Source: Cognatundibacterium aquatile
GTDB lineage: Bacteria; Pseudomonadota; Gammaproteobacteria; Burkholderiales; Burkholderiaceae_D
Length of the DNA stretch: 64,000 bases
Assembly: GCF_014699135.1 (NCBI RefSeq)
Contig: NZ_JACOFT010000002.1
Span: 310,001 to 374,000, forward strand
Direction: 5' to 3'
The notes below the pieces were generated by a model. That model saw nothing but the letters and a program-made list of their open reading frames with translations, did no database searches and was not told the DNA's origin. Position numbers and translations under genes: made by a program. Numbering within the stretch: position 1 is the first letter of the stretch; every line of letters begins with the position of its first letter. This document shows, piece by piece, positions 1-64,000 of this stretch.

Positions 1-92
1 CGTTGCTGGTCGAAGGCCATGCCTGCAATCTGAAGGTCACTTTACCTGCTGATCTGTTGCTGGCAGCGCAGTATCTGCAAAGAAATAAGTAA
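1..92 (+). CDS. ispD: IspD C-terminal end (partial, starts before the window)
   Basis: The reading frame open from the left edge encodes 29 residues and ends in TAA at 90-92. It reads VEGHACNLKVTLPADLLLAA near its end. The VEG-x(4)-N-[LI]-KVT-x-P-x-DL pattern is the usual C-terminus of 2-C-methyl-D-erythritol 4-phosphate cytidylyltransferase, the third step of the MEP isoprenoid pathway. ispF, which acts two steps later, follows 33 bp downstream, and the ispD-ispF pair is common in proteobacteria. Only the tail is visible, so the assignment rests on this motif and the neighbour. Confidence 0.8.
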   Translation, partial: LLVEGHACNLKVTLPADLLLAAQYLQRNK

Positions 93-125
93 AACAGTTG
101 AGAATCACTAAATTGAGGTTGTTTG

Positions 126-629
126 ATGAAAAATAAGATACTTCCTTTCCGCATAGGGCAAGGTTATGACTGTCATGCACTCGTGTCTGAACGTCGGTTG
201 ATTATCGGTGGTGTGGATATTCCGCACACGAAGGGGCTGCTTGGACATTCGGATGCCGATGTGTTGCTGCACGCGATTACCGATGCGATTTTCGGTTCCG
301 TGGCGCTGGGTGATATCGGGCGACATTTTCCCGATACCGATCTGCGCTTTAAAGGTGCCGATTCGCGTGTGTTATTGCGTGAGGCCGTGCTGCGGTTGCA
401 TGCGACAAGCTATGTGATCGGTAATCTGGATGCGACCATCATTGCACAGACACCGAAGATGGCGCCGCATATCGCAGCAATGGTAAAAAATATCGCCGAA
501 GACCTGCAGGTCGATGTCAATCAGGTCAATATCAAAGCCAAGACCAATGAAAAGCTGGGTTACTTAGGGCGTGAAGAGGGTATTGCTGCGGAAGCCGTGG
601 TGCTGGTGTTTCATGCCGATAGTCAGTAA
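126..629 (+). CDS. ispF: 2-C-methyl-D-erythritol 2,4-cyclodiphosphate synthase
   Basis: IspF converts CDP-methylerythritol 2-phosphate to the cyclic diphosphate and releases CMP, in the cytoplasmic MEP pathway. At 167 aa it has normal length. The metal ligands are visible as D15 and H17 in GYDCH and H49 in the [10 protein letters not shown] segment; [11 protein letters not shown] and the C-terminal [16 protein letters not shown] block are family hallmarks. A TTG codon directly precedes the ATG (123-125), so an annotation could begin 3 bp earlier; the ATG with the weak GAGG upstream (115-118) is preferred. It probably forms an operon with ispD. Confidence 0.96.
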
Positions 630-678
630 GCTGTTCGGCTAAAGCTGAAATAGTTGGAATAAAAAAGGAAAACAAAAA

Positions 679-951
679 ATGAAACATGAAAATCTGAAAC
701 AGCTGCTGGCTGAAGCACATCAACAACTGGCGGGAACAGAAAAAGTCGACGATGAGTTAAAAGCTTTACTGGAAAATTTAAATCAGGACATTCATCAGGT
801 GCTGACTTCCGATCAGACGCATGATGTATCTGTGTTTGATACGCTGAGCGAACGCTCTCTTGCCTTGTCGGCAAAATTCGCTGCCGAACATCCTAAGCTG
901 GAACCCGTGTTGCGTGAATTAGGTTCTATGCTGGCGAAGATCGGCGTTTGA
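679..951 (+). CDS. DUF4404 family small protein
   Basis: This 90-residue soluble, mostly helical protein begins MKHENLKQLLAEAHQQL and ends EPVLRELGSMLAKIGV. The pattern of two amphipathic helices separated by an acidic linker matches what I recall of DUF4404, a family of small proteobacterial proteins without known function. There is no signal peptide, membrane segment or catalytic motif. An AAGGA sequence lies just upstream of the ATG. The gene is followed by a strong hairpin terminator at 981-1019, so it ends the ispD-ispF transcription unit. The family name is from memory and not checked. Confidence 0.7.
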   Translation: MKHENLKQLLAEAHQQLAGTEKVDDELKALLENLNQDIHQVLTSDQTHDVSVFDTLSERSLALSAKFAAEHPKLEPVLRELGSMLAKIGV

Positions 952-980
952 ATTTGCTGTCTGAACAAGCGATACAAGAA

Positions 981-1019
981 AAAGCCACGATTTGTCATTG
1001 ACGAAATCGTGGCTTTTTT
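981..1019. terminator. Bidirectional intrinsic terminator
   Basis: The arms AAAGCCACGATTT and AAATCGTGGCTTT enclose a 10-nt loop. The + strand continues with a T run and the complementary A run lies on the other side. It separates the DUF4404 gene (+) from the truncated rlmI gene (-), which converge here. Confidence 0.9.
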
Positions 1020-1062
1020 GCGTCTTCGTTCAACAGCAAAGGCCGAATTTCATAGGCCGGGC

Positions 1063-1638
1063 TCAATCAAACCCGTATTCTTCCGGCGGTGCTTCGCCTG
1101 CGAGGGCGCTGGAATTCCAAGGCAAACCTTCACCTTTGCGTACCAGTTCATCCGCATACTCATACACGTTCGGGCAACCAGTTTCGGCGATCAGTGTTTT
1201 GACGATGGTGACTTTCCAGGCATCCACACACGCCGCCTGAAATTGGCAGACCAGATAGCCAGGCTTGTTGCCGTAAAAATCGACCAGTAAGCCCGGCAAC
1301 TGATCGGCTTCGGCATTAATCAGGCGTTTTGTGCTGCCCGCTTTGCTTTTGATTGCACGCGATTTCGCTAACGCAGCCTGAACCCGGCGCTTGATCATGG
1401 CATGATCCACCGCTTCTTTTTCATCGAGCGTCCAGATCCGGGCGCGAATTTGCGATTTAGGGCTCCATCCTGCGCGTGCCAGAAACTGGCCGGAAGAGGA
1501 ACGAACCAGCGCCGTTGCGCCGGATTTGATTCGCTCGCCAAATTTACCGTCTATGCGTTCGATGGCAGAAAGGTAAATCCAGGGTTGCCCCTCCAGTAAT
1601 GCTTTTTCTTTGCCTTGTTTGATCGTAATGATGAGCAT
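1063..1638 (-). CDS. Truncated RlmI-type 23S rRNA methyltransferase (PUA/N-terminal part only)
   Basis: The 191-residue product starts MLIITIKQGKEKALLEGQPW and matches the N-terminal half of RlmI, the 23S rRNA m5C1962 methyltransferase (about 395 aa in E. coli). The PUA domain (residues 1-75, GQPWIY, SQIRARIW), the LPGLLVDFYGN segment and the VRKGEG...GEAPPEEYG linker are all present. The protein then stops at EEYGFD, exactly where the SAM-binding Rossmann domain should begin. No methyltransferase domain exists in any frame in the roughly 110 bp before the next gene. Translation is open to the stop without frameshift. The start is placed at the ATG aligning with RlmI, with GGA upstream; a longer frame reaches 1755 but adds an unrelated lysine-rich leader. 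It may be a degraded gene or a retained PUA-only protein. Confidence 0.75.
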   Translation of the reverse strand: MLIITIKQGKEKALLEGQPWIYLSAIERIDGKFGERIKSGATALVRSSSGQFLARAGWSPKSQIRARIWTLDEKEAVDHAMIKRRVQAALAKSRAIKSKAGSTKRLINAEADQLPGLLVDFYGNKPGYLVCQFQAACVDAWKVTIVKTLIAETGCPNVYEYADELVRKGEGLPWNSSALAGEAPPEEYGFD

Positions 1639-1978
1639 AGCGGTTCCGGATGCGGGTGAAATGAAAGGCGCGGAATATACCCTGTTTGTACTTTTCTTGC
1701 TGTTTCTTTTGCGTTTTTTATTTGTACAGCATCCGGATTGCGGCGGTTTTGCCATCGCAACGTGTTTGCATACGGTCAGTTCAGCACTATTTCAGTCAGA
1801 AAAGCCGTCTCTGCTACAATACAGCCCCTGTTCCGGGTCGGGGATGCTGATTTTGATTGCAAAAGGGCGTAGTATTTTCTTTGCCTGTCTTTAAATCAGC
1901 GCTTTCGATGCTATCTGTGCAGCACGCTCTCAGCGTCGCCCTTGTTCAAATTTCACCCACACTTACACGATATACGCC
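1639..1978. other. Divergent intergenic region (rlmI remnant / slyD)
   Basis: This 340-bp stretch separates the divergent rlmI remnant and slyD. I see no convincing gene in it. A TACAAT hexamer near 1813-1818 could be a -10 element for slyD, but no good -35 stands at the right distance. A 94-codon frame crossing it (1610-1894) is T-rich and overlaps the rlmI start, so it is unlikely to be real. Confidence 0.5.
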
Positions 1979-2458
1979 ATGCAAATTAAAGCCAACTCCG
2001 TTGTCAGCCTGAATTACACGATGTTCAATACGAACGGTGACATCATTGATCAGAACCGTGATCCTATTGTTTATCTGCACGGTGATTACGACAATATTCT
2101 GCCTGCCGTTGAAGCAGCGCTGGATGGTAAAAAGGTCGGCGACAAGGTGTCTGTGGTGCTGGCACCGGAAGATGGCTTTGGTGAAATCGAGTCCGAATTC
2201 GTGCGCGAAGAAGACATCAGCGCATTTCCTCCGGATATCGAAGTCGGCATGATGTTTGAAACCCGCGATCCGGAAACCGAAGAAACCATGCAGTTCCGTG
2301 TGACGAAGATTGATGCTGGCCTTGTGACTGTGGATGGCAATCATCCGCTGGCGGGCATGACGATACGCTTCGACACTGAAGTGTTGGATATCCGCGAAGC
2401 GACGGATGAAGAAATCGTGCACGGCCATGTTCACGGCGAACACGGTCACCACCATTAA
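1979..2458 (+). CDS. slyD: SlyD-like FKBP-type peptidyl-prolyl cis-trans isomerase
   Basis: SlyD is a cytoplasmic FKBP-type prolyl isomerase and chaperone that also binds nickel and other metals through a His-rich tail. The 159-residue protein has the split FKBP domain (residues 1-70 and about 125-145, with FGE and GNHPLAG motifs) and the inserted-flap chaperone domain between. The tail from about residue 147 carries His at nearly every second position (HGHVHGEHGHHH), fitting metal binding. It is shorter than E. coli SlyD (196 aa) because the tail is shorter. It appears to be a single-gene unit and is followed by a repeat element at 2534-2613. Confidence 0.93.
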   Translation: MQIKANSVVSLNYTMFNTNGDIIDQNRDPIVYLHGDYDNILPAVEAALDGKKVGDKVSVVLAPEDGFGEIESEFVREEDISAFPPDIEVGMMFETRDPETEETMQFRVTKIDAGLVTVDGNHPLAGMTIRFDTEVLDIREATDEEIVHGHVHGEHGHHH

Positions 2459-2533
2459 TCCTGGCGACTGATCTGTTTCGGTGGCTGTCAGTATCGATGC
2501 GGTGCTGACACAGTCTGTCGGCGCAATCTGTCA

Positions 2534-2613
2534 GTTTACATATACTCCCCCGGGTATATGTAAACACCCTTGATTAATATAGGGGAAATGCTTGTTTTTG
2601 CTGCATACTCCCC
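2534..2613 (+). repeat. Intergenic palindromic repeat, copy 1 (ATACTCCCC family)
   Basis: First of five related elements in this window. It opens with an inverted repeat of perfect 12-bp arms, GTTTACATATAC and GTATATGTAAAC, around a TCCCCCGG centre (2534-2565). It continues with a CACCCTTGATTAATA core and a GTTTTTGC segment, and closes with ATACTCCCC (2605-2613). The same order (palindrome, CCTT core, AAAAAGC-like segment, ATACTCCCC end) occurs at 8078, 28561, 33519 (inverted) and 48622. It lies between slyD and the J-domain cluster. Confidence 0.85.
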
Positions 2614-2784
2614 AAAATCATCTCATTTTTGGCACTCAGGCGATGTTTTTGCGGATTCGCAGCGCTGCTCATTCAGGTTGCGCCTGCTGCGCATGCAACG
2701 CTCATATTGCCGGAATTGTGTAGCCTGATGCCAATAGTTGCTATGGTTCTGCGAGTGTGAATGAGAAATGGAAGCGAAAAGCAG

Positions 2785-3063
2785 ATGAAAGATTATTACG
2801 TCATTCTCGGTATTGCGCCGAATGCGTCATTGTCGGATGTGAAAAAAGCCTTCCGCCAGAAAGCGGCAGAGTTTCATCCTGACCGGAACACATCGGAACT
2901 GGCGCCAGAAAAATTTCATGCGGTAAAAGAAGCCTACGACATTTTGTCTGACGATGCGGCGCGTGCTGCTTACGATGAAAATCGTCGTCGTAACTTGCTC
3001 GATTCTCCGCTGGAAACAGCGACAGACATCTGGAAGCATTATTTATCAGGAGTATTGAAGTGA
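2785..3063 (+). CDS. Minimal J-domain (DnaJ-type) co-chaperone
   Basis: The 92-residue protein consists of a J-domain (residues 2-66) and a short tail. MKDYYVILG opens helix I, the invariant HPD tripeptide is at residues 31-33, and FHAVKEAYDILSD forms helix III. It lacks the Gly/Phe region, zinc fingers and client-binding domains of DnaJ. By analogy such proteins stimulate Hsp70 ATPase for a dedicated client. An upstream in-frame ATG at 2761 exists; 2785 is chosen because J-domain proteins typically begin here and GGAAG lies 10 nt upstream. Its stop overlaps the GTG start of the next gene (GTGA), implying translational coupling. The client is probably one of the three downstream proteins, which is inference. 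Confidence 0.9.
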   Translation: MKDYYVILGIAPNASLSDVKKAFRQKAAEFHPDRNTSELAPEKFHAVKEAYDILSDDAARAAYDENRRRNLLDSPLETATDIWKHYLSGVLK

Positions 3064-3659
3064 AATTGTCCCGTTTTTTTGAGGATCTGATGGCGGTGTA
3101 TAACGCCGAAATCGAAGATTTGAAATCAGATTCCGAAGGCAAAAATGTCCTGAAGGCGCGTCTGCGTGAAAAAGGCGAGCAATTGCCTTTGTTGTTGCCA
3201 ATGATGGACTCCAATCCAGAAATGCTGGCATCGGCATTTCATCTGGGATTTATATTTTTGAATCCGCTGGCGCTGGAATCACTGACGACCCGCGAGGAAT
3301 CCAAATTACCCGCATGGAAAACCCTGTCGGCTGCCGTCAAGCTCGAACCTTGGGCGGAGCCGCTGAGCAAGATTGTGTTGCAAGAAGCGGGCGGTGAAAA
3401 ATTTCTGGTCATTGCGGCCGCGCTCGAATATCTGAATCGTGGTCAGCAAGCGCGCAAACACAGCGCCACCAATACGCTGGAAACCGACGACGAAGATAAA
3501 GAAATCAACGACGCGGATGAAGAATTGAAAGAAAACGGCGACCTCGATGGTAACTATGGTCGTCACGGGCGCGATGATGGCGATGATGGTGACGATTATG
3601 ATCTTGACGAAGCAGGCGCAGACTGGCTGGCTGAGCAAGGTTTCGACCGCAAAGACTAA
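3060..3659 (+). CDS. Unrecognised protein with acidic C-terminal tail
   Basis: I do not recognise this 199-residue protein. Residues 1-130 look like a compact, mainly helical domain (MKLSRFFEDLMAVYNAEIED, then hydrophobic helices around LLLPMMD and FHLGFIFLNPLALESL). From about residue 140 it becomes a low-complexity acidic tail rich in Asp, Glu and Gly (for example DDGDDGDDYDLDEAG), closing with DWLAEQGFDRKD. There is no signal peptide or transmembrane helix, so it is probably cytoplasmic. It starts at a GTG overlapping the stop of the J-domain gene, and the next gene follows after 9 bp, so the three are very likely one operon. Acidic tails often serve as protein or metal interaction surfaces. 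Confidence 0.75.
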   Translation: MKLSRFFEDLMAVYNAEIEDLKSDSEGKNVLKARLREKGEQLPLLLPMMDSNPEMLASAFHLGFIFLNPLALESLTTREESKLPAWKTLSAAVKLEPWAEPLSKIVLQEAGGEKFLVIAAALEYLNRGQQARKHSATNTLETDDEDKEINDADEELKENGDLDGNYGRHGRDDGDDGDDYDLDEAGADWLAEQGFDRKD

Positions 3660-3668
3660 GGATACAAG

Positions 3669-4427
3669 ATGAGCTTACCTGCATTAATTGAAGCGCAAAA
3701 CCTGATCATGGCGGGCGATATCGCCGGCGCGGAATTCGCACTGGCTAATATTGCTGAAACCGAAGGCGACAAAGCGCTGGTCGCTGCGTTGGATGATTTT
3801 CCGGCGAAAGATTTGCTGGCGATTATCCGTGAATACGATGCGTCTAAAGAGTCGCTGGTGAATCTGCTGGTGACGCCTGAGCAGTTCGCGCAGGCGGTCG
3901 TGCTGGAACGCCGTTATGGCGATCAGACGCATGAACAATTGCGCGGCATGATCAACTCCGTCATCTTCCGCGAAGGTGCTGATCCGGCAGAATTTTTGTA
4001 CGAAATCGCCGAAGTCGAAGGTGGCTACGATGCGCTGGTTGATTACCTGCTGGATCGTGCACCGATGGTCGAGCATTTTTATAAATATGCGACTTTCGAT
4101 TTATACGAATATGGCGACGGTGCGAAAACCCAGGCGCAGGAAGATGATCTGATGAATCTGGATCGCGATACCGAAAGTCTGGCGTCGCCGCTCGACATGG
4201 CGAATCTGGAAGATCACGACTGGATGCAGGTTACCTATCTGTTGCGTTACGAATTGCCGGAAATTTTCCGTGAAGTGCTGATGAAGCTGCGCGCCCGCTA
4301 TAAAGCGTATCTGGCGAGCCAGCAAAGCGATGAACTCGAAGGCGGCGAGAGCGAAGCAGAAGAAGATGAACGTCCTAAAAACAATGATGATGGCGATGAC
4401 AAGGATGACGAAGAATCCGCGCTGTAA
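3669..4427 (+). CDS. Unrecognised helical-repeat-like protein with acidic tail
   Basis: I cannot name this 252-residue protein with confidence. Residues 1-220 appear all-helical with short repeating units (IMAGDIAGAEFALANIAE, FPAKDLLAIIREYD, VTPEQFAQAVVLERRYGD), recalling HEAT- or TPR-like solenoids. The layout reminds me of proteins labelled DUF6178, but this is unverified. The last 35 residues are strongly acidic (EGGESEAEEDERPKNNDDGD), like the tail of the preceding protein. Spacing to the upstream gene is 9 bp. A terminator-like hairpin follows at 4450-4484. No signal peptide or membrane helix is seen, suggesting a cytoplasmic protein. Confidence 0.72.
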   Translation: MSLPALIEAQNLIMAGDIAGAEFALANIAETEGDKALVAALDDFPAKDLLAIIREYDASKESLVNLLVTPEQFAQAVVLERRYGDQTHEQLRGMINSVIFREGADPAEFLYEIAEVEGGYDALVDYLLDRAPMVEHFYKYATFDLYEYGDGAKTQAQEDDLMNLDRDTESLASPLDMANLEDHDWMQVTYLLRYELPEIFREVLMKLRARYKAYLASQQSDELEGGESEAEEDERPKNNDDGDDKDDEESAL

Positions 4428-4449
4428 TTTGTTGTCGGCATCCTGAATC

Positions 4450-4484
4450 AATGCAGAGCGCGGTGATCGTGTTCTGCATTTTTT
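4450..4484 (+). terminator. Probable intrinsic terminator after the J-domain operon
   Basis: AATGCAGA pairs with TCTGCATT across a 15-nt loop and is followed by a T run. It stands between the acidic-tail gene ending at 4427 and the 406-aa gene starting at 4560, so the latter may be only partly co-transcribed or may have its own promoter. Confidence 0.65.
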
Positions 4485-4559
4485 GTTAGTTTCCCTAATT
4501 CCGGTAAGTTGCTTGCGCCAATGTGCGTCAGCAGCGAGTAAAAAGCGAGTGAAGATACG

Positions 4560-5780
4560 ATGACAGCCTCTGTTTACGATATTGCCCTGATTGATAACCG
4601 GCCATTTTTTGAGTCGGCATTACGCTACGGCGTGCAAAAAGCCATCATTGCCAACAGCAAAATTGCAGCGATCGAAGCCGAAGCACCGAAAGGCATGGTG
4701 CAGATTGCGGAAGCGTTTGGCAGTAAATATCTGCGCCCAGAAATTGAACTGGCACGCAAGCGCATCGTCAACCTGGCGAGCCTGTATCTGATCGAAACAT
4801 CCAAAGGTGACCTGGAGCTGGCCGCCAGGCTGATTCGTGATAATACTTTTCTGAGCCTGTCACGCGGCGGTTCCGGCTTGTTGAAAGCCTTGTTTGCAAT
4901 GCCGGAATATGCTTTGCTTGGCCGCGAAACCAAAGGCAAGGTCGAAGATTTTCTCGATGCCTGGTCGCTCAAAGAAAATCCGCAGGAATACAGAAATGCG
5001 CTCGAACACCGCCAGCTCAACGCGCTGGAAATTCAGGCTGGATACTGGTTTGGCGAATGGCTGGGGCTGACGCCATCTTATCTGCAGGATGAAGATGTGG
5101 AAGCTGTGGGCGTCGTCCGCACCGCCTTGCTGGCACACATGTTTGGCGGCCCCGACGCCACGATCGAGAATCAGATTCAGTTTGCGACCTTACTGGAATC
5201 GATACGCGCGATGACACCGGCGAAACGTAATAAAGCGCTGGCATCAGCCGATTTATCAGAAGTGCCACCTAAGTTTTTGCCGGTGGTGCAGCGTATCATC
5301 GACGAAATCAAACAACACGATCTACCCGTGCTGCAAAACAAAACAACGCCGCTGGCACAACTGGTGTTTGCGCTGAAAGAGCGGTATTACCTTGGCGATC
5401 ATGAAATCGAAGATACCTCGGAATACGATGCGCTGGTATCGAAAGAATGGACGCGCCTGACCAAAGGCAAGACCGACGTTGATTCGCTGATGACCCTGTT
5501 TTTATGTATCTCAGCCGGTGTGCCGCCGAAAACCACGCTGACCGAAAAGGCTGCAAAAACCATCATCAAACAATTCCGCAACGAAGGCTTTAATCATGCC
5601 CTGGCGACCGCCTGGATCAAAGAATCTGCACCACATGAAAAACAGGAAGGCTTGCTGGAAGACTGGAATAATTTCGTCGAAGAAGCCAATCAATACCTGC
5701 TCGACGACTGGGACACCTACCTCACAGGCGCAATCCGTTTCCTGACGATGCACTGCCATATTCAGAAGGCGGGGAAATGA
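4560..5780 (+). CDS. Unrecognised 406-residue helical protein
   Basis: This long, well-coded frame encodes a 406-residue, apparently all-helical soluble protein that I do not recognise. No catalytic motif, signal peptide or transmembrane segment is seen. A helical pattern around residues 70-110 (VNLASLYLIETSKGDLELAA) and another near residues 150-180 (ALEIQAGYWFGEWLGL) suggest repeat-like architecture. It lies 132 bp downstream of the J-domain operon on the same strand, separated by a weak terminator, and ends before a bidirectional terminator at 5861-5897. Shared orientation and isolation from known genes suggest a functional link, but this is inference. Confidence 0.75.
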   Translation: MTASVYDIALIDNRPFFESALRYGVQKAIIANSKIAAIEAEAPKGMVQIAEAFGSKYLRPEIELARKRIVNLASLYLIETSKGDLELAARLIRDNTFLSLSRGGSGLLKALFAMPEYALLGRETKGKVEDFLDAWSLKENPQEYRNALEHRQLNALEIQAGYWFGEWLGLTPSYLQDEDVEAVGVVRTALLAHMFGGPDATIENQIQFATLLESIRAMTPAKRNKALASADLSEVPPKFLPVVQRIIDEIKQHDLPVLQNKTTPLAQLVFALKERYYLGDHEIEDTSEYDALVSKEWTRLTKGKTDVDSLMTLFLCISAGVPPKTTLTEKAAKTIIKQFRNEGFNHALATAWIKESAPHEKQEGLLEDWNNFVEEANQYLLDDWDTYLTGAIRFLTMHCHIQKAGK

Positions 5781-5860
5781 GTTACTTTGGGATGTCTGAG
5801 ACTGGGCGTGGTGCAGTGTCTGGAATGTCCGGAGGGTAAGCAGTAGGAAGTCTGAAAATA

Positions 5861-5897
5861 AAAAAAAGGGGCGACTTTGACAGTCACCCCTTTTTTT
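5861..5897. terminator. Bidirectional intrinsic terminator
   Basis: AAAAAAAGGGG, then CGACT pairing with AGTC, then CCCCTTTTTTT form a hairpin with A and T runs on both sides. It serves the 406-aa gene (+) and the YqhD-like gene (-), which converge. Confidence 0.85.
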
Positions 5898-5908
5898 GTT
5901 TTAGCTGC

Positions 5909-7069
5909 TTACAAACTCAATTCCAACACCTGACGGCTGACATCCAGCGTGACGTCGCGTTTTTCACCGATGGTGAGCATGCGGTGGGTTTCCAGTGCGG
6001 CGATGACGGGGGAGATGTCGTCTGCGCCGAGGTGGTAATCGCTGAGGCGGGTTTTGACGCCCATTTGCTCAAAGTAATCCTGCATGCGGCTGATGGCGGT
6101 GTCGATGCGGCTGTCTTCGCTGCCTTCACGCAGATCCCAGATGCGTTCAGCAAATTGCAGCAGCTTCGCGCGTTTGGCTTCTTTGCGTACGCGCAGCATG
6201 CTAGGCAACACGATGGCGAGTGTCTGTGCGTGGTCTATGCCATGCAGGGCGGTCAGTTCGTGGCCTATCATGTGGGTCGCCCAGTCTTGCGGCACGCCGG
6301 TAGAAATCAGGCCATTCAATGCCATCGTGGCGCACCACATCAGATTGGCGCGCACATCGTAATCCTGCGGATTGGCGAGGGCTTTCGGGCCTTCTTCGAT
6401 CAGGGTTTTGAGCAGTCCTTCGGCGAAGCGATCTTGTACTGGTGAATTGACCGGATAGGTCAGGTATTGTTCCATCACGTGGACGAACGCATCAACCGCG
6501 CCGTTGCCAATCTGGCGCGGCGGCAGGGTGTAGGTAGTGGTAGGGTCGAGAACCGAAAATTTAGGGAAGCAATGGCGGCTGCTGAACGCGAGTTTGGCTT
6601 TGATCGATTGACGGGTGACGACGCCGCCATCATTCATTTCTGAGCCTGTTGCTGGCAAGGTCAGGATGCTGCCGAAGGGCAGGGCTTTGGTCACGTTGCG
6701 ACCATGTTTTTCCATAATCGCCCACGGATCTCCGCCTTCAAACAGCGCTGCGGCCGCGATGAATTTAGTGCCATCAATGACCGAGCCGCCGCCGACCGCC
6801 AGCAGGAAATCAATATTGCCATGTTTGATGATGTCGACCGCTTTCATCAGCGTTTCATAGCTTGGGTTGGGTTCTATGCCGGAAAATTCTGTCACGCTGC
6901 GATTGCCGAGTGCGGCGATGACCTGATCAAACACGCCGTTTTGCTTGATGCTGCCGCCACCGTACAGCAACAATACTTTGGCATCTGCCGGTATGGCTTG
7001 ATGGATGTCGGCAATGCGGCCTTTACCGAACAGGATGTGAGTCGGATTGTAGAAATCGAAATTCAACAT
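5909..7069 (-). CDS. yqhD: NADPH-dependent aldehyde reductase, YqhD-like iron-containing alcohol dehydrogenase
   Basis: The product (386 aa) closely follows E. coli YqhD (387 aa), a zinc-dependent, NADPH-using reductase that detoxifies short-chain aldehydes such as glyoxal, butanal and acrolein. GGGSVIDGTKFIAAAA (nucleotide binding), LPATGSEMN, DAFVH (first metal ligands) and the HELTALHGIDHAQ block (remaining metal ligands) are all present. The start has a strong AAGGAGA site 8-14 nt upstream of the ATG. It is an isolated gene between two transcription units. Assignment to YqhD rather than general Fe-ADH rests on the near-identical length and motif order. Confidence 0.9.
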   Translation of the reverse strand: MLNFDFYNPTHILFGKGRIADIHQAIPADAKVLLLYGGGSIKQNGVFDQVIAALGNRSVTEFSGIEPNPSYETLMKAVDIIKHGNIDFLLAVGGGSVIDGTKFIAAAALFEGGDPWAIMEKHGRNVTKALPFGSILTLPATGSEMNDGGVVTRQSIKAKLAFSSRHCFPKFSVLDPTTTYTLPPRQIGNGAVDAFVHVMEQYLTYPVNSPVQDRFAEGLLKTLIEEGPKALANPQDYDVRANLMWCATMALNGLISTGVPQDWATHMIGHELTALHGIDHAQTLAIVLPSMLRVRKEAKRAKLLQFAERIWDLREGSEDSRIDTAISRMQDYFEQMGVKTRLSDYHLGADDISPVIAALETHRMLTIGEKRDVTLDVSRQVLELSL

Positions 7070-7132
7070 GGGCGTCTCCTTGAGAAAGTCTTATCTTAGC
7101 GTAAATTCAAAAAATAGATCGGTCGTTCGCAA

Positions 7133-7885
7133 TTAGCTGGCGAGGAACAGGAATACGGTTGGTTTTTTATGGAAATCAGGGGCTTGACCAGCGGAAAGTC
7201 GCTTCTTCCATTCTGCTGCGGTACGTGTTTGTATGGATTCTGTTGGTAATGTCAGATCAGTGGCGACGCAAATCAGGCTCTGTGCCTGACACTGGTTTGC
7301 CAGGGCTTCCAGCATGGCGGCGTTGCGATACGGCGTTTCTATCAGCAGTTGCGTTTGCTTTTCTTTGCGCGAACGGTCTTCCAGCTCTTTGATGCGTTTC
7401 GCGCGTAACGCGGCATCGGTTGGCAGGTAGCCGTGAAAGGCGAAACTCTGACCATTCAGGCCGCTACCCATCAGGGCCAGCAGCAGGGATGAGGGCCCGA
7501 CCAGCGGCCTGACCGTGATGTTGCGCTGATGCGCGAGCCGTACCAGATTAGCACCGGGGTCAGCAACGGCGGGAACGCCAGCCTCAGAAATCAGACCGAC
7601 ATCATGTCCTTGCAGCAGCGGTTGCAGCAAGCCTTCGAGCGCCTGCGCCGGGGTGTTGACGTTGAGTTCGCTGATCTGAATATCCTGCATCGCCAGTTTT
7701 AAGGGGTGATGCTGACCGAGAAATTTCAGATAGGCGCGGGTGGTCTTGGCATTCTCTGCAACGAAATAACTGAGCTGCGCGGACATGGATTGCACGGTAT
7801 CGGGAATGATTTTCGCCAGCAAGCCGTCTTGCTGCCCTTCGTTGTAGCCCAGCGTGTTAGGAATGAGGAATAGTGTGCCTGTCAT
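7133..7885 (-). CDS. RsmI-like SAM-dependent methyltransferase (tetrapyrrole methylase fold)
   Basis: This 250-residue protein belongs to the tetrapyrrole/corrin methylase superfamily and resembles RsmI, which 2'-O-methylates C1402 of 16S rRNA. Visible features are the N-terminal GTLFLIPNTLG strand, the SEAGVPAVADPGANLV motif (residues about 98-113), the VGPSSLLLALMGSGLNGQ SAM-binding loop and an ETPYRN motif. It differs from canonical RsmI in the start region (usually LYVVATPIGNL), so it is probably the divergent paralogue often encoded near maf and yceD in Burkholderiales. Its substrate is unknown. It lies downstream of maf on the same strand but 311 bp away. Confidence 0.82.
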   Translation of the reverse strand: MTGTLFLIPNTLGYNEGQQDGLLAKIIPDTVQSMSAQLSYFVAENAKTTRAYLKFLGQHHPLKLAMQDIQISELNVNTPAQALEGLLQPLLQGHDVGLISEAGVPAVADPGANLVRLAHQRNITVRPLVGPSSLLLALMGSGLNGQSFAFHGYLPTDAALRAKRIKELEDRSRKEKQTQLLIETPYRNAAMLEALANQCQAQSLICVATDLTLPTESIQTRTAAEWKKRLSAGQAPDFHKKPTVFLFLAS

Positions 7886-8077
7886 GGGGAAATCTTTTTT
7901 AATATGAAGCTGAAATAAAGCTGAAAAATAGTGCTGAAAATAAAGCTAAAAATAAGTTGATATGTTTTTTTATGCCGACACACAACTGTCGCAGCGACGA
8001 TATCATTCTTGTTTGTAGCGTTTTGCCGTCGCCGTACTTTACTGAAATATGCTTACTGACGTCATATTTGTGCTTAT

Positions 8078-8151
8078 AAATACTGGGGGGAGTATATTTT
8101 TACGTCCTTGTTTTACGCTGACAATAAGGCGAAAAAGGCAGATACTCCCCC
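8078..8151 (+). repeat. Intergenic palindromic repeat, copy 2 (ATACTCCCC family)
   Basis: Begins with AATACT-GGGGGG-AGTATATT (8079-8098). The core is CGTCCTTGTTTTACGCTGACAA, followed by AAAAAGGCAG, and it ends with ATACTCCCCC. The TTTACGCTGACAAT core is shared with copy 4. It lies in the 311-bp gap between the RsmI-like gene and maf (7886-8196), which otherwise holds no recognisable feature. Confidence 0.85.
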
Positions 8152-8196
8152 AATTTTGCTAAAAACAGAGCATTTTTCTGAGTTATTATCGATTCA

Positions 8197-8814
8197 TCAG
8201 CGATAAAACTGAACGCCAGCGTTGCGCAGCATGTCTGTCAGTGCAATCAATGGCAATCCCGTCAGTGCGGTCGGATCATCGCTTTGTATCGACGCTAAGA
8301 TGCTGATGCCGAGCGCTTCGTTTTTCGCGCTGCCGGCGCAATCGTAGGGCTGTTCAATACGCAGATAGGCATCGAGTTCTGCATCCGGCAAATCGCGGAA
8401 GCGGACGATGGTCTGCACGTCGCGCAATTGCACCGCTGGCTGCGCGCCTGAGCGGGTATCCAACAGGCATAATGCGGTATGGAAAACGACTTCTTTGCCG
8501 CGCATGAGTTGCAATTGTTTTAAGGCGCTGGCATGATCGCCGGGTTTGCCGATGTGGATGCCATTCAGTGTCGCAACCTGGTCGGAACCGATAATGAGTG
8601 CATTTTCTGCGGAATTTTCAGCAGACGATGCTAACTGTCTGGCGATGGCTTCAGCTTTTTGTTGTGCCAGCCGCAGGGCGGTGGCGTCCGGTGTTTCGCC
8701 ATGGTGGGCGGTTTCATCGATATCCGGCACCAGTGAATCGAATGGGATTTGCAGCCGGGATAATAATTCGCGGCGATAGACCGAGCTGGAGGCAAGAATC
8801 AGGCGTGGATTCAT
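8197..8814 (-). CDS. Maf family nucleotide pyrophosphatase, YceF subgroup
   Basis: Maf proteins hydrolyse non-canonical nucleotides; the YceF subgroup prefers 7-methyl-GTP. The 205-residue product shows LASSSVYRRELLSRL (residues 5-19), DIDE, GSDQVATLNG with the catalytic Asp, GKPGDHASALKQL, and the C-terminal TALTGLPLIALTDML. The SSSVYRRELL and GSDQV forms point to YceF rather than to the dTTP/UTP group. The start at MNPRLILASSS is preferred by alignment; an in-frame ATG at 8865 would add 17 residues rich in Ser and His. It is transcribed away from the yceD-rpmF operon. Confidence 0.88.
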   Translation of the reverse strand: MNPRLILASSSVYRRELLSRLQIPFDSLVPDIDETAHHGETPDATALRLAQQKAEAIARQLASSAENSAENALIIGSDQVATLNGIHIGKPGDHASALKQLQLMRGKEVVFHTALCLLDTRSGAQPAVQLRDVQTIVRFRDLPDAELDAYLRIEQPYDCAGSAKNEALGISILASIQSDDPTALTGLPLIALTDMLRNAGVQFYR

Positions 8815-8943
8815 CAGGCTTGCGTTGTGCTGTGAGTGCGGTGAGTCAGACTGGTGCTTGATCATATTCAGGGAATTCAGCGGGAAATAGCAGGTGTAAG
8901 AGCTGGTGTAAGTCGTTTTGGCTTAAAAAATGCCTGTAAGCCT

Positions 8944-8973
8944 TTGACTAACAAGGCCGAGTGCTGTTATTAT
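8944..8973 (+). promoter_or_regulatory. Probable sigma-70 promoter of the yceD-rpmF-plsX-fab operon
   Basis: TTGACT (8944-8949) and TATTAT (8968-8973) are separated by 18 bp and lie 28 bp before the yceD start. Both hexamers are near consensus. The position in the divergent maf/yceD gap supports the call. Confidence 0.65.
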
Positions 8974-9001
8974 CGCAGGTTTTCTGGGTTCAAATAATCC
9001 T

Positions 9002-9526
9002 ATGCAAGCTTTTGTGATTGACGCTTTCGCGTATTGTCGGCTCGAAGAGCAGCGTTCGGGAAGCATTTTAGTCGCAGATTTACCCCGGCTTTCAGGCGAG
9101 AGTGCAAACACCGATGGTGCATTGAACTGGTCTTTGTCTGGCGGTAAAGATGCACTGGGTCATCCACGGCTGGTGTTGAGTGTGACTGGTAGCGTGAATC
9201 TGATGTGCCAGCGCTGCCTGACACCATTTGCATATGAAATTGACTCTGAATCTGTATTGATACTCGCCAAAAACGAAGAAAATGCCGATGAAATTGACGC
9301 ATTGCTTGATGATGACGAGGTCGATGTTGTAGTAGGCAGCAAAGCATTTGATGTCAATGATTTGATCGAAGATGAAGCGCTGCTCGCAATACCCCAATCG
9401 CCCAAACATGCAGTATGCCCGGATGTATCGTTGGCTTCAGCAAATACTACTGCAGCGATTGAAGCAGAAGTCAGTAAAAAAGAATCACCTTTTGCTGTGT
9501 TGAAGAAAATTAATGGGCGTACCTAG
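9002..9526 (+). CDS. yceD: YceD family protein (DUF177), 23S rRNA accumulation protein
   Basis: The 174-residue product belongs to DUF177/YceD, a protein implicated in 23S rRNA accumulation and ribosome assembly. The typical CQRCLTPF motif (about residues 69-76), where two cysteines resemble half a metal site, is present, as is the acidic segment LLDDDEVDVV and the C-terminal SPFAVLKKI, which matches the family's usual end. The linkage yceD-rpmF-plsX-fab is conserved across proteobacteria and fits the order here. It is first in the operon, with a promoter at 8944-8973. Confidence 0.92.
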   Translation: MQAFVIDAFAYCRLEEQRSGSILVADLPRLSGESANTDGALNWSLSGGKDALGHPRLVLSVTGSVNLMCQRCLTPFAYEIDSESVLILAKNEENADEIDALLDDDEVDVVVGSKAFDVNDLIEDEALLAIPQSPKHAVCPDVSLASANTTAAIEAEVSKKESPFAVLKKINGRT

Positions 9527-9664
9527 TGGCATTATTCTGAAAAAACACTCAGGTCGAAGTATTGTTAGGGATTCTTGGTTGGCGATGTTCGCATTGCGAT
9601 GTGCGCATTCTTTAGCCAGGTGTGTAAATTTTTAGAAACATTTTTTGAAGTATTAGGAGTTATC

Positions 9665-9847
9665 ATGGCAGTTCAGCAAAATAAAAAGTCCCCATCCAAG
9701 CGTGGCATGCACCGTTCCCACGATTTCCTGACTGCACCACAGTTAGGTATCGAGCCAACAACTGGTGAGACACATCTGCGTCACCACATCAGCCCTAACG
9801 GCTTTTACCGTGGTCGTAAAGTATTGAAAACTAAGAACGACGAGTAA
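9665..9847 (+). CDS. rpmF: 50S ribosomal protein L32
   Basis: L32 is a small protein of the large ribosomal subunit. The 60-residue product begins [20 protein letters not shown] and ends [12 protein letters not shown], the normal betaproteobacterial form with many basic residues and no zinc-binding cysteines. The frame extends upstream to 9575 but the true start is the ATG at 9665, preceded by AGGAG at 9654-9658. It follows yceD by 138 bp and is followed by a terminator at 9868-9906, so part of the transcription stops before plsX. Confidence 0.97.
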
Positions 9848-9867
9848 TCTCTGTTCTTGTTAAAGGA

Positions 9868-9906
9868 AGCGGCGTGACGAGTCTCGTACTTGGCGCCGCT
9901 TTTTTT
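9868..9906 (+). terminator. Intrinsic terminator after rpmF
   Basis: AGCGGCG and CGCCGCT form a GC-rich stem around a 19-nt loop containing a second small dyad (ACGAGtCTCGT), followed by seven T residues. It probably attenuates transcription from rpmF into plsX. Confidence 0.8.
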
Positions 9907-10093
9907 ACGCCTGTTTTTCCCGAATTCTGGTGTTCAGATTTGTCTGTGCCCTGATTTTATAAACACGTTTCTGGATCCAGACTGATTTTCTCTGTTTTTT
10001 CTTTTTTTCATTTCTGTGTGGAAATGGAATTGACGGAAATTGCCTCTCCGTTTGGTACACTAGTCGTTTCGGATCGAAGTTTAGTAACACTAC

Positions 10094-11164
10094 ATGACAA
10101 TAAAAATTTCCATAGACTGCATGGGTGGCGATCACGGCCCGTCAGTTACAGTGGCGGCGGCGGTTGCTTTCGCTCATCGCGAGCCTGATGTTGAATTTCT
10201 GCTGGTCGGGCTTGAATCCGTTATCCAGGCTGAACTTAAAAAGAACCATGCCGAACATCATCCACGCATGAAAATAATCCACGCTACCGAAGTGGTGGAA
10301 ATGGACGATCCTATCGAGATTGCACTGCGTCGGAAAAAAGATTCTTCAATGCGTGTTGCCGTCACTCAGGTAAAAGACGGACATGCGCAAGCCTGCGTCT
10401 CAGCTGGCAACACAGGTGCTTTGATGGCGGTATCGCGTTACGTCCTGAAGACCATGCAAAGCGTGGATCGCCCAGCAATCAGCGGCATGCTGCCAAATCA
10501 AAAAAATCTGCCGACTTACATGCTGGATCTCGGTGCGAACGTTGATTGCGAACCTTTGCATCTGCATCAGTTTGCGATTATGGGATCGGCACTGGTATCT
10601 GCGCTGGAAGGTAAGGAAAGACCGAGTATTGGTCTGTTGAACGTCGGTGAAGAGGATATTAAGGGTAATGACGTCGTTAAAAAAACCGCGCAGTTGCTGC
10701 GGGCTGATCACGAACGTGGGTTGTTGAATTTTTATGGCAACGTTGAGGGTAATGATATATTTAAAGGCACCACCGACATCGTGGTGTGTGACGGTTTCGT
10801 CGGTAACGTGACCTTGAAAGCAGCCGAGGGCATGGGGCGTTTTGTAAAGACGACCCTGACTGGCGCATTTAAGAGTAATCCATTGAATATGTTGGGTGCG
10901 CTGATTGCGCGCGGTGCTTTAAAGTCGATTTCGCAGACGATGAACCCTTCCAACTACAATGGCGGTTGTTTACTTGGTTTGCGCGGTCTGGTTTTTAAAA
11001 GCCACGGCAGTGCAGATAAATATAGCTATGAGTGGGCAATACAGCGCGCATTTGATGCGGCAAAAAATGATGTCCTGACTCGTATTTCTAATTCGATGGC
11101 GAAACTCATGCCAGTGGCAGACCTGGCTTCGCCTGAAGATAATAATGACCTGATGGCAAAATAA
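10094..11164 (+). CDS. plsX: Phosphate acyltransferase PlsX
   Basis: PlsX makes acyl-phosphate from acyl-ACP, feeding PlsY for phospholipid synthesis; it is a peripheral membrane enzyme. The 356-residue protein begins [20 protein letters not shown] and contains [30 protein letters not shown] and [16 protein letters not shown], all characteristic. A possible promoter, TTGACG with TACACT near 10031-10062, has a 20-bp spacing, longer than usual. fabH follows after 4 bp, indicating co-transcription. Confidence 0.97.
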
Positions 11165-11168
11165 GCGC

Positions 11169-12155
11169 ATGACAATTTTTAGCAAAATCATAGGTACTGG
11201 CAGCTATCTGCCAGCAAAAAAAGTCAGTAACCAAGAGTTGGCTGACCAGTTGGCAAAAAAAGGGATAGAAACTTCCGACGAGTGGATCGTTTCCCGTAGC
11301 GGCATTTCATCACGCCATTATGCGGATGAAGGGGAGAAGTCCAGCGATATGGGTGTCGAGGCCGCGAAAAAAGCGCTGGAAGCAGCGAAGCTGACGCCTG
11401 ATGACATTGATTTGATTATTCTGGCGACGTCCACCCCGGATTTTATTGGTGGATTTCCGAGTACAGCCTGCGTGGTGCAGAATAAATTGGGCTTGACCAA
11501 TGGTGCGCCTGCGATGGATGTGCAGGCCGTTTGCAGCGGCTTCATGTACGGCATGTCTATCGCTGACAGCATGATTAAATCCGGTGCGCATAAAAATGTG
11601 CTGGTCATCGGGGCGGAAGTGTTTTCCCGTATTCTTAATTTTGATGATCGCACCACTTGCGTGTTGTTTGGAGATGGCGCCGGTGCGGTGATAATGAGTG
11701 CGTCGAATGAACCCGGGGTGCTGGCGACCAAGTTGCATGCCGATGGCGGATACGCAGACATCTTGTCTGTGCCAGGTACTGTGCAGGATGGCGCCATTGC
11801 AGGAAGTGGTTATTTGCAGATGGATGGCCAGGCAGTCTTTAAACTGGCGGTATCTGTGTTGGAAAAAGTGGCGAATGAGGCATTGGCGCAGGCTGGCTTG
11901 AACGCGGAGGATATTGACTGGCTGATTCCTCATCAGGCAAATCTGCGCATCATGCACAGTACCGCAAAGAAAATGCGTTTGCCTTTAGAGAAGTTGGTCG
12001 TGACGGTTGATCAGCATGGCAATACGTCGGCGGCGTCAATTCCTCTGGCACTGGATCAGGCTGTGCGCGATGGCAGGGTACAGCCCGGCCATAAAATATT
12101 GTTAGAAGGCGTTGGTGGCGGATTTACCTGGGGTGCCGCCATTGTGCAGATGTAG
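11169..12155 (+). CDS. fabH: 3-oxoacyl-ACP synthase III
   Basis: FabH starts fatty acid synthesis by condensing acetyl-CoA with malonyl-ACP. The 328-residue product has the Cys-His-Asn triad: Cys122 in [10 protein letters not shown], His in [10 protein letters not shown] and Asn in HGNTSAAS. The C-terminal [13 protein letters not shown] is typical. It starts 4 bp after plsX and ends 33 bp before fabD. Confidence 0.97.
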
Positions 12156-12188
12156 TAATCAACATAACCAAAGAGAGACATAGATAAT

Positions 12189-13121
12189 ATGACCCAATTT
12201 GCATTTGTATTTCCCGGGCAGGGTTCGCAAGCGATCGGCATGCTGAATGGCTTTGCTGATAATCCTGTGGTTCAGCAAACGATCGCTGAGGCATCTGATG
12301 CCTTGCAGTTTGATCTGGGAAAACTGATTTCCGAAGGGCCGAAGGAAGCGCTCGATTTAACGACGAATACGCAGCCGGTGATGTTAACTGCTGCGGTTGC
12401 CTGTTACCGCGCATGGATTGCTGCTGGTGGTGCTGCACCTAAATTGGTGGCAGGCCATAGTCTCGGTGAATATTCCGCATTAGTGGCTGCCGGCGTGATT
12501 GCGTTTAAAGATGCGGTTCCTCTGGTACGGTTTCGTGCGCAGGCAATGCAGGATGCCGTGCCTGTTGGTCAAGGCGGAATGGCGGCGATTCTTGGCTTGA
12601 GCGATGAGGATGTCATTGCTGCGTGTAACGAAGCGGCCGAGGGTGAGGTTGTTGAAGCCGTCAATTTCAATGCGCCTGCGCAAGTGGTGATTGCAGGTAG
12701 TAAGGCGGCTGTTGAGCGCGCCTGCGAAATTGCCAAAGCAAAAGGCGCCAAGCGCGCTCTGACGCTGCCAGTTTCCGCACCATTTCACTCGTCCTTGCTC
12801 AAACCAGCATCTGACAAGCTGCGTGAATATATGGCTGGGATCGCGTTTTCGGCACCAGCGATTCCATTGATTAATAACGTTGACGTCGCGATCGTGACAG
12901 ATCCTGCGCTGATCAAAGATGCTTTGGTTCGTCAGGCGGCGAGTCCGGTTCGTTGGGTTGAAACCATTCAGGCGGTACATGCAAGTGGTATACGCAACGT
13001 TATTGAATGCGGTCCTGGCAAGGTATTGGCTGGTTTGACTAAGCGTATTAATGCAGAACTGATCGGTGAAGCAATTTACGATCAGGTAACTCTGGAAAAA
13101 GTATTGGAATCTTTAAAATGA
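12189..13121 (+). CDS. fabD: Malonyl CoA-acyl carrier protein transacylase
   Basis: FabD moves the malonyl group from CoA to ACP. The 310-residue product begins MTQFAFVFPGQGSQ. The nucleophilic serine is in GHSLGEYSAL, the catalytic His in APFHSSLL, and the substrate Arg in VRFRAQAMQ. The stop overlaps the fabG start by 4 bp (ATGA), showing translational coupling. Confidence 0.97.
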   Translation: MTQFAFVFPGQGSQAIGMLNGFADNPVVQQTIAEASDALQFDLGKLISEGPKEALDLTTNTQPVMLTAAVACYRAWIAAGGAAPKLVAGHSLGEYSALVAAGVIAFKDAVPLVRFRAQAMQDAVPVGQGGMAAILGLSDEDVIAACNEAAEGEVVEAVNFNAPAQVVIAGSKAAVERACEIAKAKGAKRALTLPVSAPFHSSLLKPASDKLREYMAGIAFSAPAIPLINNVDVAIVTDPALIKDALVRQAASPVRWVETIQAVHASGIRNVIECGPGKVLAGLTKRINAELIGEAIYDQVTLEKVLESLK

Positions 13122-13870
13122 CCCGACAATTAGAAAATCAAGTCGCTTTAGTGACCGGCGCATCGCGCGGTATTGGTAAGGCAATTGCTATTGCATTGGC
13201 ACAGGCTGGTGCAAAGGTGATCGGTACTGCAACGACTGAAGCAGGTGCTGAGGCGATTTCTGCCTATCTTGCCGATGTTGCCCCTGGTGCAGGCAAGGGC
13301 GTTGCATTCAACGTGAATGATGTTGAGCGCTGTACGTCACTGGTGGATGAAATCCAGAAGGAATACGGCAGTCTGTCAATTCTCGTTAATAATGCGGGAA
13401 TTACTCAGGATCAGCTTGCAATGCGTATGAAAGAAGAAGATTGGGATAACGTTATCACCACCAATCTGAATTCAGTGGCCCGTTTATCCCGTGCAGTATT
13501 GCGCGGCATGATGAAGGCAAAACATGGCCGCATCATCAATATTACGTCTGTGGTCGGTTCATCCGGTAATCCGGGGCAAATGAACTATGCTGCGGCTAAG
13601 GCAGGTGTGGCTGGCATGAGTCGTGCATTGGCGCGTGAGATCGGTAGCCGCAACATTACCGTTAACTGTATTGCTCCCGGATTTATCGATACGGATATGA
13701 CAAAGGCGCTGACGGATGAGCAAAAGGCGGCAATTTTGGTGCAAATCCCGATGGCGAAACTTGGTCGTCCGGAAGATATTGCAGCAGCAACGGTCTTTTT
13801 GGCGTCGCCAGATGCAGGTTATATTACCGGTACGACCCTTCATGTTAATGGTGGGATGTACCTGGCATAA
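13118..13870 (+). CDS. fabG: 3-oxoacyl-ACP reductase
   Basis: FabG reduces 3-ketoacyl-ACP with NADPH in each elongation cycle. The 250-residue short-chain dehydrogenase has the cofactor motif GASRGIGKAIA, NNAGIT, a catalytic serine region (NITSVVGSSGNPGQ), the YxxxK motif in YAAAKAG, and ends in GTTLHVNGGMYLA. It overlaps fabD by 4 bp and lies 149 bp before acpP. Confidence 0.97.
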   Translation: MTRQLENQVALVTGASRGIGKAIAIALAQAGAKVIGTATTEAGAEAISAYLADVAPGAGKGVAFNVNDVERCTSLVDEIQKEYGSLSILVNNAGITQDQLAMRMKEEDWDNVITTNLNSVARLSRAVLRGMMKAKHGRIINITSVVGSSGNPGQMNYAAAKAGVAGMSRALAREIGSRNITVNCIAPGFIDTDMTKALTDEQKAAILVQIPMAKLGRPEDIAAATVFLASPDAGYITGTTLHVNGGMYLA

Positions 13871-13937
13871 TTTATTTAACGATAGTTGGCGGTAATTTCT
13901 GCGAAAATAACAGGAGTTATTGCTAAAATCGTCAGGC

Positions 13938-13968
13938 TTGCTTTTTTTGCGTACAAACCTGCTAAAAT
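13938..13968 (+). promoter_or_regulatory. Possible acpP promoter
   Basis: TTGCTT (13938-13943) and TAAAAT (13963-13968) are separated by 19 bp, about 50 bp before acpP. acpP usually has a strong promoter of its own in addition to read-through from fabG, which fits, but the spacing is long and the -35 is weak. Confidence 0.35.
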
Positions 13969-14019
13969 GCGCGCACTTTCTGTAAGCCCTTATTTTTGAT
14001 TTTTTCACTGGAGATACAC

Positions 14020-14259
14020 ATGTCCGATATCGAACAACGCGTTAAGAAAATCGTCGCTGAACAACTGGGCGTCGCTGAAGCTGACATCAAAATTGAATCC
14101 TCTTTCGTTGATGATCTGGGTGCTGATTCCCTTGATACCGTTGAACTGGTGATGGCACTCGAAGACGAATTCGAAATGGAAATCCCTGACGAACAAGCTG
14201 AAAAAATCACAACTGTGCAACAAGCGATTGATTACGCTACTGCACACGTTAAGGCGTAA
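14020..14259 (+). CDS. acpP: Acyl carrier protein
   Basis: ACP carries growing acyl chains on a phosphopantetheine arm. The 79-residue acidic protein begins [17 protein letters not shown] and has the GADSLDTVE motif with Ser37 as the attachment site. The start is the ATG at 14020, with TGGAG at 14009-14013, not the upstream in-frame ATG at 13996. fabF follows after 35 bp. Confidence 0.98.
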
Positions 14260-14294
14260 TTCGGTTACCACGTTTTTAAATCCAGGAGAAGCGC

Positions 14295-15536
14295 TTGAGT
14301 CGTACGCTTAAACGTCGTGTCGTTGTAACCGGACTTGGATGTATCTCGCCCATTGGCAATTCAATTGCTACCGCGTGGGATGCTGCAAAAGCTGGCAAAT
14401 CTGGTATCGCTACGATTACCAAATTTGATGCAACTCCCTTTTCCACGCATTTCGCTGGAGAAGTGAAGGACTTCAATGTCGAGGATTACATTCCGGCAAA
14501 AGAAGCTCGTAACATGGACACTTTCATCCATTTCGGCATTGCCGCGGGGATGCAGGCGTTTCAGGACAGTGGAATGGTTGTTACCGAAGAGAATGCCGAA
14601 CGCATCGGTGTTATCGTCGGTTCCGGTATCGGTGGCTTGCCGCTGATCGAAGCAACGAAAGAAACCTTGATTGAACGTGGTCCACGCCGCATCAGCCCAT
14701 TTTTCGTGCCAGCGTCTATCATCAACATGATTTCGGGTAATTTATCGATCAAATATGGCTTGAAAGGGCCAAATCTGGCGATAGTTACAGCATGCACGAC
14801 CGGCCTGCATTGTATAGGTCAGGCTGCACGCATGATTGAATACGGTGATGCAGACGCGATGATTGCCGGTGGTGCAGAGTCAACGATTTCTCCGTTAGGT
14901 TTGGGTGGCTTTGCGTCAGCCCGGGCGCTTTCTTCCCGTAATGATGATCCTGCGACTGCCTCTCGTCCTTGGGACAAAGACCGCGATGGCTTTGTACTTG
15001 GCGAAGGTGCTGGCGTCATGATGCTGGAAGAATATGAACATGCGAAGGCGCGTGGTGCAAAAATTTATGCTGAAGTGATTGGCTTCGGTATGAGTGGTGA
15101 TGCATATCACATTACTTCGCCTAGTATGGACGGTCCACGCCGCAGTATGATTAACGCAATGAAAAATGCGGGTATTAATGCTGATCAGATTGATTATCTG
15201 AATGCACATGGAACGTCGACGCCGTTGGGTGATAAGAATGAGACTGACGCGATTAAGGCAACATTTGCGGACCATGCATATAAATTGACGGTGAATTCCA
15301 CTAAATCCATGACGGGGCATTTGCTCGGTGGTGCAGGCGGGATTGAATCTGTATTTACGGTATTGGCACTGCATAATCAGGTGTCACCACCGACAATTAA
15401 TATTTTTAATCAAGATCCTGAGTGTGACCTCGACTATTGTGCAAACGTAGCCAGAGACATGAAAATTGACTATGCGATGAAGAATTCGTTTGGTTTTGGC
15501 GGTACAAACGGAACTTTGATTTTCGCAAAAATATAA
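14295..15536 (+). CDS. fabF: 3-oxoacyl-ACP synthase II
   Basis: FabF elongates acyl-ACP, including the temperature-dependent palmitoleate to vaccenate step. The 413-residue protein has Cys167 in TACTTGLHC, His in [12 protein letters not shown] and His in [14 protein letters not shown], followed by [12 protein letters not shown]. It starts at TTG, supported by a strong AGGAGA site at 14284-14289 and by alignment of [13 protein letters not shown] near the N-terminus. A terminator at 15553-15594 closes the operon. Confidence 0.96.
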
Positions 15537-15552
15537 TTCATCAGTACATTAG

Positions 15553-15594
15553 AAAAAGGCACTTTGTTTCTTTGAAATGAAGTGCCTTTTTGTT
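15553..15594 (+). terminator. Intrinsic terminator after fabF
   Basis: AAAAAGGCACTT pairs with AAGTGCCTTTTT across a 15-nt loop with a following T-rich stretch. It ends just before the start codon of the next gene (15598). Confidence 0.88.
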
Positions 15595-15597
15595 TAT

Positions 15598-16080
15598 ATG
15601 ACGATATCCGTTCGGGTCACCATTAAACCATCGAGGCTACTGCTCTATCTGCTCTGCATGATGGTTGTACTCGCAAACATAGGCTGGTATTTATTCCTAT
15701 TAAATAGACAATTACCATCTATTCCATTTTTAATCGCGGTAGCTGGTTTTGCAATCGTGAGTGTTCTGTCGTTGATGGTGATGAGATCAAGAAGGCCGGT
15801 CTATGATCTTAGTGTGTTTAAGAGTGGCGATATTTTTCTTCAGATGACAGGGCAGATTGGTTCATCGACGGCAGTTAAGTTGCATCGCAGTAGCGTCATT
15901 TGGCAGTATGTGATGGCTTTACGTTTTGCTTCCGATGATGGAAAAATTCACCGTATTCTTATCCTGCCAGATTCAGTTAGCCTGACAGCGTTTCATCGAT
16001 TGCGGGTGACTCTGTTATGGATACTGATGCATCACGACAAAGTGGCCGCAACGAATACGAAGGGGGCAGGGAACTTTTAA
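15598..16080 (+). CDS. YgfX-like small membrane protein
   Basis: This 160-residue protein has two hydrophobic segments near the N-terminus (about residues 13-33 and 39-60), followed by a soluble domain of about 95 residues. The layout (two close membrane helices then a beta-rich domain with ILPDSVSLTAFHRLRVTL) fits YgfX-type proteins often encoded beside rpoE in betaproteobacteria. Function here is unknown; E. coli YgfX is linked to an antitoxin-like partner absent here. The ATG at 15598 is chosen over 15577, which lies inside the fabF terminator. Its last codons overlap a sigma-E-like -35 box. Confidence 0.6.
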   Translation: MTISVRVTIKPSRLLLYLLCMMVVLANIGWYLFLLNRQLPSIPFLIAVAGFAIVSVLSLMVMRSRRPVYDLSVFKSGDIFLQMTGQIGSSTAVKLHRSSVIWQYVMALRFASDDGKIHRILILPDSVSLTAFHRLRVTLLWILMHHDKVAATNTKGAGNF

Positions 16081-16098
16081 CCCGGATGCCCACTCATA
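16070..16098 (+). promoter_or_regulatory. Candidate sigma-E promoter of rpoE
   Basis: GGAACTT (16070-16076) and TCATA (16094-16098) are separated by 17 bp. This resembles the E. coli sigma-E consensus (GGAACTT, about 16 bp, TCnnA). It lies about 75 bp before the rpoE start and overlaps the stop codon of the ygfX-like gene. Auto-activation of rpoE is known in many bacteria. Confidence 0.5.
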
Positions 16099-16173
16099 CT
16101 TGCAGACATTGATGCTGAATGCAGTTGTGCACATTAAACTAAAAATAAGATTAATCAAAAACGGGATGATTGA

Positions 16174-16776
16174 GTGACGACAGAGCGCGAGATAGACCAG
16201 ATATTGGTTGAGCGCGTGCAGCGTGGAGATAAAAAGGCATTTGAGCTTCTGGTTTCCAAATACCAACGGAAACTAATGCGGCTCGTGTCTCGTCTCATCT
16301 ATGATCAGGCTGAGGCAGAGGATGTGGTGCAGGAGGCATTTATAAAAGCCTATCGGGCTTTACCTAATTTTCGTGGTGATTCAGCTTTTTATACGTGGCT
16401 TTACCGGATAGGCATCAACACTGCAAAAAACTATCTGGTCACACAGGGACGCAGGGCGCCGACATCAACCGATGCTGATGTCGATGAGGCTGAAACTTTT
16501 GTTGATGCAGATGGACTAAGGGATATCAATACGCCTGAATCTTTATTGGCAAGTAAGCAGATTGCGGAGACTGTCAATGCAGCGATGTCTTCTTTGCCTG
16601 AAGAGTTAAGGAATGCAATCACTCTAAGAGAGATTGAGGGCTTGAGTTACGATGAAATTGCCGACGTCATGTTGTGCCCGATTGGTACTGTACGCAGCAG
16701 AATATTTCGTGCCCGCGAGGCGATTGCGGAACGATTGAGACCGATTTTAGGAACGAATCTGGATCAGCGTTGGTAG
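16174..16776 (+). CDS. rpoE: RNA polymerase sigma-E factor (RpoE/AlgU)
   Basis: This ECF sigma factor directs the envelope stress response. The 200-residue protein has region 2 (RLIYDQAEAEDVVQEAFIKA, FRGDSAFYTWLYRIG) and region 4 (LREIEGLSYDEIADVM, GTVRSRIFRARE). It starts at a GTG, preceded by GGGATGA. The anti-sigma gene rseA starts 3 bp after the stop, and rseB and mucD follow, forming the classical stress operon. A sigma-E-like promoter is upstream. Confidence 0.96.
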   Translation: MTTEREIDQILVERVQRGDKKAFELLVSKYQRKLMRLVSRLIYDQAEAEDVVQEAFIKAYRALPNFRGDSAFYTWLYRIGINTAKNYLVTQGRRAPTSTDADVDEAETFVDADGLRDINTPESLLASKQIAETVNAAMSSLPEELRNAITLREIEGLSYDEIADVMLCPIGTVRSRIFRAREAIAERLRPILGTNLDQRW

Positions 16777-16779
16777 TTG

Positions 16780-17493
16780 ATGTCAGATAATGAATTGAAC
16801 AGGCATGATTTTTGTAGAAATATGATGACCGAAACCAGGAAAAACGAAAACATATCAGCGTTGCTTGATGGCGAGATAGACAATGTCGCGCTGGATGCCA
16901 TACTTACAGATATGGATTCGACTGAAAGCAAAGATGTTTGGGGGCTCTATCACCACATAGGTGATGTGTTGCGCTCAGACGATCTTGCTACGCCTTTAAG
17001 CGCAGATTTTAATCAGCGTTTTGCAGCACGCTTTGCCAGCGAACCAGCTATTTTGATGCCAAAGATGCACGTTAAGAATGAAGCGAAAGAGTCGGATAAG
17101 CCGCAATATCTTCGCTCATATCTGTCCGTTGCGACTGCTGCAGTAGCTGCTTTGTTTGCGTTCGTATTTGTGCCGCAGTTGCTGCAGTTAAATCAAAATC
17201 AGGTGCAGACCGTACAGGTATCTGAAATTGTCTCACCAAAATCAGCAAACAAACTGCAACTGGCGTCAGCGTCGGTGACGCCTGATTTGTCGACGAAGGA
17301 GCTTGCACAAGTTGAGCAGGCAGTGGAATCCTCTAAACAGGTAAATGAGCGTCAGACTGCACCGGTCGAAATGCTGCGCGATCCCAGAATTGATAGCTAT
17401 CTGATTGCTCATCAAAAATTTTCCCCGGCAATTAGTGCTGGTACGCAGTATGTTACCCGGGCGAATGCAGTTTCTGGCCCAGCGGAGAAGTAA
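16780..17493 (+). CDS. rseA: Anti-sigma-E factor RseA (MucA)
   Basis: RseA is an inner-membrane protein that holds sigma-E inactive until proteolysis by DegS and RseP. The product (237 aa from this start) has the sigma-binding motif NENISALLDGEID, a single transmembrane helix around residues 115-133 (VATAAVAALFAFVFVPQLL) and a periplasmic C-terminal part. The start is uncertain: an ATG at 16780 directly follows rpoE, but ATG codons at 16822 and 16825 lie closer to the conserved motif. The rseP gene that would cleave it is also in this window (58821-60188). Confidence 0.88.
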   Translation: MSDNELNRHDFCRNMMTETRKNENISALLDGEIDNVALDAILTDMDSTESKDVWGLYHHIGDVLRSDDLATPLSADFNQRFAARFASEPAILMPKMHVKNEAKESDKPQYLRSYLSVATAAVAALFAFVFVPQLLQLNQNQVQTVQVSEIVSPKSANKLQLASASVTPDLSTKELAQVEQAVESSKQVNERQTAPVEMLRDPRIDSYLIAHQKFSPAISAGTQYVTRANAVSGPAEK

Positions 17494-17498
17494 GGATT

Positions 17499-18494
17499 AT
17501 GTTGTTTTATCATTTCCGATGGCCAGTTCTGCTGATGAGTCTGTGCGTTATCGGTCGCTCAGTTTATGCGGCAGATGATCAGAAGGCAGCGCAGGAAGTA
17601 TTAAAGAGAATTCAGACATCGGCACAAAATCTGAATTATTCGGGTACGTTTGTTTATCAGCAAGCCAGTCAGATCAGAACGTCTAAAATCACGCATTTTG
17701 TAGATCAGCATGGCGAGTTGGAAAAACTTGAAATTCTGGATGGCAAACAGCGTGAATATATTCGCAAAGGTGATGAGGTATCTTGCTATCTTCCTGAGAG
17801 TAAAACGATACAGATCGAAAAAAATGTGACGCAAGAAGTTTTTCCAGCCTTGCTGACTCAGAATGCATCGTCACTGCCAGACAATTACACCATAAAAAAA
17901 GCCGACCTGAATCGTGTTGCCGGACTCACATGTCAGACCTATTTGTTGCAGCCGAAAGATGCTTATCGCTACGGCTATCGTCTTTGTGCGGAAAAACAAT
18001 CCGGATTGCTCTTACGTGCACAGACAGTGAATGCAAAGAATGACGTCATCGAGCAGATTGCTTTTACAGAGTTGAAGCTGAACGATATTGATAAAAATAA
18101 ATTGAAACCCAGTTTTCAAAATATCTCGCGCTGGCATATTGAAAACTTAACGGTGCAATCCAATATCAACTCCGGCTGGATAGTCAGATCACTGCCAGCC
18201 GGGTTTCGTAAAACCAAGGAAATGAAGCGGGTGATCCCAGCGCCTCCGGCATCCGCAGGGAGCAAATCCGGCGCCTCGCACCAGGTCATACAGATGATAT
18301 TTTCTGATGGTCTGGCCGCTATTTCCGTGTTTATAGAGCCCGATAGTGAAAGCCGTACTGAAGGTAGTTTGCAGCAAGGCGCAATGACTATTATGGGAAA
18401 ACGACAAGGGGCTTATTGGCTGACTGTCGTTGGTGAAGTTCCTGTAACAGCGATTCAACAAGTGATGAACTCGATTGAGTTTAAAACCAAGTAA
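17499..18494 (+). CDS. rseB: Sigma-E regulatory protein RseB (MucB)
   Basis: RseB binds the periplasmic part of RseA and senses mislocalised lipoproteins or lipopolysaccharide. The 331-residue product has a signal peptide (MLFYHFRWPVLLMSLCVI, cleavage after VYA near residue 24), the N-terminal lipoprotein-binding-like domain (NYSGTFVYQQ) and the C-terminal MucB domain (WIVRSLPAGFRKT). An AAGGA site precedes the ATG. The gap to rseA is 5 bp. Confidence 0.94.
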   Translation: MLFYHFRWPVLLMSLCVIGRSVYAADDQKAAQEVLKRIQTSAQNLNYSGTFVYQQASQIRTSKITHFVDQHGELEKLEILDGKQREYIRKGDEVSCYLPESKTIQIEKNVTQEVFPALLTQNASSLPDNYTIKKADLNRVAGLTCQTYLLQPKDAYRYGYRLCAEKQSGLLLRAQTVNAKNDVIEQIAFTELKLNDIDKNKLKPSFQNISRWHIENLTVQSNINSGWIVRSLPAGFRKTKEMKRVIPAPPASAGSKSGASHQVIQMIFSDGLAAISVFIEPDSESRTEGSLQQGAMTIMGKRQGAYWLTVVGEVPVTAIQQVMNSIEFKTK

Positions 18495-18518
18495 CAATCT
18501 AAGTAAGTGAGTGATCCC

Positions 18519-19994
18519 ATGAAAACAAAAAAACTTTTTCCTTTAGAAAAATTGATTTCCACTATAGCGATCAGTGCTTGCGTGGGTTTTGTGGCGCCCT
18601 TAGCGGTGAATGCTATACCTGTCGCCCAGGCAGCGTCCGCAGTCACAGGTTTGCCTGATTTTACTGAGTTAGTCGAAAAGACTGGACCAGCCGTTGTCAA
18701 CATCCGTACGACTGAAAAAATGCAACAGGCTCAGGGGATGAACGGAATGGAAGACGAGCAGATGCAGGAGTTCTTCCGCCGTTTCTTCGGAATGCCGATT
18801 CCTAAGCAGGCTCCGGTGCCGAAAGGACGCAAACAGGTGCCGCAACAAGAAGAGGAAGTTCCTCGTGGCGTTGGCTCAGGTTTCATCATTTCACAGGACG
18901 GTTATGTGCTGACCAATGCACACGTGATTGATGGTGCGACAGATGTCTACGTTAAACTGACAGATAAGCGTGAATTCAAAGCGAAAGTCATTGGCAGTGA
19001 TAAACGCACAGACGTCGCAGTATTGAAAATTGAGGGCACGAAATTACCGAAATTGACGATAGGTGATTCAGATAAAATCAAGGCCGGCGAATGGGTGATT
19101 GCGATTGGCTCGCCATTTGATCTGGACAATACCGTGACTGCGGGGATTATTTCTGCCAAGGCGCGTGATACTGGTGACTATCTGCCATTAATTCAGACCG
19201 ATGTTGCGGTGAATCCCGGAAATTCAGGCGGCCCGTTGATTAATATGCGCGGCGAGGTTGTCGGTATCAATTCACAGATTTACAGTCGTTCCGGCGGTTA
19301 TATGGGCATCTCGTTTGCGATTCCGATTGATGAAGCAATGCGTGTTGCTGATCAATTGAAAGGCACAGGCAAGGTAACCCGAGGCCGTATTGGTGTGCAG
19401 ATCGGTGAAGTCTCTAAAGATGTGGCCGATTCCATTGGCTTGCAAAAGGCGCAGGGCGCACTCGTTGTCAGAATTGAAGCCGGTACTCCGGCAGAAAAAG
19501 CCGGGTTGCAGGACGGTGATGTGATTCTTAAGTTCAATGGACAAGCGGTTGAAAAATCAACTGATCTGCCACGGATTGTCGGTGCGACGAAACCGGGCTC
19601 GAAAGCAACGATGACCGTCTGGAGAAAAGGTGCTATTCGTGAAATGACGATTACTGTCGCCGAAATGGAGCAGGACAAAGTTGCTCAGAAATCCGAGAAA
19701 AAAGCGAAAAAGGAGCAAACTAATTTCCTCGGACTTGCCGTTGGTGATTTGAGCGACGCACAGAAAAAAGAATTGCCAGCAGGGGGCGTTGTGATTGAGT
19801 CTGCTGATGGCGCAGCCGCTGCAGCTGGCTTGCTGCAAGGCGATATTATCCTGACCTTAAATAATGTTGATGTGAAAGATGCGAAGCAATTCACCAGCAT
19901 GGTTGCAAAACTGGATAGTAAAAAAACAGCGGTTGTTCTGGTTCGTCGTGAAAATATATCTCAATTTATTCCGATTAAACCGCAATCCAAATAA
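18519..19994 (+). CDS. mucD: Periplasmic serine protease/chaperone, DegP family (MucD)
   Basis: DegP-type proteins degrade or refold damaged periplasmic proteins. The 491-residue product has a signal peptide, a trypsin-like domain with His135 (NAHVIDG), Asp165 (RTDVAVL) and Ser236 (GNSGGPL), and two PDZ domains (about residues 280-370 and 390-490). The MKTKKLFPLEK start fits a basic signal-peptide n-region; a GTG at 18507 is an alternative. It ends the rpoE operon and is followed by a terminator. Confidence 0.95.
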   Translation: MKTKKLFPLEKLISTIAISACVGFVAPLAVNAIPVAQAASAVTGLPDFTELVEKTGPAVVNIRTTEKMQQAQGMNGMEDEQMQEFFRRFFGMPIPKQAPVPKGRKQVPQQEEEVPRGVGSGFIISQDGYVLTNAHVIDGATDVYVKLTDKREFKAKVIGSDKRTDVAVLKIEGTKLPKLTIGDSDKIKAGEWVIAIGSPFDLDNTVTAGIISAKARDTGDYLPLIQTDVAVNPGNSGGPLINMRGEVVGINSQIYSRSGGYMGISFAIPIDEAMRVADQLKGTGKVTRGRIGVQIGEVSKDVADSIGLQKAQGALVVRIEAGTPAEKAGLQDGDVILKFNGQAVEKSTDLPRIVGATKPGSKATMTVWRKGAIREMTITVAEMEQDKVAQKSEKKAKKEQTNFLGLAVGDLSDAQKKELPAGGVVIESADGAAAAAGLLQGDIILTLNNVDVKDAKQFTSMVAKLDSKKTAVVLVRRENISQFIPIKPQSK

Positions 19995-20020
19995 ATTCAG
20001 CCTGCTAAATCCGGCATATA

Positions 20021-20055
20021 AAAAAGCTGCTCCTAAAAATGGGCAGCTTTTTTTA
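20021..20055 (+). terminator. Intrinsic terminator after mucD
   Basis: AAAAAGCTGCTC pairs with GGGCAGCTTTTTTT around a CTAAAAAT loop. It closes the rpoE-rseA-rseB-mucD operon. Confidence 0.88.
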
Positions 20056-20101
20056 TAAATATTGCTCGTGTCTTTATGCTTGGGAGTACTGTGGACTTAT
20101 A

Positions 20102-20383
20102 ATGCGCTACTTTATTTATGTCGCTTTATTTATGATCGCTTTCACACTGTACTCGCGGAGTTACTGCCATCTTTGTGATGACATGCTGGAGCAATTGCGA
20201 GCTTACACAGCAGACTGTCAGTTTTCTGTTGAAGTTATTGATGTTGATACCGATGCAGAGCTGGTTCATTTGTATGATGAACTTGTACCGGTGTTGATTG
20301 GCAAAAAGCCCGGTCATCCACCGCAAGAAATTTGCCATTATTTTTTAGATCAGAATGCTTTAAAGGCATTTTTTCAGGCTTGA
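20102..20383 (+). CDS. Glutaredoxin-like protein (DUF836 type)
   Basis: The core [19 protein letters not shown] carries a CxxC redox motif (CHLC) of the small glutaredoxin/DUF836 family, and the VPVLIG segment supplies the expected cis-proline. Such genes commonly follow mucD in Burkholderiales. The start is unclear: ATG at 20102 gives 93 residues with a hydrophobic leader ([14 protein letters not shown]), while ATG at 20132 gives the usual compact form. The only SD-like sequence (GTGGA) favours 20102. rnhB begins 1 bp after its stop. Confidence 0.8.
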
Positions 20384-20384
20384 T

Positions 20385-20981
20385 ATGCAAGAAAGTTTAG
20401 ATTTGTTTGCCTACGACGGTGAGTTGATATGTGGCGTCGACGAGGCAGGGCGAGGGCCATTGGCTGGCCCGGTTATGGCGGCTGCGGTTATTCTCGATCC
20501 CGATCATCCGATTGACGGCTTACGTGACTCCAAAAAACTCAGCGAAGCGCGACGGGATGTGCTGGCTGAGGAAATCAAGAAGTATGCTCTTGCATGGTCA
20601 GTGGCTGAATGCTCAGAGCAGGAAATTGATGAGTTGAATATTTTGCAGGCAACCATGCTTGCCATGCGCCGCGCGGTTGAGGGCTTGGCGATCACACCGA
20701 CACTTGCGTTAATTGATGGTAACCGTTGCCCGGTAATGTCCGTCAGATCTGAGGCTATAGTTAAGGGAGACGACAAGGTGGCGGCAATTTCTGCTGCATC
20801 AATTCTCGCAAAAACAGCACGTGATCACGCTCTGTACCAGCTTCATCTTACTTATCCTCAATATGCGCTGGATCAGCATAAAGGTTATCCGACCGCGTTA
20901 CACCTTGAACGATTACGTGAACACGGCGTCGCACCAATTCACCGCAAATCCTATGCGCCTGTTAAGGCTTTATTGAAATGA
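20385..20981 (+). CDS. rnhB: Ribonuclease HII
   Basis: RNase HII nicks RNA in RNA-DNA hybrids and starts ribonucleotide excision repair. The 198-residue protein has [19 protein letters not shown] with the first acidic residues, [19 protein letters not shown] and [10 protein letters not shown]. The stop overlaps the next start by 4 bp. In related genomes rnhB usually follows lpxB at the end of the lipid A cluster; here it follows a glutaredoxin gene. Confidence 0.96.
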
Positions 20982-21766
20982 AACAAATTACTTCGCGCGA
21001 AAATTCTTTGTACAAAGAATTGAAATTACTAGCGACCAGCTCGCAGGTCAGACGTAAAGCCGGGCGTACTTTGCTCGATGGAGTGCATCTGTGCGAAGCC
21101 TATCAGCAACATCTCGGCGCCCCGGAGCTATGCATCGTCTCTGATGCCGCGTTAAATGATCCGGAAGTGAGTAAATTACTGGAATTGTGCGAGTCACAGC
21201 ATATTCAGTGCATTAGCTTACCGGCCAATCTGTATCAGGCCATCAGCCAGGTCGAACATGGTGTGGGTATTATGTTTCTCGTTAATACACCTAGTCCTGC
21301 GTTACCCGAAAATATTTCGGAAAACTCGGTTGCTCTTGATGGTTTGCAAGATCCAGGAAATCTGGGGTCGATTTTACGAAGTGCGGCTGCAGCTGGAATT
21401 AAAAATGTTTTTTGTAGTTCCGGTACCGTATTCGCATGGTCTCCGAAAGTCATGCGGGCAGGTATGGGAGCTCATTTTTTACTCAATATTTTTGAAAATA
21501 TCGACCTTGAAGTTGTTTTGAAGAATGCCAGTATTCCTGTACTTTCCACTAGCTCACATACAAAAACCACGATTTACCAGGCGGACCTCGCACAACCGCT
21601 TATCTGGTTATTCGGACATGAAGGGCAAGGTGTTTCCGGTAGCCTGATGGCATTGGCAGACATGACCGTCACCATCCCTCAGCAAGCGGCAATTGAGTCG
21701 TTGAATGTCGCTGCAAGTGCAGCAATCTGTTTTTTTGAGCAAGTACGTCAACAATCTTTCCAATGA
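20978..21766 (+). CDS. TrmH/SpoU-family RNA 2'-O-methyltransferase
   Basis: The 262-residue protein has an N-terminal substrate-binding domain ([22 protein letters not shown]) and a C-terminal knotted SPOUT methyltransferase domain with [29 protein letters not shown] and [18 protein letters not shown], the three SpoU motifs. It probably methylates a ribose in 23S rRNA or tRNA, but which site cannot be read from the sequence. It overlaps rnhB by 4 bp, so the two are co-translated, a pairing known in Burkholderiales. Confidence 0.92.
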
Positions 21767-21770
21767 AATA

Positions 21771-21799
21771 AAAATCCCGGCTGCTTGCCGGGATTTTTT
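21771..21799. terminator. Bidirectional intrinsic terminator
   Basis: AAAATCCCGG and CCGGGATTTTTT surround a CTGCTTG loop. It lies between the convergent trmH-family gene and ppsR. Confidence 0.88.
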
Positions 21800-21841
21800 C
21801 AGACATCTGATCTGACAGTGCGGCAATGCAGCCGCCTATCA

Positions 21842-22690
21842 TTAATACAATTTAGTATCTCCTTTAATTTCTTGCAAAATAGTCGTCGATATTTCCTCAA
21901 TGGATTTGGTTGTCGAAGACAGCCAGCGTATGCCTTCACGCTTCATCATTGCTTCGGCTTCATTCACTTCATAGCGACAATTTTCTATCGACGCATATTT
22001 ACTTCCTGGCCGGCGTTCATTCCGAATCTCTGACAGTCGTTCGGGTGTGATGCTGAGTCCGAACAATTTATGACGAAATTCCGGTAGCGCACTTGGCATT
22101 TTTCCACGTTCGAAATCATCGGGAATCAGTGGGTAATTTGCGGCCTTGATCCCATACTGCATCGCCAGATACAAACTGGTCGGCGTTTTTCCTGAACGTG
22201 ACACACCAACCAGAATGACATCAGCGGCGGCCAGATTTTTATGCGATTGCCCATCGTCATGTGTTAATGAAAAGTTAATCGCCTCTATACGATTTTTGTA
22301 CTCTTCTGAGTCTGTGATGTTATGGCTACGGCCTATCGTGTGCGTGGATTTCACCCCTAATTCTTGTTCCAAAGGCGAAACAAAGGTTTGAATTAAATCC
22401 ATATGTAAGCCTTTGGATTTAAATACGATGGTAGCGAGTTCCTTTTTGACCAGTGTAGAAAATACGATGGGTCTGTTGCCATCAAGAGCAAACGCATCAT
22501 TGATTCGGCGTACTGCATCATGTGCTTTATCGACACTATCGACAAATGGCAGGCGAATCTGACGAAATTTGAGGTCAAACTGGGTTAAAACTGAATGCCC
22601 GAATGCTTCAGCAGTAATTCCTGTTCCGTCGGAAATGAAATAGACAGTGCGGTTTGCTGGTGGCAAATTCGGGTTGGAGAAATCAGGCAT
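21842..22690 (-). CDS. ppsR: PEP synthase regulatory protein (kinase/pyrophosphorylase, DUF299)
   Basis: PpsR switches phosphoenolpyruvate synthase off and on by ADP-dependent phosphorylation and Pi-dependent dephosphorylation. The 282-residue product has [19 protein letters not shown] at its start, a P-loop [11 protein letters not shown] at about residues 160-170 and the [16 protein letters not shown] motif near the C-terminus. It is transcribed divergently from its target ppsA, the usual arrangement, with 211 bp between them. Confidence 0.95.
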
Positions 22691-22901
22691 AGGGGCGATC
22701 TTGAAAGTTTAGGTGAAATTGTGGCATATCGTTCCAACAAAAAAGTAGGCAATTTCTTTTGCCACATAGCTCAATTTTGCGAGACACAATGTAAAATGCG
22801 TTAACAGGATATGAAAAGTCGCTAGCCCCAAGAATAACAAAAATCTGGTCAGCGACGAAGCAGTACTTAGCAAAGATTTCTTACCATCAAAAGAGGTTGT
22901 T

Positions 22902-25319
22902 ATGTCCAACGCAGCAAATACCGAAGCGACTTATGTCGCTTCGTTTGAGCATTTACGCATGACGGATGTTGAATCCGTCGGCGGAAAAAATGCATCTTTA
23001 GGCGAAATGATCAGCCAGCTGGCTTCCGCTGGCGTTCGTGTTCCAGGTGGTTTTGCGACCACAGCACAAGCGTTTCGCGATTTTTTATCCTATTCAGTTG
23101 ATGGCGGGCTTTCGCTTGCGCAACGTATCGCTGACCGTCTTGAGCATCTGGATATTGATGATGTCAAAGAACTGGCAAAAGCTGGTGCCGAAATTCGTCA
23201 ATGGATTACAGAAACACCTTTTCAGCCACGTTTGCAAAAAGAGATTGAAGAATTTTACAACCGGCTGGTTGCAGATTCGACGGCAGAAATGTCGTTTGCA
23301 GTACGCTCTTCCGCTACCGCGGAAGATTTGCCAGATGCGTCTTTTGCCGGCCAGCAAGAAACTTTCCTGAATGTGGTTGGTATAGAAAACGTGCTGGAAG
23401 CGATGAAACACGTTTTCGCTTCTTTGTACAACGACCGTGCAATTTCCTACCGTGTTCACAAAGGCTTTACTCATGCTGAGGTTGCCTTGTCAGCGGGCGT
23501 GCAACGTATGGTTCGTTCTGATCTCGGCGCAGCCGGCGTGATGTTTACGATCGATACCGAATCTGGTTTTGAAGATGTGGTCTTCATCACCTCCAGTTAT
23601 GGTCTGGGCGAAACGGTGGTGCAGGGCGCCGTGAATCCGGATGAATTCTATGTGCATAAACCGATGTTGGAACAAGGTAAATTGCCGGTGATCCGTCGTA
23701 ATATTGGTTCCAAACTGATCAAAATGGAATTTACCGGCGAAGCAAAAGCAGGCCGCTCGGTCAAGACTGTGGATGTTCCTATCGAGTTGCGCAATCGTTA
23801 CTCGTTGAACGATACTGAAGTCGTTGAACTGGCGAAGTATGCGGTGATCATCGAGAAACATTACGGTCGTCCTATGGATATCGAATGGGGCAAAGATGGT
23901 CGTGACGGTAAGCTGTATATCCTGCAAGCACGTCCTGAAACTGTGAAATCTCAGCAAAGTGCCACCGAAGCACAACAGCGTTTCAAACTCAAAGGTACTG
24001 GTACTGTGCTGACATCTGGCCGTGCGATTGGTCAGAAAATTGGTGCGGGTCGCGTACGCGTGATTCATGATCCATCTGAAATGGAACGTGTACAACCAGG
24101 TGATGTTCTGGTCGCAGATATGACGGACCCTAACTGGGAACCAGTTATGAAACGTGCTTCCGCGATTGTGACTAACCGTGGTGGCCGTACCTGCCACGCC
24201 GCGATTATTGCGCGCGAACTGGGCGTACCTGCGGTGGTTGGTTGCGGTCATGCGACGGATGTTCTGAAAGATGGAACATTGGTTACCGTCTCTTGCGCAG
24301 AAGGCGATGAAGGTAAGATCTATGATGGTTTGCTGGAAACCGAGGTAACGGAAGAATTGCGTGGCGATCTTCCTAAATTGCCGTTGAAAATCATGCTCAA
24401 CGTCGGTAACCCGCAACTGGCGTTTGATTTCCAATCGGTGCCAAATGATGGCGTTGGTCTGGCGCGTCTGGAATTCATCATCAACAATAATATCGGTGTC
24501 CATCCAAAAGCGATTCTGGAATATCCGAATATTGACGCTGATCTGAAAAAAGCGGTTGAATCAGTGGCACGCGGTCATGCGTCGCCAAGAGCTTTTTACG
24601 TTGATAAACTGGCAGAAGGCGTAGCGACGATTGCTGCCGCATTCTGGCCTAAGAAAGTCATCGTTCGCTTATCTGATTTCAAATCCAATGAGTACAAAAA
24701 ACTGATTGGTGGTTCACGCTATGAGCCGGATGAAGAAAATCCAATGTTGGGTTTCCGTGGTGCTGCACGTTATCTTGCCTCCGATTTCCATGAGTCGTTT
24801 GAGATGGAATGTCAGGCAATGAAGCGCGTACGTAATGACATGGGTTTGACCAACGTTGAAATCATGGTGCCATTCGTACGGACACTGGGTCAAGCAGAAA
24901 AAGTCGTGAATTTACTGGCGAAAAATGGCTTGAAACGCGGTGAAAATGGTTTGCGCCTGATCATGATGTGCGAAGTTCCGTCCAATGCGATTCTGGCAGA
25001 AGAATTCCTCGAATTCTTTGACGGTTTCTCGATTGGTTCGAATGATCTGACTCAACTTACGTTGGGTCTGGATCGCGACTCTGGCCTTGAGTTGCTGGCA
25101 GCAGATTTCGATGAACGTGATCCTGCAGTCCGCGCTTTACTCTCCAAAGCGATTGCTGCCTGCCGTAAGCTGAATAAGTACGTTGGTATTTGCGGCCAAG
25201 GCCCATCCGATCATCCGGATTTTGCTGAATGGCTGATGAAAGAAGGCATAGAATCGATCTCTCTGAATCCTGATTCAGTGGTCGATACCTGGCAAAAACT
25301 GGCAGCGGTCAGTAAGTAA
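22902..25319 (+). CDS. ppsA: Phosphoenolpyruvate synthase
   Basis: PpsA converts pyruvate and ATP to PEP, AMP and phosphate in gluconeogenesis. The 805-residue enzyme has the N-terminal ATP-binding domain ([31 protein letters not shown]), the phosphohistidine domain with His432 in [15 protein letters not shown], and the PEP-binding barrel ending with [17 protein letters not shown] and [10 protein letters not shown]. An AGAGG site precedes the ATG. It is regulated by the divergent ppsR and followed by a terminator. Confidence 0.97.
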
Positions 25320-25340
25320 TTTTTCTGATTTTGGTTGCTG

Positions 25341-25378
25341 AAACGCGAGATGAACAGTGATGTTCTCTCGCGTTTTTT
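25341..25378 (+). terminator. Intrinsic terminator after ppsA
   Basis: AAACGCGAGA pairs with TCTCGCGTTT and the inner GAACA with TGTTC; a T run follows. Confidence 0.88.
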
Positions 25379-25505
25379 GCATTTTTATTTCGTTGTTTCG
25401 TGTGCACATAGTTAATAAATTTATTGTTATTTTTTTGCGAATGGTTAAACTCTGAATCATTGAAAACGAAATAAAAATAAAATCAATTACATCAACACAT
25501 TCCGT

Positions 25506-25547
25506 AAAAAAGCCCTCGCTACCAACTGGTCGCAAGGGCTTTTTTTT
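25506..25547 (+). terminator. Orphan intrinsic terminator
   Basis: AAAAAAGCCCT pairs with AGGGCTTTTTTTT, with an inner GC/GC pair and a loop around CCAACTGGT. It is the second strong terminator after ppsA and lacks an evident gene upstream. Confidence 0.8.
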
Positions 25548-25657
25548 ATGGGTAAATTATCATATATATTACCGATGTTTCTTTTATTGTATTAAATCAC
25601 AATGCAATGCCTTAACAAGACAGCAATCACGAATGAACAACAAGGAGATAACAAAAA

Positions 25658-26092
25658 ATGAATGCATGGATGATGTGGGCGGTCATTGCCGGACTGGTCG
25701 TCATACTTGAATTATTCACCGGCACTTTTTATTTGCTGATGATTTCTATAGGGCTGGCAGCGGGTGCAATTACTGCTGTTTTCACCCTGTCGACGTCATC
25801 GCAGATGATAATCGCTGCGCTGGTAGGCAGCCTGGCGACACTGGCATTACACAACAGCAAATACGGCTGGAAAGGAAATAAGAGTGTTGCGCACGATCCG
25901 AACGTGAATATGGATATCGGCCAGACATTGCAGGTGCAGGACTGGCAGGATCAGGGAAATGGTAAATACATTGCACGTGCGATGTATCGTGGCGCGATGT
26001 GGGATGTGGAATTACAGCACTCCGCCGGTTATCCGGGGATCTATGTGATTGATGAAGTGCAGGGCAGTCGTCTGATTGTCAAACCCTCGTAA
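25658..26092 (+). CDS. NfeD-like membrane protein
   Basis: The 144-residue protein has two or three hydrophobic helices in residues 1-70 (MMWAVIAGLVVILELFTGTF, MIISIGLAAGAI type segments) followed by a small OB-fold domain (about residues 85-144, GQTLQVQDWQ ... GSRLIVKPS). This is the short NfeD type that partners with SPFH/stomatin proteins in the membrane. The qmcA-like gene follows 59 bp downstream, which is the classical pair. An AAGGAGA site lies upstream. Confidence 0.9.
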   Translation: MNAWMMWAVIAGLVVILELFTGTFYLLMISIGLAAGAITAVFTLSTSSQMIIAALVGSLATLALHNSKYGWKGNKSVAHDPNVNMDIGQTLQVQDWQDQGNGKYIARAMYRGAMWDVELQHSAGYPGIYVIDEVQGSRLIVKPS

Positions 26093-26151
26093 GCAGGACA
26101 AGAAACGCAGACATTTTTAAGTAAATTTTCAATAAAAATTAAGGTGACTAT

Positions 26152-27099
26152 ATGGAAGTAGGTAGCGTAGCTCTGGTGCTGTTAGTGCTGGCAATTGTGT
26201 TTGTGATCAAAACAATTAATGTTGTGCCTCAGCAGCACGCCTGGGTCGTTGAGCGTTTAGGTAAATATCACAGCACACTGGGGCCGGGTTTGAATATCGT
26301 TGTGCCGTTCATAGATCGCATCGCGTACAAACACATACTTAAGGAAATCCCGCTGGATGTGCCGCCGCAAGTATGTATTACGAAAGACAATACACAGTTG
26401 CAGGTCGATGGCATTCTGTATTTCCAGATTACAGATGCGATGCGTGCTTCGTATGGCTCGTCGAATTACATCGCCGCTATTACTCAATTAGCGCAAACCA
26501 CTTTGCGCTCGGTGATCGGTAAGATGGAGCTCGATAAAACCTTTGAAGAACGTGACCACATCAATACCACGATCGTCAGCGCGATTGATGAGTCTGCAGC
26601 AAACTGGGGCGTGAAAGTATTGCGTTATGAAATCAAAGATCTGACGCCGCCAAAAGAAATTCTGCATGCGATGCAGGCGCAAATTACCGCTGAACGTGAA
26701 AAACGTGCATTGATCGCAGCTTCTGAAGGCCGCAAACAAGAGCAGATCAATATCGCCACGGGTGAACGTGAAGCATCGATTGCGAAGTCTGAAGGTGAGA
26801 TGCAGGCATCCATTAACCGCGCACAAGGTCAGGCGGCGGCTATTCTGGCGATTGCCGAAGCGAGCGCGGAAGCGATCCGTAAAACGGCTGCAGCGATACA
26901 GGAGCCAGGTGGCTCTGATGCCGTGAATCTGAAAGTGGCAGAGCAATATGTTGGCGCATTCGGTAATCTGGCGAAGACGAATAATTCGATTATCGTGCCA
27001 GCGAATCTGGGTGATATGAGTGGATTAATCGCGACAGCGATGCAGGTTGTGAAATCACAAAAAACAGCAACGGTCGAAGCACCACGTCGCCCGGTATAA
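26152..27099 (+). CDS. SPFH domain/stomatin-like protein (QmcA/paraslipin)
   Basis: The 315-residue protein has an N-terminal membrane anchor (residues 4-22), an SPFH/Band 7 domain (QQHAWVVERLGKY, GPGLNIVVPFIDRIAYKH, LEIPLDVPPQ-type block) and a coiled coil rich in Ala, Glu and Lys (about residues 175-250). Such proteins form membrane microdomain scaffolds and act in membrane protein quality control. Its neighbour is the NfeD-like gene, forming the usual operon, closed by the terminator at 27183-27218. Confidence 0.93.
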   Translation: MEVGSVALVLLVLAIVFVIKTINVVPQQHAWVVERLGKYHSTLGPGLNIVVPFIDRIAYKHILKEIPLDVPPQVCITKDNTQLQVDGILYFQITDAMRASYGSSNYIAAITQLAQTTLRSVIGKMELDKTFEERDHINTTIVSAIDESAANWGVKVLRYEIKDLTPPKEILHAMQAQITAEREKRALIAASEGRKQEQINIATGEREASIAKSEGEMQASINRAQGQAAAILAIAEASAEAIRKTAAAIQEPGGSDAVNLKVAEQYVGAFGNLAKTNNSIIVPANLGDMSGLIATAMQVVKSQKTATVEAPRRPV

Positions 27100-27182
27100 G
27101 GAGGAGGCCGCGACGCAACGTAATGCAACCTAAGGCAGGCGATACCAATCAACTGGGGTCGCTGCTATTTTAAATTGAATCT

Positions 27183-27218
27183 AAAAAAGGACTGCCATGT
27201 GAAGGGCAGTCCTTTTTT
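27183..27218. terminator. Bidirectional intrinsic terminator
   Basis: AAAAAAGGACTGCC pairs with GGGCAGTCCTTTTTT around an ATGTGAA loop. It serves the SPFH gene (+) and the OYE-type gene (-). Confidence 0.9.
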
Positions 27219-27233
27219 AATTACTTCCGTTGT

Positions 27234-28346
27234 TCAGCGACCGCCCATACGGGTTTCACCAAACAAGGTTTTATATTCGCGTGGTTGTGAGCGCCAGTAT
27301 TGCGGTGGGACATCGACGTTTGCGCCCAACTTCGCCGCTGCATGCCACGGCCAGTGCGGGTCATACAGAATGCCACGGGCAATACCGATCAAGTCCGCTT
27401 GTCCTTGATTCAGAATGCTTTCTGCATGTTCGGCTTCGGTAATCAGCCCGACTGCAATCACTGGCATTGTTGTCACTTTCTTGATCGCTTCCGCAAAATG
27501 CACCTGATAACCGGGTTCCAATGGAATCTGTTGTAAAGGTGAAAGGCCACCGCTGGATACATGTATAAATGCGCAGCCCCGTTGCTCTAACTCTTTGGTA
27601 AAGACGCTGCTTTGCGCGACATCCCAGCCGCCGTCAACCCAGTCGCTGGCCGAAATCCGTATGCCCAGCGTATAGCCATCTGGCAGCACCGCTTTGACCG
27701 CATCAAATATCTCTAATGGAAAACGCAGACGGTTTTCCAGGCTGCCACCGTATTGATCTGTACGTTGATTCGACAATGGCGATAAAAACTGATGCATCAG
27801 ATAACCATGCGCGGCATGTAATTCGATTGCATCAATGCCGAGCCGGTGCGCACGTTTGGCCGCATCAACAAAAGCCTGTTTGACGCGTTCCAATCCGGCT
27901 GCATCCAGCGCCAGCGGCGCGGTTTCTTTGGCGTTGTGTGGAATCGCAGACGCTGACACGGTTTGCCAGCCACCATCCGCTTCGGCAATCAACTGGCCGC
28001 CATCCCATGGCCGTTGACTGGATGCTTTTCTGCCGGCATGTGCCAGTTGTACTGCGATTGGCATAGCCGAATATTGACGTACCGACTGTAAAACCTTACC
28101 CAGCGCGGCTTCCGTTGCATCTGACCAGAGACCGACATCGTATGGCGAAATGCGACCCGCAGGCTCGACTGCTGTTGCTTCGATAATCAGCATACCCGCA
28201 CCAGAAGTGGCAAGGCTGCCAAGATGCATCAGATGCCAGTCGCCGACTGCACCGTCAACGGCGGAATACTGACACATAGGGGCAATGATGATGCGGTTTT
28301 TTAGAGTGAGGTTGCCGAGTTTGACAGGAGAAAAGAGGGTGCTCAT
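27234..28346 (-). CDS. NADH:flavin oxidoreductase, Old Yellow Enzyme family (YqjM-like)
   Basis: The 370-residue FMN-dependent ene-reductase folds as a TIM barrel. Visible motifs are FSPVKLGNLTLKNRIIIAPMCQYSA at the start in split form (KNRIIIAPMCQYSA), the QLAHAGRKAS block, the substrate-binding HAAHGYLMHQFLSP (paired histidines), YGGSLENRLRFPLE and the phosphate-binding LITEAEHAE ... GIARGILYDPHWPWHAA. The APMCQYSA form with a cysteine places it in the YqjM/XenA class. Such enzymes reduce activated alkenes and help against electrophilic stress. It is transcribed divergently from a nitroreductase gene. Confidence 0.93.
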   Translation of the reverse strand: MSTLFSPVKLGNLTLKNRIIIAPMCQYSAVDGAVGDWHLMHLGSLATSGAGMLIIEATAVEPAGRISPYDVGLWSDATEAALGKVLQSVRQYSAMPIAVQLAHAGRKASSQRPWDGGQLIAEADGGWQTVSASAIPHNAKETAPLALDAAGLERVKQAFVDAAKRAHRLGIDAIELHAAHGYLMHQFLSPLSNQRTDQYGGSLENRLRFPLEIFDAVKAVLPDGYTLGIRISASDWVDGGWDVAQSSVFTKELEQRGCAFIHVSSGGLSPLQQIPLEPGYQVHFAEAIKKVTTMPVIAVGLITEAEHAESILNQGQADLIGIARGILYDPHWPWHAAAKLGANVDVPPQYWRSQPREYKTLFGETRMGGR

Positions 28347-28560
28347 TTTTTAGATCCCAGGCAAAAAAAGAAAACAAATGGATGTGTAAAAAGGAATTCA
28401 AGGCCAAGATAACGGTAGCCCGAACTGTAAATTATCAGTAGCCATTATGCCGAAAGATCAATGAAACTGCTGGCAGCAGCTTTTTTTGTAGTCGGTATCC
28501 CGCCGAAACTTATTTGTGTTGAGCAATGACACAGAGTCAGAAGTGCCTTAAAACGTACTG

Positions 28561-28636
28561 AAAATACTCCCGGGGAGTATTTTTATAGCGCCTTATTTAT
28601 CAAGGAGGTTATGGGGTAAAAAGCCATATACTCCCC
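28561..28636 (+). repeat. Intergenic palindromic repeat, copy 3 (ATACTCCCC family)
   Basis: Begins with the near-perfect palindrome AAAATACTCCC-G-GGGAGTATTTT (28561-28583), then the core TAGCGCCTTATTTATCAAGG, then GGGTAAAAAGCC, ending with ATACTCCCC (28628-28636). The TCAAGGA...GGTAAAAAG arrangement is shared with copy 5. It lies between divergent genes. Confidence 0.88.
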
Positions 28637-28723
28637 AAAAAATGTGTTTTCTATAGAAAATATCGGCGCTATCGCTGACGATGCTCTCGTTCAGATTTTT
28701 GCAATGGGACGAAAAAAGCCCTC

Positions 28724-28754
28724 TTGTGAAACAAATGGCGCAACCTGATATAGT
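28724..28754 (+). promoter_or_regulatory. Possible promoter of the nitroreductase gene
   Basis: TTGTGA (28724-28729) stands 17 bp before GATATA and 19 bp before TATAGT. It is about 95 bp ahead of the start codon. Neither hexamer pair is ideal, so this is a weak call. Confidence 0.3.
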
Positions 28755-28849
28755 AGTCCTAATCAGAACGAATATTCCGTTGCAACGGGTTACTACGTGC
28801 GATGGAAAATCAGATCTGACCAAGATCAATCTCTTATCGAAAGCCAGTA

Positions 28850-29488
28850 ATGTCCGATTTAATTCAAAAATTGAAATGGCGCTATGCGACCAAAAAAATG
28901 AACCCAGCCAAGGCGGTACCACAAGAAAAAGTGGATCGTATTCTTGAAGCGATCCGCCTGACCGCAACTTCCAGTGGTTTGCAACCATACGAAGTGCTGG
29001 TAGTGACGAATGCTGAAATTCGTGAAAAAATCAAAGCCATCGGCTGGAATCAGGCACAGATCACTGAAGGCTCACACTTGCTGGTGTTTGCCGCATGGGA
29101 TAACTACACAGCCGAACGCATCAACATGATGTTTGATCTGACCAACGATGAGCGCGGATTCAAAAACGAAGGATGGGAAAACTATCGCAACATGCTGCTG
29201 TCGACTTACCCAGCACGTGATGCAGAAACGAACTACCAGCACGCTGCGCGTCAGGCTTATATTGGCCTCGGTACTGCGCTGGTTGCTGCAGCCGAAGAAC
29301 AAGTCGACAGCACACCGATGGAAGGTTTTGATCCAGCCGCGCTGGACGACATCCTCGGTCTGCGCGCCAAAGGCTTGCGCAGCGTCGTGATCCTGCCATT
29401 GGGCTATCGCGAAGAAGACAAAGACTGGTTAGTTAATCTGAAAAAAGTCCGTCGTCCGACTGCAAAATTTGTCACCGAAGTCAAATAA
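28850..29488 (+). CDS. NAD(P)H nitroreductase family protein (NfsB-like)
   Basis: The 212-residue FMN-dependent protein begins MSDLIQKLKWRYATKKMNPA and has RLTATSSGLQPYEVLVV (FMN contact), QAYIGLGTALVAAAEE and LPLGYREEDKDW, matching the NfsB/YodC-like nitroreductases that reduce nitroaromatics and quinones. The natural substrate is unknown. Its divergent neighbour, an OYE reductase, also handles electrophilic or nitro compounds, suggesting a common detoxification role. A terminator follows at 29541. Confidence 0.9.
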   Translation: MSDLIQKLKWRYATKKMNPAKAVPQEKVDRILEAIRLTATSSGLQPYEVLVVTNAEIREKIKAIGWNQAQITEGSHLLVFAAWDNYTAERINMMFDLTNDERGFKNEGWENYRNMLLSTYPARDAETNYQHAARQAYIGLGTALVAAAEEQVDSTPMEGFDPAALDDILGLRAKGLRSVVILPLGYREEDKDWLVNLKKVRRPTAKFVTEVK

Positions 29489-29540
29489 TCCATTTTGACG
29501 GTGCATCCGCGTTGCTGTGAAAAGCATGCGGATAAAATAA

Positions 29541-29572
29541 AAAAGCTGCGATGAAAATCGCAGCTTTTTTTG
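29541..29572 (+). terminator. Intrinsic terminator after the nitroreductase gene
   Basis: AAAAAGCTGCGAT pairs with ATCGCAGCTTTTT around a GAAA tetraloop, followed by T residues. Confidence 0.9.
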
Positions 29573-29656
29573 TGTCACAGTTCCTGCAATGGAACATCAA
29601 GCCCGGGGATGCGCACTTTGTCCGGCATGCAAACAGATAAAAGACGTTGGGTGAAT

Positions 29657-30244
29657 TTAATTTCCCTGCAGATTTGTGATAATTTTAAACGGCCGGTATT
29701 CGCCAATTTTAGGATCAAAAACGTCTTTGGTTTCAAACGAGATTTTCACAGTTTTGCCAATCAGGGTTTTGTATGAAGCTGCCAGATCCAGATTACTGTT
29801 CACCTGCGTCAGCCAGATATATTTACTGACTTTTCCAGATGCTTCCTGCAAAGAAAATACGACAAAGTTATCCTCATCGACCTTATTGATTTTTCCGCTG
29901 ACAGAGCCGCGTGCCTCCAACGCCTCTGTGCTTAACTTTATTAAGGTAGCGGGACATACGGACGCCATTCGTGCACCGACAAGCTCGCCCGTTTTTTGCC
30001 CATCTTTCATGGGATTATTCATATCGACCTGATGATCTTTCAGTATTTTCAGTTTGTCGTCCGGAGTGGCTGATTGCAATATACAAAATCCTACCTGCAT
30101 CGTTATCGACTGCTTATTGATATTTTCCGGAAGTTTTTCTACACATTCGCAAGAGCGCTTTGCCATTGCATCGAGATAATCCTGCGCGTTGACATTGTGT
30201 ACGGTGGCAAAGGATAACAAAGCGGATAAGAGAAATTTCATCAT
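29657..30244 (-). CDS. Secreted protein of unknown function with conserved cysteines
   Basis: I do not recognise this 195-residue protein. It starts with a signal peptide (MMKFLLSALLSFATVHNVNA, cleavage expected before QDYLD). The mature part has a Cys-rich helical N-domain (RSCECVEKL, VGFCILQ, ASVCPATL) and, from about residue 110, a beta-rich domain of OB-like appearance (SGKINKVDEDNFVVFSLQ, YIWLTQVNSN, GKTVKISFETKDVFDPK). The CxC ... C ... CP pattern resembles small secreted proteins I associate with Bacteroidota. It looks AT-richer than its neighbours and stands alone. Its location is probably periplasmic. Confidence 0.75.
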   Translation of the reverse strand: MMKFLLSALLSFATVHNVNAQDYLDAMAKRSCECVEKLPENINKQSITMQVGFCILQSATPDDKLKILKDHQVDMNNPMKDGQKTGELVGARMASVCPATLIKLSTEALEARGSVSGKINKVDEDNFVVFSLQEASGKVSKYIWLTQVNSNLDLAASYKTLIGKTVKISFETKDVFDPKIGEYRPFKIITNLQGN

Positions 30245-30582
30245 AAAAATAAGTTTCCAGAAGTGGGAAAATGACAGTTGAAATAGCGTAGTAATGTGAA
30301 TTTTACAATGCGACTTGTATGTTCAGATAAATATTTGCTGAGAGTGGCGTCTGGCCTCGCTGTCACGTGTTGATCTATCCGCCCAAGTTACGTCGATACC
30401 GACGCCATGTTTTTCTGCTGCCAATACCCCTGTTCTCACACTAAGCAAATACAGCACTTGACTTCGTTCCACTCATGCCCATTTTGTATGAGGTATGCAA
30501 TCAGCATACAAGCATATTCTGCAGGGCTGGGCTGACAGGTATTTGCGGTCAGAGATGACGTTGAATGAAATGGAGCGCAAAT
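30245..30582. other. Divergent intergenic region with an operator-like dyad upstream of mtfA
   Basis: The 338-bp gap has no convincing gene. A dyad GTATGC-aatca-GCATAC lies at 30493-30509, with an overlapping TTGTATG at about 30485-30490, about 75 bp before the mtfA start. TTGACT near 30458 could be a -35 box but has no good -10 at 16-18 bp. Confidence 0.45.
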
Positions 30583-31422
30583 ATGGGGTGGTTGTTATTC
30601 ATTACGGTGGCATTAATCCTGGGCGTATTCGTTGCGCCGCGCGCCCGGCTGCGGTACGTGTTGTCACGGGCGTTTCCTTTGAATTATTCAAAAATTCTGC
30701 GCAAGAATTTGCCTGTGTACAAACACATGCCAACGGATTTGCAGATGCAATTGAAACGTCGCATACGTCAGTTTTTATATCAGAAAACCTTTGTCGGTTG
30801 TGATGGTCTGATCGTCACCGATGAGATCAGGGTCACGATTGCAGGCAAAGCCTGTCTGCTCTTGCTGAATCGTGCCTCGGACGTGTATCCGCAACTGACG
30901 CATGTGCTGGTGTATCCGTCCGCATTTGTCGCGCCGCGCAAAGAGATGCATAGCGGTGGGGTGGTCACGCATACGAATCAAGGCCTCAGCGGCGAATCCT
31001 GGAGCGATGGCCGCGTGATTCTGGCCTGGGATCAGGCGGCGCATAATGCCGAGACGGAAGCGCGCGGGCAAGACGTGGTATTGCATGAATTTGCACATCA
31101 GCTCGATAGCGAAACTGGCAGTACAAATGGCGCACCGGCACTGCCGAATGCGGCGGCCTACCAGGCGTGGTCGCAAGTGATGGCGACAGAGTTTACCCGC
31201 TTGCAACAGGCGATACAGTCGCGTCACCCACATGATCATCTACACCATCAGCAGCCTTATCCTGATGTGATAGATCCTTACGGCGCGACGAATCCGGCAG
31301 AATTTTTTGCCGTCACCACCGAAGCATTTTTCAAGAAAAGTGCGGCACTGGCTTTGCATCATCCGGCCTTATTTACGCAATTGAAAAGCTACTACTGCGT
31401 TGATCCGCGTGAGTGGGCTTGA
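30583..31422 (+). CDS. mtfA: Zinc-dependent peptidase, MtfA family (M90)
   Basis: MtfA is a zinc aminopeptidase that in E. coli binds and inactivates the Mlc repressor of the glucose PTS. The 279-residue product has a hydrophobic N-terminus (residues 2-18), the family block AGKACLLLLNR, and the metal motif HEFAHQLD with His168, Glu169 and His172, followed by NPAEFFAVTTEAFF with a third ligand Glu. The start at 30583 is chosen because GGAG lies 7 nt upstream; ATG at 30565 is an alternative. The physiological partner here is not known. Confidence 0.92.
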   Translation: MGWLLFITVALILGVFVAPRARLRYVLSRAFPLNYSKILRKNLPVYKHMPTDLQMQLKRRIRQFLYQKTFVGCDGLIVTDEIRVTIAGKACLLLLNRASDVYPQLTHVLVYPSAFVAPRKEMHSGGVVTHTNQGLSGESWSDGRVILAWDQAAHNAETEARGQDVVLHEFAHQLDSETGSTNGAPALPNAAAYQAWSQVMATEFTRLQQAIQSRHPHDHLHHQQPYPDVIDPYGATNPAEFFAVTTEAFFKKSAALALHHPALFTQLKSYYCVDPREWA

Positions 31423-31460
31423 GTGGGTTTTAGTGACTATGCGTGATTGGATGCAGATGT

Positions 31461-31489
31461 AAAAAAGGGACGCGATGTGCGTCCCTTTT
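31461..31489. terminator. Bidirectional intrinsic terminator
   Basis: AAAAGGGACGC and GCGTCCCTTTT flank a GATGT loop between the convergent mtfA and ABC-F genes. Confidence 0.9.
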
Positions 31490-31514
31490 GATATGCTAAG
31501 CCATCACGTCAGCC

Positions 31515-33503
31515 TTAAACAGCAGCTTCCAGAAACTCTTGCTGCTCCAGCCAGTCGGCTTCGATCTGGGATAATTCCTTCACCAGATAAGCCTGATCCA
31601 GTAGCAAAGTTTTCAGTTTTTCCTTGTTGGCATCGCTGTAGATGTCGCTGTCTTCGAGCTGCACATCGATGTCTTTCTTTTTGCTATTGAGCTTAGCCAT
31701 CTCGTCTTCCAGACGTTTGATACGTGCCTCGATAGGCTTGCGCACATTTGCCAGACGCTGACGTTCTTCGGCATCACGTTTGCGCTGTTCCTTATCATCG
31801 ACCTTGGCAACCGGAATCGATTTGGCGAGTGGCAGGCTGGCTTCTTTCTTTTCTTTCTGCGGTAATGCTGCAGGCGTGGCGGCTTTTTCCAGTTTGTTTT
31901 TAAACAGCCAGTCTTTGTAATCGTCGAGATCGCCATCGAAGGGCTGCAATTTACCATCGGCGACGATGATGAATTCGTCAGTCGTTGCGCGCAGCAAATG
32001 CCGGTCATGCGACACCACGACCAGCGTGCCTTCAAACTGCGCCAGCGCATCGGTCAGGGCTTCGCGTGTTTCCAGATCCAGATGGTTGGTCGGTTCATCG
32101 AGCAGCAGCAGGTTAGGGCGTTGCCAGACGATCATCGCCAGCGCCAGCCGGGCTTTTTCTCCGCCAGAAAATGGTTTGATCGGGCTGGTGACCATGGTGC
32201 CAGGGAAGTTGAAACCACCGAGGAAATTACGCAATTCCTGCTCACGTACATCCGGCGCAATATGGGCCAGATGCCACAAAGGCGATTCGTCGTGGCGCAG
32301 CATTTCGACCTGGTGCTGGGCAAAATAGCCGATCGACAGGCCTTTACCAGTTTGCATGGTGCCATGCAGTGGCGGAATATCACCGACGATGGTTTTGATC
32401 AGCGTTGATTTACCGGCGCCATTCACCCCGAGCAAACCGATACGCTGGCCGATTTGCAGAGAAAACTTCACATCGCTGACGATGCATTTTTCTGTGAAGC
32501 TGTGATCGGTGGCAGATTCGATACGATAGCCGCAATCGACATCTTCCATCACCAGCATAGGATTCGGTGCGCTGAGTGGTTCGCGGAATTCAAATGAAAA
32601 TTCAGCGGCAGCCCGCAGCGGTGCCAATTCTTCCATCTTAGCCAGCGCTTTGATCCGGCTTTGCGCTTGTTTTGCCTTGGAAGCTTTGGCGGCAAAACGG
32701 CTGATGAAGGATTCCAGATGGGCGCGCTTGCGGTTTTGTTTCTCTATCGTTCCAGCCGCCAGAATCAGCTGCGCTGCGCGTTGGCGTTCGAACGCCGAAT
32801 AGTTACCGGAATAGCGTTTGAGTTTGCGTTCATCGATATGCACGATGACATTCGCCACGCCGTCAAGAAAATCGCGGTCATGTGAAATGATGATCAGCGT
32901 ACCGGCATAGCGTTTCAGCCAGTCTTCTAGCCAGATGATGGCATCCAGATCCAGATGGTTGGTCGGTTCATCGAGCAGCAGCAAATCCGATTTGCACATC
33001 AGTGCCTGCGCCAGATTGAGCCGCATACGCCAGCCACCGGAAAAACTGGCGACGGATTCTTCGAGTTGTTCAAGTTTGAAGCCGAGGCCGATCAGTAATT
33101 GTTCGGCGCGTGAACGCACGGTGTAGGCGTCGGCATCCGCCAGCGATCCGTACAGATTGCCAATGGCGATGCCATTGTCGTGGCTTTCAGGCTGAGCTTC
33201 GAGTCCGGCTAATTCGGCTTCGAGTTTGCGCAAAGTGACATCGCCATCAATGGCGTAATCAATCGCGCTGCGTTCGAGTGGCGGGGTTTCTTGCGCGACG
33301 TGGGCGAGTTGCCATTTGGCCGGAAATTCTATGCTGCCCTGATCCGGATGCAGCTCGCCGCGCAACATCGCAAACAAACTGGATTTGCCCGCGCCATTGG
33401 AGCCGATCAGGCCGATTTTGTCGCCGGGATTGAGCGTGACATCGACGCTATCGAATAAGGGCTTGGTGCCACGGGCGAGAACGACTTGCTGCAAACGTAT
33501 CAT
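31515..33503 (-). CDS. ABC-F family ATPase (YheS-like)
   Basis: ABC-F proteins carry two ATPase domains without a membrane part and act on the ribosome. This 662-residue protein has the first Walker A GSNGAGKSS near residue 35, signature FSGGWRMRLNLAQ, Walker B LLLLDEPTNHLDLDA, an interdomain linker with KAKQAQSRIKAL, the second Walker A GVNGAGKST, signature FSGGEKARLAL and a second Walker B. The C-terminal charged coiled coil (about residues 560-655) and overall similarity to E. coli YheS support the subgroup call. A copy of the repeat element lies 15 bp before its start codon. Confidence 0.93.
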   Translation of the reverse strand: MIRLQQVVLARGTKPLFDSVDVTLNPGDKIGLIGSNGAGKSSLFAMLRGELHPDQGSIEFPAKWQLAHVAQETPPLERSAIDYAIDGDVTLRKLEAELAGLEAQPESHDNGIAIGNLYGSLADADAYTVRSRAEQLLIGLGFKLEQLEESVASFSGGWRMRLNLAQALMCKSDLLLLDEPTNHLDLDAIIWLEDWLKRYAGTLIIISHDRDFLDGVANVIVHIDERKLKRYSGNYSAFERQRAAQLILAAGTIEKQNRKRAHLESFISRFAAKASKAKQAQSRIKALAKMEELAPLRAAAEFSFEFREPLSAPNPMLVMEDVDCGYRIESATDHSFTEKCIVSDVKFSLQIGQRIGLLGVNGAGKSTLIKTIVGDIPPLHGTMQTGKGLSIGYFAQHQVEMLRHDESPLWHLAHIAPDVREQELRNFLGGFNFPGTMVTSPIKPFSGGEKARLALAMIVWQRPNLLLLDEPTNHLDLETREALTDALAQFEGTLVVVSHDRHLLRATTDEFIIVADGKLQPFDGDLDDYKDWLFKNKLEKAATPAALPQKEKKEASLPLAKSIPVAKVDDKEQRKRDAEERQRLANVRKPIEARIKRLEDEMAKLNSKKKDIDVQLEDSDIYSDANKEKLKTLLLDQAYLVKELSQIEADWLEQQEFLEAAV

Positions 33504-33518
33504 ATAAACTTAAAATAA

Positions 33519-33592
33519 GGGGAGTATGTTGCTTTTTGCTGTAATTGTCAGCGTAAATAAAGGGCTTTTAAATATACTCCGGGGAGTATATT
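33519..33592 (-). repeat. Intergenic palindromic repeat, copy 4 (ATACTCCCC family, inverted)
   Basis: Read on the minus strand it begins with AATATACTCC-CC-GGAGTATATT (33592-33571), then AAGCCCTTTATTTACGCTGA, then AGCAAAAAGC, ending with ATACTCCCC (33527-33519). The TTTACGCTGACAAT core matches copy 2. It lies immediately upstream of the ABC-F start codon, so the ABC-F promoter or leader must lie in or across it. Confidence 0.85.
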
Positions 33593-33599
33593 TTGGGTG

Positions 33600-33631
33600 A
33601 AAACTGGGCAAATGACGCTTTGCCCAGTTTT
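33600..33631. terminator. Hairpin terminator after prmB
   Basis: AAAACTGGGCAAA and TTTGCCCAGTTTT form a perfect 13-bp stem around TGACGC. On the minus strand it follows prmB and precedes the repeat element and the ABC-F gene. A second GC-rich dyad (TCGCCGCC/GGCGGCGA, 33697-33725) lies closer to the prmB stop but lacks a T run. Confidence 0.75.
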
Positions 33632-33734
33632 CTTAACCATTGTTATTACCGCTACTACTCGTATTGCGTGGTTGCGATTTACTGTGATTTTTGCGATCGC
33701 CGCCGGAATACTGACCTGGCGGCGAGCATCTGCA

Positions 33735-34637
33735 TCAGGCGGTGAACTTTGCCAGATCGTGCGCTTCGACCAGAAATACCATATCGTCACCGGCACTGGT
33801 CGATAACCAGGTCATATTCAGATCGGCGAAAGCGGCTTCTGCAAACGCGCGTTCATTGCCGATTTCTACCATCAGCAAACCATTTTTCGTCAAGCGCTGC
33901 GCCGCGCCAGCAACAATTTTACGCACCAGATCCATGCCATCATCGCCCCCTGCCAGCGCGATTTGTGGTTCATGCCGGTATTCTTGTGGCAGTTTATCCA
34001 TAGAGCCGGAATTCACGTACGGTGGATTCGTAATGATCAGATCGTATTTTTTATCCGGCACATTGGTGTACAGATCGGATGCGATCAGCGTGATGCGATC
34101 CTGCAATTCATATTTGCTGACATTGCGTTCGGCAACGGCCAGCGCATCGGCTGAAATATCAATCGCATCGACATGCGCGTTCTGGAACATGTCCGCCAGC
34201 ATGATAGAGAGGCAGCCGGAACCCGTACAGAGTTCGAGGATGTTGCTGATATTGTCGGGATCGCTGACCCATGGTGAAAAGTGATCAGGAATTAATTCAG
34301 CAATGAAGGAACGCGGCACGATCACGCGTTCATCGACGTAGAAATTATACGTGCCCAGCCAGGCTTCATTGGTCAGATATGATGCTGGCACGCGATCAGT
34401 GGCGCGGCGTTCTATCACGCGCAGGGCGGCGTCGATCTCTGAGGTCAATAAATTGGCGTCTAAAAACGGCTCGATTTTATCCAGTGGCAGATGCAGCGTA
34501 TGCAGTAACAGATAGGCGGCTTCGTCCAGCGCATTGCTGCTGCCATGACCAAAAAACAGTTGTTCTTTGGTGAAGCGGCTGACTGCATAACGCAACAAAT
34601 CGCGCAGGGTTTTAAAAGTAGAGGCGGGTGTCGTCAT
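33735..34637 (-). CDS. prmB: Ribosomal protein L3 N5-glutamine methyltransferase
   Basis: PrmB methylates a glutamine of ribosomal protein L3. The 300-residue product has the N-terminal helical domain (TFKTLRDLLRYAVSRF), the SAM-binding LELCTGSGCLSIMLA and the catalytic NPPY motif in IITNPPYVNSGSM. The ATG at 34637 fits the family start; an in-frame ATG at 34655 adds six residues. It is downstream of dapE on the same strand, 96 bp away. Confidence 0.94.
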   Translation of the reverse strand: MTTPASTFKTLRDLLRYAVSRFTKEQLFFGHGSSNALDEAAYLLLHTLHLPLDKIEPFLDANLLTSEIDAALRVIERRATDRVPASYLTNEAWLGTYNFYVDERVIVPRSFIAELIPDHFSPWVSDPDNISNILELCTGSGCLSIMLADMFQNAHVDAIDISADALAVAERNVSKYELQDRITLIASDLYTNVPDKKYDLIITNPPYVNSGSMDKLPQEYRHEPQIALAGGDDGMDLVRKIVAGAAQRLTKNGLLMVEIGNERAFAEAAFADLNMTWLSTSAGDDMVFLVEAHDLAKFTA

Positions 34638-34733
34638 AGGATTCTTTCTTGCCATGGCATCGCCTGAATGGTGTCGTTGCTGTGACGGATTCAGGCGGAT
34701 GCACGGTGATTTTTCTGCTGAAATTACTGAAAT

Positions 34734-36250
<1,517 letters not shown>

Positions 36251-36266
36251 GTTGCGTGTATTGGCT

Positions 36267-37409
36267 TTATGCGTTCAGGGTAAATTCAGTGAAAGATGCT
36301 TCTTCTCTTTCTTCTGGCTCTGGCTCGGGTTGCGGCTGAGGCGTGCCTGAGGCTTCATTATTCAACAGCCACAACAAGTTATTGGCGGAGTCTGCATTTG
36401 CCAATCCTTCTTCTTTGCTGATCAGGCCTTGTTTAATCAGTTTCATCAATGCCAGCTCAAACGTTTGCGAACCTGGCGACAAGCTCTTTTCTATCGCTTC
36501 TTTGATCTGGAAAATATCGCCTTTTTCGATCAGCTCGGAAACATAACGGGTATTCAGCATGATTTCGATTGCGGGACAGCGACCGCCATCCGTCGAGCGA
36601 ATCAGGCGTTGAGAAATAATCGCCCGGATAGAGGATGCCAGATCAAGCAATAAGGCTGAGCGGTTTTCCATAGGGAAGAAACTGATGATACGGTTCAGCG
36701 CCTGATAACTATTGTTTGCATGCAAGGTCGCCAATACCAGATGGCCGGACTGCGCATACGCAATCGCCGACATCATGGTATTCAGATCGCGAATCTCACC
36801 AATCAAAATACAATCCGGTGCCTGACGTAAGGAATTTCTTAATGCCGTTTCAAGGCTGTCGGAATCGGTGCCGACTTCGCGCTGATTGACGATCGATTTT
36901 TTACTGTGAAACAGGTATTCAATCGGATCTTCGATGGTCAGGATGTGGCCTGTTTTGACTTCATTGCGGTAATCCAGCATCGAGGCAATGGTGGTCGATT
37001 TACCTGAGCCAGTCGCACCGACAACCAGGATCAGGCCGCGTTTTTCCATGATCAGTTCGGGTAATACAGGCGGCAAATTCAATGTGTTCAGCGCCGGAAT
37101 ATTTCCCGGTACAAAACGGAATACAGCTGAAAAAGAACCACGTTGGCGAAACGCGGAAAGACGGAAACGACCGATACCTGGTGCACCGATACCGATATTG
37201 AGCTCATTTTCACGTTCGAGTGTGGCGAGGTGTTCGGCGGAAACCACCTCTGCCAACAAAGACAGAATATTTGCCTGATCCATTTTTTGCTGATTAATCG
37301 GCAGCAGATTGCCATTAATCTTCAAATGCACAGGTGAATTGATGGCAAAAAACATGTCTGACGCATGTTTTTCTTTCATCAGCTGAAATAAACGTTCCAT
37401 TGCCGCCAT
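36267..37409 (-). CDS. pilU: Type IV pilus retraction ATPase, PilU-like
   Basis: PilU is a cytoplasmic hexameric ATPase that helps PilT retract type IV pili. The 380-residue product has the Walker A GATGSGKST near residue 130, an Asp box (TIEDPIEYLFHSKKSIVNQRE), Walker B LIGEIRD and the His box HLVLATLHANNS. The C-terminus has a Pro-Glu tail (PQPQPEPEPEE). Assignment to PilU rather than PilT rests on length and on MERLFQLMKEKHASDMFF at the start. pilT is not in the window. It is embedded among dap genes, 16 bp from the yffB-like gene. Confidence 0.88.
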   Translation of the reverse strand: MAAMERLFQLMKEKHASDMFFAINSPVHLKINGNLLPINQQKMDQANILSLLAEVVSAEHLATLERENELNIGIGAPGIGRFRLSAFRQRGSFSAVFRFVPGNIPALNTLNLPPVLPELIMEKRGLILVVGATGSGKSTTIASMLDYRNEVKTGHILTIEDPIEYLFHSKKSIVNQREVGTDSDSLETALRNSLRQAPDCILIGEIRDLNTMMSAIAYAQSGHLVLATLHANNSYQALNRIISFFPMENRSALLLDLASSIRAIISQRLIRSTDGGRCPAIEIMLNTRYVSELIEKGDIFQIKEAIEKSLSPGSQTFELALMKLIKQGLISKEEGLANADSANNLLWLLNNEASGTPQPQPEPEPEEREEASFTEFTLNA

Positions 37410-37430
37410 GATGATTCCTTTTCTGAGAGT

Positions 37431-37468
37431 AAATTAGCCGGACCACCATCGTGACCCGGCTAATTTCT
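37431..37468 (-). terminator. Possible terminator after dapD
   Basis: AAATTAGCCGG and CCGGCTAATTT form an 11-bp stem around a 16-nt loop between dapD and pilU. On the minus strand the T run after it is short, so termination may be weak. Confidence 0.6.
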
Positions 37469-37522
37469 TCTTTCAATAAATGGTAAGACCCAAACCTGTT
37501 TATTAGTCAGTCCATCAACGAA

Positions 37523-38350
37523 TTAAGCGCCGCGCAATAATTCATTGATGCTGGTTTTGGAGCGTGTTTGTGCATCAACGCGTTTAACGATCACCGCGCA
37601 ATACAGACTGTATTTGCCATCCGCCGACGGCAGGCTGCCGGAAACGACAACAGAACCGGAAGGAATGCGGCCATAGCTGACCTCGCCAGTGGCGCGATCG
37701 TAAATCTTGGTTGACTGGCCGATATATACGCCCATAGAGATCACGGAATTTTCTTCGACGATCACGCCTTCGACGATTTCAGAGCGGGCACCGATGAAGC
37801 AGTTGTCTTCGATGATAGTAGGATTTGCTTGCATAGGCTCCAATACGCCGCCAATACCGACGCCACCGGATAAATGCACGTTCTTGCCGATCTGGGAGCA
37901 GGAACCGACAGTAGCCCAGGTATCAACCATCGCACCTTCATCCACATATGCACCGATATTCACATACGAAGGCATCAGCACCACGTTTTTAGCAATGAAA
38001 CTGCCACGGCGGGCAACTGCTGGCGGTACGACGCGGAAGCCGCCTTTAGCGAAATCTTCGGCTGTGTAATTCGCAAACTTGGTCGGTACTTTATCGAAAA
38101 ACTGCATGTGATCGCCGGACGGCATGCAGATATTGTCTTCCAGTCGGAACGACAGTAATACCGCTTTTTTTACCCATTGATTGACATGCCATTGACCATC
38201 GATTTTTTGCGCAACGCGCAGGCTGCCGGCATCCAGTTCGCTCAGTACGTGCGCAACAGCATCGCGGATTTCTGCAGGCGCAGATTTCGGTGAAAAGTCA
38301 GCGCGGTTTTCCCATGCCTGATCGATGATTTGCTGTAATTGTTGTGTCAT
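37523..38350 (-). CDS. dapD: 2,3,4,5-tetrahydropyridine-2,6-dicarboxylate N-succinyltransferase
   Basis: DapD succinylates tetrahydrodipicolinate in the lysine pathway. The 275-residue protein has the N-terminal helical domain ([18 protein letters not shown]) and a left-handed beta-helix of hexapeptide repeats ([54 protein letters not shown], each in split form). It lies 81 bp downstream of dapC on the minus strand. Confidence 0.96.
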
Positions 38351-38431
38351 GGTGATCTTCTTTTAAAGAAATGAATGAATGTAAAAGTATTTTTAAATGT
38401 GCCTGAATTTGTGTGTCTGCTGTATTCAGTA

Positions 38432-39658
38432 TTATTCGTTGCGCAGGTCTTTGCAAAACGCGACGATGCGCTGCGCTGCTTCCAGGCATTCGCCGACTTC
38501 GGCGACCAGCGCCATGCGTATGCGGTTTTGTCCCGGATTGATGCCGTGAGCTTCGCGGGCGAGATAACTGCCGGGTAAGACCGTCACATTATATTGTTGG
38601 TATAAGCGTCGTGCGAATTCGGTGTCGCTGATACCTTTCAGGTGATCAACTTTGGCCCATAAATAAAAGGCGGCATCGGGTAATTGCACATCCAGAACCT
38701 CTTGCAACAGCGGTGTGATCTGGGCGAACTTTTTGACGTACTTGGCGCGGTTTTCTTCCACATGGGTTTCATCATTCCACGCTTCCACCGATGCGGCCTG
38801 TATCATCGGGCTCATTGCACTGCCGTGATAGGTGCGATACAGCAGGAATTTTTTAATAATTTCCGCATCGCCAGCAATAAAACCGGAGCGCATACCAGGT
38901 ACGTTAGAGCGTTTCGATAAACTCGACAGAGTGATCAGTCGTTGGTAATCAGGGCGTCCCAATAGCTGCGCCGCCTGTAAACTACCTAAAGGTGCTTCTT
39001 CCTTAAAATAAATCTCGGAATAACATTCGTCAGCCGCAATCACAAAACCATAGCGATCTGATAGCTCAAATAATTCTTTCCAGTCGTCCAGATTCAGCAC
39101 GGCACCCGTAGGATTGCCCGGCGAACAGATAAACAATAACTGCACACGTTTCCAGATGTCTTCCGGAATGCTTTTGTAATCCGGGGCAAAATTGCGTTGT
39201 GGATCCGCATTCGCAAAATACGGCTCTGCGCCGGACAAATAAGCTGCACCTTCATAAATCTGATAAAAAGGATTCGGACACAATACCAGTGGCAGCCCGT
39301 CCTGACATTCTTCAGTATTGATGATCGTTTGCGTCAGCGAGAACAAGGCTTCACGTGAGCCGTTCACCGGCAAAATCTGTGTTGCCGGATTGAGCGCCGG
39401 AATCGCGTAGCGGCGCGCCGCCCATTCTGAAATCGACTTACGCAACGCATCAGAACCAGTCGTTGCCGGATAACTTGCCAGTCCGGCCATATTGGCGATC
39501 AGTGCCTGTTTAATGAATTCAGGCGTAGGGTGTTTCGGTTCACCTATACCAAGGCTGATGGGCGTGTAAGTGGGATTGGGTGTGACATCAGCAAACAGGC
39601 GTTTGAGTTTCTCAAAAGGATACGGTTGTAACTTGGCGAGGTGAGGATGAAAGTGCAT
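38432..39658 (-). CDS. dapC: Succinyldiaminopimelate transaminase
   Basis: DapC is a PLP-dependent aminotransferase producing N-succinyl-diaminopimelate. The 408-residue product has LQPYPFEKLKRLF at the start, VNGSREALFSLTQ, CPNPFYQIYEGAAYLSGA, SPGNPTGAV, ADECYSEIY and the PLP lysine in SLSKRSNVPGMRSGF. The ATG at 39658 is preferred; the longer frame begins at a TTG (39676). It stands first in the dapC-dapD-pilU-yffB-dapE group. Confidence 0.93.
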   Translation of the reverse strand: MHFHPHLAKLQPYPFEKLKRLFADVTPNPTYTPISLGIGEPKHPTPEFIKQALIANMAGLASYPATTGSDALRKSISEWAARRYAIPALNPATQILPVNGSREALFSLTQTIINTEECQDGLPLVLCPNPFYQIYEGAAYLSGAEPYFANADPQRNFAPDYKSIPEDIWKRVQLLFICSPGNPTGAVLNLDDWKELFELSDRYGFVIAADECYSEIYFKEEAPLGSLQAAQLLGRPDYQRLITLSSLSKRSNVPGMRSGFIAGDAEIIKKFLLYRTYHGSAMSPMIQAASVEAWNDETHVEENRAKYVKKFAQITPLLQEVLDVQLPDAAFYLWAKVDHLKGISDTEFARRLYQQYNVTVLPGSYLAREAHGINPGQNRIRMALVAEVGECLEAAQRIVAFCKDLRNE

Positions 39659-40052
39659 TTTTAGATTCGTTATCAATACGGAAAAGTCTCAGGTCGCTGC
39701 CTTAGTGAAGCAATATTTTGAGGCAATATTTGCTTTCACCGGATTTATTGCGCAATATCATGACCAGCATACGTTTGCCTGATACTGAATTGACAGAATT
39801 TCGTATTATAGCCTTTGCCAGATTCTTCAGAGGCAGGCTTTGAGGATATTTCATCACGCTAATTTGTAAGAATTCTCACAAAATAAAGTTAAAGTTAGCG
39901 ATTTCTTAAACTTCAGGTATGAAAATTCCACAGATCAAATGGTATGATGCTGGGCTGATAGTCAGGTACTGGCAAGGCTTGGTGGTGGTGCCTTGCAAGG
40001 TGTCTGAGAGCAGTGACGGGTTTGTCTGCAAACGATAATAATATTTCATTAA
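39659..40052. other. Divergent intergenic region (dapC / smc)
   Basis: The 394-bp gap has no convincing gene. Near smc it contains a hairpin GCAAGGC-N11-GCCTTGC (39972-39996) that overlaps a second palindrome CCTTGCAAGG (39991-40000). TATGAT at 39943-39948 could be a -10 box for smc, with no clear -35. Confidence 0.45.
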
Positions 40053-43000
40053 GTGCGATTAACTTCTATTAAATTGTCGGGATTCAAATCTTTCGTTGAA
40101 CCCACTCATTTTCAGGTGCCAGGTCAGTTGGTCGGTGTTGTCGGGCCAAACGGCTGCGGCAAATCGAACATCATCGACGCGGTGCGCTGGGTGCTGGGCG
40201 AATCAAAAGCATCAGAGTTGCGCGGCGAATCCATGCAGGACGTTATTTTTAACGGTTCCACCCACAGAAAGCCTGCTGGTCGTGCCTCAGTCGAATTGGT
40301 GTTTGATAACAGTCTGGGCAAAGCGGCGGGGCAATGGAGTCAGTATGGTGAAATCGCCGTTAAGCGAACACTGACCCGGGACGGCACTTCCACTTATTAC
40401 ATCAATGGTCAGCCAGTTCGCCGCCGCGACATTCAGGATATTTTCCTCGGTACCGGCCTGGGGCCGCGCGCCTACGCGATCATCGGTCAGGGCATGATTT
40501 CGCGGATCATCGAAGCTCGCCCGGAAGAATTACGTATTTTCCTCGAAGAAGCCGCCGGGGTTTCCCGCTACAAAGAGCGTCGCCGCGAAACCGAAAACCG
40601 CATTCACGATACGCATGAAAATCTGGTGCGCGTCGAAGATATTTTGCGTGAGCTGAACAACAATCTGGAAAAACTGGAAGCGCAGGCAGTGATTGCGAAT
40701 AAGTTTCACGAGCTGCAATCCGATCAGGAAGAAAAGCAAAAATTATTATGGCTGCTGCGTAAGAATGAAGCCGCCAATGAACAAAAGAAATATTTTGCTG
40801 AAATAGAAAAAACTCAGCTCGATCTGGAAGAACAAACAGCTAAGTTGCGTCACGTAGAGCTCGAACTCGAGCAAATGCGTCAGGCACATTACGCGGTCGG
40901 CGATCACATGCATCAGGCACAGGGGCATCTGTATCAGACGAATGCTGAAATCGGCAGCCTTGAGGCGCAGATTAAGTTCGTGATTGAATCGCGTAGTCGT
41001 CTGCAATCGCAGCTGCATTCACTGACTGCCCAGCGTGATCAGTGGCAACGTCAGAGTCATCAACTGCAAGACGAGCTTTCAGAAGCCGAAATTCAAGTGG
41101 AAGAACTGGCGATGCGCGCAGAGCAGGCATCGGAAACGGCGCAATCTCAACAGGATACTTTGCCTGCGATGGAGCAGGTGTGGCGTGAGTCGCAACTGAA
41201 AACGACCGAATCCCGTGCCCGGATTATGCAGATGCAGCAGCAGATTGAACTGGAATCCGCGCATCAGCGTAATGCTTCGAATATTCTGAACACGCTGGCG
41301 TCGCGTAAAGAGCGCCTGACGCAGGAAAAACAGGGTCTGGCGATGCCAGACTCCAGTCATCTGGATAATTTGTCTTTCCAGCTAGAAGAAAAAAAACAAA
41401 TGCTGGAAGAGTTGAGTATGCAACTCGAAGAAGCACAGGAACGTTTGCCTGTGCTCGAAGACGAACGCAAACAGGCGCAGCAGCAGGTGAATCAGGATGC
41501 CGCTGAATTAGCGCAACTTGAAGCACGCCTGCTGGCATTAAAGCAGTTGCAGGAAAAAGTGCAAACACAAGGGAAAGTTCAGCCCTGGCTGGAAAAACAC
41601 GAACTTGGACGCTTGCCTAAGCTATGGCAAAAGCTGAATATTGAAGCCGGCTGGGAAACGGCGCTGGAATCTGTCTTGCGTGAGCGTACCGCCTCGCTGG
41701 AGATGTCCAATCTTGATTGGGCAAAAGCATTTTTTAATGATGCTCCGCCAGCAAAGCTGGCAGTGTACAGTCCGCAGATATTGGCAGATCAGCCGTCGGC
41801 GGTGTCTGGTTTAAAACCTTTCATCAGCCTGTTGCAGTTGAACGATGCCGGTATCCGCAGTCTGATGCAGGACTGGTTACATCAGATTTACGTCGCTGAA
41901 GACGTCGCGTCTGCCTTTATTGATCGTGTGAAGTTGCCGCCGGGCGCGTCCTTTATTACTAAGCAAGGCCATGTGATTTCCCGCTCCAGTGTGCGTTTTT
42001 ATGCCTCGGATTCCGAGCAGGATGGCGTGCTCGGGCGTCAGCAGGAAATCGACAATATAAGTAAGCAATGCCGCGCCAGACAATTGCTCGCAGATGAAGC
42101 GAAAGCGCGCTCGGTTCGCGCTGAATCTGTGTATAGCCAGGCGACTCAGCAGTTGCAGGAATTACGTCAGCGCGTTGGCACACTGACGCAAACGACACAT
42201 AGTCTGCAGATTGAATACATGAAACTGGCTGAAGTGCAGGAACGCTTTAATCAGCGCAGCACACAGATCAGCACTGATCTGGCCGAAATCGCCGCGCAGG
42301 AAAGCGAGCAACAACAGGCCAGAGCCGAGTCCGAGCAGAAGTTTGAAATGCTCGATATGGAGCTGGCCGAGTTGCAGGAGTCGCATGAAGAAGGGCAGAC
42401 GGCGTATCTGGAAAAAGAACAGCAATTGAATCAGGCGCGCCAGCGTTTGCGTGATCTTGAACTGGCGGCGCAGGAAGCTGCTTTCGCTGAAAAATCGCAC
42501 CGCAGTAAAATGGAAGAAATGCGTCGCAATATTGCGACAGCGCTGGAGCAATCTGCACAATTATTTGCCAGCATGCAGCAAGGTCAGCTGGAATTGGAAT
42601 CGATGGATGACCAGACTGCGCAGGCGGGTTTGCAGGATTTGCTGGATCGTCGCAGCGATCAGGAGCGTGCACTGGCGGATGCTCGGCATGAGCTGGATCA
42701 GCTGACGCAGCAGTTACGCCAGTATGAAGACAATAAAGCGCAGACTGAACGCGGCTTGCAGCCACAACGCGACCGCATCGTCGAGTTGCAGTTGAAAGAG
42801 CAGGCAGCGCGCCTCGCGCAAGAACAATACGACGAACAATTGCGCAATTTTGAAGTCGATGAAGCCGCATTGTCAGAGAAACTGCATGCAGATCTGAAAC
42901 CTTCTTATTTGCAAGGTGAGGTGACGCGTCTGAATAATGCGATTGCCGCATTGGGCGCAGTGAATATGGCGGCACTGGATGAGCTGGTGCAGGCGAAAGA

Positions 43001-43573
43001 GCGCAAAACATTCCTGGATGCACAGCACGCCGATCTGACCGAGGCAATCACCACCTTGCAAGATGCAATTCAAAAGATTGATATTGAAACGCGTGAACTA
43101 CTGCAAGATACCTTTGATAAGGTCAATCATCACTTTGCCGAGCTGTTCCCGATTTTATTCGGCGGTGGTCAGGCAAAACTGATCATGACCGGTGATGAAA
43201 TTCTCGATTCCGGTGTGCAGGTGATGGCGCAGCCTCCGGGTAAAAAGAATGCGACGATACATCTGCTGTCCGGTGGCGAAAAAGCCTTGACCGCGACGGC
43301 GCTGGTATTTTCTATGTTTCAGCTCAATCCTGCACCATTCTGCCTGCTGGATGAGGTGGATGCGCCTTTAGATGATTCAAACACCGAGCGTTTCTGTAAT
43401 ATGGTGAAACGCATGTCGTCCAATACCCAGTTTTTATTTATCTCCCACAATAAGATTGCAATGGAAATGGCACAGCAACTGATTGGTGTCACCATGCAGG
43501 AACAGGGGGTTTCCCGAATTGTGGCGGTGGATATGGAGTCCGCCGTCAATTTTGCTACTGAGGCGCAAGCAGC

Positions 43574-43577
<4 letters not shown>
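40053..43577 (+). CDS. smc: Chromosome segregation protein SMC
   Basis: SMC is the ATPase of bacterial condensin, organising and segregating the chromosome with ScpA and ScpB. The 1174-residue protein starts at a GTG (MRLTSIKLSGFKSFVEPT). Walker A is GPNGCGKSN near residue 31. Two long coiled coils flank a hinge around residues 500-650. The C-terminal domain has the signature LSGGEKALTATAL and Walker B FCLLDEVDAPLDD. Its stop overlaps the zipA-like start by 4 bp. The presence of SMC rather than MukB fits a betaproteobacterium. Confidence 0.97.
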
Positions 43578-47064
<3,487 letters not shown>

Positions 47065-47065
47065 A

Positions 47066-47941
47066 ATGAGAAAAATTAAAAAAGCCGTTTTTCCTGTTGC
47101 CGGTTTGGGCAGCCGTTTTTTACCGGCGACTAAAGCGCAACCAAAGGAAATGCTGCCTATCGTCGATAAGCCGCTGATCCAGTATGCGGTCGAAGAAGCA
47201 GTGGAAGCGGGGATTACAGAAATGGTGTTCATCACCGGCCGGAACAAGCGCGCGATTGAAGATCATTTTGATAAAGCCTACGAACTCGAGAGCGAGCTTG
47301 AGGCCGCAGGCAAGGAAGCGTTGCTTGATCTCGTGCGCAATGTGATTCCGAAAAGCGTTAATTGTATTTATATCCGTCAACCTGCCGCGCTTGGACTTGG
47401 TCACGCGGTGCTGTGTGCCCGCCCGGTGATTGGCGATGATCCTTTTGCCGTTCTGCTGGCCGATGATCTGATGGATGCCGATGTTGGTCAGCCATCAGTC
47501 ATGGCGCAGATGACGAAGCAATATGAGGCTGAAGGTGGCAGTATTATTGCGGTACAGGATGTACCACGCGAATTCACCCGTCAGTACGGTATCGTCAGTG
47601 GCACGCCATACAAAGACAGACTCGAGCGTATGCAGGGAATTATTGAGAAACCGATGCCGGATGTCGCGCCTTCGACCCTGGCCGTGGTCGGGCGCTATAT
47701 TTTGTCCGGTCGTATTTTCTCTTACCTCGAAAATCTGGGCAAAGGATCTGGCGGTGAGATTCAATTGACCGATGGTATTGCGGCGATGCTGAAAGATTAC
47801 CCTGTCTATGCGTTCCGCCCGGCAGCAACACGTTATGACTGTGGTTCTAAACTGGGCTACCTCAAAGCCAGCGTCGCACTTGGTTTGAAACACAAAGAAA
47901 CCAGCGCAGAATTTACTGAATTCTTAAAATCGATCAAGTAA
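47066..47941 (+). CDS. galU: UTP-glucose-1-phosphate uridylyltransferase
   Basis: GalU makes UDP-glucose for surface polysaccharides and galactose use. The 291-residue enzyme has [20 protein letters not shown], the nucleotidyltransferase signature, followed by [27 protein letters not shown], and the [11 protein letters not shown] block. It starts 1 bp after ligA, so it is probably co-transcribed with smc-zipA-ligA. A terminator follows. Confidence 0.96.
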
Positions 47942-47962
47942 TCAGCCACATAATTGCAGCGT

Positions 47963-47994
47963 GACCAGATCATTGCGATCTGGTCTTTTTTTTT
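47963..47994 (+). terminator. Intrinsic terminator after galU
   Basis: GACCAGATC and GATCTGGTC form a 9-bp stem around ATTGC, followed by nine T residues. It ends the smc-zipA-ligA-galU operon. Confidence 0.92.
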
Positions 47995-48060
47995 GCGTCT
48001 TTTTTAAATTGATGTATCTTGGCTGACGCGATAGCTATCAATCTGAAGTAAGGAAGAAAT

Positions 48061-48594
48061 ATGATCCATCCGATTTTGAAAATGGGCGATCCGCGTTTGT
48101 TGCGCGTCGCAGAGCCAGTTACTGAATTCGATACGCCGGAACTACATCAGTTGATCAGTGAGATGTTTGAGACCATGGCTGCGGCCAATGGTGCGGGTTT
48201 GGCTGCACCACAAATCGGCGTGAATCTGCAATTGCTTATTTTTGGCTTTAAATCGAATCCGCGTTATCCCGATGCACCCGTTGTGCCGGAAACAGTCTTG
48301 CTCAATCCCGTGCTGACGCCACTCGGTGATGAAACCGACGAGGCCTGGGAAGGTTGCTTGTCGGTACCCGGAATGCGCGGGCTGGTGCCGCGTTGGTCGT
48401 CTTTGCGATATGAAGGTGTCGATCAGTTCGGCAAGCCTATCTGTCGTGACGTCGATGGTTTTCATGCGCGCGTCGTGCAGCATGAATGCGATCATCTGAA
48501 CGGCATTTTGTATCCGATGCGCATCCGCGATATGACGCAATTCGGTTTTACCGAAGTATTATTTCCGGAACTGGACCCCGCAGACGACGACTAA
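48061..48594 (+). CDS. def: Peptide deformylase
   Basis: Def removes the formyl group from nascent proteins. The 177-residue metalloenzyme has [20 protein letters not shown] with ligand Cys99, and HECDHLNG with His141, Glu142 and His145. An AAGGAAG site lies upstream. It is not next to fmt, unlike in many bacteria; this may be a second copy, which the window cannot tell. Confidence 0.96.
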
Positions 48595-48621
48595 TCCTGT
48601 ATCCGGCTTTGTAGGGGGCTG

Positions 48622-48703
48622 AATATACTCCCCCGGAGTATTATTTACAGCCCTTATTATTCAAGGACATGAGGTGTAAAAAGACAAAAATAGGGGGGAG
48701 TAT
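48622..48703 (+). repeat. Intergenic palindromic repeat, copy 5 (ATACTCCCC family)
   Basis: Begins with AATATACTCCCCCGGAGTAT, then the core TTTACAGCCCTTATTATTCA, then GTGTAAAAAG, ending in GGGGGGAGTAT (48693-48703), the inverted form of the end in other copies. It lies between the convergent def and pseudouridine synthase genes, where no other terminator is seen. Confidence 0.88.
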
Positions 48704-48738
48704 CTGATTCAGTGATATCAGATCGTGTTTTTTAGCGA

Positions 48739-49485
48739 TCAGAATTGCTCGTCTTCACGCAGATAGCGCCATTGCCCTTCGGGTAAATTACCCAGTCTGA
48801 CTTTGCCGATACGCACCCGCTTTAAACCCAGAACGCGCAAGCCCACCATGTCGCACATACGGCGAATCTGACGTTTTTTCCCTTCACGCAAAATGAAGTG
48901 CAACTGATCTTCATTTTGCCAACTGACTTTAGCAGGCAGCAATTTTTTACCGTCGAGCATCAGGCCGTGATTCAGTCGGCGCAGATCTGCATCGGGCAAT
49001 CTGCCCGGTTTGGAATAAGCAACCCGCACCAGGTATTCTTTTTCGACGACCGTATTTTCACCAATCAATTGTTTGGCAATCCTGCCATCCTGCGTCAGCA
49101 CTAATAAGCCAACGGAATCAATATCGAGACGCCCGGCAGGTACCAGGCTGCGCAACTGAGTAGGATGAAATGCCGTATCAACCTTGCATTCTGACCAGCG
49201 GTTTTCCGGTTTGATCAGCGCAATCGCTGGTGTGTAGCCATCTTCTGCCTGACCACTGACGTAGCCCACCGGTTTATTGATCAGCACAGTCACGCGCTTG
49301 GATTGTTCAGCCGCCGCTTGTCGTTCCACCGTTACTTTTTGATGCGGCAATACTTTGCTGCCGAGTTCGGAGATGACCTGGCCATCGACGCGCACCCAGC
49401 CGCGGGCGATCCATTCATCCGCTTCGCGGCGGGAGCACAATCCGAGTTCGGACATGCGTTTTGAGAGTCTTACTAATTCTGTCAT
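48739..49485 (-). CDS. Pseudouridine synthase, RsuA/RluB/RluE/RluF family
   Basis: This enzyme isomerises uridine to pseudouridine in rRNA (or tRNA for RluF). The 248-residue protein has an N-terminal S4 RNA-binding domain (LSKRMSELGLCSRREADEWI) and the catalytic block AGRLDIDSVGLLVLTQDG with the conserved Asp. The GKKRQIRRMCDMVGLRVLGL segment is typical of the family. The similarity to RluF seems closest, but the target base cannot be decided. It lies 60 bp downstream of glnD. Confidence 0.88.
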   Translation of the reverse strand: MTELVRLSKRMSELGLCSRREADEWIARGWVRVDGQVISELGSKVLPHQKVTVERQAAAEQSKRVTVLINKPVGYVSGQAEDGYTPAIALIKPENRWSECKVDTAFHPTQLRSLVPAGRLDIDSVGLLVLTQDGRIAKQLIGENTVVEKEYLVRVAYSKPGRLPDADLRRLNHGLMLDGKKLLPAKVSWQNEDQLHFILREGKKRQIRRMCDMVGLRVLGLKRVRIGKVRLGNLPEGQWRYLREDEQF

Positions 49486-49544
49486 GGTGAAATATCAGGC
49501 TGTGAATCCGGAAATGCAGGTCCGGATGGAAAAAGGATGCGAGT

Positions 49545-52097
49545 TTACACCCTTAATGCGTCCAACAGATCGGTTTCAAACTGAATCTGGGTACGAGCGC
49601 CTTGCAGCGCAGCGCCATCAACGATAAACACGTCTTCAACCCGTTCGCCCAGCGTCATGATCTTCGCGGTGTGCAGATTGATTTTGTATTTCGTCAGTAC
49701 CTCGGCAATCGAATACAGCAAACCGTTTTTGTCATTCGCAGAGATCGACAATAAATAATACTGGCCTTTTTCATCCGGCCGTAAATCCACCGTCGGCACG
49801 ATAGGGAAGTTGCGCGACATGCGCGATAACCGCCCGCGATTCGGCGGCGATAAAGGCGTTTGCTGCGCCAGCGATTCACTCAGTTCGTGTTCGATCAGAT
49901 TAATGATGTCGCGATACTGATGCGCAAAGCTAGGCTCGCTGACCATGAAGGTGTCGAGTGCGTAACCGTTTTTACAGGTATGAATTTTGGCGTCGAGAAT
50001 ATCGAAATTTTTGCTGTCAAAATAATTGCAAATCCGAGCGAACAAATCCGGCTGATCTTTGACATAGACGGTGACCTGAAGGCCTTCGCCTATCGTTGAT
50101 AAACGGCATTTCACTACTGGCGTGCTGCTATCAATTCTGTCGTACAGTACTCTGGTTTGCCAGGCGATGTCAGATGCGTCATGGCGCAGGAAATAGCCGA
50201 CATCCAGTTGTTGCCAGAGTTTTTCATGTGCGTCCGGCGGAATGCCGACCAGGCGTAAGGCTTTCAGTGCATCGTTCTGACGATTTTTTAATACGCTGTC
50301 TTTTGATGGCGCTTCACCGCCAAGAACGCGTAAGGTCATACGATACAGATCTTCCAGCAGCTTGGCTTTCCAGCCGTTCCATACTTTCGGGCTGGTGCCG
50401 CGGATATCAGATACGGTCAGCAAATACAGCGAGGTCAGATGGCGCTCATCTTTTACTAACTTGGCGAAATTCAGCACGACATCCGGATCGGATAAATCCT
50501 GCTTTTGCGCGACTTGCGACATGGTCAGATGATTCTGTACAAGGAAAATCACCAGTTCCGTATTCGCACGATTCAGGCCGTGGTCGTAACAAAATTTCTT
50601 AGCATCGGCCATTCCAAGCACGGAGTGGTCGCCGCCGCGACCTTTGGCGATATCATGGAACAGCGCTGCGATATATAGCACCCAGGGCTGATCGAAATTG
50701 GCGATCAACTGGCTGCAGAATGGATATTCATGGGCATGCTCGGGCATCGTGTAGCGGCGCAGATTGCGCACGACCATCAGGATATGCTGATCGACAGTGT
50801 AGGCATGAAACAGATCATGTTGCATCTGTCCGATAATCCGCCGGAAATTGGGCAGATAACGGCCGAGTATGCTCATCTGATTCATGCGCCGCAAAGCATG
50901 CGTGATGCCCTGTGGGGCCTGCAATATCTGTAAAAAGAGTGAGCGATTGAAAATGTTGTGCCTGAATTCGGCATCAATCAGCAAGCGGGCATGCCATAAC
51001 GCGCGCGTTGTTCTCGCTGTCATACCTTTTAGTTCACTATGGCGCGCCATCACGAGAAAAATTTCCAGTAACGCTGACGGATTGCTTTGGAACGTGTCGT
51101 CAGAGGCAATATCGATGAAGCCATTGACCTCATTGAAGCGCTCATTGATGGGACGAGGCACCGAGGGCTGAGGAAACAAAACGGCTTCGATATTCTGCAG
51201 CAGAATCAGATTTAGCTGGGTGACTGCTTTGGCGGCCCAGTAATACCGCTGCATCAGATATTCGCTGGCACGTCGCGATTCCGTCGTTTTGAATCCGAAT
51301 GATTCTGCAATCGGTGTCTGTATATCAAACACTAGCCGGTCTTCACGGCGTCCCGCAGCGATGTGCAGGCGTGCGCGTATGTCTTTAAAGGCGCGTTCAT
51401 TACGTTTGAGTTGATGCGCTTCGGTGTCGGTAATCAGACCGCGCTGCGCCAGTTCTCGCCAGGAATTGCCGAGATTGGCTGCCCTGGCAACCCAGAGGAT
51501 GACTTGTAAGTCGCGCAGACCGCCCGGGCTTTCCTTGCAATTCGGCTCCAGACTGTATGGCGTGTCTTCGTATTTGACGTGCCGCTGCCGGAGCTCCAGC
51601 AGCTTTTCCTGGAAAAATTTTTGCGGATTCATTGCCTCCGCGTAGCATTGTTGCAGCTTACGGAACAGGCTGCGACTACCGCAGACCAGACGTGCCTCAA
51701 GCATGCTGGTCTGCACAGTAATATCTGCTGCCGACTCCTGCAGGCATTCTTCTACTGTACGTATGCTGTGCCCGATATCGAGTCCGATGTCCCAGAACAA
51801 CTGCACCAGACACTCAAGTTTGCTTTGCGTTTCCGGTGTCGGCGCTTTGTCCAGTAAGATCAGAACATCTACGTCAGAATAAGGAAAAAGCTCGCCGCGA
51901 CCATAGCCACCGACGGCGACCAGTGAACATTCCTTGGGTATGTCAAAATGTTTCCAGATCTTTTCCAGCACATGATCCACACTGCGGCATAAACCCTTCA
52001 GTAACTGTTCAGCTTTGTGATTGTCATTAAACGCCAGTATTGCTGACGCTTGTGCTGACTTGATTTCTTCTTTGAATGCAAGTGCTGGTGAAAGCAT
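49545..52097 (-). CDS. glnD: [Protein-PII] uridylyltransferase / uridylyl-removing enzyme
   Basis: GlnD senses glutamine and modifies PII proteins to control nitrogen metabolism. The 850-residue protein has the nucleotidyltransferase motif GGYGRGELFPYSDVDVLIL (near residue 65), a central HD domain (LFHDIAKGRGGDHS) for UMP removal and two C-terminal ACT domains (YVKDQPDLFARICNYF and ISANDKNGLLYSIAEVLTKY). It sits 22 bp after map, a linkage also found in E. coli. Confidence 0.97.
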   Translation of the reverse strand: MLSPALAFKEEIKSAQASAILAFNDNHKAEQLLKGLCRSVDHVLEKIWKHFDIPKECSLVAVGGYGRGELFPYSDVDVLILLDKAPTPETQSKLECLVQLFWDIGLDIGHSIRTVEECLQESAADITVQTSMLEARLVCGSRSLFRKLQQCYAEAMNPQKFFQEKLLELRQRHVKYEDTPYSLEPNCKESPGGLRDLQVILWVARAANLGNSWRELAQRGLITDTEAHQLKRNERAFKDIRARLHIAAGRREDRLVFDIQTPIAESFGFKTTESRRASEYLMQRYYWAAKAVTQLNLILLQNIEAVLFPQPSVPRPINERFNEVNGFIDIASDDTFQSNPSALLEIFLVMARHSELKGMTARTTRALWHARLLIDAEFRHNIFNRSLFLQILQAPQGITHALRRMNQMSILGRYLPNFRRIIGQMQHDLFHAYTVDQHILMVVRNLRRYTMPEHAHEYPFCSQLIANFDQPWVLYIAALFHDIAKGRGGDHSVLGMADAKKFCYDHGLNRANTELVIFLVQNHLTMSQVAQKQDLSDPDVVLNFAKLVKDERHLTSLYLLTVSDIRGTSPKVWNGWKAKLLEDLYRMTLRVLGGEAPSKDSVLKNRQNDALKALRLVGIPPDAHEKLWQQLDVGYFLRHDASDIAWQTRVLYDRIDSSTPVVKCRLSTIGEGLQVTVYVKDQPDLFARICNYFDSKNFDILDAKIHTCKNGYALDTFMVSEPSFAHQYRDIINLIEHELSESLAQQTPLSPPNRGRLSRMSRNFPIVPTVDLRPDEKGQYYLLSISANDKNGLLYSIAEVLTKYKINLHTAKIMTLGERVEDVFIVDGAALQGARTQIQFETDLLDALRV

Positions 52098-52119
52098 TAT
52101 TCCGGGTCGCCTTGTACGT

Positions 52120-52929
52120 TTAAACGAGTTGAATGTAGTCAGGAATTGGTGGGTAGCCAGCCGACAACGTCAAGATTTCATAACCTGTTTCGGTGACGAG
52201 CACAGTATGTTCCCATTGCGCAGACAAGCTGCGGTCTTTGGTGCGGATAGTCCAGCCATCACCCATGGCGCGAATCTCACGTCGACCGGCATTAATCATC
52301 GGTTCTACGGTAAAAATCATGCCCGCTTCCAGTTTTTCCATGGTGCCGGGTTTGCCGTAATGCATGACCTGAGGCGCTTCGTGGAAAACTTTACCGATGC
52401 CATGTCCACAAAACTCACGGACCACGCTGTAACCGGCTTTTTCAGCATGCTGCTGAATCACATGTCCAATGTCTCCCAGATAAGCGCCAGGTTTGATTTT
52501 TGAAATGCCCAGCCACATGCATTCATAAGTGATCTGGTTCAGGCGCTTGCTTAAAATAGATGGTTCACCCAGCAAAAACATGCGGCTGGTATCACCATGG
52601 TAGCCATCTTTAATGACGGTAATATCAAGGTTGACGGAATCGCCGCTTTTTAAGACTTTATCGCCAGGAATACCGTGACAGATCACGTCATTGACAGAAG
52701 TGCAGATTGCTTTCGGGTAGGGTGTGTAACCAGGGGGGCAATAGTTCAGCGGAGCCGGAATCGTGCCTTGTACATTCACCATATATTCGTGACAAAGACG
52801 ATCAAGTTCACCGGTTGTTACGCCAACCTGAACGAATGGGGTAATGTAATCAAGGACTTCTGATGCCAGTTTTCCGGCGATACGCATACCGGCGATATCT
52901 TCCGCGGTTTTAATTGAAATGGATTCCAT
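52120..52929 (-). CDS. map: Methionine aminopeptidase, type I
   Basis: Map removes the first methionine from nascent proteins. The 269-residue product has the metal ligands in NLDITVIKDGYHGDTSRMF (two Asp), CGHGIGKVFHEAP (His), FTVEPMI (Glu) and WEHTVLVTE (Glu). It is transcribed divergently from rpsB, the standard arrangement, and followed by glnD. Confidence 0.97.
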   Translation of the reverse strand: MESISIKTAEDIAGMRIAGKLASEVLDYITPFVQVGVTTGELDRLCHEYMVNVQGTIPAPLNYCPPGYTPYPKAICTSVNDVICHGIPGDKVLKSGDSVNLDITVIKDGYHGDTSRMFLLGEPSILSKRLNQITYECMWLGISKIKPGAYLGDIGHVIQQHAEKAGYSVVREFCGHGIGKVFHEAPQVMHYGKPGTMEKLEAGMIFTVEPMINAGRREIRAMGDGWTIRTKDRSLSAQWEHTVLVTETGYEILTLSAGYPPIPDYIQLV

Positions 52930-53240
52930 ATTGTTTCGTAGTAGGGCAGCGATAGCAAACAGTGACGCATCGCTGCGTGAGAAAGTGCGATAAATAAGTG
53001 CTATCAGCAGGTAATCGATAATTATAGACGTGAAAAGTGCGCCTGTCGCAGTGAAGTCAACTTCATACTTGAGGAGAATCGCAATTTCATAGTAGAATAG
53101 ATGGTTAGCTTGTAAATGAATGCAAATTTCTTATAGGTTAATTCATATTCTTATCAATCGAATCCGGTCGAAAAGGGTGTCTTTTCTGCTCAGGCAGAGA
53201 GATCACTGGCTGGATTCAAGACCTAACCCTGGAGTTTATT
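52930..53240. other. Divergent map/rpsB region and rpsB leader
   Basis: The 311-bp gap contains the likely rpsB promoter (53069-53098) and a leader of roughly 135 nt before rpsB. In other bacteria S2 can repress its own leader; I do not recognise a known structure here. Confidence 0.5.
53069..53098 (+). promoter_or_regulatory. Probable sigma-70 promoter of rpsB-tsf
   Basis: TTGAGG (53069-53074) and TAGAAT (53093-53098) are separated by 18 bp, giving a leader of about 135 nt. Confidence 0.55.
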
Positions 53241-53987
53241 ATGTCTGTAACAATGCGTGAAATGCTGGAAGCTGGCGTGCACTTTGGTCACCAAACACGT
53301 TTTTGGAATCCAAAAATGGCACCGTACATCTTCGGTCACCGCAACAAAATTCATATCGTTAACCTGGAAAAAACACTGGCTTTGTACCAGGAAGCGATGA
53401 AGCATATCCGTCAATTGTCTGCAAATCGCGGCACAATTCTGCTGGTTGGTACAAAACGCCAATCTCGCGAAATCATCGCAGCAGAAGCGCAACGTGCAGG
53501 TATGCCTTACGTTGATCAACGTTGGTTGGGCGGTATGCTGACTAACTTCAAAACAGTAAAAACATCGATCAAGCGCCTGAAAGAAATGGAAGCTGCTGTT
53601 GAAGATGGTTCCGTAGAGAAGTTGTCCAAAAAAGAAGCGCTGATGTTTGATCGTGAAATGATTAAACTGCAAAAATCTATCGGCGGTATCAAGGATATGG
53701 GCGGCGTTCCAGATGCAATTTTTGTGGTTGACGTTGGCTACCACAAAGGTGCAATTACTGAGGCAGCTAAACTCGGCATCCCTGTTATCGGTGTGGTCGA
53801 TACTAACCACTCTCCTGAAGGTGTTGCTTACATCATTCCTGGTAATGATGACTCATCCAAGGCAATTGCTCTGTATGCCCGCGGTGTTGCTGATGCAATT
53901 CTGGAAGGTCGTGCAAACGCAGTGAATGAAGTTCTGGAAGCAGTAAAGCCAGGTTCTGACGAGTTTGTGGAAGTAGAACAAGCGTAA
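53241..53987 (+). CDS. rpsB: 30S ribosomal protein S2
   Basis: S2 is a small-subunit protein. The 248-residue product begins [20 protein letters not shown] and has [20 protein letters not shown] and [12 protein letters not shown], all highly conserved. A TGGAG site lies upstream. tsf follows after an attenuator hairpin. Confidence 0.98.
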
Positions 53988-54039
53988 TTTTTGTTCAGAT
54001 AGAGAGTTTCGGGCGATTTATAACCGAAACGCGAAAAAT

Positions 54040-54067
54040 GGGGCAACAGTCGTTCGCCCCTTTTTTT
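54040..54067 (+). terminator. Attenuator/terminator between rpsB and tsf
   Basis: GGGGC and GCCCC with a possible extension enclose an 11-nt loop, followed by seven T residues. A partial terminator between rpsB and tsf is also known in E. coli. Confidence 0.7.
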
Positions 54068-54121
54068 AAAACAAAATTTGATGATCAGTGCTGAATAGCA
54101 CTACCGATTTAGGAGAATGAC

Positions 54122-55003
54122 ATGGCAGCGATTACAGCAGCGATGGTTGGTGCTTTGCGCGCAAAGACAGATGCGCCAATGATGGAATGCAAAAAAGCTT
54201 TGACGGAAGCTGATGGTGATATGGATCGTGCAGAAGAGATTCTGCGTGTAAAACTGGGTAGCAAAGCATCTAAAGCTTCCTCCCGCGTTACTGCGGAAGG
54301 TGTGGTTGCTTCTTATATTTCGGGTAATGTTGGTGCTTTGATCGAAGTTAACTGCGAAACAGACTTCGTCACAAAAAATGATGACTTCATCGCATTGGCC
54401 AACACTTGCGCAAAATTGATTGCTGAGCACAATCCAGCTGACGTAGCTGCTTTGGGCGCATTGCCACTCGATGGCAAGACAGTAGAAGAAGTTCGTGCAG
54501 CACTGGTTGGTAAGATCGGTGAAAACATGTCCTTCCGTCGTTTCGCACGTTTTGAGACACCAGCTAAACTGACTTCTTATCTGCACGGCACACGTATCGG
54601 TGTTGTTGTTGAATTTGAAGGTGCTGATGAACAAGTTGGTAAAGACGTCGCAATGCATATCGCTGCGATGAAACCAGTTGCGTTGTCGACAGAACAAGTA
54701 CCTGCGGAATTGATCGAAAAAGAACGCTCAGTTGCGTCTCAGAAAGCAGCGGAATCTGGCAAGCCAGCGGATATCGTTGAAAAAATGGTAGAAGGTTCTG
54801 TGCAGAAATTCCTGAAAGAAGTTTCTTTGTTCAATCAACCTTTCGTTAAAAACGACAAGCAAACTGTGGAGCAAATGCTGAAATCAGTTGGTGCGAATGT
54901 GAAAGCATTCACGATGTTTGTTGTTGGTGAAGGCATCGAGAAAAAAGTCGATGATTTCGCGGCAGAAGTGGCAGCTCAAGTAGCTGCGGCAAAACAAGCG
55001 TAA
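54122..55003 (+). CDS. tsf: Translation elongation factor Ts
   Basis: EF-Ts recycles EF-Tu by nucleotide exchange. The 293-residue protein has the UBA-like N-terminus ([19 protein letters not shown]) and the core [19 protein letters not shown] lies upstream of the ATG. Confidence 0.98.
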
Positions 55004-55014
55004 TCAGGCGTAAT

Positions 55015-55044
55015 AAAAAAACGGGCCGAAAGGCCCGTTTTTTT
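55015..55044 (+). terminator. Intrinsic terminator after tsf
   Basis: AAAAAACGGGCC and GGCCCGTTTTTT close on a GAAA tetraloop, followed by T residues. Confidence 0.93.
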
Positions 55045-55070
55045 AAGCTCAGAAAAGTAGTCTCAGGATT

Positions 55071-55110
55071 ATTTGGTTTGTATGTCACTTCAAATGTGAG
55101 CAAACCAAAT
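55071..55110 (+). promoter_or_regulatory. Long hairpin in the region before pyrH
   Basis: ATTTGGTTTG (55071-55080) and CAAACCAAAT (55101-55110) form a perfect 10-bp outer stem, and the inner TCAC and GTGA can pair as well. It has no T run, so it is not a terminator. It stands 50 bp before pyrH and may be an RNA leader structure or an operator. Confidence 0.5.
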
Positions 55111-55159
55111 GATTGCTTGTATTAATTTAATTTCTTAACTTTCCAGAAGGAGTCCTATC

Positions 55160-55876
55160 ATGACAAAACCTGCTTACAAGCGCGTGCTCTTGAAGCTCTC
55201 TGGCGAAGCCCTCATGGGCGATGATTCATTTGGTATTAACCGTGCCACGATTGAGCGTATGGTGGCGGATGTTGCAGAAATATCCCGCTTAGGTGTCGAG
55301 CTTGCTATCGTAATCGGTGGCGGCAATATATTCCGTGGCGTTGCTCCAGGTGCGCAGGGCATGGATCGTGCCACCGCCGATTACATGGGGATGCTCGCAA
55401 CAGTGATGAATGCCTTGGCGTTAGCGGATGCGATGCGCCAGGCGGGGGTGACTGCACGCGTCATGTCTGCGATCGCAATTGATCAGGTGGTTGAACCTTA
55501 TGTTCGCCCGAAAGCATTGCAATATCTGGAAGAGGGGAAGGTAATTGTGTTTGCGGCAGGTACTGGCAATCCATTCTTTACTACCGATACTGCTGCTGCC
55601 TTACGCGGGTCTGAAATCGGCGCTGAAATCGTTTTGAAGGCGACGAAGGTGGATGGTGTTTATACTGCAGATCCGAAAAAAGATCCGACTGCGACACGTT
55701 TTTCCACTATTTCATTTGACGAGGCCATCTCACGCCATTTGCAGGTGATGGATGCAACCGCATTTGCACTTTGCCGCGATCAGAAATTGCCAATTAAAGT
55801 ATTCTCTATTGTTAAGCCTGGTGCGTTAAAGAATGTCATTATGGGTGAAGACGAAGGCACACTTGTCCACGTATAA
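55160..55876 (+). CDS. pyrH: UMP kinase
   Basis: PyrH phosphorylates UMP in pyrimidine synthesis. The 238-residue protein has [25 protein letters not shown] and [16 protein letters not shown], the family hallmarks. AGGAG precedes the ATG. frr follows after 84 bp. Confidence 0.98.
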
Positions 55877-55960
55877 TGCAGCGTTTTTGATTGACTGGTT
55901 TAATTTTGATAAGGGTCTTTTTCTTTTTAAAGACTGAGAATTGATGTACAGGAGGGCAGT

Positions 55961-56521
55961 ATGAGCGTAGCAGACGTTAAAAAAAATAGTGACCAGAGAA
56001 TGCAGAAGTCGATTGAGACTCTGAAAGCGGACTTGTCGAAAGTTCGTACAGGCCGTGCACATACAGGCATTCTGGATCACGTGATGGTTGATTACTATGG
56101 TTCCCCGACAAATATCACTCAGGTTGCTAACGTAACTCTGATTGATGCGCGCACGATTGGTGTTCAGCCGTGGGAAAAGAAAATGCTGAGCACGATAGAA
56201 AAAGCGATTCGTGATTCTGATCTTGGTCTGAATCCATCGAGTCAGGGCGATATGATCCGTGTGCCAACACCACCATTGACAGAAGAACGTCGTAAAGAAA
56301 TGGTCAAGCTGGTGAAGACTGAAGGCGAAGGCGCAAAAATTGCTATTCGCAATATCCGTCGCGATGCCAATGAATCGTTGAAAAAAATGCTCAAGGAAAA
56401 AGAATGCTCTGAAGATGATGAGCGTCGCGCACAAGATGATATTCAAAAGCTGACTGACAAATTTGTCGCTGAAGTCGATAAGCTATTGGCAGAAAAAGAA
56501 AAAGAAGTGTTGACGGTTTAA
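55961..56521 (+). CDS. frr: Ribosome recycling factor
   Basis: RRF splits terminated ribosomes together with EF-G. The 186-residue protein has [19 protein letters not shown] and [17 protein letters not shown], and a C-terminal long helix. AGGAGG precedes the start. Confidence 0.98.
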
Positions 56522-56819
56522 GCTATTCACTAAGTCACATTTACTGGTTTTTTTTGGCTCAGATTTTGAATAAGCTGTAAGTAAAACTACTTCTGACTCC
56601 TTTCTTTGTTGTGATCGGAGTTGGCGGTAGTTTTTTTTATGCTCACCTGAGGGTGTTATTTCTCAATTATTCGGTCTTTATGAGTCAGGTATTGCGGCGA
56701 GGGCAATTGTGAGTATGCCGGATAAAACCGTTTATACTCTGCCGGCAGAGGCAGTAAGCGATTGATCGCCCATTTTTTGAGTTCTGTGCAGCACAACATA
56801 ATCAGACAGAGAGTCATTG
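56522..56819. other. frr-cdsA intergenic region, where uppS would normally lie
   Basis: In most proteobacteria uppS (about 750 bp) lies here. These 298 bp hold only a terminator (56583-56638) and a possible promoter: TTGTGA near 56707 and TATACT near 56733, too far apart at 20 bp. I see no remnant of uppS in any frame. Confidence 0.6.
56583..56638 (+). terminator. Terminator after frr
   Basis: AAAACTAC pairs with GTAGTTTT, and inside it ACTCC pairs with GGAGT. A run of eight T residues follows. Confidence 0.7.
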
Positions 56820-57638
56820 ATGTTAAAAACCCGCGTTATTACCGCGTTGATTTTGCTGGCCATTTTGTTGCCGGTTTTGTATTCAGGGAATTTCCTCGCT
56901 TTTTCGGTGATTGTGGTCGCCTTCTTTGGTGCGGCGATCTGGGAGTGTCAGCGTTTATTTAAAAAACCACTTCCTTTGCTGATGGCTGCAGGATGGGCTG
57001 CCTTCTTTGCTTATCTCTTATTTCATCTCGATAGCTTTTCTACGCCATTATTATTTGCCTTGTGTGTTGCCTTCTGGTTGTTACGACTGGTGCCGTTGCT
57101 GGCCAAGGGCTTGCCGCCTGAATTCGGGTTTTCAAATGGAATGCTGAGTACGCTGTACGGCATCGTTATTTTTGGATGTTTTATCGCGATTGCCGTGTTA
57201 TTCAAGGTGTCGCCACTTTATCTGCTCTCCGTCATGGCGATAGTCTGGGTCGCGGATATTGGAGCGTATTTTTCAGGAAAAGCATTTGGGAAACATAAGC
57301 TGGCACCCTCTATTTCTCCCGGAAAATCCTGGGAGGGCGCTATTGGCGGTGGCGTGGCGGTGCTGTTACTGGCTGCTGGCTCTGTCTATATTCCGGCACT
57401 ACAAGACACATTCGCGGTACAGATTTTTCTGCGTAAAGGCTGGTTGGTTTTTTTTGGTGTGGTGAGTTTACTTTGCGCTGCAAGTGTCATCGGCGATTTA
57501 TTTGAATCCATGTTGAAACGACGGGTTGGCATGAAAGACAGCAGCAATCTCTTACCTGGTCATGGTGGCGTACTCGATAGAATTGATGCATTGATTCCCG
57601 TGTTGCCGTTGGCTGTTCTTCTGGATTTATGGCGTTAA
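56820..57638 (+). CDS. cdsA: Phosphatidate cytidylyltransferase
   Basis: CdsA makes CDP-diacylglycerol, the precursor of phospholipids. The 272-residue membrane protein has about eight hydrophobic helices and the CDS signature [20 protein letters not shown] with GGVLDRID directly after it. ATG at 56820 is preferred to the preceding TTG. dxr follows after 4 bp. Confidence 0.96.
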
Positions 57639-57642
57639 TAGT

Positions 57643-58824
57643 ATGAGTTTACAGCGTGTTTGTATTTTAGGATCCACGGGATCTATCGGCGTTTCCACTC
57701 TGGATGTTATTGCCAGACACCCGGATCGCTATCAGGTATTTGCATTGACGGCGCACACGCAGATAGAAAAACTCGCAGCCCAGTGTGTGCAATTTCAGCC
57801 GCAAGTTGTTGTTGTCGGTTATGCAAGTGCAGCAGATGCGTTACGGCATTTGCTCGCAGAAAAAAAATTAGGTCAGATACAAATTCAATACGGGCCTGAA
57901 GCTTTGTGTGAGGTGGCCTCGTCTCCGGAGTGCGACAGTGTGATGGCGGCGATTGTCGGTGCGGCTGGTTTACCGGCTTCGCTGGCTGCGGCACGTGCAG
58001 GTAAAAAAGTCATGCTCGCAAATAAAGAGGCGCTGGTAATGTCCGGCAACCTGTTTATGGATGCGATCAAGAAAAGCGGAGCGGCTCTGTTGCCGATTGA
58101 TAGCGAACACAATGCGATATTTCAGTGCTTACCGCGGCATTATGATGGTCAGGCTGAACAGCACGGCGTCAGTAAAATTCTGTTAACAGCATCAGGCGGG
58201 CCCTTTTTGCACCGCGATATTGCCACGCTGACGGATGTCACGCCAGAGCAGGCAATTGCGCATCCGAACTGGGTAATGGGACGAAAAATCTCTATCGATT
58301 CAGCTACCATGATGAACAAAGGGCTGGAAGTCATTGAAGCGCACTGGCTGTTTTCGGCACCTGCCGATATGATCGAAGTCGTGATTCATCCACAAAGCGT
58401 TATTCACTCCATGGTCTCTTATAACGACGGCTCTGTGCTGGCGCAACTGGGAAACCCGGATATGCGTACTCCTATTGCCTACGGACTTGCATATCCTGAA
58501 CGCATTGCCTCTGGCGTATCGCCATTAGATCTTGTAAAAGTCTCCAAACTCAATTTTGAAGCACCGGATTTCGCTCGTTTCCCCTGTTTGTCGCTCGCGT
58601 ATCAGGCACTGAAAACAGGTGGCTCTGCACCAACGATATTGAACGCAAGTAACGAGATTGCTGTCCAAGCATTTTTAGACGGAAAAATCGGTTTCCGTGC
58701 GATAGATCAACTAATTGCACTGTGCATGGATAAAATCGCTGTCACTCCAGTGACTGATCTTGATGGCATTCTGGCAGTCGATGCAGAAGCGCGTGCGGTT
58801 GCCCATACGATTGTGATGCAATGA
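57643..58824 (+). CDS. dxr: 1-deoxy-D-xylulose 5-phosphate reductoisomerase
   Basis: Dxr makes methylerythritol phosphate, the first committed step of the MEP pathway. The 393-residue protein has the NADPH motif [38 protein letters not shown] and [15 protein letters not shown]. Its stop overlaps rseP by 4 bp. ispD and ispF of the same pathway lie at the start of the window. Confidence 0.97.
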
Positions 58825-60188
58825 AATTGATTCAGACTATTCTCGCATTTATCGTCACACTCGGTACACTGGTGACGATACATGAGCTGGGGCACTACAT
58901 TGCTGCGCGTTTGTGCGGGGTAAAAGTATTGCGTTTCTCTGTTGGTATGGGACGTGTAATTTTCGCCCGTAAGCTTGGTAAAGATCAGACTGAGTGGGCG
59001 ATATCGCTGCTCCCGTTGGGCGGATACGTAAAGATGCTGGATGCTCGCGAGCAGGACGCAGCAGAAATTCCTCCTGCAGACTTGCCACGGGAATTTTGCC
59101 GTCAATCGGTCTGGAAGCGTATCGCCATTGTTGCTGCTGGCCCAGTGGCGAATTTTATTCTGGCGATCATGTTGTATTCGGCGTTGTTTGTTTACGGAAT
59201 ACCTGAGCCGGTCGCAAAAATCCGTGTTCCGTCTGCCACTTCAGTTGCTTATCAATCCGGTTTGCGTCACGGCGACGTGATCTCAGACATCAACGGAAAA
59301 ACGATACAGAGTTGGAGTGAAGTGCATTGGGAATTAATGCAGCGCGCACTGGAAAAAAATAATGCTGAAATTTCTGTTGTTCGTGTTTCCGGTGATCAGC
59401 CGGATCAGCAAATCAGGCGTGTCGTTGAATTGCCGCTGAAGCAGCTGAACAGCCAGGATCTTGAGGGCGACTTTATGTCGCAACTCGGATTCTCGCTGGC
59501 CCGCCCGCCTGCAATACTCGGTGACATCCTGCCAGACGGTCCGGCCAGTCTCGCCGGACTGAAAAAAGGCGACCTGATATTGAGCATCAACGGTGAGCCT
59601 GTGCTTGATGGTCTGGCGTTCACGGAAAAGGTCAATGCTTCTGCCGGGCAGCGCCTGACTCTGCACATCAAGCGTAACAGTGATGAGATTGACGTGGTAG
59701 CGACGCCGGTTACAGAAGAGGTAAATGGAACAAAAATCGGACGCTTGAAAATTCAGATGATGCTGGCACCAGAAATGACGATCGTGCAGACAGGCCTGAT
59801 CGCATCGATAGGAAAGAGTGTACAAAAAACCTGGGATACCAGCATCGTCAGCATTAAAATGCTGTGGAAAATGATCGTCGGTGAGGTTTCTTTGAAAAAC
59901 ATTACTGGTCCGCTGACTATTGCTGATTATGCGGGCCAGACATCAAGAGTCGGCCTGATCAGTTATCTCAGCTTTATGGCGCTCATCAGCATCAGCCTCG
60001 GAGTCATGAATTTGCTGCCTATTCCTGTGCTAGACGGCGGCCATTTGTTGTATTATTCGCTGGAAGTTTTGACGGGCAAGCCAGTGTCTGAACGCTTTAC
60101 TGAAATTGCACAACGTGCCGGAGTAGCATTGCTGATGGCAATCATGGCAGTTGCATTTTTTAATGATATAGCCCGACTAATGTCATAA
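58821..60188 (+). CDS. rseP: Site-2 protease RseP
   Basis: RseP cleaves RseA within the membrane after DegS, releasing sigma-E. The 455-residue protein has HELGH with His21, Glu22 and His25 in the first membrane helix, two PDZ domains (about residues 125-290) and the second catalytic motif [13 protein letters not shown] near residue 395. It overlaps dxr by 4 bp. Its substrate rseA is in the same window. Confidence 0.97.
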
Positions 60189-60258
60189 TAGTCAGCTTGA
60201 TGATAAAAAACTCAATTCTGATCGCCATATTGAGAGTATTGAAAGAACTTTATACCCA

Positions 60259-62607
60259 ATGAAATTACATATCGAGCATTTCACTTTGCCAAAATTTCGT
60301 CTTCATTCTATGGCTCTGGCCGCGCTCGCTGTATGTTCCGGCAGCGCATTCGCAATACAACCTTTCACAGTAAAAGATATTCGCGTTGAGGGTTTGCAAA
60401 GAACAGAGGCAGGTACGGTATTCAGCTATCTGCCAGTCAAAGTCGGTGAAGTGTTTGATGACGCTAAAAGTACGACTGCGATCAAATCTTTATATGCGAC
60501 TGGTTTTTTTAAAGATATTCAAATCGAAGAGCAAGACGGCGTGTTGGTAGTTTTGCTTGATGAGCGTCCAACCATTGCAGGCGTTGAATTCACGGGCACA
60601 AAAGAATTTGAAAAAGATGCCCTGGTAAAAGCATTGAAAGATATCGGCATCGGAGAAACGCGGATTTTTGATAAAGCAACCGTTGACCGTGCAGAGCAAG
60701 AGTTGAAGCGCCAGTATTTGTCGAAAGGCTTATACGGTATGCAAATTACGACCACGATTACGCCAATCGAACGAAATCGTGTCAAAGTAACTTTCGCGGT
60801 AGATGAAGGCGAGATTGCCAAGATTGCGCAAATTAAAATCATCGGCAATAAAGCATTTTCAGATGGCGAATTAAGAGACCTGATGGCATTGAATACGCCG
60901 ACATGGTTCTCGTGGTACACCAAAGCCGATCAGTACTCCAAACAAAAATTATCCGGCGATATCGAAACCTTACGTTCGTTCTATCAGAATCGCGGCTATC
61001 TGGAAATGCAGATTCTCTCGACGCAGATTTCGATTACTCCCGATAAAAAAGATATTTACATCACGATCAATCTGACCGAAGGTGATAAATATACTGTTTC
61101 CAATATCAAGCTCGAAGGCGATATGTTCGGTCGTGAAGACGAACTCGCTTCGCTGATGTTACTCAAAAAGGGTGATATTTATAATGCGGCTCGCCTGACA
61201 GAAAGCACCAAACGGATTTCTGAACGTATGGGTAACTTCGGTTATGCGTTTGCGAATGTGAATGCAAATCCGATTCTGGACAAGGAAAAGAAAGAAGTTG
61301 CCTTCACCGTTTTTGTTGATGGCGGCAAACGTGTCTATGTTCGTCGCATTAACCTTGCCGGTAATACGCGGACACGTGACGAAGTTATTCGCCGTGAATT
61401 CCGTCAGTTTGAAAGTTCCTGGTACGACGGCGAGAAAATTAAAGCCTCACGTGACCGCGTTGAACGATTGGGTTATTTTGGCGACGTCAAATTGGAAACG
61501 CCGGAAGTGGCAACCAGTGCCGATCAGGTCGATGTGAATTTGTCTGTGACAGAAAAACCAACCGGCAATCTGACATTTGGTGCAGGTTATTCCAGCGCAG
61601 AAAAACTGACATTGTCTGGAGCAATTCAACAGGCCAACGTTTTTGGTAGCGGCGACACGATAGGTTTGGAAATTAATACCAGCCGACAATACCGTACGGT
61701 AGCTGTTTCGCATCTGGATCCATACTTTACCGACGATGGTATCAGTCGTAGTGTGGATGCGTATATGAGAACAACGAATCCGTTAATCGGTAGTACGTCT
61801 TACTACAAAATTCAGACTACTGGCGGCAATTTACGCTTTGGTGTTCCATTCTCTGAAGTCGATACCGTATTTTTTGGTATGGGCTTTGAGCGAACAAAGG
61901 TTGAGACAGACGCATCTAGTCCGTTGCCGTATAGAAAATATGTTTCCACCTACGGTAATGGCACCAAAGATCAGACTGCCCTTGACTATGGCGTTGGAAC
62001 CGCGACGACGAATTCTTTCCCATTGACGATTGCGTGGCAGAGGGATAGTCGCGACAGCGTACTGACACCGACCATCGGACGTTATCAGCGCGCCAACCTG
62101 GAAGTTGCTGCGATCGGTAATTTTAAATATTATCGCGCCATTTATAACGCTCAGTATTTCAAACCGATTTATCGCTCTGTGACACTGGCACTGAATGGTG
62201 AATTTGACTACGGCCACGGCTTGGGCGGAAACCCTTATCCGGTATTTAAAAACTTCTATGCTGGCGGTATTGGTTCGGTTCGTGGTTATGAGCCTTCATC
62301 TTTAGGTACTAAAGATTTCAACGGCAATTCCACTGGTGGTGCCAGTCGTGTGCTTGGTAATGTAGAATTACAGATTCCATTCCCTGGTGCGGATAAGTCC
62401 CTGCGTTGGTTCACGTTCATCGACGGTGGTCAGGTATTTGATGAAGGTCAAAAAATGCGCACGAGTGATTTGCGCTTCGGTGCGGGTATCGGTATAAGCT
62501 GGATATCTCCGGTGGGTCCTTTGAAACTGAGTTTCGGTCGTGCTTTAAATGCGAAACCTGATGATAAGAAACAAGCCTTCCAGTTCCAGATGGGTACAGG
62601 TTTCTAA
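60259..62607 (+). CDS. bamA: Outer membrane protein assembly factor BamA
   Basis: BamA inserts beta-barrel proteins into the outer membrane. The 782-residue protein has a signal peptide (cleavage after SAFA near residue 32), five POTRA domains (about residues 35-430) and a 16-stranded C-terminal barrel. The VRGYEPSSLG motif and a terminal phenylalanine (FQMGTGF) are typical. Confidence 0.97.
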   Translation: MKLHIEHFTLPKFRLHSMALAALAVCSGSAFAIQPFTVKDIRVEGLQRTEAGTVFSYLPVKVGEVFDDAKSTTAIKSLYATGFFKDIQIEEQDGVLVVLLDERPTIAGVEFTGTKEFEKDALVKALKDIGIGETRIFDKATVDRAEQELKRQYLSKGLYGMQITTTITPIERNRVKVTFAVDEGEIAKIAQIKIIGNKAFSDGELRDLMALNTPTWFSWYTKADQYSKQKLSGDIETLRSFYQNRGYLEMQILSTQISITPDKKDIYITINLTEGDKYTVSNIKLEGDMFGREDELASLMLLKKGDIYNAARLTESTKRISERMGNFGYAFANVNANPILDKEKKEVAFTVFVDGGKRVYVRRINLAGNTRTRDEVIRREFRQFESSWYDGEKIKASRDRVERLGYFGDVKLETPEVATSADQVDVNLSVTEKPTGNLTFGAGYSSAEKLTLSGAIQQANVFGSGDTIGLEINTSRQYRTVAVSHLDPYFTDDGISRSVDAYMRTTNPLIGSTSYYKIQTTGGNLRFGVPFSEVDTVFFGMGFERTKVETDASSPLPYRKYVSTYGNGTKDQTALDYGVGTATTNSFPLTIAWQRDSRDSVLTPTIGRYQRANLEVAAIGNFKYYRAIYNAQYFKPIYRSVTLALNGEFDYGHGLGGNPYPVFKNFYAGGIGSVRGYEPSSLGTKDFNGNSTGGASRVLGNVELQIPFPGADKSLRWFTFIDGGQVFDEGQKMRTSDLRFGAGIGISWISPVGPLKLSFGRALNAKPDDKKQAFQFQMGTGF

Positions 62608-62643
62608 TTTAGATTTACATAAGTTTGTGTTACGGAGATTATT

Positions 62644-63162
62644 TTGAGTCAACATATTACCCCGTCCAAATTGTTCCAACGCTTGATGATTTGTGCGGCT
62701 TGCTTCGTCGGCGTTGCTCAAGTTCATGCGCAGGATTCCAGGGTCGCCATTTTTGATTCGCAGCGGGTGATACGTGAATCTGCACCGGCTAAGGCGGCGG
62801 AAGCCAAGATAGAGCAAGAGTTTTCCAAGCGCGGTAAAGATCTGCAAGATCTGGCGACGAAAATTAAGGCAATGGCGGACAGGCTGGATAAAGACTCTGC
62901 AGTGTTATCAGAGTCCGAAAGAATCAAACGTCAACGTGAGCTGACCGATCTGGATCAGGACTTCAAACGTAAACAGCGTATTTTTAATGAAGATCTGAAT
63001 CAGCGTAAGAACGAGGAAATCGCCTCTTTAGTTGATCGTGCCTACAAAGTCGTCAAACAAATCGCTGAAACTGAAAAATACGACATCGTTTTACAAGACG
63101 CTGTTTTTTATAATCCCCGCGTTGACATAACCGATAAGGTTCTCAAAGCGCTCGCCAAATAA
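62644..63162 (+). CDS. skp: OmpH/Skp family periplasmic chaperone
   Basis: Skp holds unfolded outer membrane proteins in the periplasm. The 172-residue product has a signal peptide (ends VHA near residue 29), the start RVAIFDSQRVIRESAPAKAA, long charged helices and the C-terminal YDIVLQDAVFYNP. It starts at a TTG supported by ACGGAG about 8 nt upstream. It lies between bamA and lpxD, the standard order. Confidence 0.95.
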   Translation: MSQHITPSKLFQRLMICAACFVGVAQVHAQDSRVAIFDSQRVIRESAPAKAAEAKIEQEFSKRGKDLQDLATKIKAMADRLDKDSAVLSESERIKRQRELTDLDQDFKRKQRIFNEDLNQRKNEEIASLVDRAYKVVKQIAETEKYDIVLQDAVFYNPRVDITDKVLKALAK

Positions 63163-63165
63163 GTT

Positions 63166-64000
63166 ATGACCACTACGAGCACTCGGCTGGGGGAATTGGT
63201 CGATCGCTTCGGTGGTCAATTAATTGGTTCTCCAGATATTGTTGTCGTCGGTATCGCTCCATTGAGTGACGCTGGCGATACTCATATCACCTTTCTTTCC
63301 AATTCCAAATTAAGGCAGCAAGCCGCAGCGACCAACGCAGCCGCTTTGATTGTGACTGAAGCAGATCATGCGCAGATCGCAGCAGAATATAAGGGGGCGT
63401 GCATTATTACCGCTAACCCTTACGTCTATTTTGCACGCGCAGCACAGTATTTTGCTTCGTTGGCAGCGATTCCACCAATGTTGGGAATACATCCTAGCGC
63501 CTGGGTCAGCCCACATGCTGTTATTTCGCCCACCGCCAGTATCGGCCCGCATGTCAGTATCGACGCTGAGGCAATTATTGGTGACGCTGTTGTGATAGAG
63601 GCCGGTACCAGTATAGGCCGTGGCGTCACCATCGGTGATGGTTCCTTAATTCATGCCAATGTCAGTATTTATGATTATTGCGTCATAGGTCAACGCGCGA
63701 TTATCCATTCCGGTGCGGTGATAGGTGCCGATGGTTTTGGTTTTGCGAATGAGCGTGGTGCCTGGATCAAAATTCCACAAACCGGTCGGGTATTGATTGG
63801 TGATGACGTCGAAATCGGTGCCAACACCAGTATTGATCGCGGCGCGCTGGCTGATACCGTCATAGAAAATGGCGTCAAACTGGATAATCAGATTCAGATC
63901 GGTCACAACTGCCACATCGGCGAACACACTGCGATGGCGGGTTGTGTCGGCGTTGCCGGCAGCGCAAAAATTGGTAAGCATTGTACCTTTGGTGGTGCAG
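63166..64000 (+). CDS. lpxD: UDP-3-O-acylglucosamine N-acyltransferase (partial, runs past the window)
   Basis: LpxD adds the second acyl chain in lipid A synthesis. The frame opens at ATG 63166 ([18 protein letters not shown]), 3 bp after skp, and is open to the right edge (278 residues visible of about 350). The N-terminal uridine-binding domain ([20 protein letters not shown]) and the hexapeptide beta-helix with [26 protein letters not shown] and the catalytic His in [16 protein letters not shown] (split here) are visible. Confidence 0.97.

Follow-up and report, generated by a model that had tools for sequence, protein, structure and literature searches.

Known operators, dispersed sites and repeats

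MatP with its matS sites, SlmA and Noc are nucleoid-associated or chromosome-organising proteins with dispersed sites. Metal sensors of the CsoR/RcnR family carry a characteristic ligand set, a conserved Cys, a His at +25 and a Cys or His at +29. Two papers describe how this family meets DNA: E. coli RcnR binds TACT-G6-N-AGTA, a type 1 operator (PMC7055735), CsoR operators take the form TACX9GTA flanking G-tracts, with RLxR in helix 1 as the DNA-contact motif (PMC3902906), and RcnR is reported to wrap DNA (PMC7055735, PMC3902906). A third paper describes REP sequences as short, intergenic and palindromic, tagged with GTAG/CGTC and lying downstream of genes in many copies (PMC3733652).

The repeats described here come from a 64-kb window, the whole stretch of 64,000 nucleotides that was analysed, of one genome (G000). 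We call the full palindrome of a copy P, its half-palindrome H and the dyad between them I; B is a G000 protein encoded on contig C1, outside the window. As described, CsoR/RcnR operators resemble P of G000 in having a TAC/GTA dyad, 8-9 bp between the arms and a G/C tract inside, and in both cases a site lies at the regulator's own gene. Unlike those operators, the sites here number dozens to more than 100 per genome, lie mostly near gene 3' ends and pair a full site with a half-site, the distance between them taking one of two fixed values. REP sequences are likewise short, intergenic, palindromic, 3' of genes and present in many copies; unlike them, our repeats show no tag and hold two spaced sites in 70-90 bp, the RAYT-like gene of G000 has no adjoining element, and places are conserved between species. 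The proposal below shares with MatP/matS, SlmA and Noc the idea of one small DNA-binding protein with many chromosomal sites. Unlike theirs, the listed sites showed no detectable chromosomal clustering or departure from an even spread (KS p 0.21 in G016, 0.91 in G014 and 0.23 on C1), and the candidate protein comes from a family whose known members sense metals or small molecules. We put at roughly 60% the probability that the repeats are chromosomal binding sites of B, an orphan CsoR/RcnR-family protein.

Copies, spacing and gene ends

In Undibacterium and certain related bacteria the element reaches dozens to well over 100 copies per genome. The sequence-only reading had placed five copies in the window, and all five are present. 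Copy 1 (2534..2613, + strand) has P at 2542-2557, within a longer inverted repeat at 2534-2565, and H at 2605-2613 (ATACTCCCC). Copy 2 (8079..8151, + strand) has P at 8080-8095 (ATACTGGGGGGAGTAT) and H at 8142-8150, directly 3' of maf (8197-8865, minus). Copy 3 (28561..28636, + strand) has P at 28564-28580, H at 28628-28636 and the inner dyad CCTTATTTATCAAGG. Copy 4 (33519..33592, - strand), with P at 33574-33589 and H at 33519-33527, lies 16 bp upstream of the start of a double-ABC (ABC-F type) ATPase gene (31515-33503, minus). Copy 5 (48622..48703, + strand) has P at 48625-48641 and, at 48695-48703, an H that keeps the other arm (GGGGAGTAT); the convergent genes on either side of it end at 48594 and 48739.

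Exact matches to ATACTCCCC number ten in the window, two per copy and zero outside the copies, where 100 dinucleotide shuffles gave a mean of 0.15 and a maximum of 2. Genome-wide, G000 holds 283 such matches versus 5 for the reversed control, and ATACT-N6-AGTAT occurs 112 times versus 4. At least 150 whole copies were scored in G000, each with E <= 2.6e-6 (150 scored of 1018 candidates, a lower bound), so the family extends well beyond the original five; as first proposed, it is dispersed, mostly intergenic and rich in dyads, in an Oxalobacteraceae genome. The density first given, one copy per 13 kb, holds in the window but falls to one per 21.5 kb (38 copies) over an 819-kb stretch of C1. A search of the window against Rfam gave zero matches at the gathering score, and we found no description of the repeats or of B in the literature searched (titles and abstract openings, subscription papers being mostly outside reach); the matches listed there for the nonamer had the appearance of primers, aptamers or chance.

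Each copy, 70-90 bp with two spaced sites, consists of P (ATAC-N8/9-GTAT) and H, frequently with an inner dyad. In most G000 copies P is ATACT-S6/7-AGTAT, and many G000 P loops consist of six G or of six C. The dyad persists in other lineages around mixed cores; the core is often mixed outside the group of G000, G028 and G030, and ATACT-S6-AGTAT has zero occurrences in G011, G026 and G015. The second end that had been described for each copy is a half-palindrome with either arm (copies 1-4 have ATACTCCCC, copy 5 has GGGGAGTAT), and the two sub-types reflect variation of the inner stretch. The constant feature is the distance between tract centres, 62, 62, 62.5, 63 and 63.5 bp in the window. 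This fixed P-H distance had been overlooked in the earlier description.

Across genomes the P-H centre distance falls at 62-64.5 or 72.5-74.5 bp, which took in 149 of the 150 listed matches from three other Undibacterium genomes (G016, G014 and G015) under a pattern that permitted 56-78.5. All rows of G016 (66/66; 23 at 62.5-64.5, 43 at 72.5-74) and of G014 (35/35; 15 at 62-64.5, 20 at 72.5-74.5) lie in these classes, and the 49 listed of 68 for G015 comprise 35 at 62-63.5, 13 at 73-73.5 and one at 69.5. Exact half-site pairs in the 819 kb plus the window, where one copy may yield more than one pair, stood at 62 (44), 63 (13), 64 (1), 73 (1) and 74 (3) bp, besides 0-1 inside palindromes and two strays (17, 21). 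With one mismatch the pairs stood at 62 (28), 63 (9), 73 (2) and 74 (3), with nine single values elsewhere; the reversed motifs gave three scattered pairs, from fewer sites (69 vs 251). Genus g41 showed 63.0 bp in 12/12 pairs listed (filter 50-90), and two orthologous loci have a spacing of 62 in G000 and 73 in G015, one turn apart. Spacings of six or seven helical turns suggest protein-bound double-stranded DNA, and a fixed distance between two sites itself speaks for protein binding.

The gene ends flanking the copies are 3' ends in 50/72 cases versus 29.9 (sd 3.8) in 500 random placements, the median distance from copy to gene 3' end is 66 nt, and convergent gaps account for 16/33 of those with copies vs 54/393. 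No orientation bias toward the gene 3' end was found (17:17 at the nearest 3' end), a point against the proposed role of B. Position near 3' ends also fits a reading that we hold to be somewhat unlikely, in which the copies are RNA-level elements, terminators or mRNA 3'-end stabilisers, with P and the inner dyad as hairpins and the P-H regularity as a by-product. Compensatory changes of the inner dyad suit this account; G016 shows them in its long class and G015 in both its long and its short class (pairing 0.56 in the short class, all 150 listed rows of G015, G016 and G014 being analysed). So do the RNA fold z values of the five window copies (-2.1 to -4.0; -3.96 for copy 1), the few terminator-like copies in G016, and the ordinary hairpin-plus-T terminators that stand, by eye, at the place of copy 5 in G023 and G027, two relatives lacking the element. 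Against it, the inner dyad has little strength in G000 and G030, predicted pairings are unlike among the five window copies, a P loop of six G or six C recurs in G000, and the distances keep to whole turns although the letters between have diverged. A weak or missing inner dyad, in these two genomes and also among short-class copies of G016 and G014, counts against the proposal for B as well.

Protein B and its proposed role

B is an orphan CsoR/RcnR-family protein of 104 aa (gene at G000:C1:55177-55488). It matches PF02583 at 57.8 bits, the curated cut-off being 22.8, and RLAR, the RLxR of helix 1, is invariant in 14/14 and 25/25 of its homologs. By eye, the alignments keep the Cys in all rows except the U. 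squillarum form, with Ser, Ala or Thr at +25 and mostly His or Gln at +29. On these residues B is without the usual metal-ligand pattern and falls outside the metal-sensing subfamily, so it may bind constitutively or sense something else. The sequence evidence points to B as an uncharacterised relative of metal-sensing repressors and a candidate binder of the repeats.

B is found in 14/14 motif-rich Undibacterium genomes and 9/25 poor ones (Fisher p 9e-5, kinship ignored). Across 235 genomes of the family, the distribution of B and twin site is 54/14/6/161 (p 6e-33, kinship again ignored), with B present and no twin-site match in 14; G078 (g41) has B and no match. A test on the Undibacterium tree has little power: B changes 3 times and richness 6, and the well supported branches yield only 2 independent pairs (p 0.5-1). 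At the B gene of rich genomes, P and a half-site at codons 3-6 stand 72-73.5 bp apart between centres in 10/10 read, such a pair occurring in 1/8 poor genomes read (18 Undibacterium loci in all, a post hoc comparison). Poor genomes have B-gene pairs at 58.5, 58.5, 60.5, 70.5 and 82 bp (G034, G019, G032, G027 and G004, respectively), so that the two spacing classes do not hold there, and no pair was found in G020 or G003. The distance is about 69-70 bp in Sapientia and Solimicrobium (match lengths 77-78), and the B genes read in Massilia (ten) and Collimonas (six) showed no such palindrome upstream; these exceptions, like the B-positive genomes with low counts or no match, count against the proposal. 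Related genera with B have one or two such sites, before a gene in the 19 loci read; the expanded site set belongs to some Undibacterium lineages and the genera coded g13 and g41.

It is unlikely, in our judgement, that some other, unrecognised protein such as a nucleoid protein binds the sites while B shares genome ancestry only. That B changes state just three times on the Undibacterium tree would be in keeping with such a protein; P, however, matches the kind of operator used by B's family, the pair recurs at the B gene in every rich genome read, and B and the sites co-occur across several genera.

If B is the binding protein, it would contact P and H on one helix face, and the 62-73 bp between them might be wrapped or looped. 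The resulting nucleoprotein block at gene ends could lessen read-through and interference between neighbours, or contribute to nucleoid organisation. The ancestral role was probably ordinary, and B seems self-regulating in Undibacterium; the site set would then have grown to dozens or more than 100 per genome in some lineages. More tentatively, a member of a metal-sensor repressor family may now serve the whole chromosome as a boundary or architectural protein; its sites, bipartite and helically phased, would have multiplied from an initial one or two operators to dozens or more than 100 in several Oxalobacteraceae lineages, at fixed places and with the letters between the sites changing with lineage. 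Dispersed bacterial repeats are usually classed as inert or selfish; this one bears the marks of a protein-binding site: its two spacings differ by one turn, its place is conserved, the intervening letters vary, and there is a candidate protein open to purification or deletion. Together the repeat and B make it possible to test directly how a genome-wide element arises from an operator, and B to test the capabilities of a CsoR fold that lacks the usual metal site.

Conserved places and possible mobility

Many copies keep the same place in other species. Over ~400 kb compared with G028 (Undibacterium rivi; 92% DNA identity), 14/14 G000 copies outside a six-copy cluster are in the same place, and 1/19 G028 copies has no G000 counterpart. 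In U. griseum (G030) 8/10 copies coincide with G000 copies, with equal orientation in 8/8, and the intergenic DNA of the two is unalignable apart from the coinciding copies; arm identity in this comparison is biased upward, as the site finder tolerates one mismatch per site. No clean empty site defining the element's ends was found in the genomes compared. G023 carries B and comes directly after G028 in GlnD identity, yet 75 kb of it contained no element and its copy 4 and 5 sites are empty, which speaks against B. The cluster, at C1:64-76 kb, is cassette-like, and an integron was considered because all six repeats and most genes there run one way; this was set aside, there being no attC core by eye and no integrase noticed among the 19-kb ORFs listed. 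Of the six, one copy matches G028 in both position and orientation, the place of another holds a G028 copy pointing the opposite way, copy 75665 is without counterpart, and three further copies had no clear assignment.

The sequence-only reading had favoured a REP-like or small non-autonomous element and proposed looking for a cognate REP-associated transposase. We think it improbable that the repeats are a miniature mobile element (REP/REPIN or MITE) whose hairpins and ends are recognised by a transposase in trans, the B promoter having caught a copy. High copy number, a common inner sequence within a genome, and the cassette-like cluster with its unmatched copy 75665 agree with mobility, as does the nonamer within ~140 bp, on one side, of a Y1 transposase gene in G035, G015 and G021 (3 of 15 loci fetched from 14 carriers). 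Against this, the 5.5 kb around the sole Y1 gene of G000 contain no element, Y1 genes occur in 38/39 genus genomes, non-carriers included, places and orientations are shared as above, and mobility leaves the two spacing classes one turn apart without a reason; nor did the GTAG/CGTC tetranucleotide form a conserved column in a 17-copy alignment or appear by eye in 20-25 nt flanks. By these sequence features, this is not a REP family.

The window copies themselves differ in how widely their places are occupied. Copy 3 is common to G000 and G028, and the corresponding gaps of G013 and G030 lack it; the place of copy 4 is occupied in G028 and, with a 73.5-bp spacing, in G015, with no element in G013, G030, G023 or G027. 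The sites of copies 1 and 2 are occupied in G028 and G013, that of copy 2 also in G015 with a 73-bp spacing, and the place of copy 5 is occupied in G028, G013, G030 and G015.

Twin sites at two spacings

The five repeat copies that the sequence-only reading had described (2534-2613, 8078-8151, 28561-28636, 33519-33592 on the minus strand, and 48622-48703; copies 1 to 5) are present as described, and all ten exact occurrences of the nonamer ATACTCCCC in the window lie inside them; shuffled DNA gives a mean of 0.15 per window. The window belongs to a 3.9-Mb genome of 17 contigs (G000), in which the nonamer occurs 283 times vs 5 for the reversed control, and ATACT-N6-AGTAT at 112 places vs 4. The proposal of a dispersed family was borne out by a genome-wide search with a covariance model built from 17 copies, which returned at least 150 (weakest listed E 2.6e-6), a figure that omits 73-bp-class copies at C1:55473, 102899, 297683 and 343695.

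Each copy pairs a full palindrome, P, with a half-palindrome, H. In G000, P is mostly ATACT, six or seven G/C, then AGTAT; H is one half of the same palindrome with either the left (ATACTCCCC) or the right arm (GGGGAGTAT) kept. In aligned copies the G/C tract of H occupies one column regardless of the arm kept, and spacing was therefore measured centre to centre. Across 819 kb of contig C1 plus the window, exact half-site pairs within 200 bp lie at 62 (44), 63 (13), 64 (1), 73 (1) and 74 bp (3), counts in which one copy may yield more than one pair; the others are 0-1 bp apart inside palindromes, with two strays at 17 and 21. Allowing one mismatch gave the same peaks, plus single values at 17, 21, 25, 45, 66, 98, 99, 101 and 153, and reversed motifs gave three scattered pairs out of 69 sites, vs 251 real sites. 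With a finder accepting 50-95 bp, every spacing was 61.5-63.5 or 73-74 in G000 C1 (38), G028 (19), G030 (10), the window (5) and G013 (3). In the relative G015, 23 of 31 nonamers in 260 kb are accompanied by a palindrome no more than 110 bp away, spaced 62.5-64.5 or 73-73.5, and among the matches listed for G015, G016 and G014 149 of 150 are at 62-64.5 or 72.5-74.5 (one at 69.5), under a pattern allowing 56-78.5. The two spacing classes, short and long, are one DNA turn apart.

Some lineages carry a dyad between P and H whose letters, read by eye, vary by lineage: CCTT..AAGG in G000, TGTCCA..TGGACA in G015, TGCGCA..TGCGCA in G016, CCGCA..TGCGG in the coded genus g13 and GCCAG..TGGC in g41. Over all listed rows it is centred 29-30 bp ahead of H in the long class of each of G015, G016 and G014 and in the short class of G015, and it is absent from the short class of G014. 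The long-class paired fractions are 0.77 (G015), 0.70 (G016) and 0.47 (G014), against a background of 0.26-0.28, and the short-class ones are 0.56 in G015 and a weak 0.43 in G016; in G000 and G030 the dyad is not distinct (0.46-0.47, equal peaks elsewhere). Where the dyad is clear, it pairs better than shuffled partners do: in the long class of G016 none of 2000 shuffles reached the observed pairing at offsets 5-9, which show two to four pair types. These are not strict probabilities, because copies within a genome are related. A few copies (e.g., G015:C1:1280681, G016:C1:1562150) hint at a third layout, in which the turn seems to be missing on the H side of the inner dyad instead of the P side.

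Conserved places and neighbouring genes

All five window copies occupy the same places in U. rivi (G028; ~92% DNA identity). Over ~400 kb of the matching contig, each of the 14 G000 copies outside a six-copy cluster has a counterpart at the same position and in the same direction, as has the first cluster copy; the remaining cluster copies differ or are not assignable, and one of 19 G028 copies is without a G000 counterpart. Eight of the 10 U. griseum copies (G030; 76% identity) sit inside the corresponding G000 interval (268 to 7153 bp), all eight in the same direction and, by eye, keeping the same arm of H. Arms in these pairs are identical at 80 of 80 positions in P and 37 of 40 in H, with a finder that tolerated at most one mismatch per site, vs 225 of 380 in the spacer, 27 of 50 in P cores, 23 of 40 in the lost arm of H and 0.54-0.59, about alignment noise, in the flanks. 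Counterparts of copies 1, 2 and 5 exist in G013, and of copy 5 in G030. Eight of 24 G015 elements can be placed by both flanks in the G000 sequence compared, and four of these, including window copies 2, 4 and 5, coincide with a G000 copy in matching direction; they carry the inner letters of the G015 lineage, and copies 2 and 4 are spaced 73 there vs 62 in G000. No elements occur in 75-kb stretches from G023 and G027, in both of which the places of copies 4 and 5 align and are empty, as is that of copy 2 in G027; copies 1-3 were not placeable in G023. At the copy-5 site (window 48595-48738) both show, by eye, an ordinary hairpin and T-run between the same convergent genes.

Spacings that differ by one turn, arms that stay while the DNA between them turns over, and places kept between species point to a protein that would contact P and H from the same side of the double helix. 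No description of such a twin-site system was found among our literature search listings.

In the 819-kb stretch, with genes called by a home-made gene finder, 33 short-class elements divide into 16 convergent, 15 tandem and 2 divergent, vs 54, 239 and 100 gaps of at least 90 nt, three of the convergent assignments coming from the cluster, at C1:65-68 kb, in which genes were poorly predicted. Gene 3' ends make up 50 of the 72 ends flanking 36 elements located in gaps (500 random placements: 29.9, sd 3.8, maximum 40), at a median distance of 66 nt, and orientation is unbiased (17:17). Being close to 3' ends but pointing either way, the elements may, as part of a P-H complex, form a block between neighbouring genes or have an architectural role.

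Six elements lie on a single strand at 4363-15736 of locus L093 (G000:C1:60000-79000) among small mixed genes, five inside a 175-nt repeated unit, and the stretch also holds several copies of a 62-98 nt repeat (TTAATTTGACAAAA..). The layout resembles a cassette-type array, and no integrase was noticed there. The nonamer (a pair in G021) is within ~140 bp of a Y1 transposase gene in G035, G015 and G021 (L075, L076, L081), and not in G000 or other fetched carrier loci.

A candidate partner protein

The palindrome recalls the operators of RcnR (TACT-G6-N-AGTA; PMC7055735) and CsoR (TACX9GTA with G-tracts; PMC3902906). One G000 copy is located at a CsoR-family gene. The best candidate binder is B, an orphan CsoR/RcnR-family protein of 104 aa (G000:C1:55177-55488), in view of the family it belongs to, the P-H pair that its own gene carries and its co-occurrence with the elements.

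Across 39 Undibacterium genomes PF02583 finds two forms, a paralog at 76-88 bits (FrmR-like by eye) vs B at 50-62 bits. B, assigned by score throughout and checked by reading in 18 sequences, is present in each of the 14 genomes that have 45 or more nonamers; nine other B genomes have 8-27, and the 16 without B have 3-11 (four of these are <75% complete). RLAR, the family's DNA-contact motif, is kept (14/14 and 25/25 homologs); the second metal-ligand position is taken by Ser, Ala or Thr and the third mostly by His or Gln. G003 has a divergent form (U. squillarum type) that lacks the Cys. An ATAC..GTAT palindrome stands upstream of the B gene in 17 of 18 loci (near-match in G020), and GATACTCCC at codons 3-6 in 13 of 18. 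Centre to centre, this pair is 72-73.5 bp apart in all ten motif-rich genomes whose locus was read (G000, G006, G013, G014, G016, G018, G021, G023, G026, G030). Among eight poor ones the distance is 74 in G022 and 58.5-82 in five more, and two gave no pair; the contrast is a post hoc one. Two short peptide patterns, run on named genomes and favouring near relatives, turned up 53 loci, of which 46 are in Undibacterium, Solimicrobium, Sapientia, Collimonas, Massilia, Oxalobacter-/Paucimonas-/Burkholderiales-type MAGs and similar, and seven in other groups at <50% identity.

Family-wide, ATAC-N8/9-GTAT-N44-60-ATACYCCC, which detects one H type only, matched 60 of 235 genomes and its reversed control none. 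Six Undibacterium, four g13 and two g41 genomes have 36 to 117 matches; the other 48, mainly g4, g12, g19, g29 and g42, have one to three. B (profile, E <= 1e-20) is in 68 of 235: 54 genomes have both, 14 B only, six the pattern only and 161 neither (Fisher p 6e-33, overstated as genomes are related). Among the five pattern-only genomes with matches listed, four have odd lengths (80-85) that may be chance, and the fifth, G256, is 81% complete. On a glnD tree (474 bases, 27 genomes) B changes at least three times and element richness six, independent pairs being too few for a test, and no rich lineage lacks B. G078 (g41) has B and no twin-site match, where two congeners have 60 and 117.

Nineteen loci were read in genera with one or two twin sites, which look like operators there. 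In g29 the site has a PfkB-like kinase gene, scoring below its Pfam threshold, on one side and a small gene on the other; in g19 and some g12/g4 it precedes a gene of ~113 aa with no Pfam match; and in other g12/g4 it lies between a DUF1415 gene and one resembling a lytic transglycosylase by eye, the fragment searched having no Pfam match. The ~113-aa protein (MTNQVGIDMNSD...) downstream of the single site is strongly conserved across g19, g12 and g4 (L324-L328, L330, L322).
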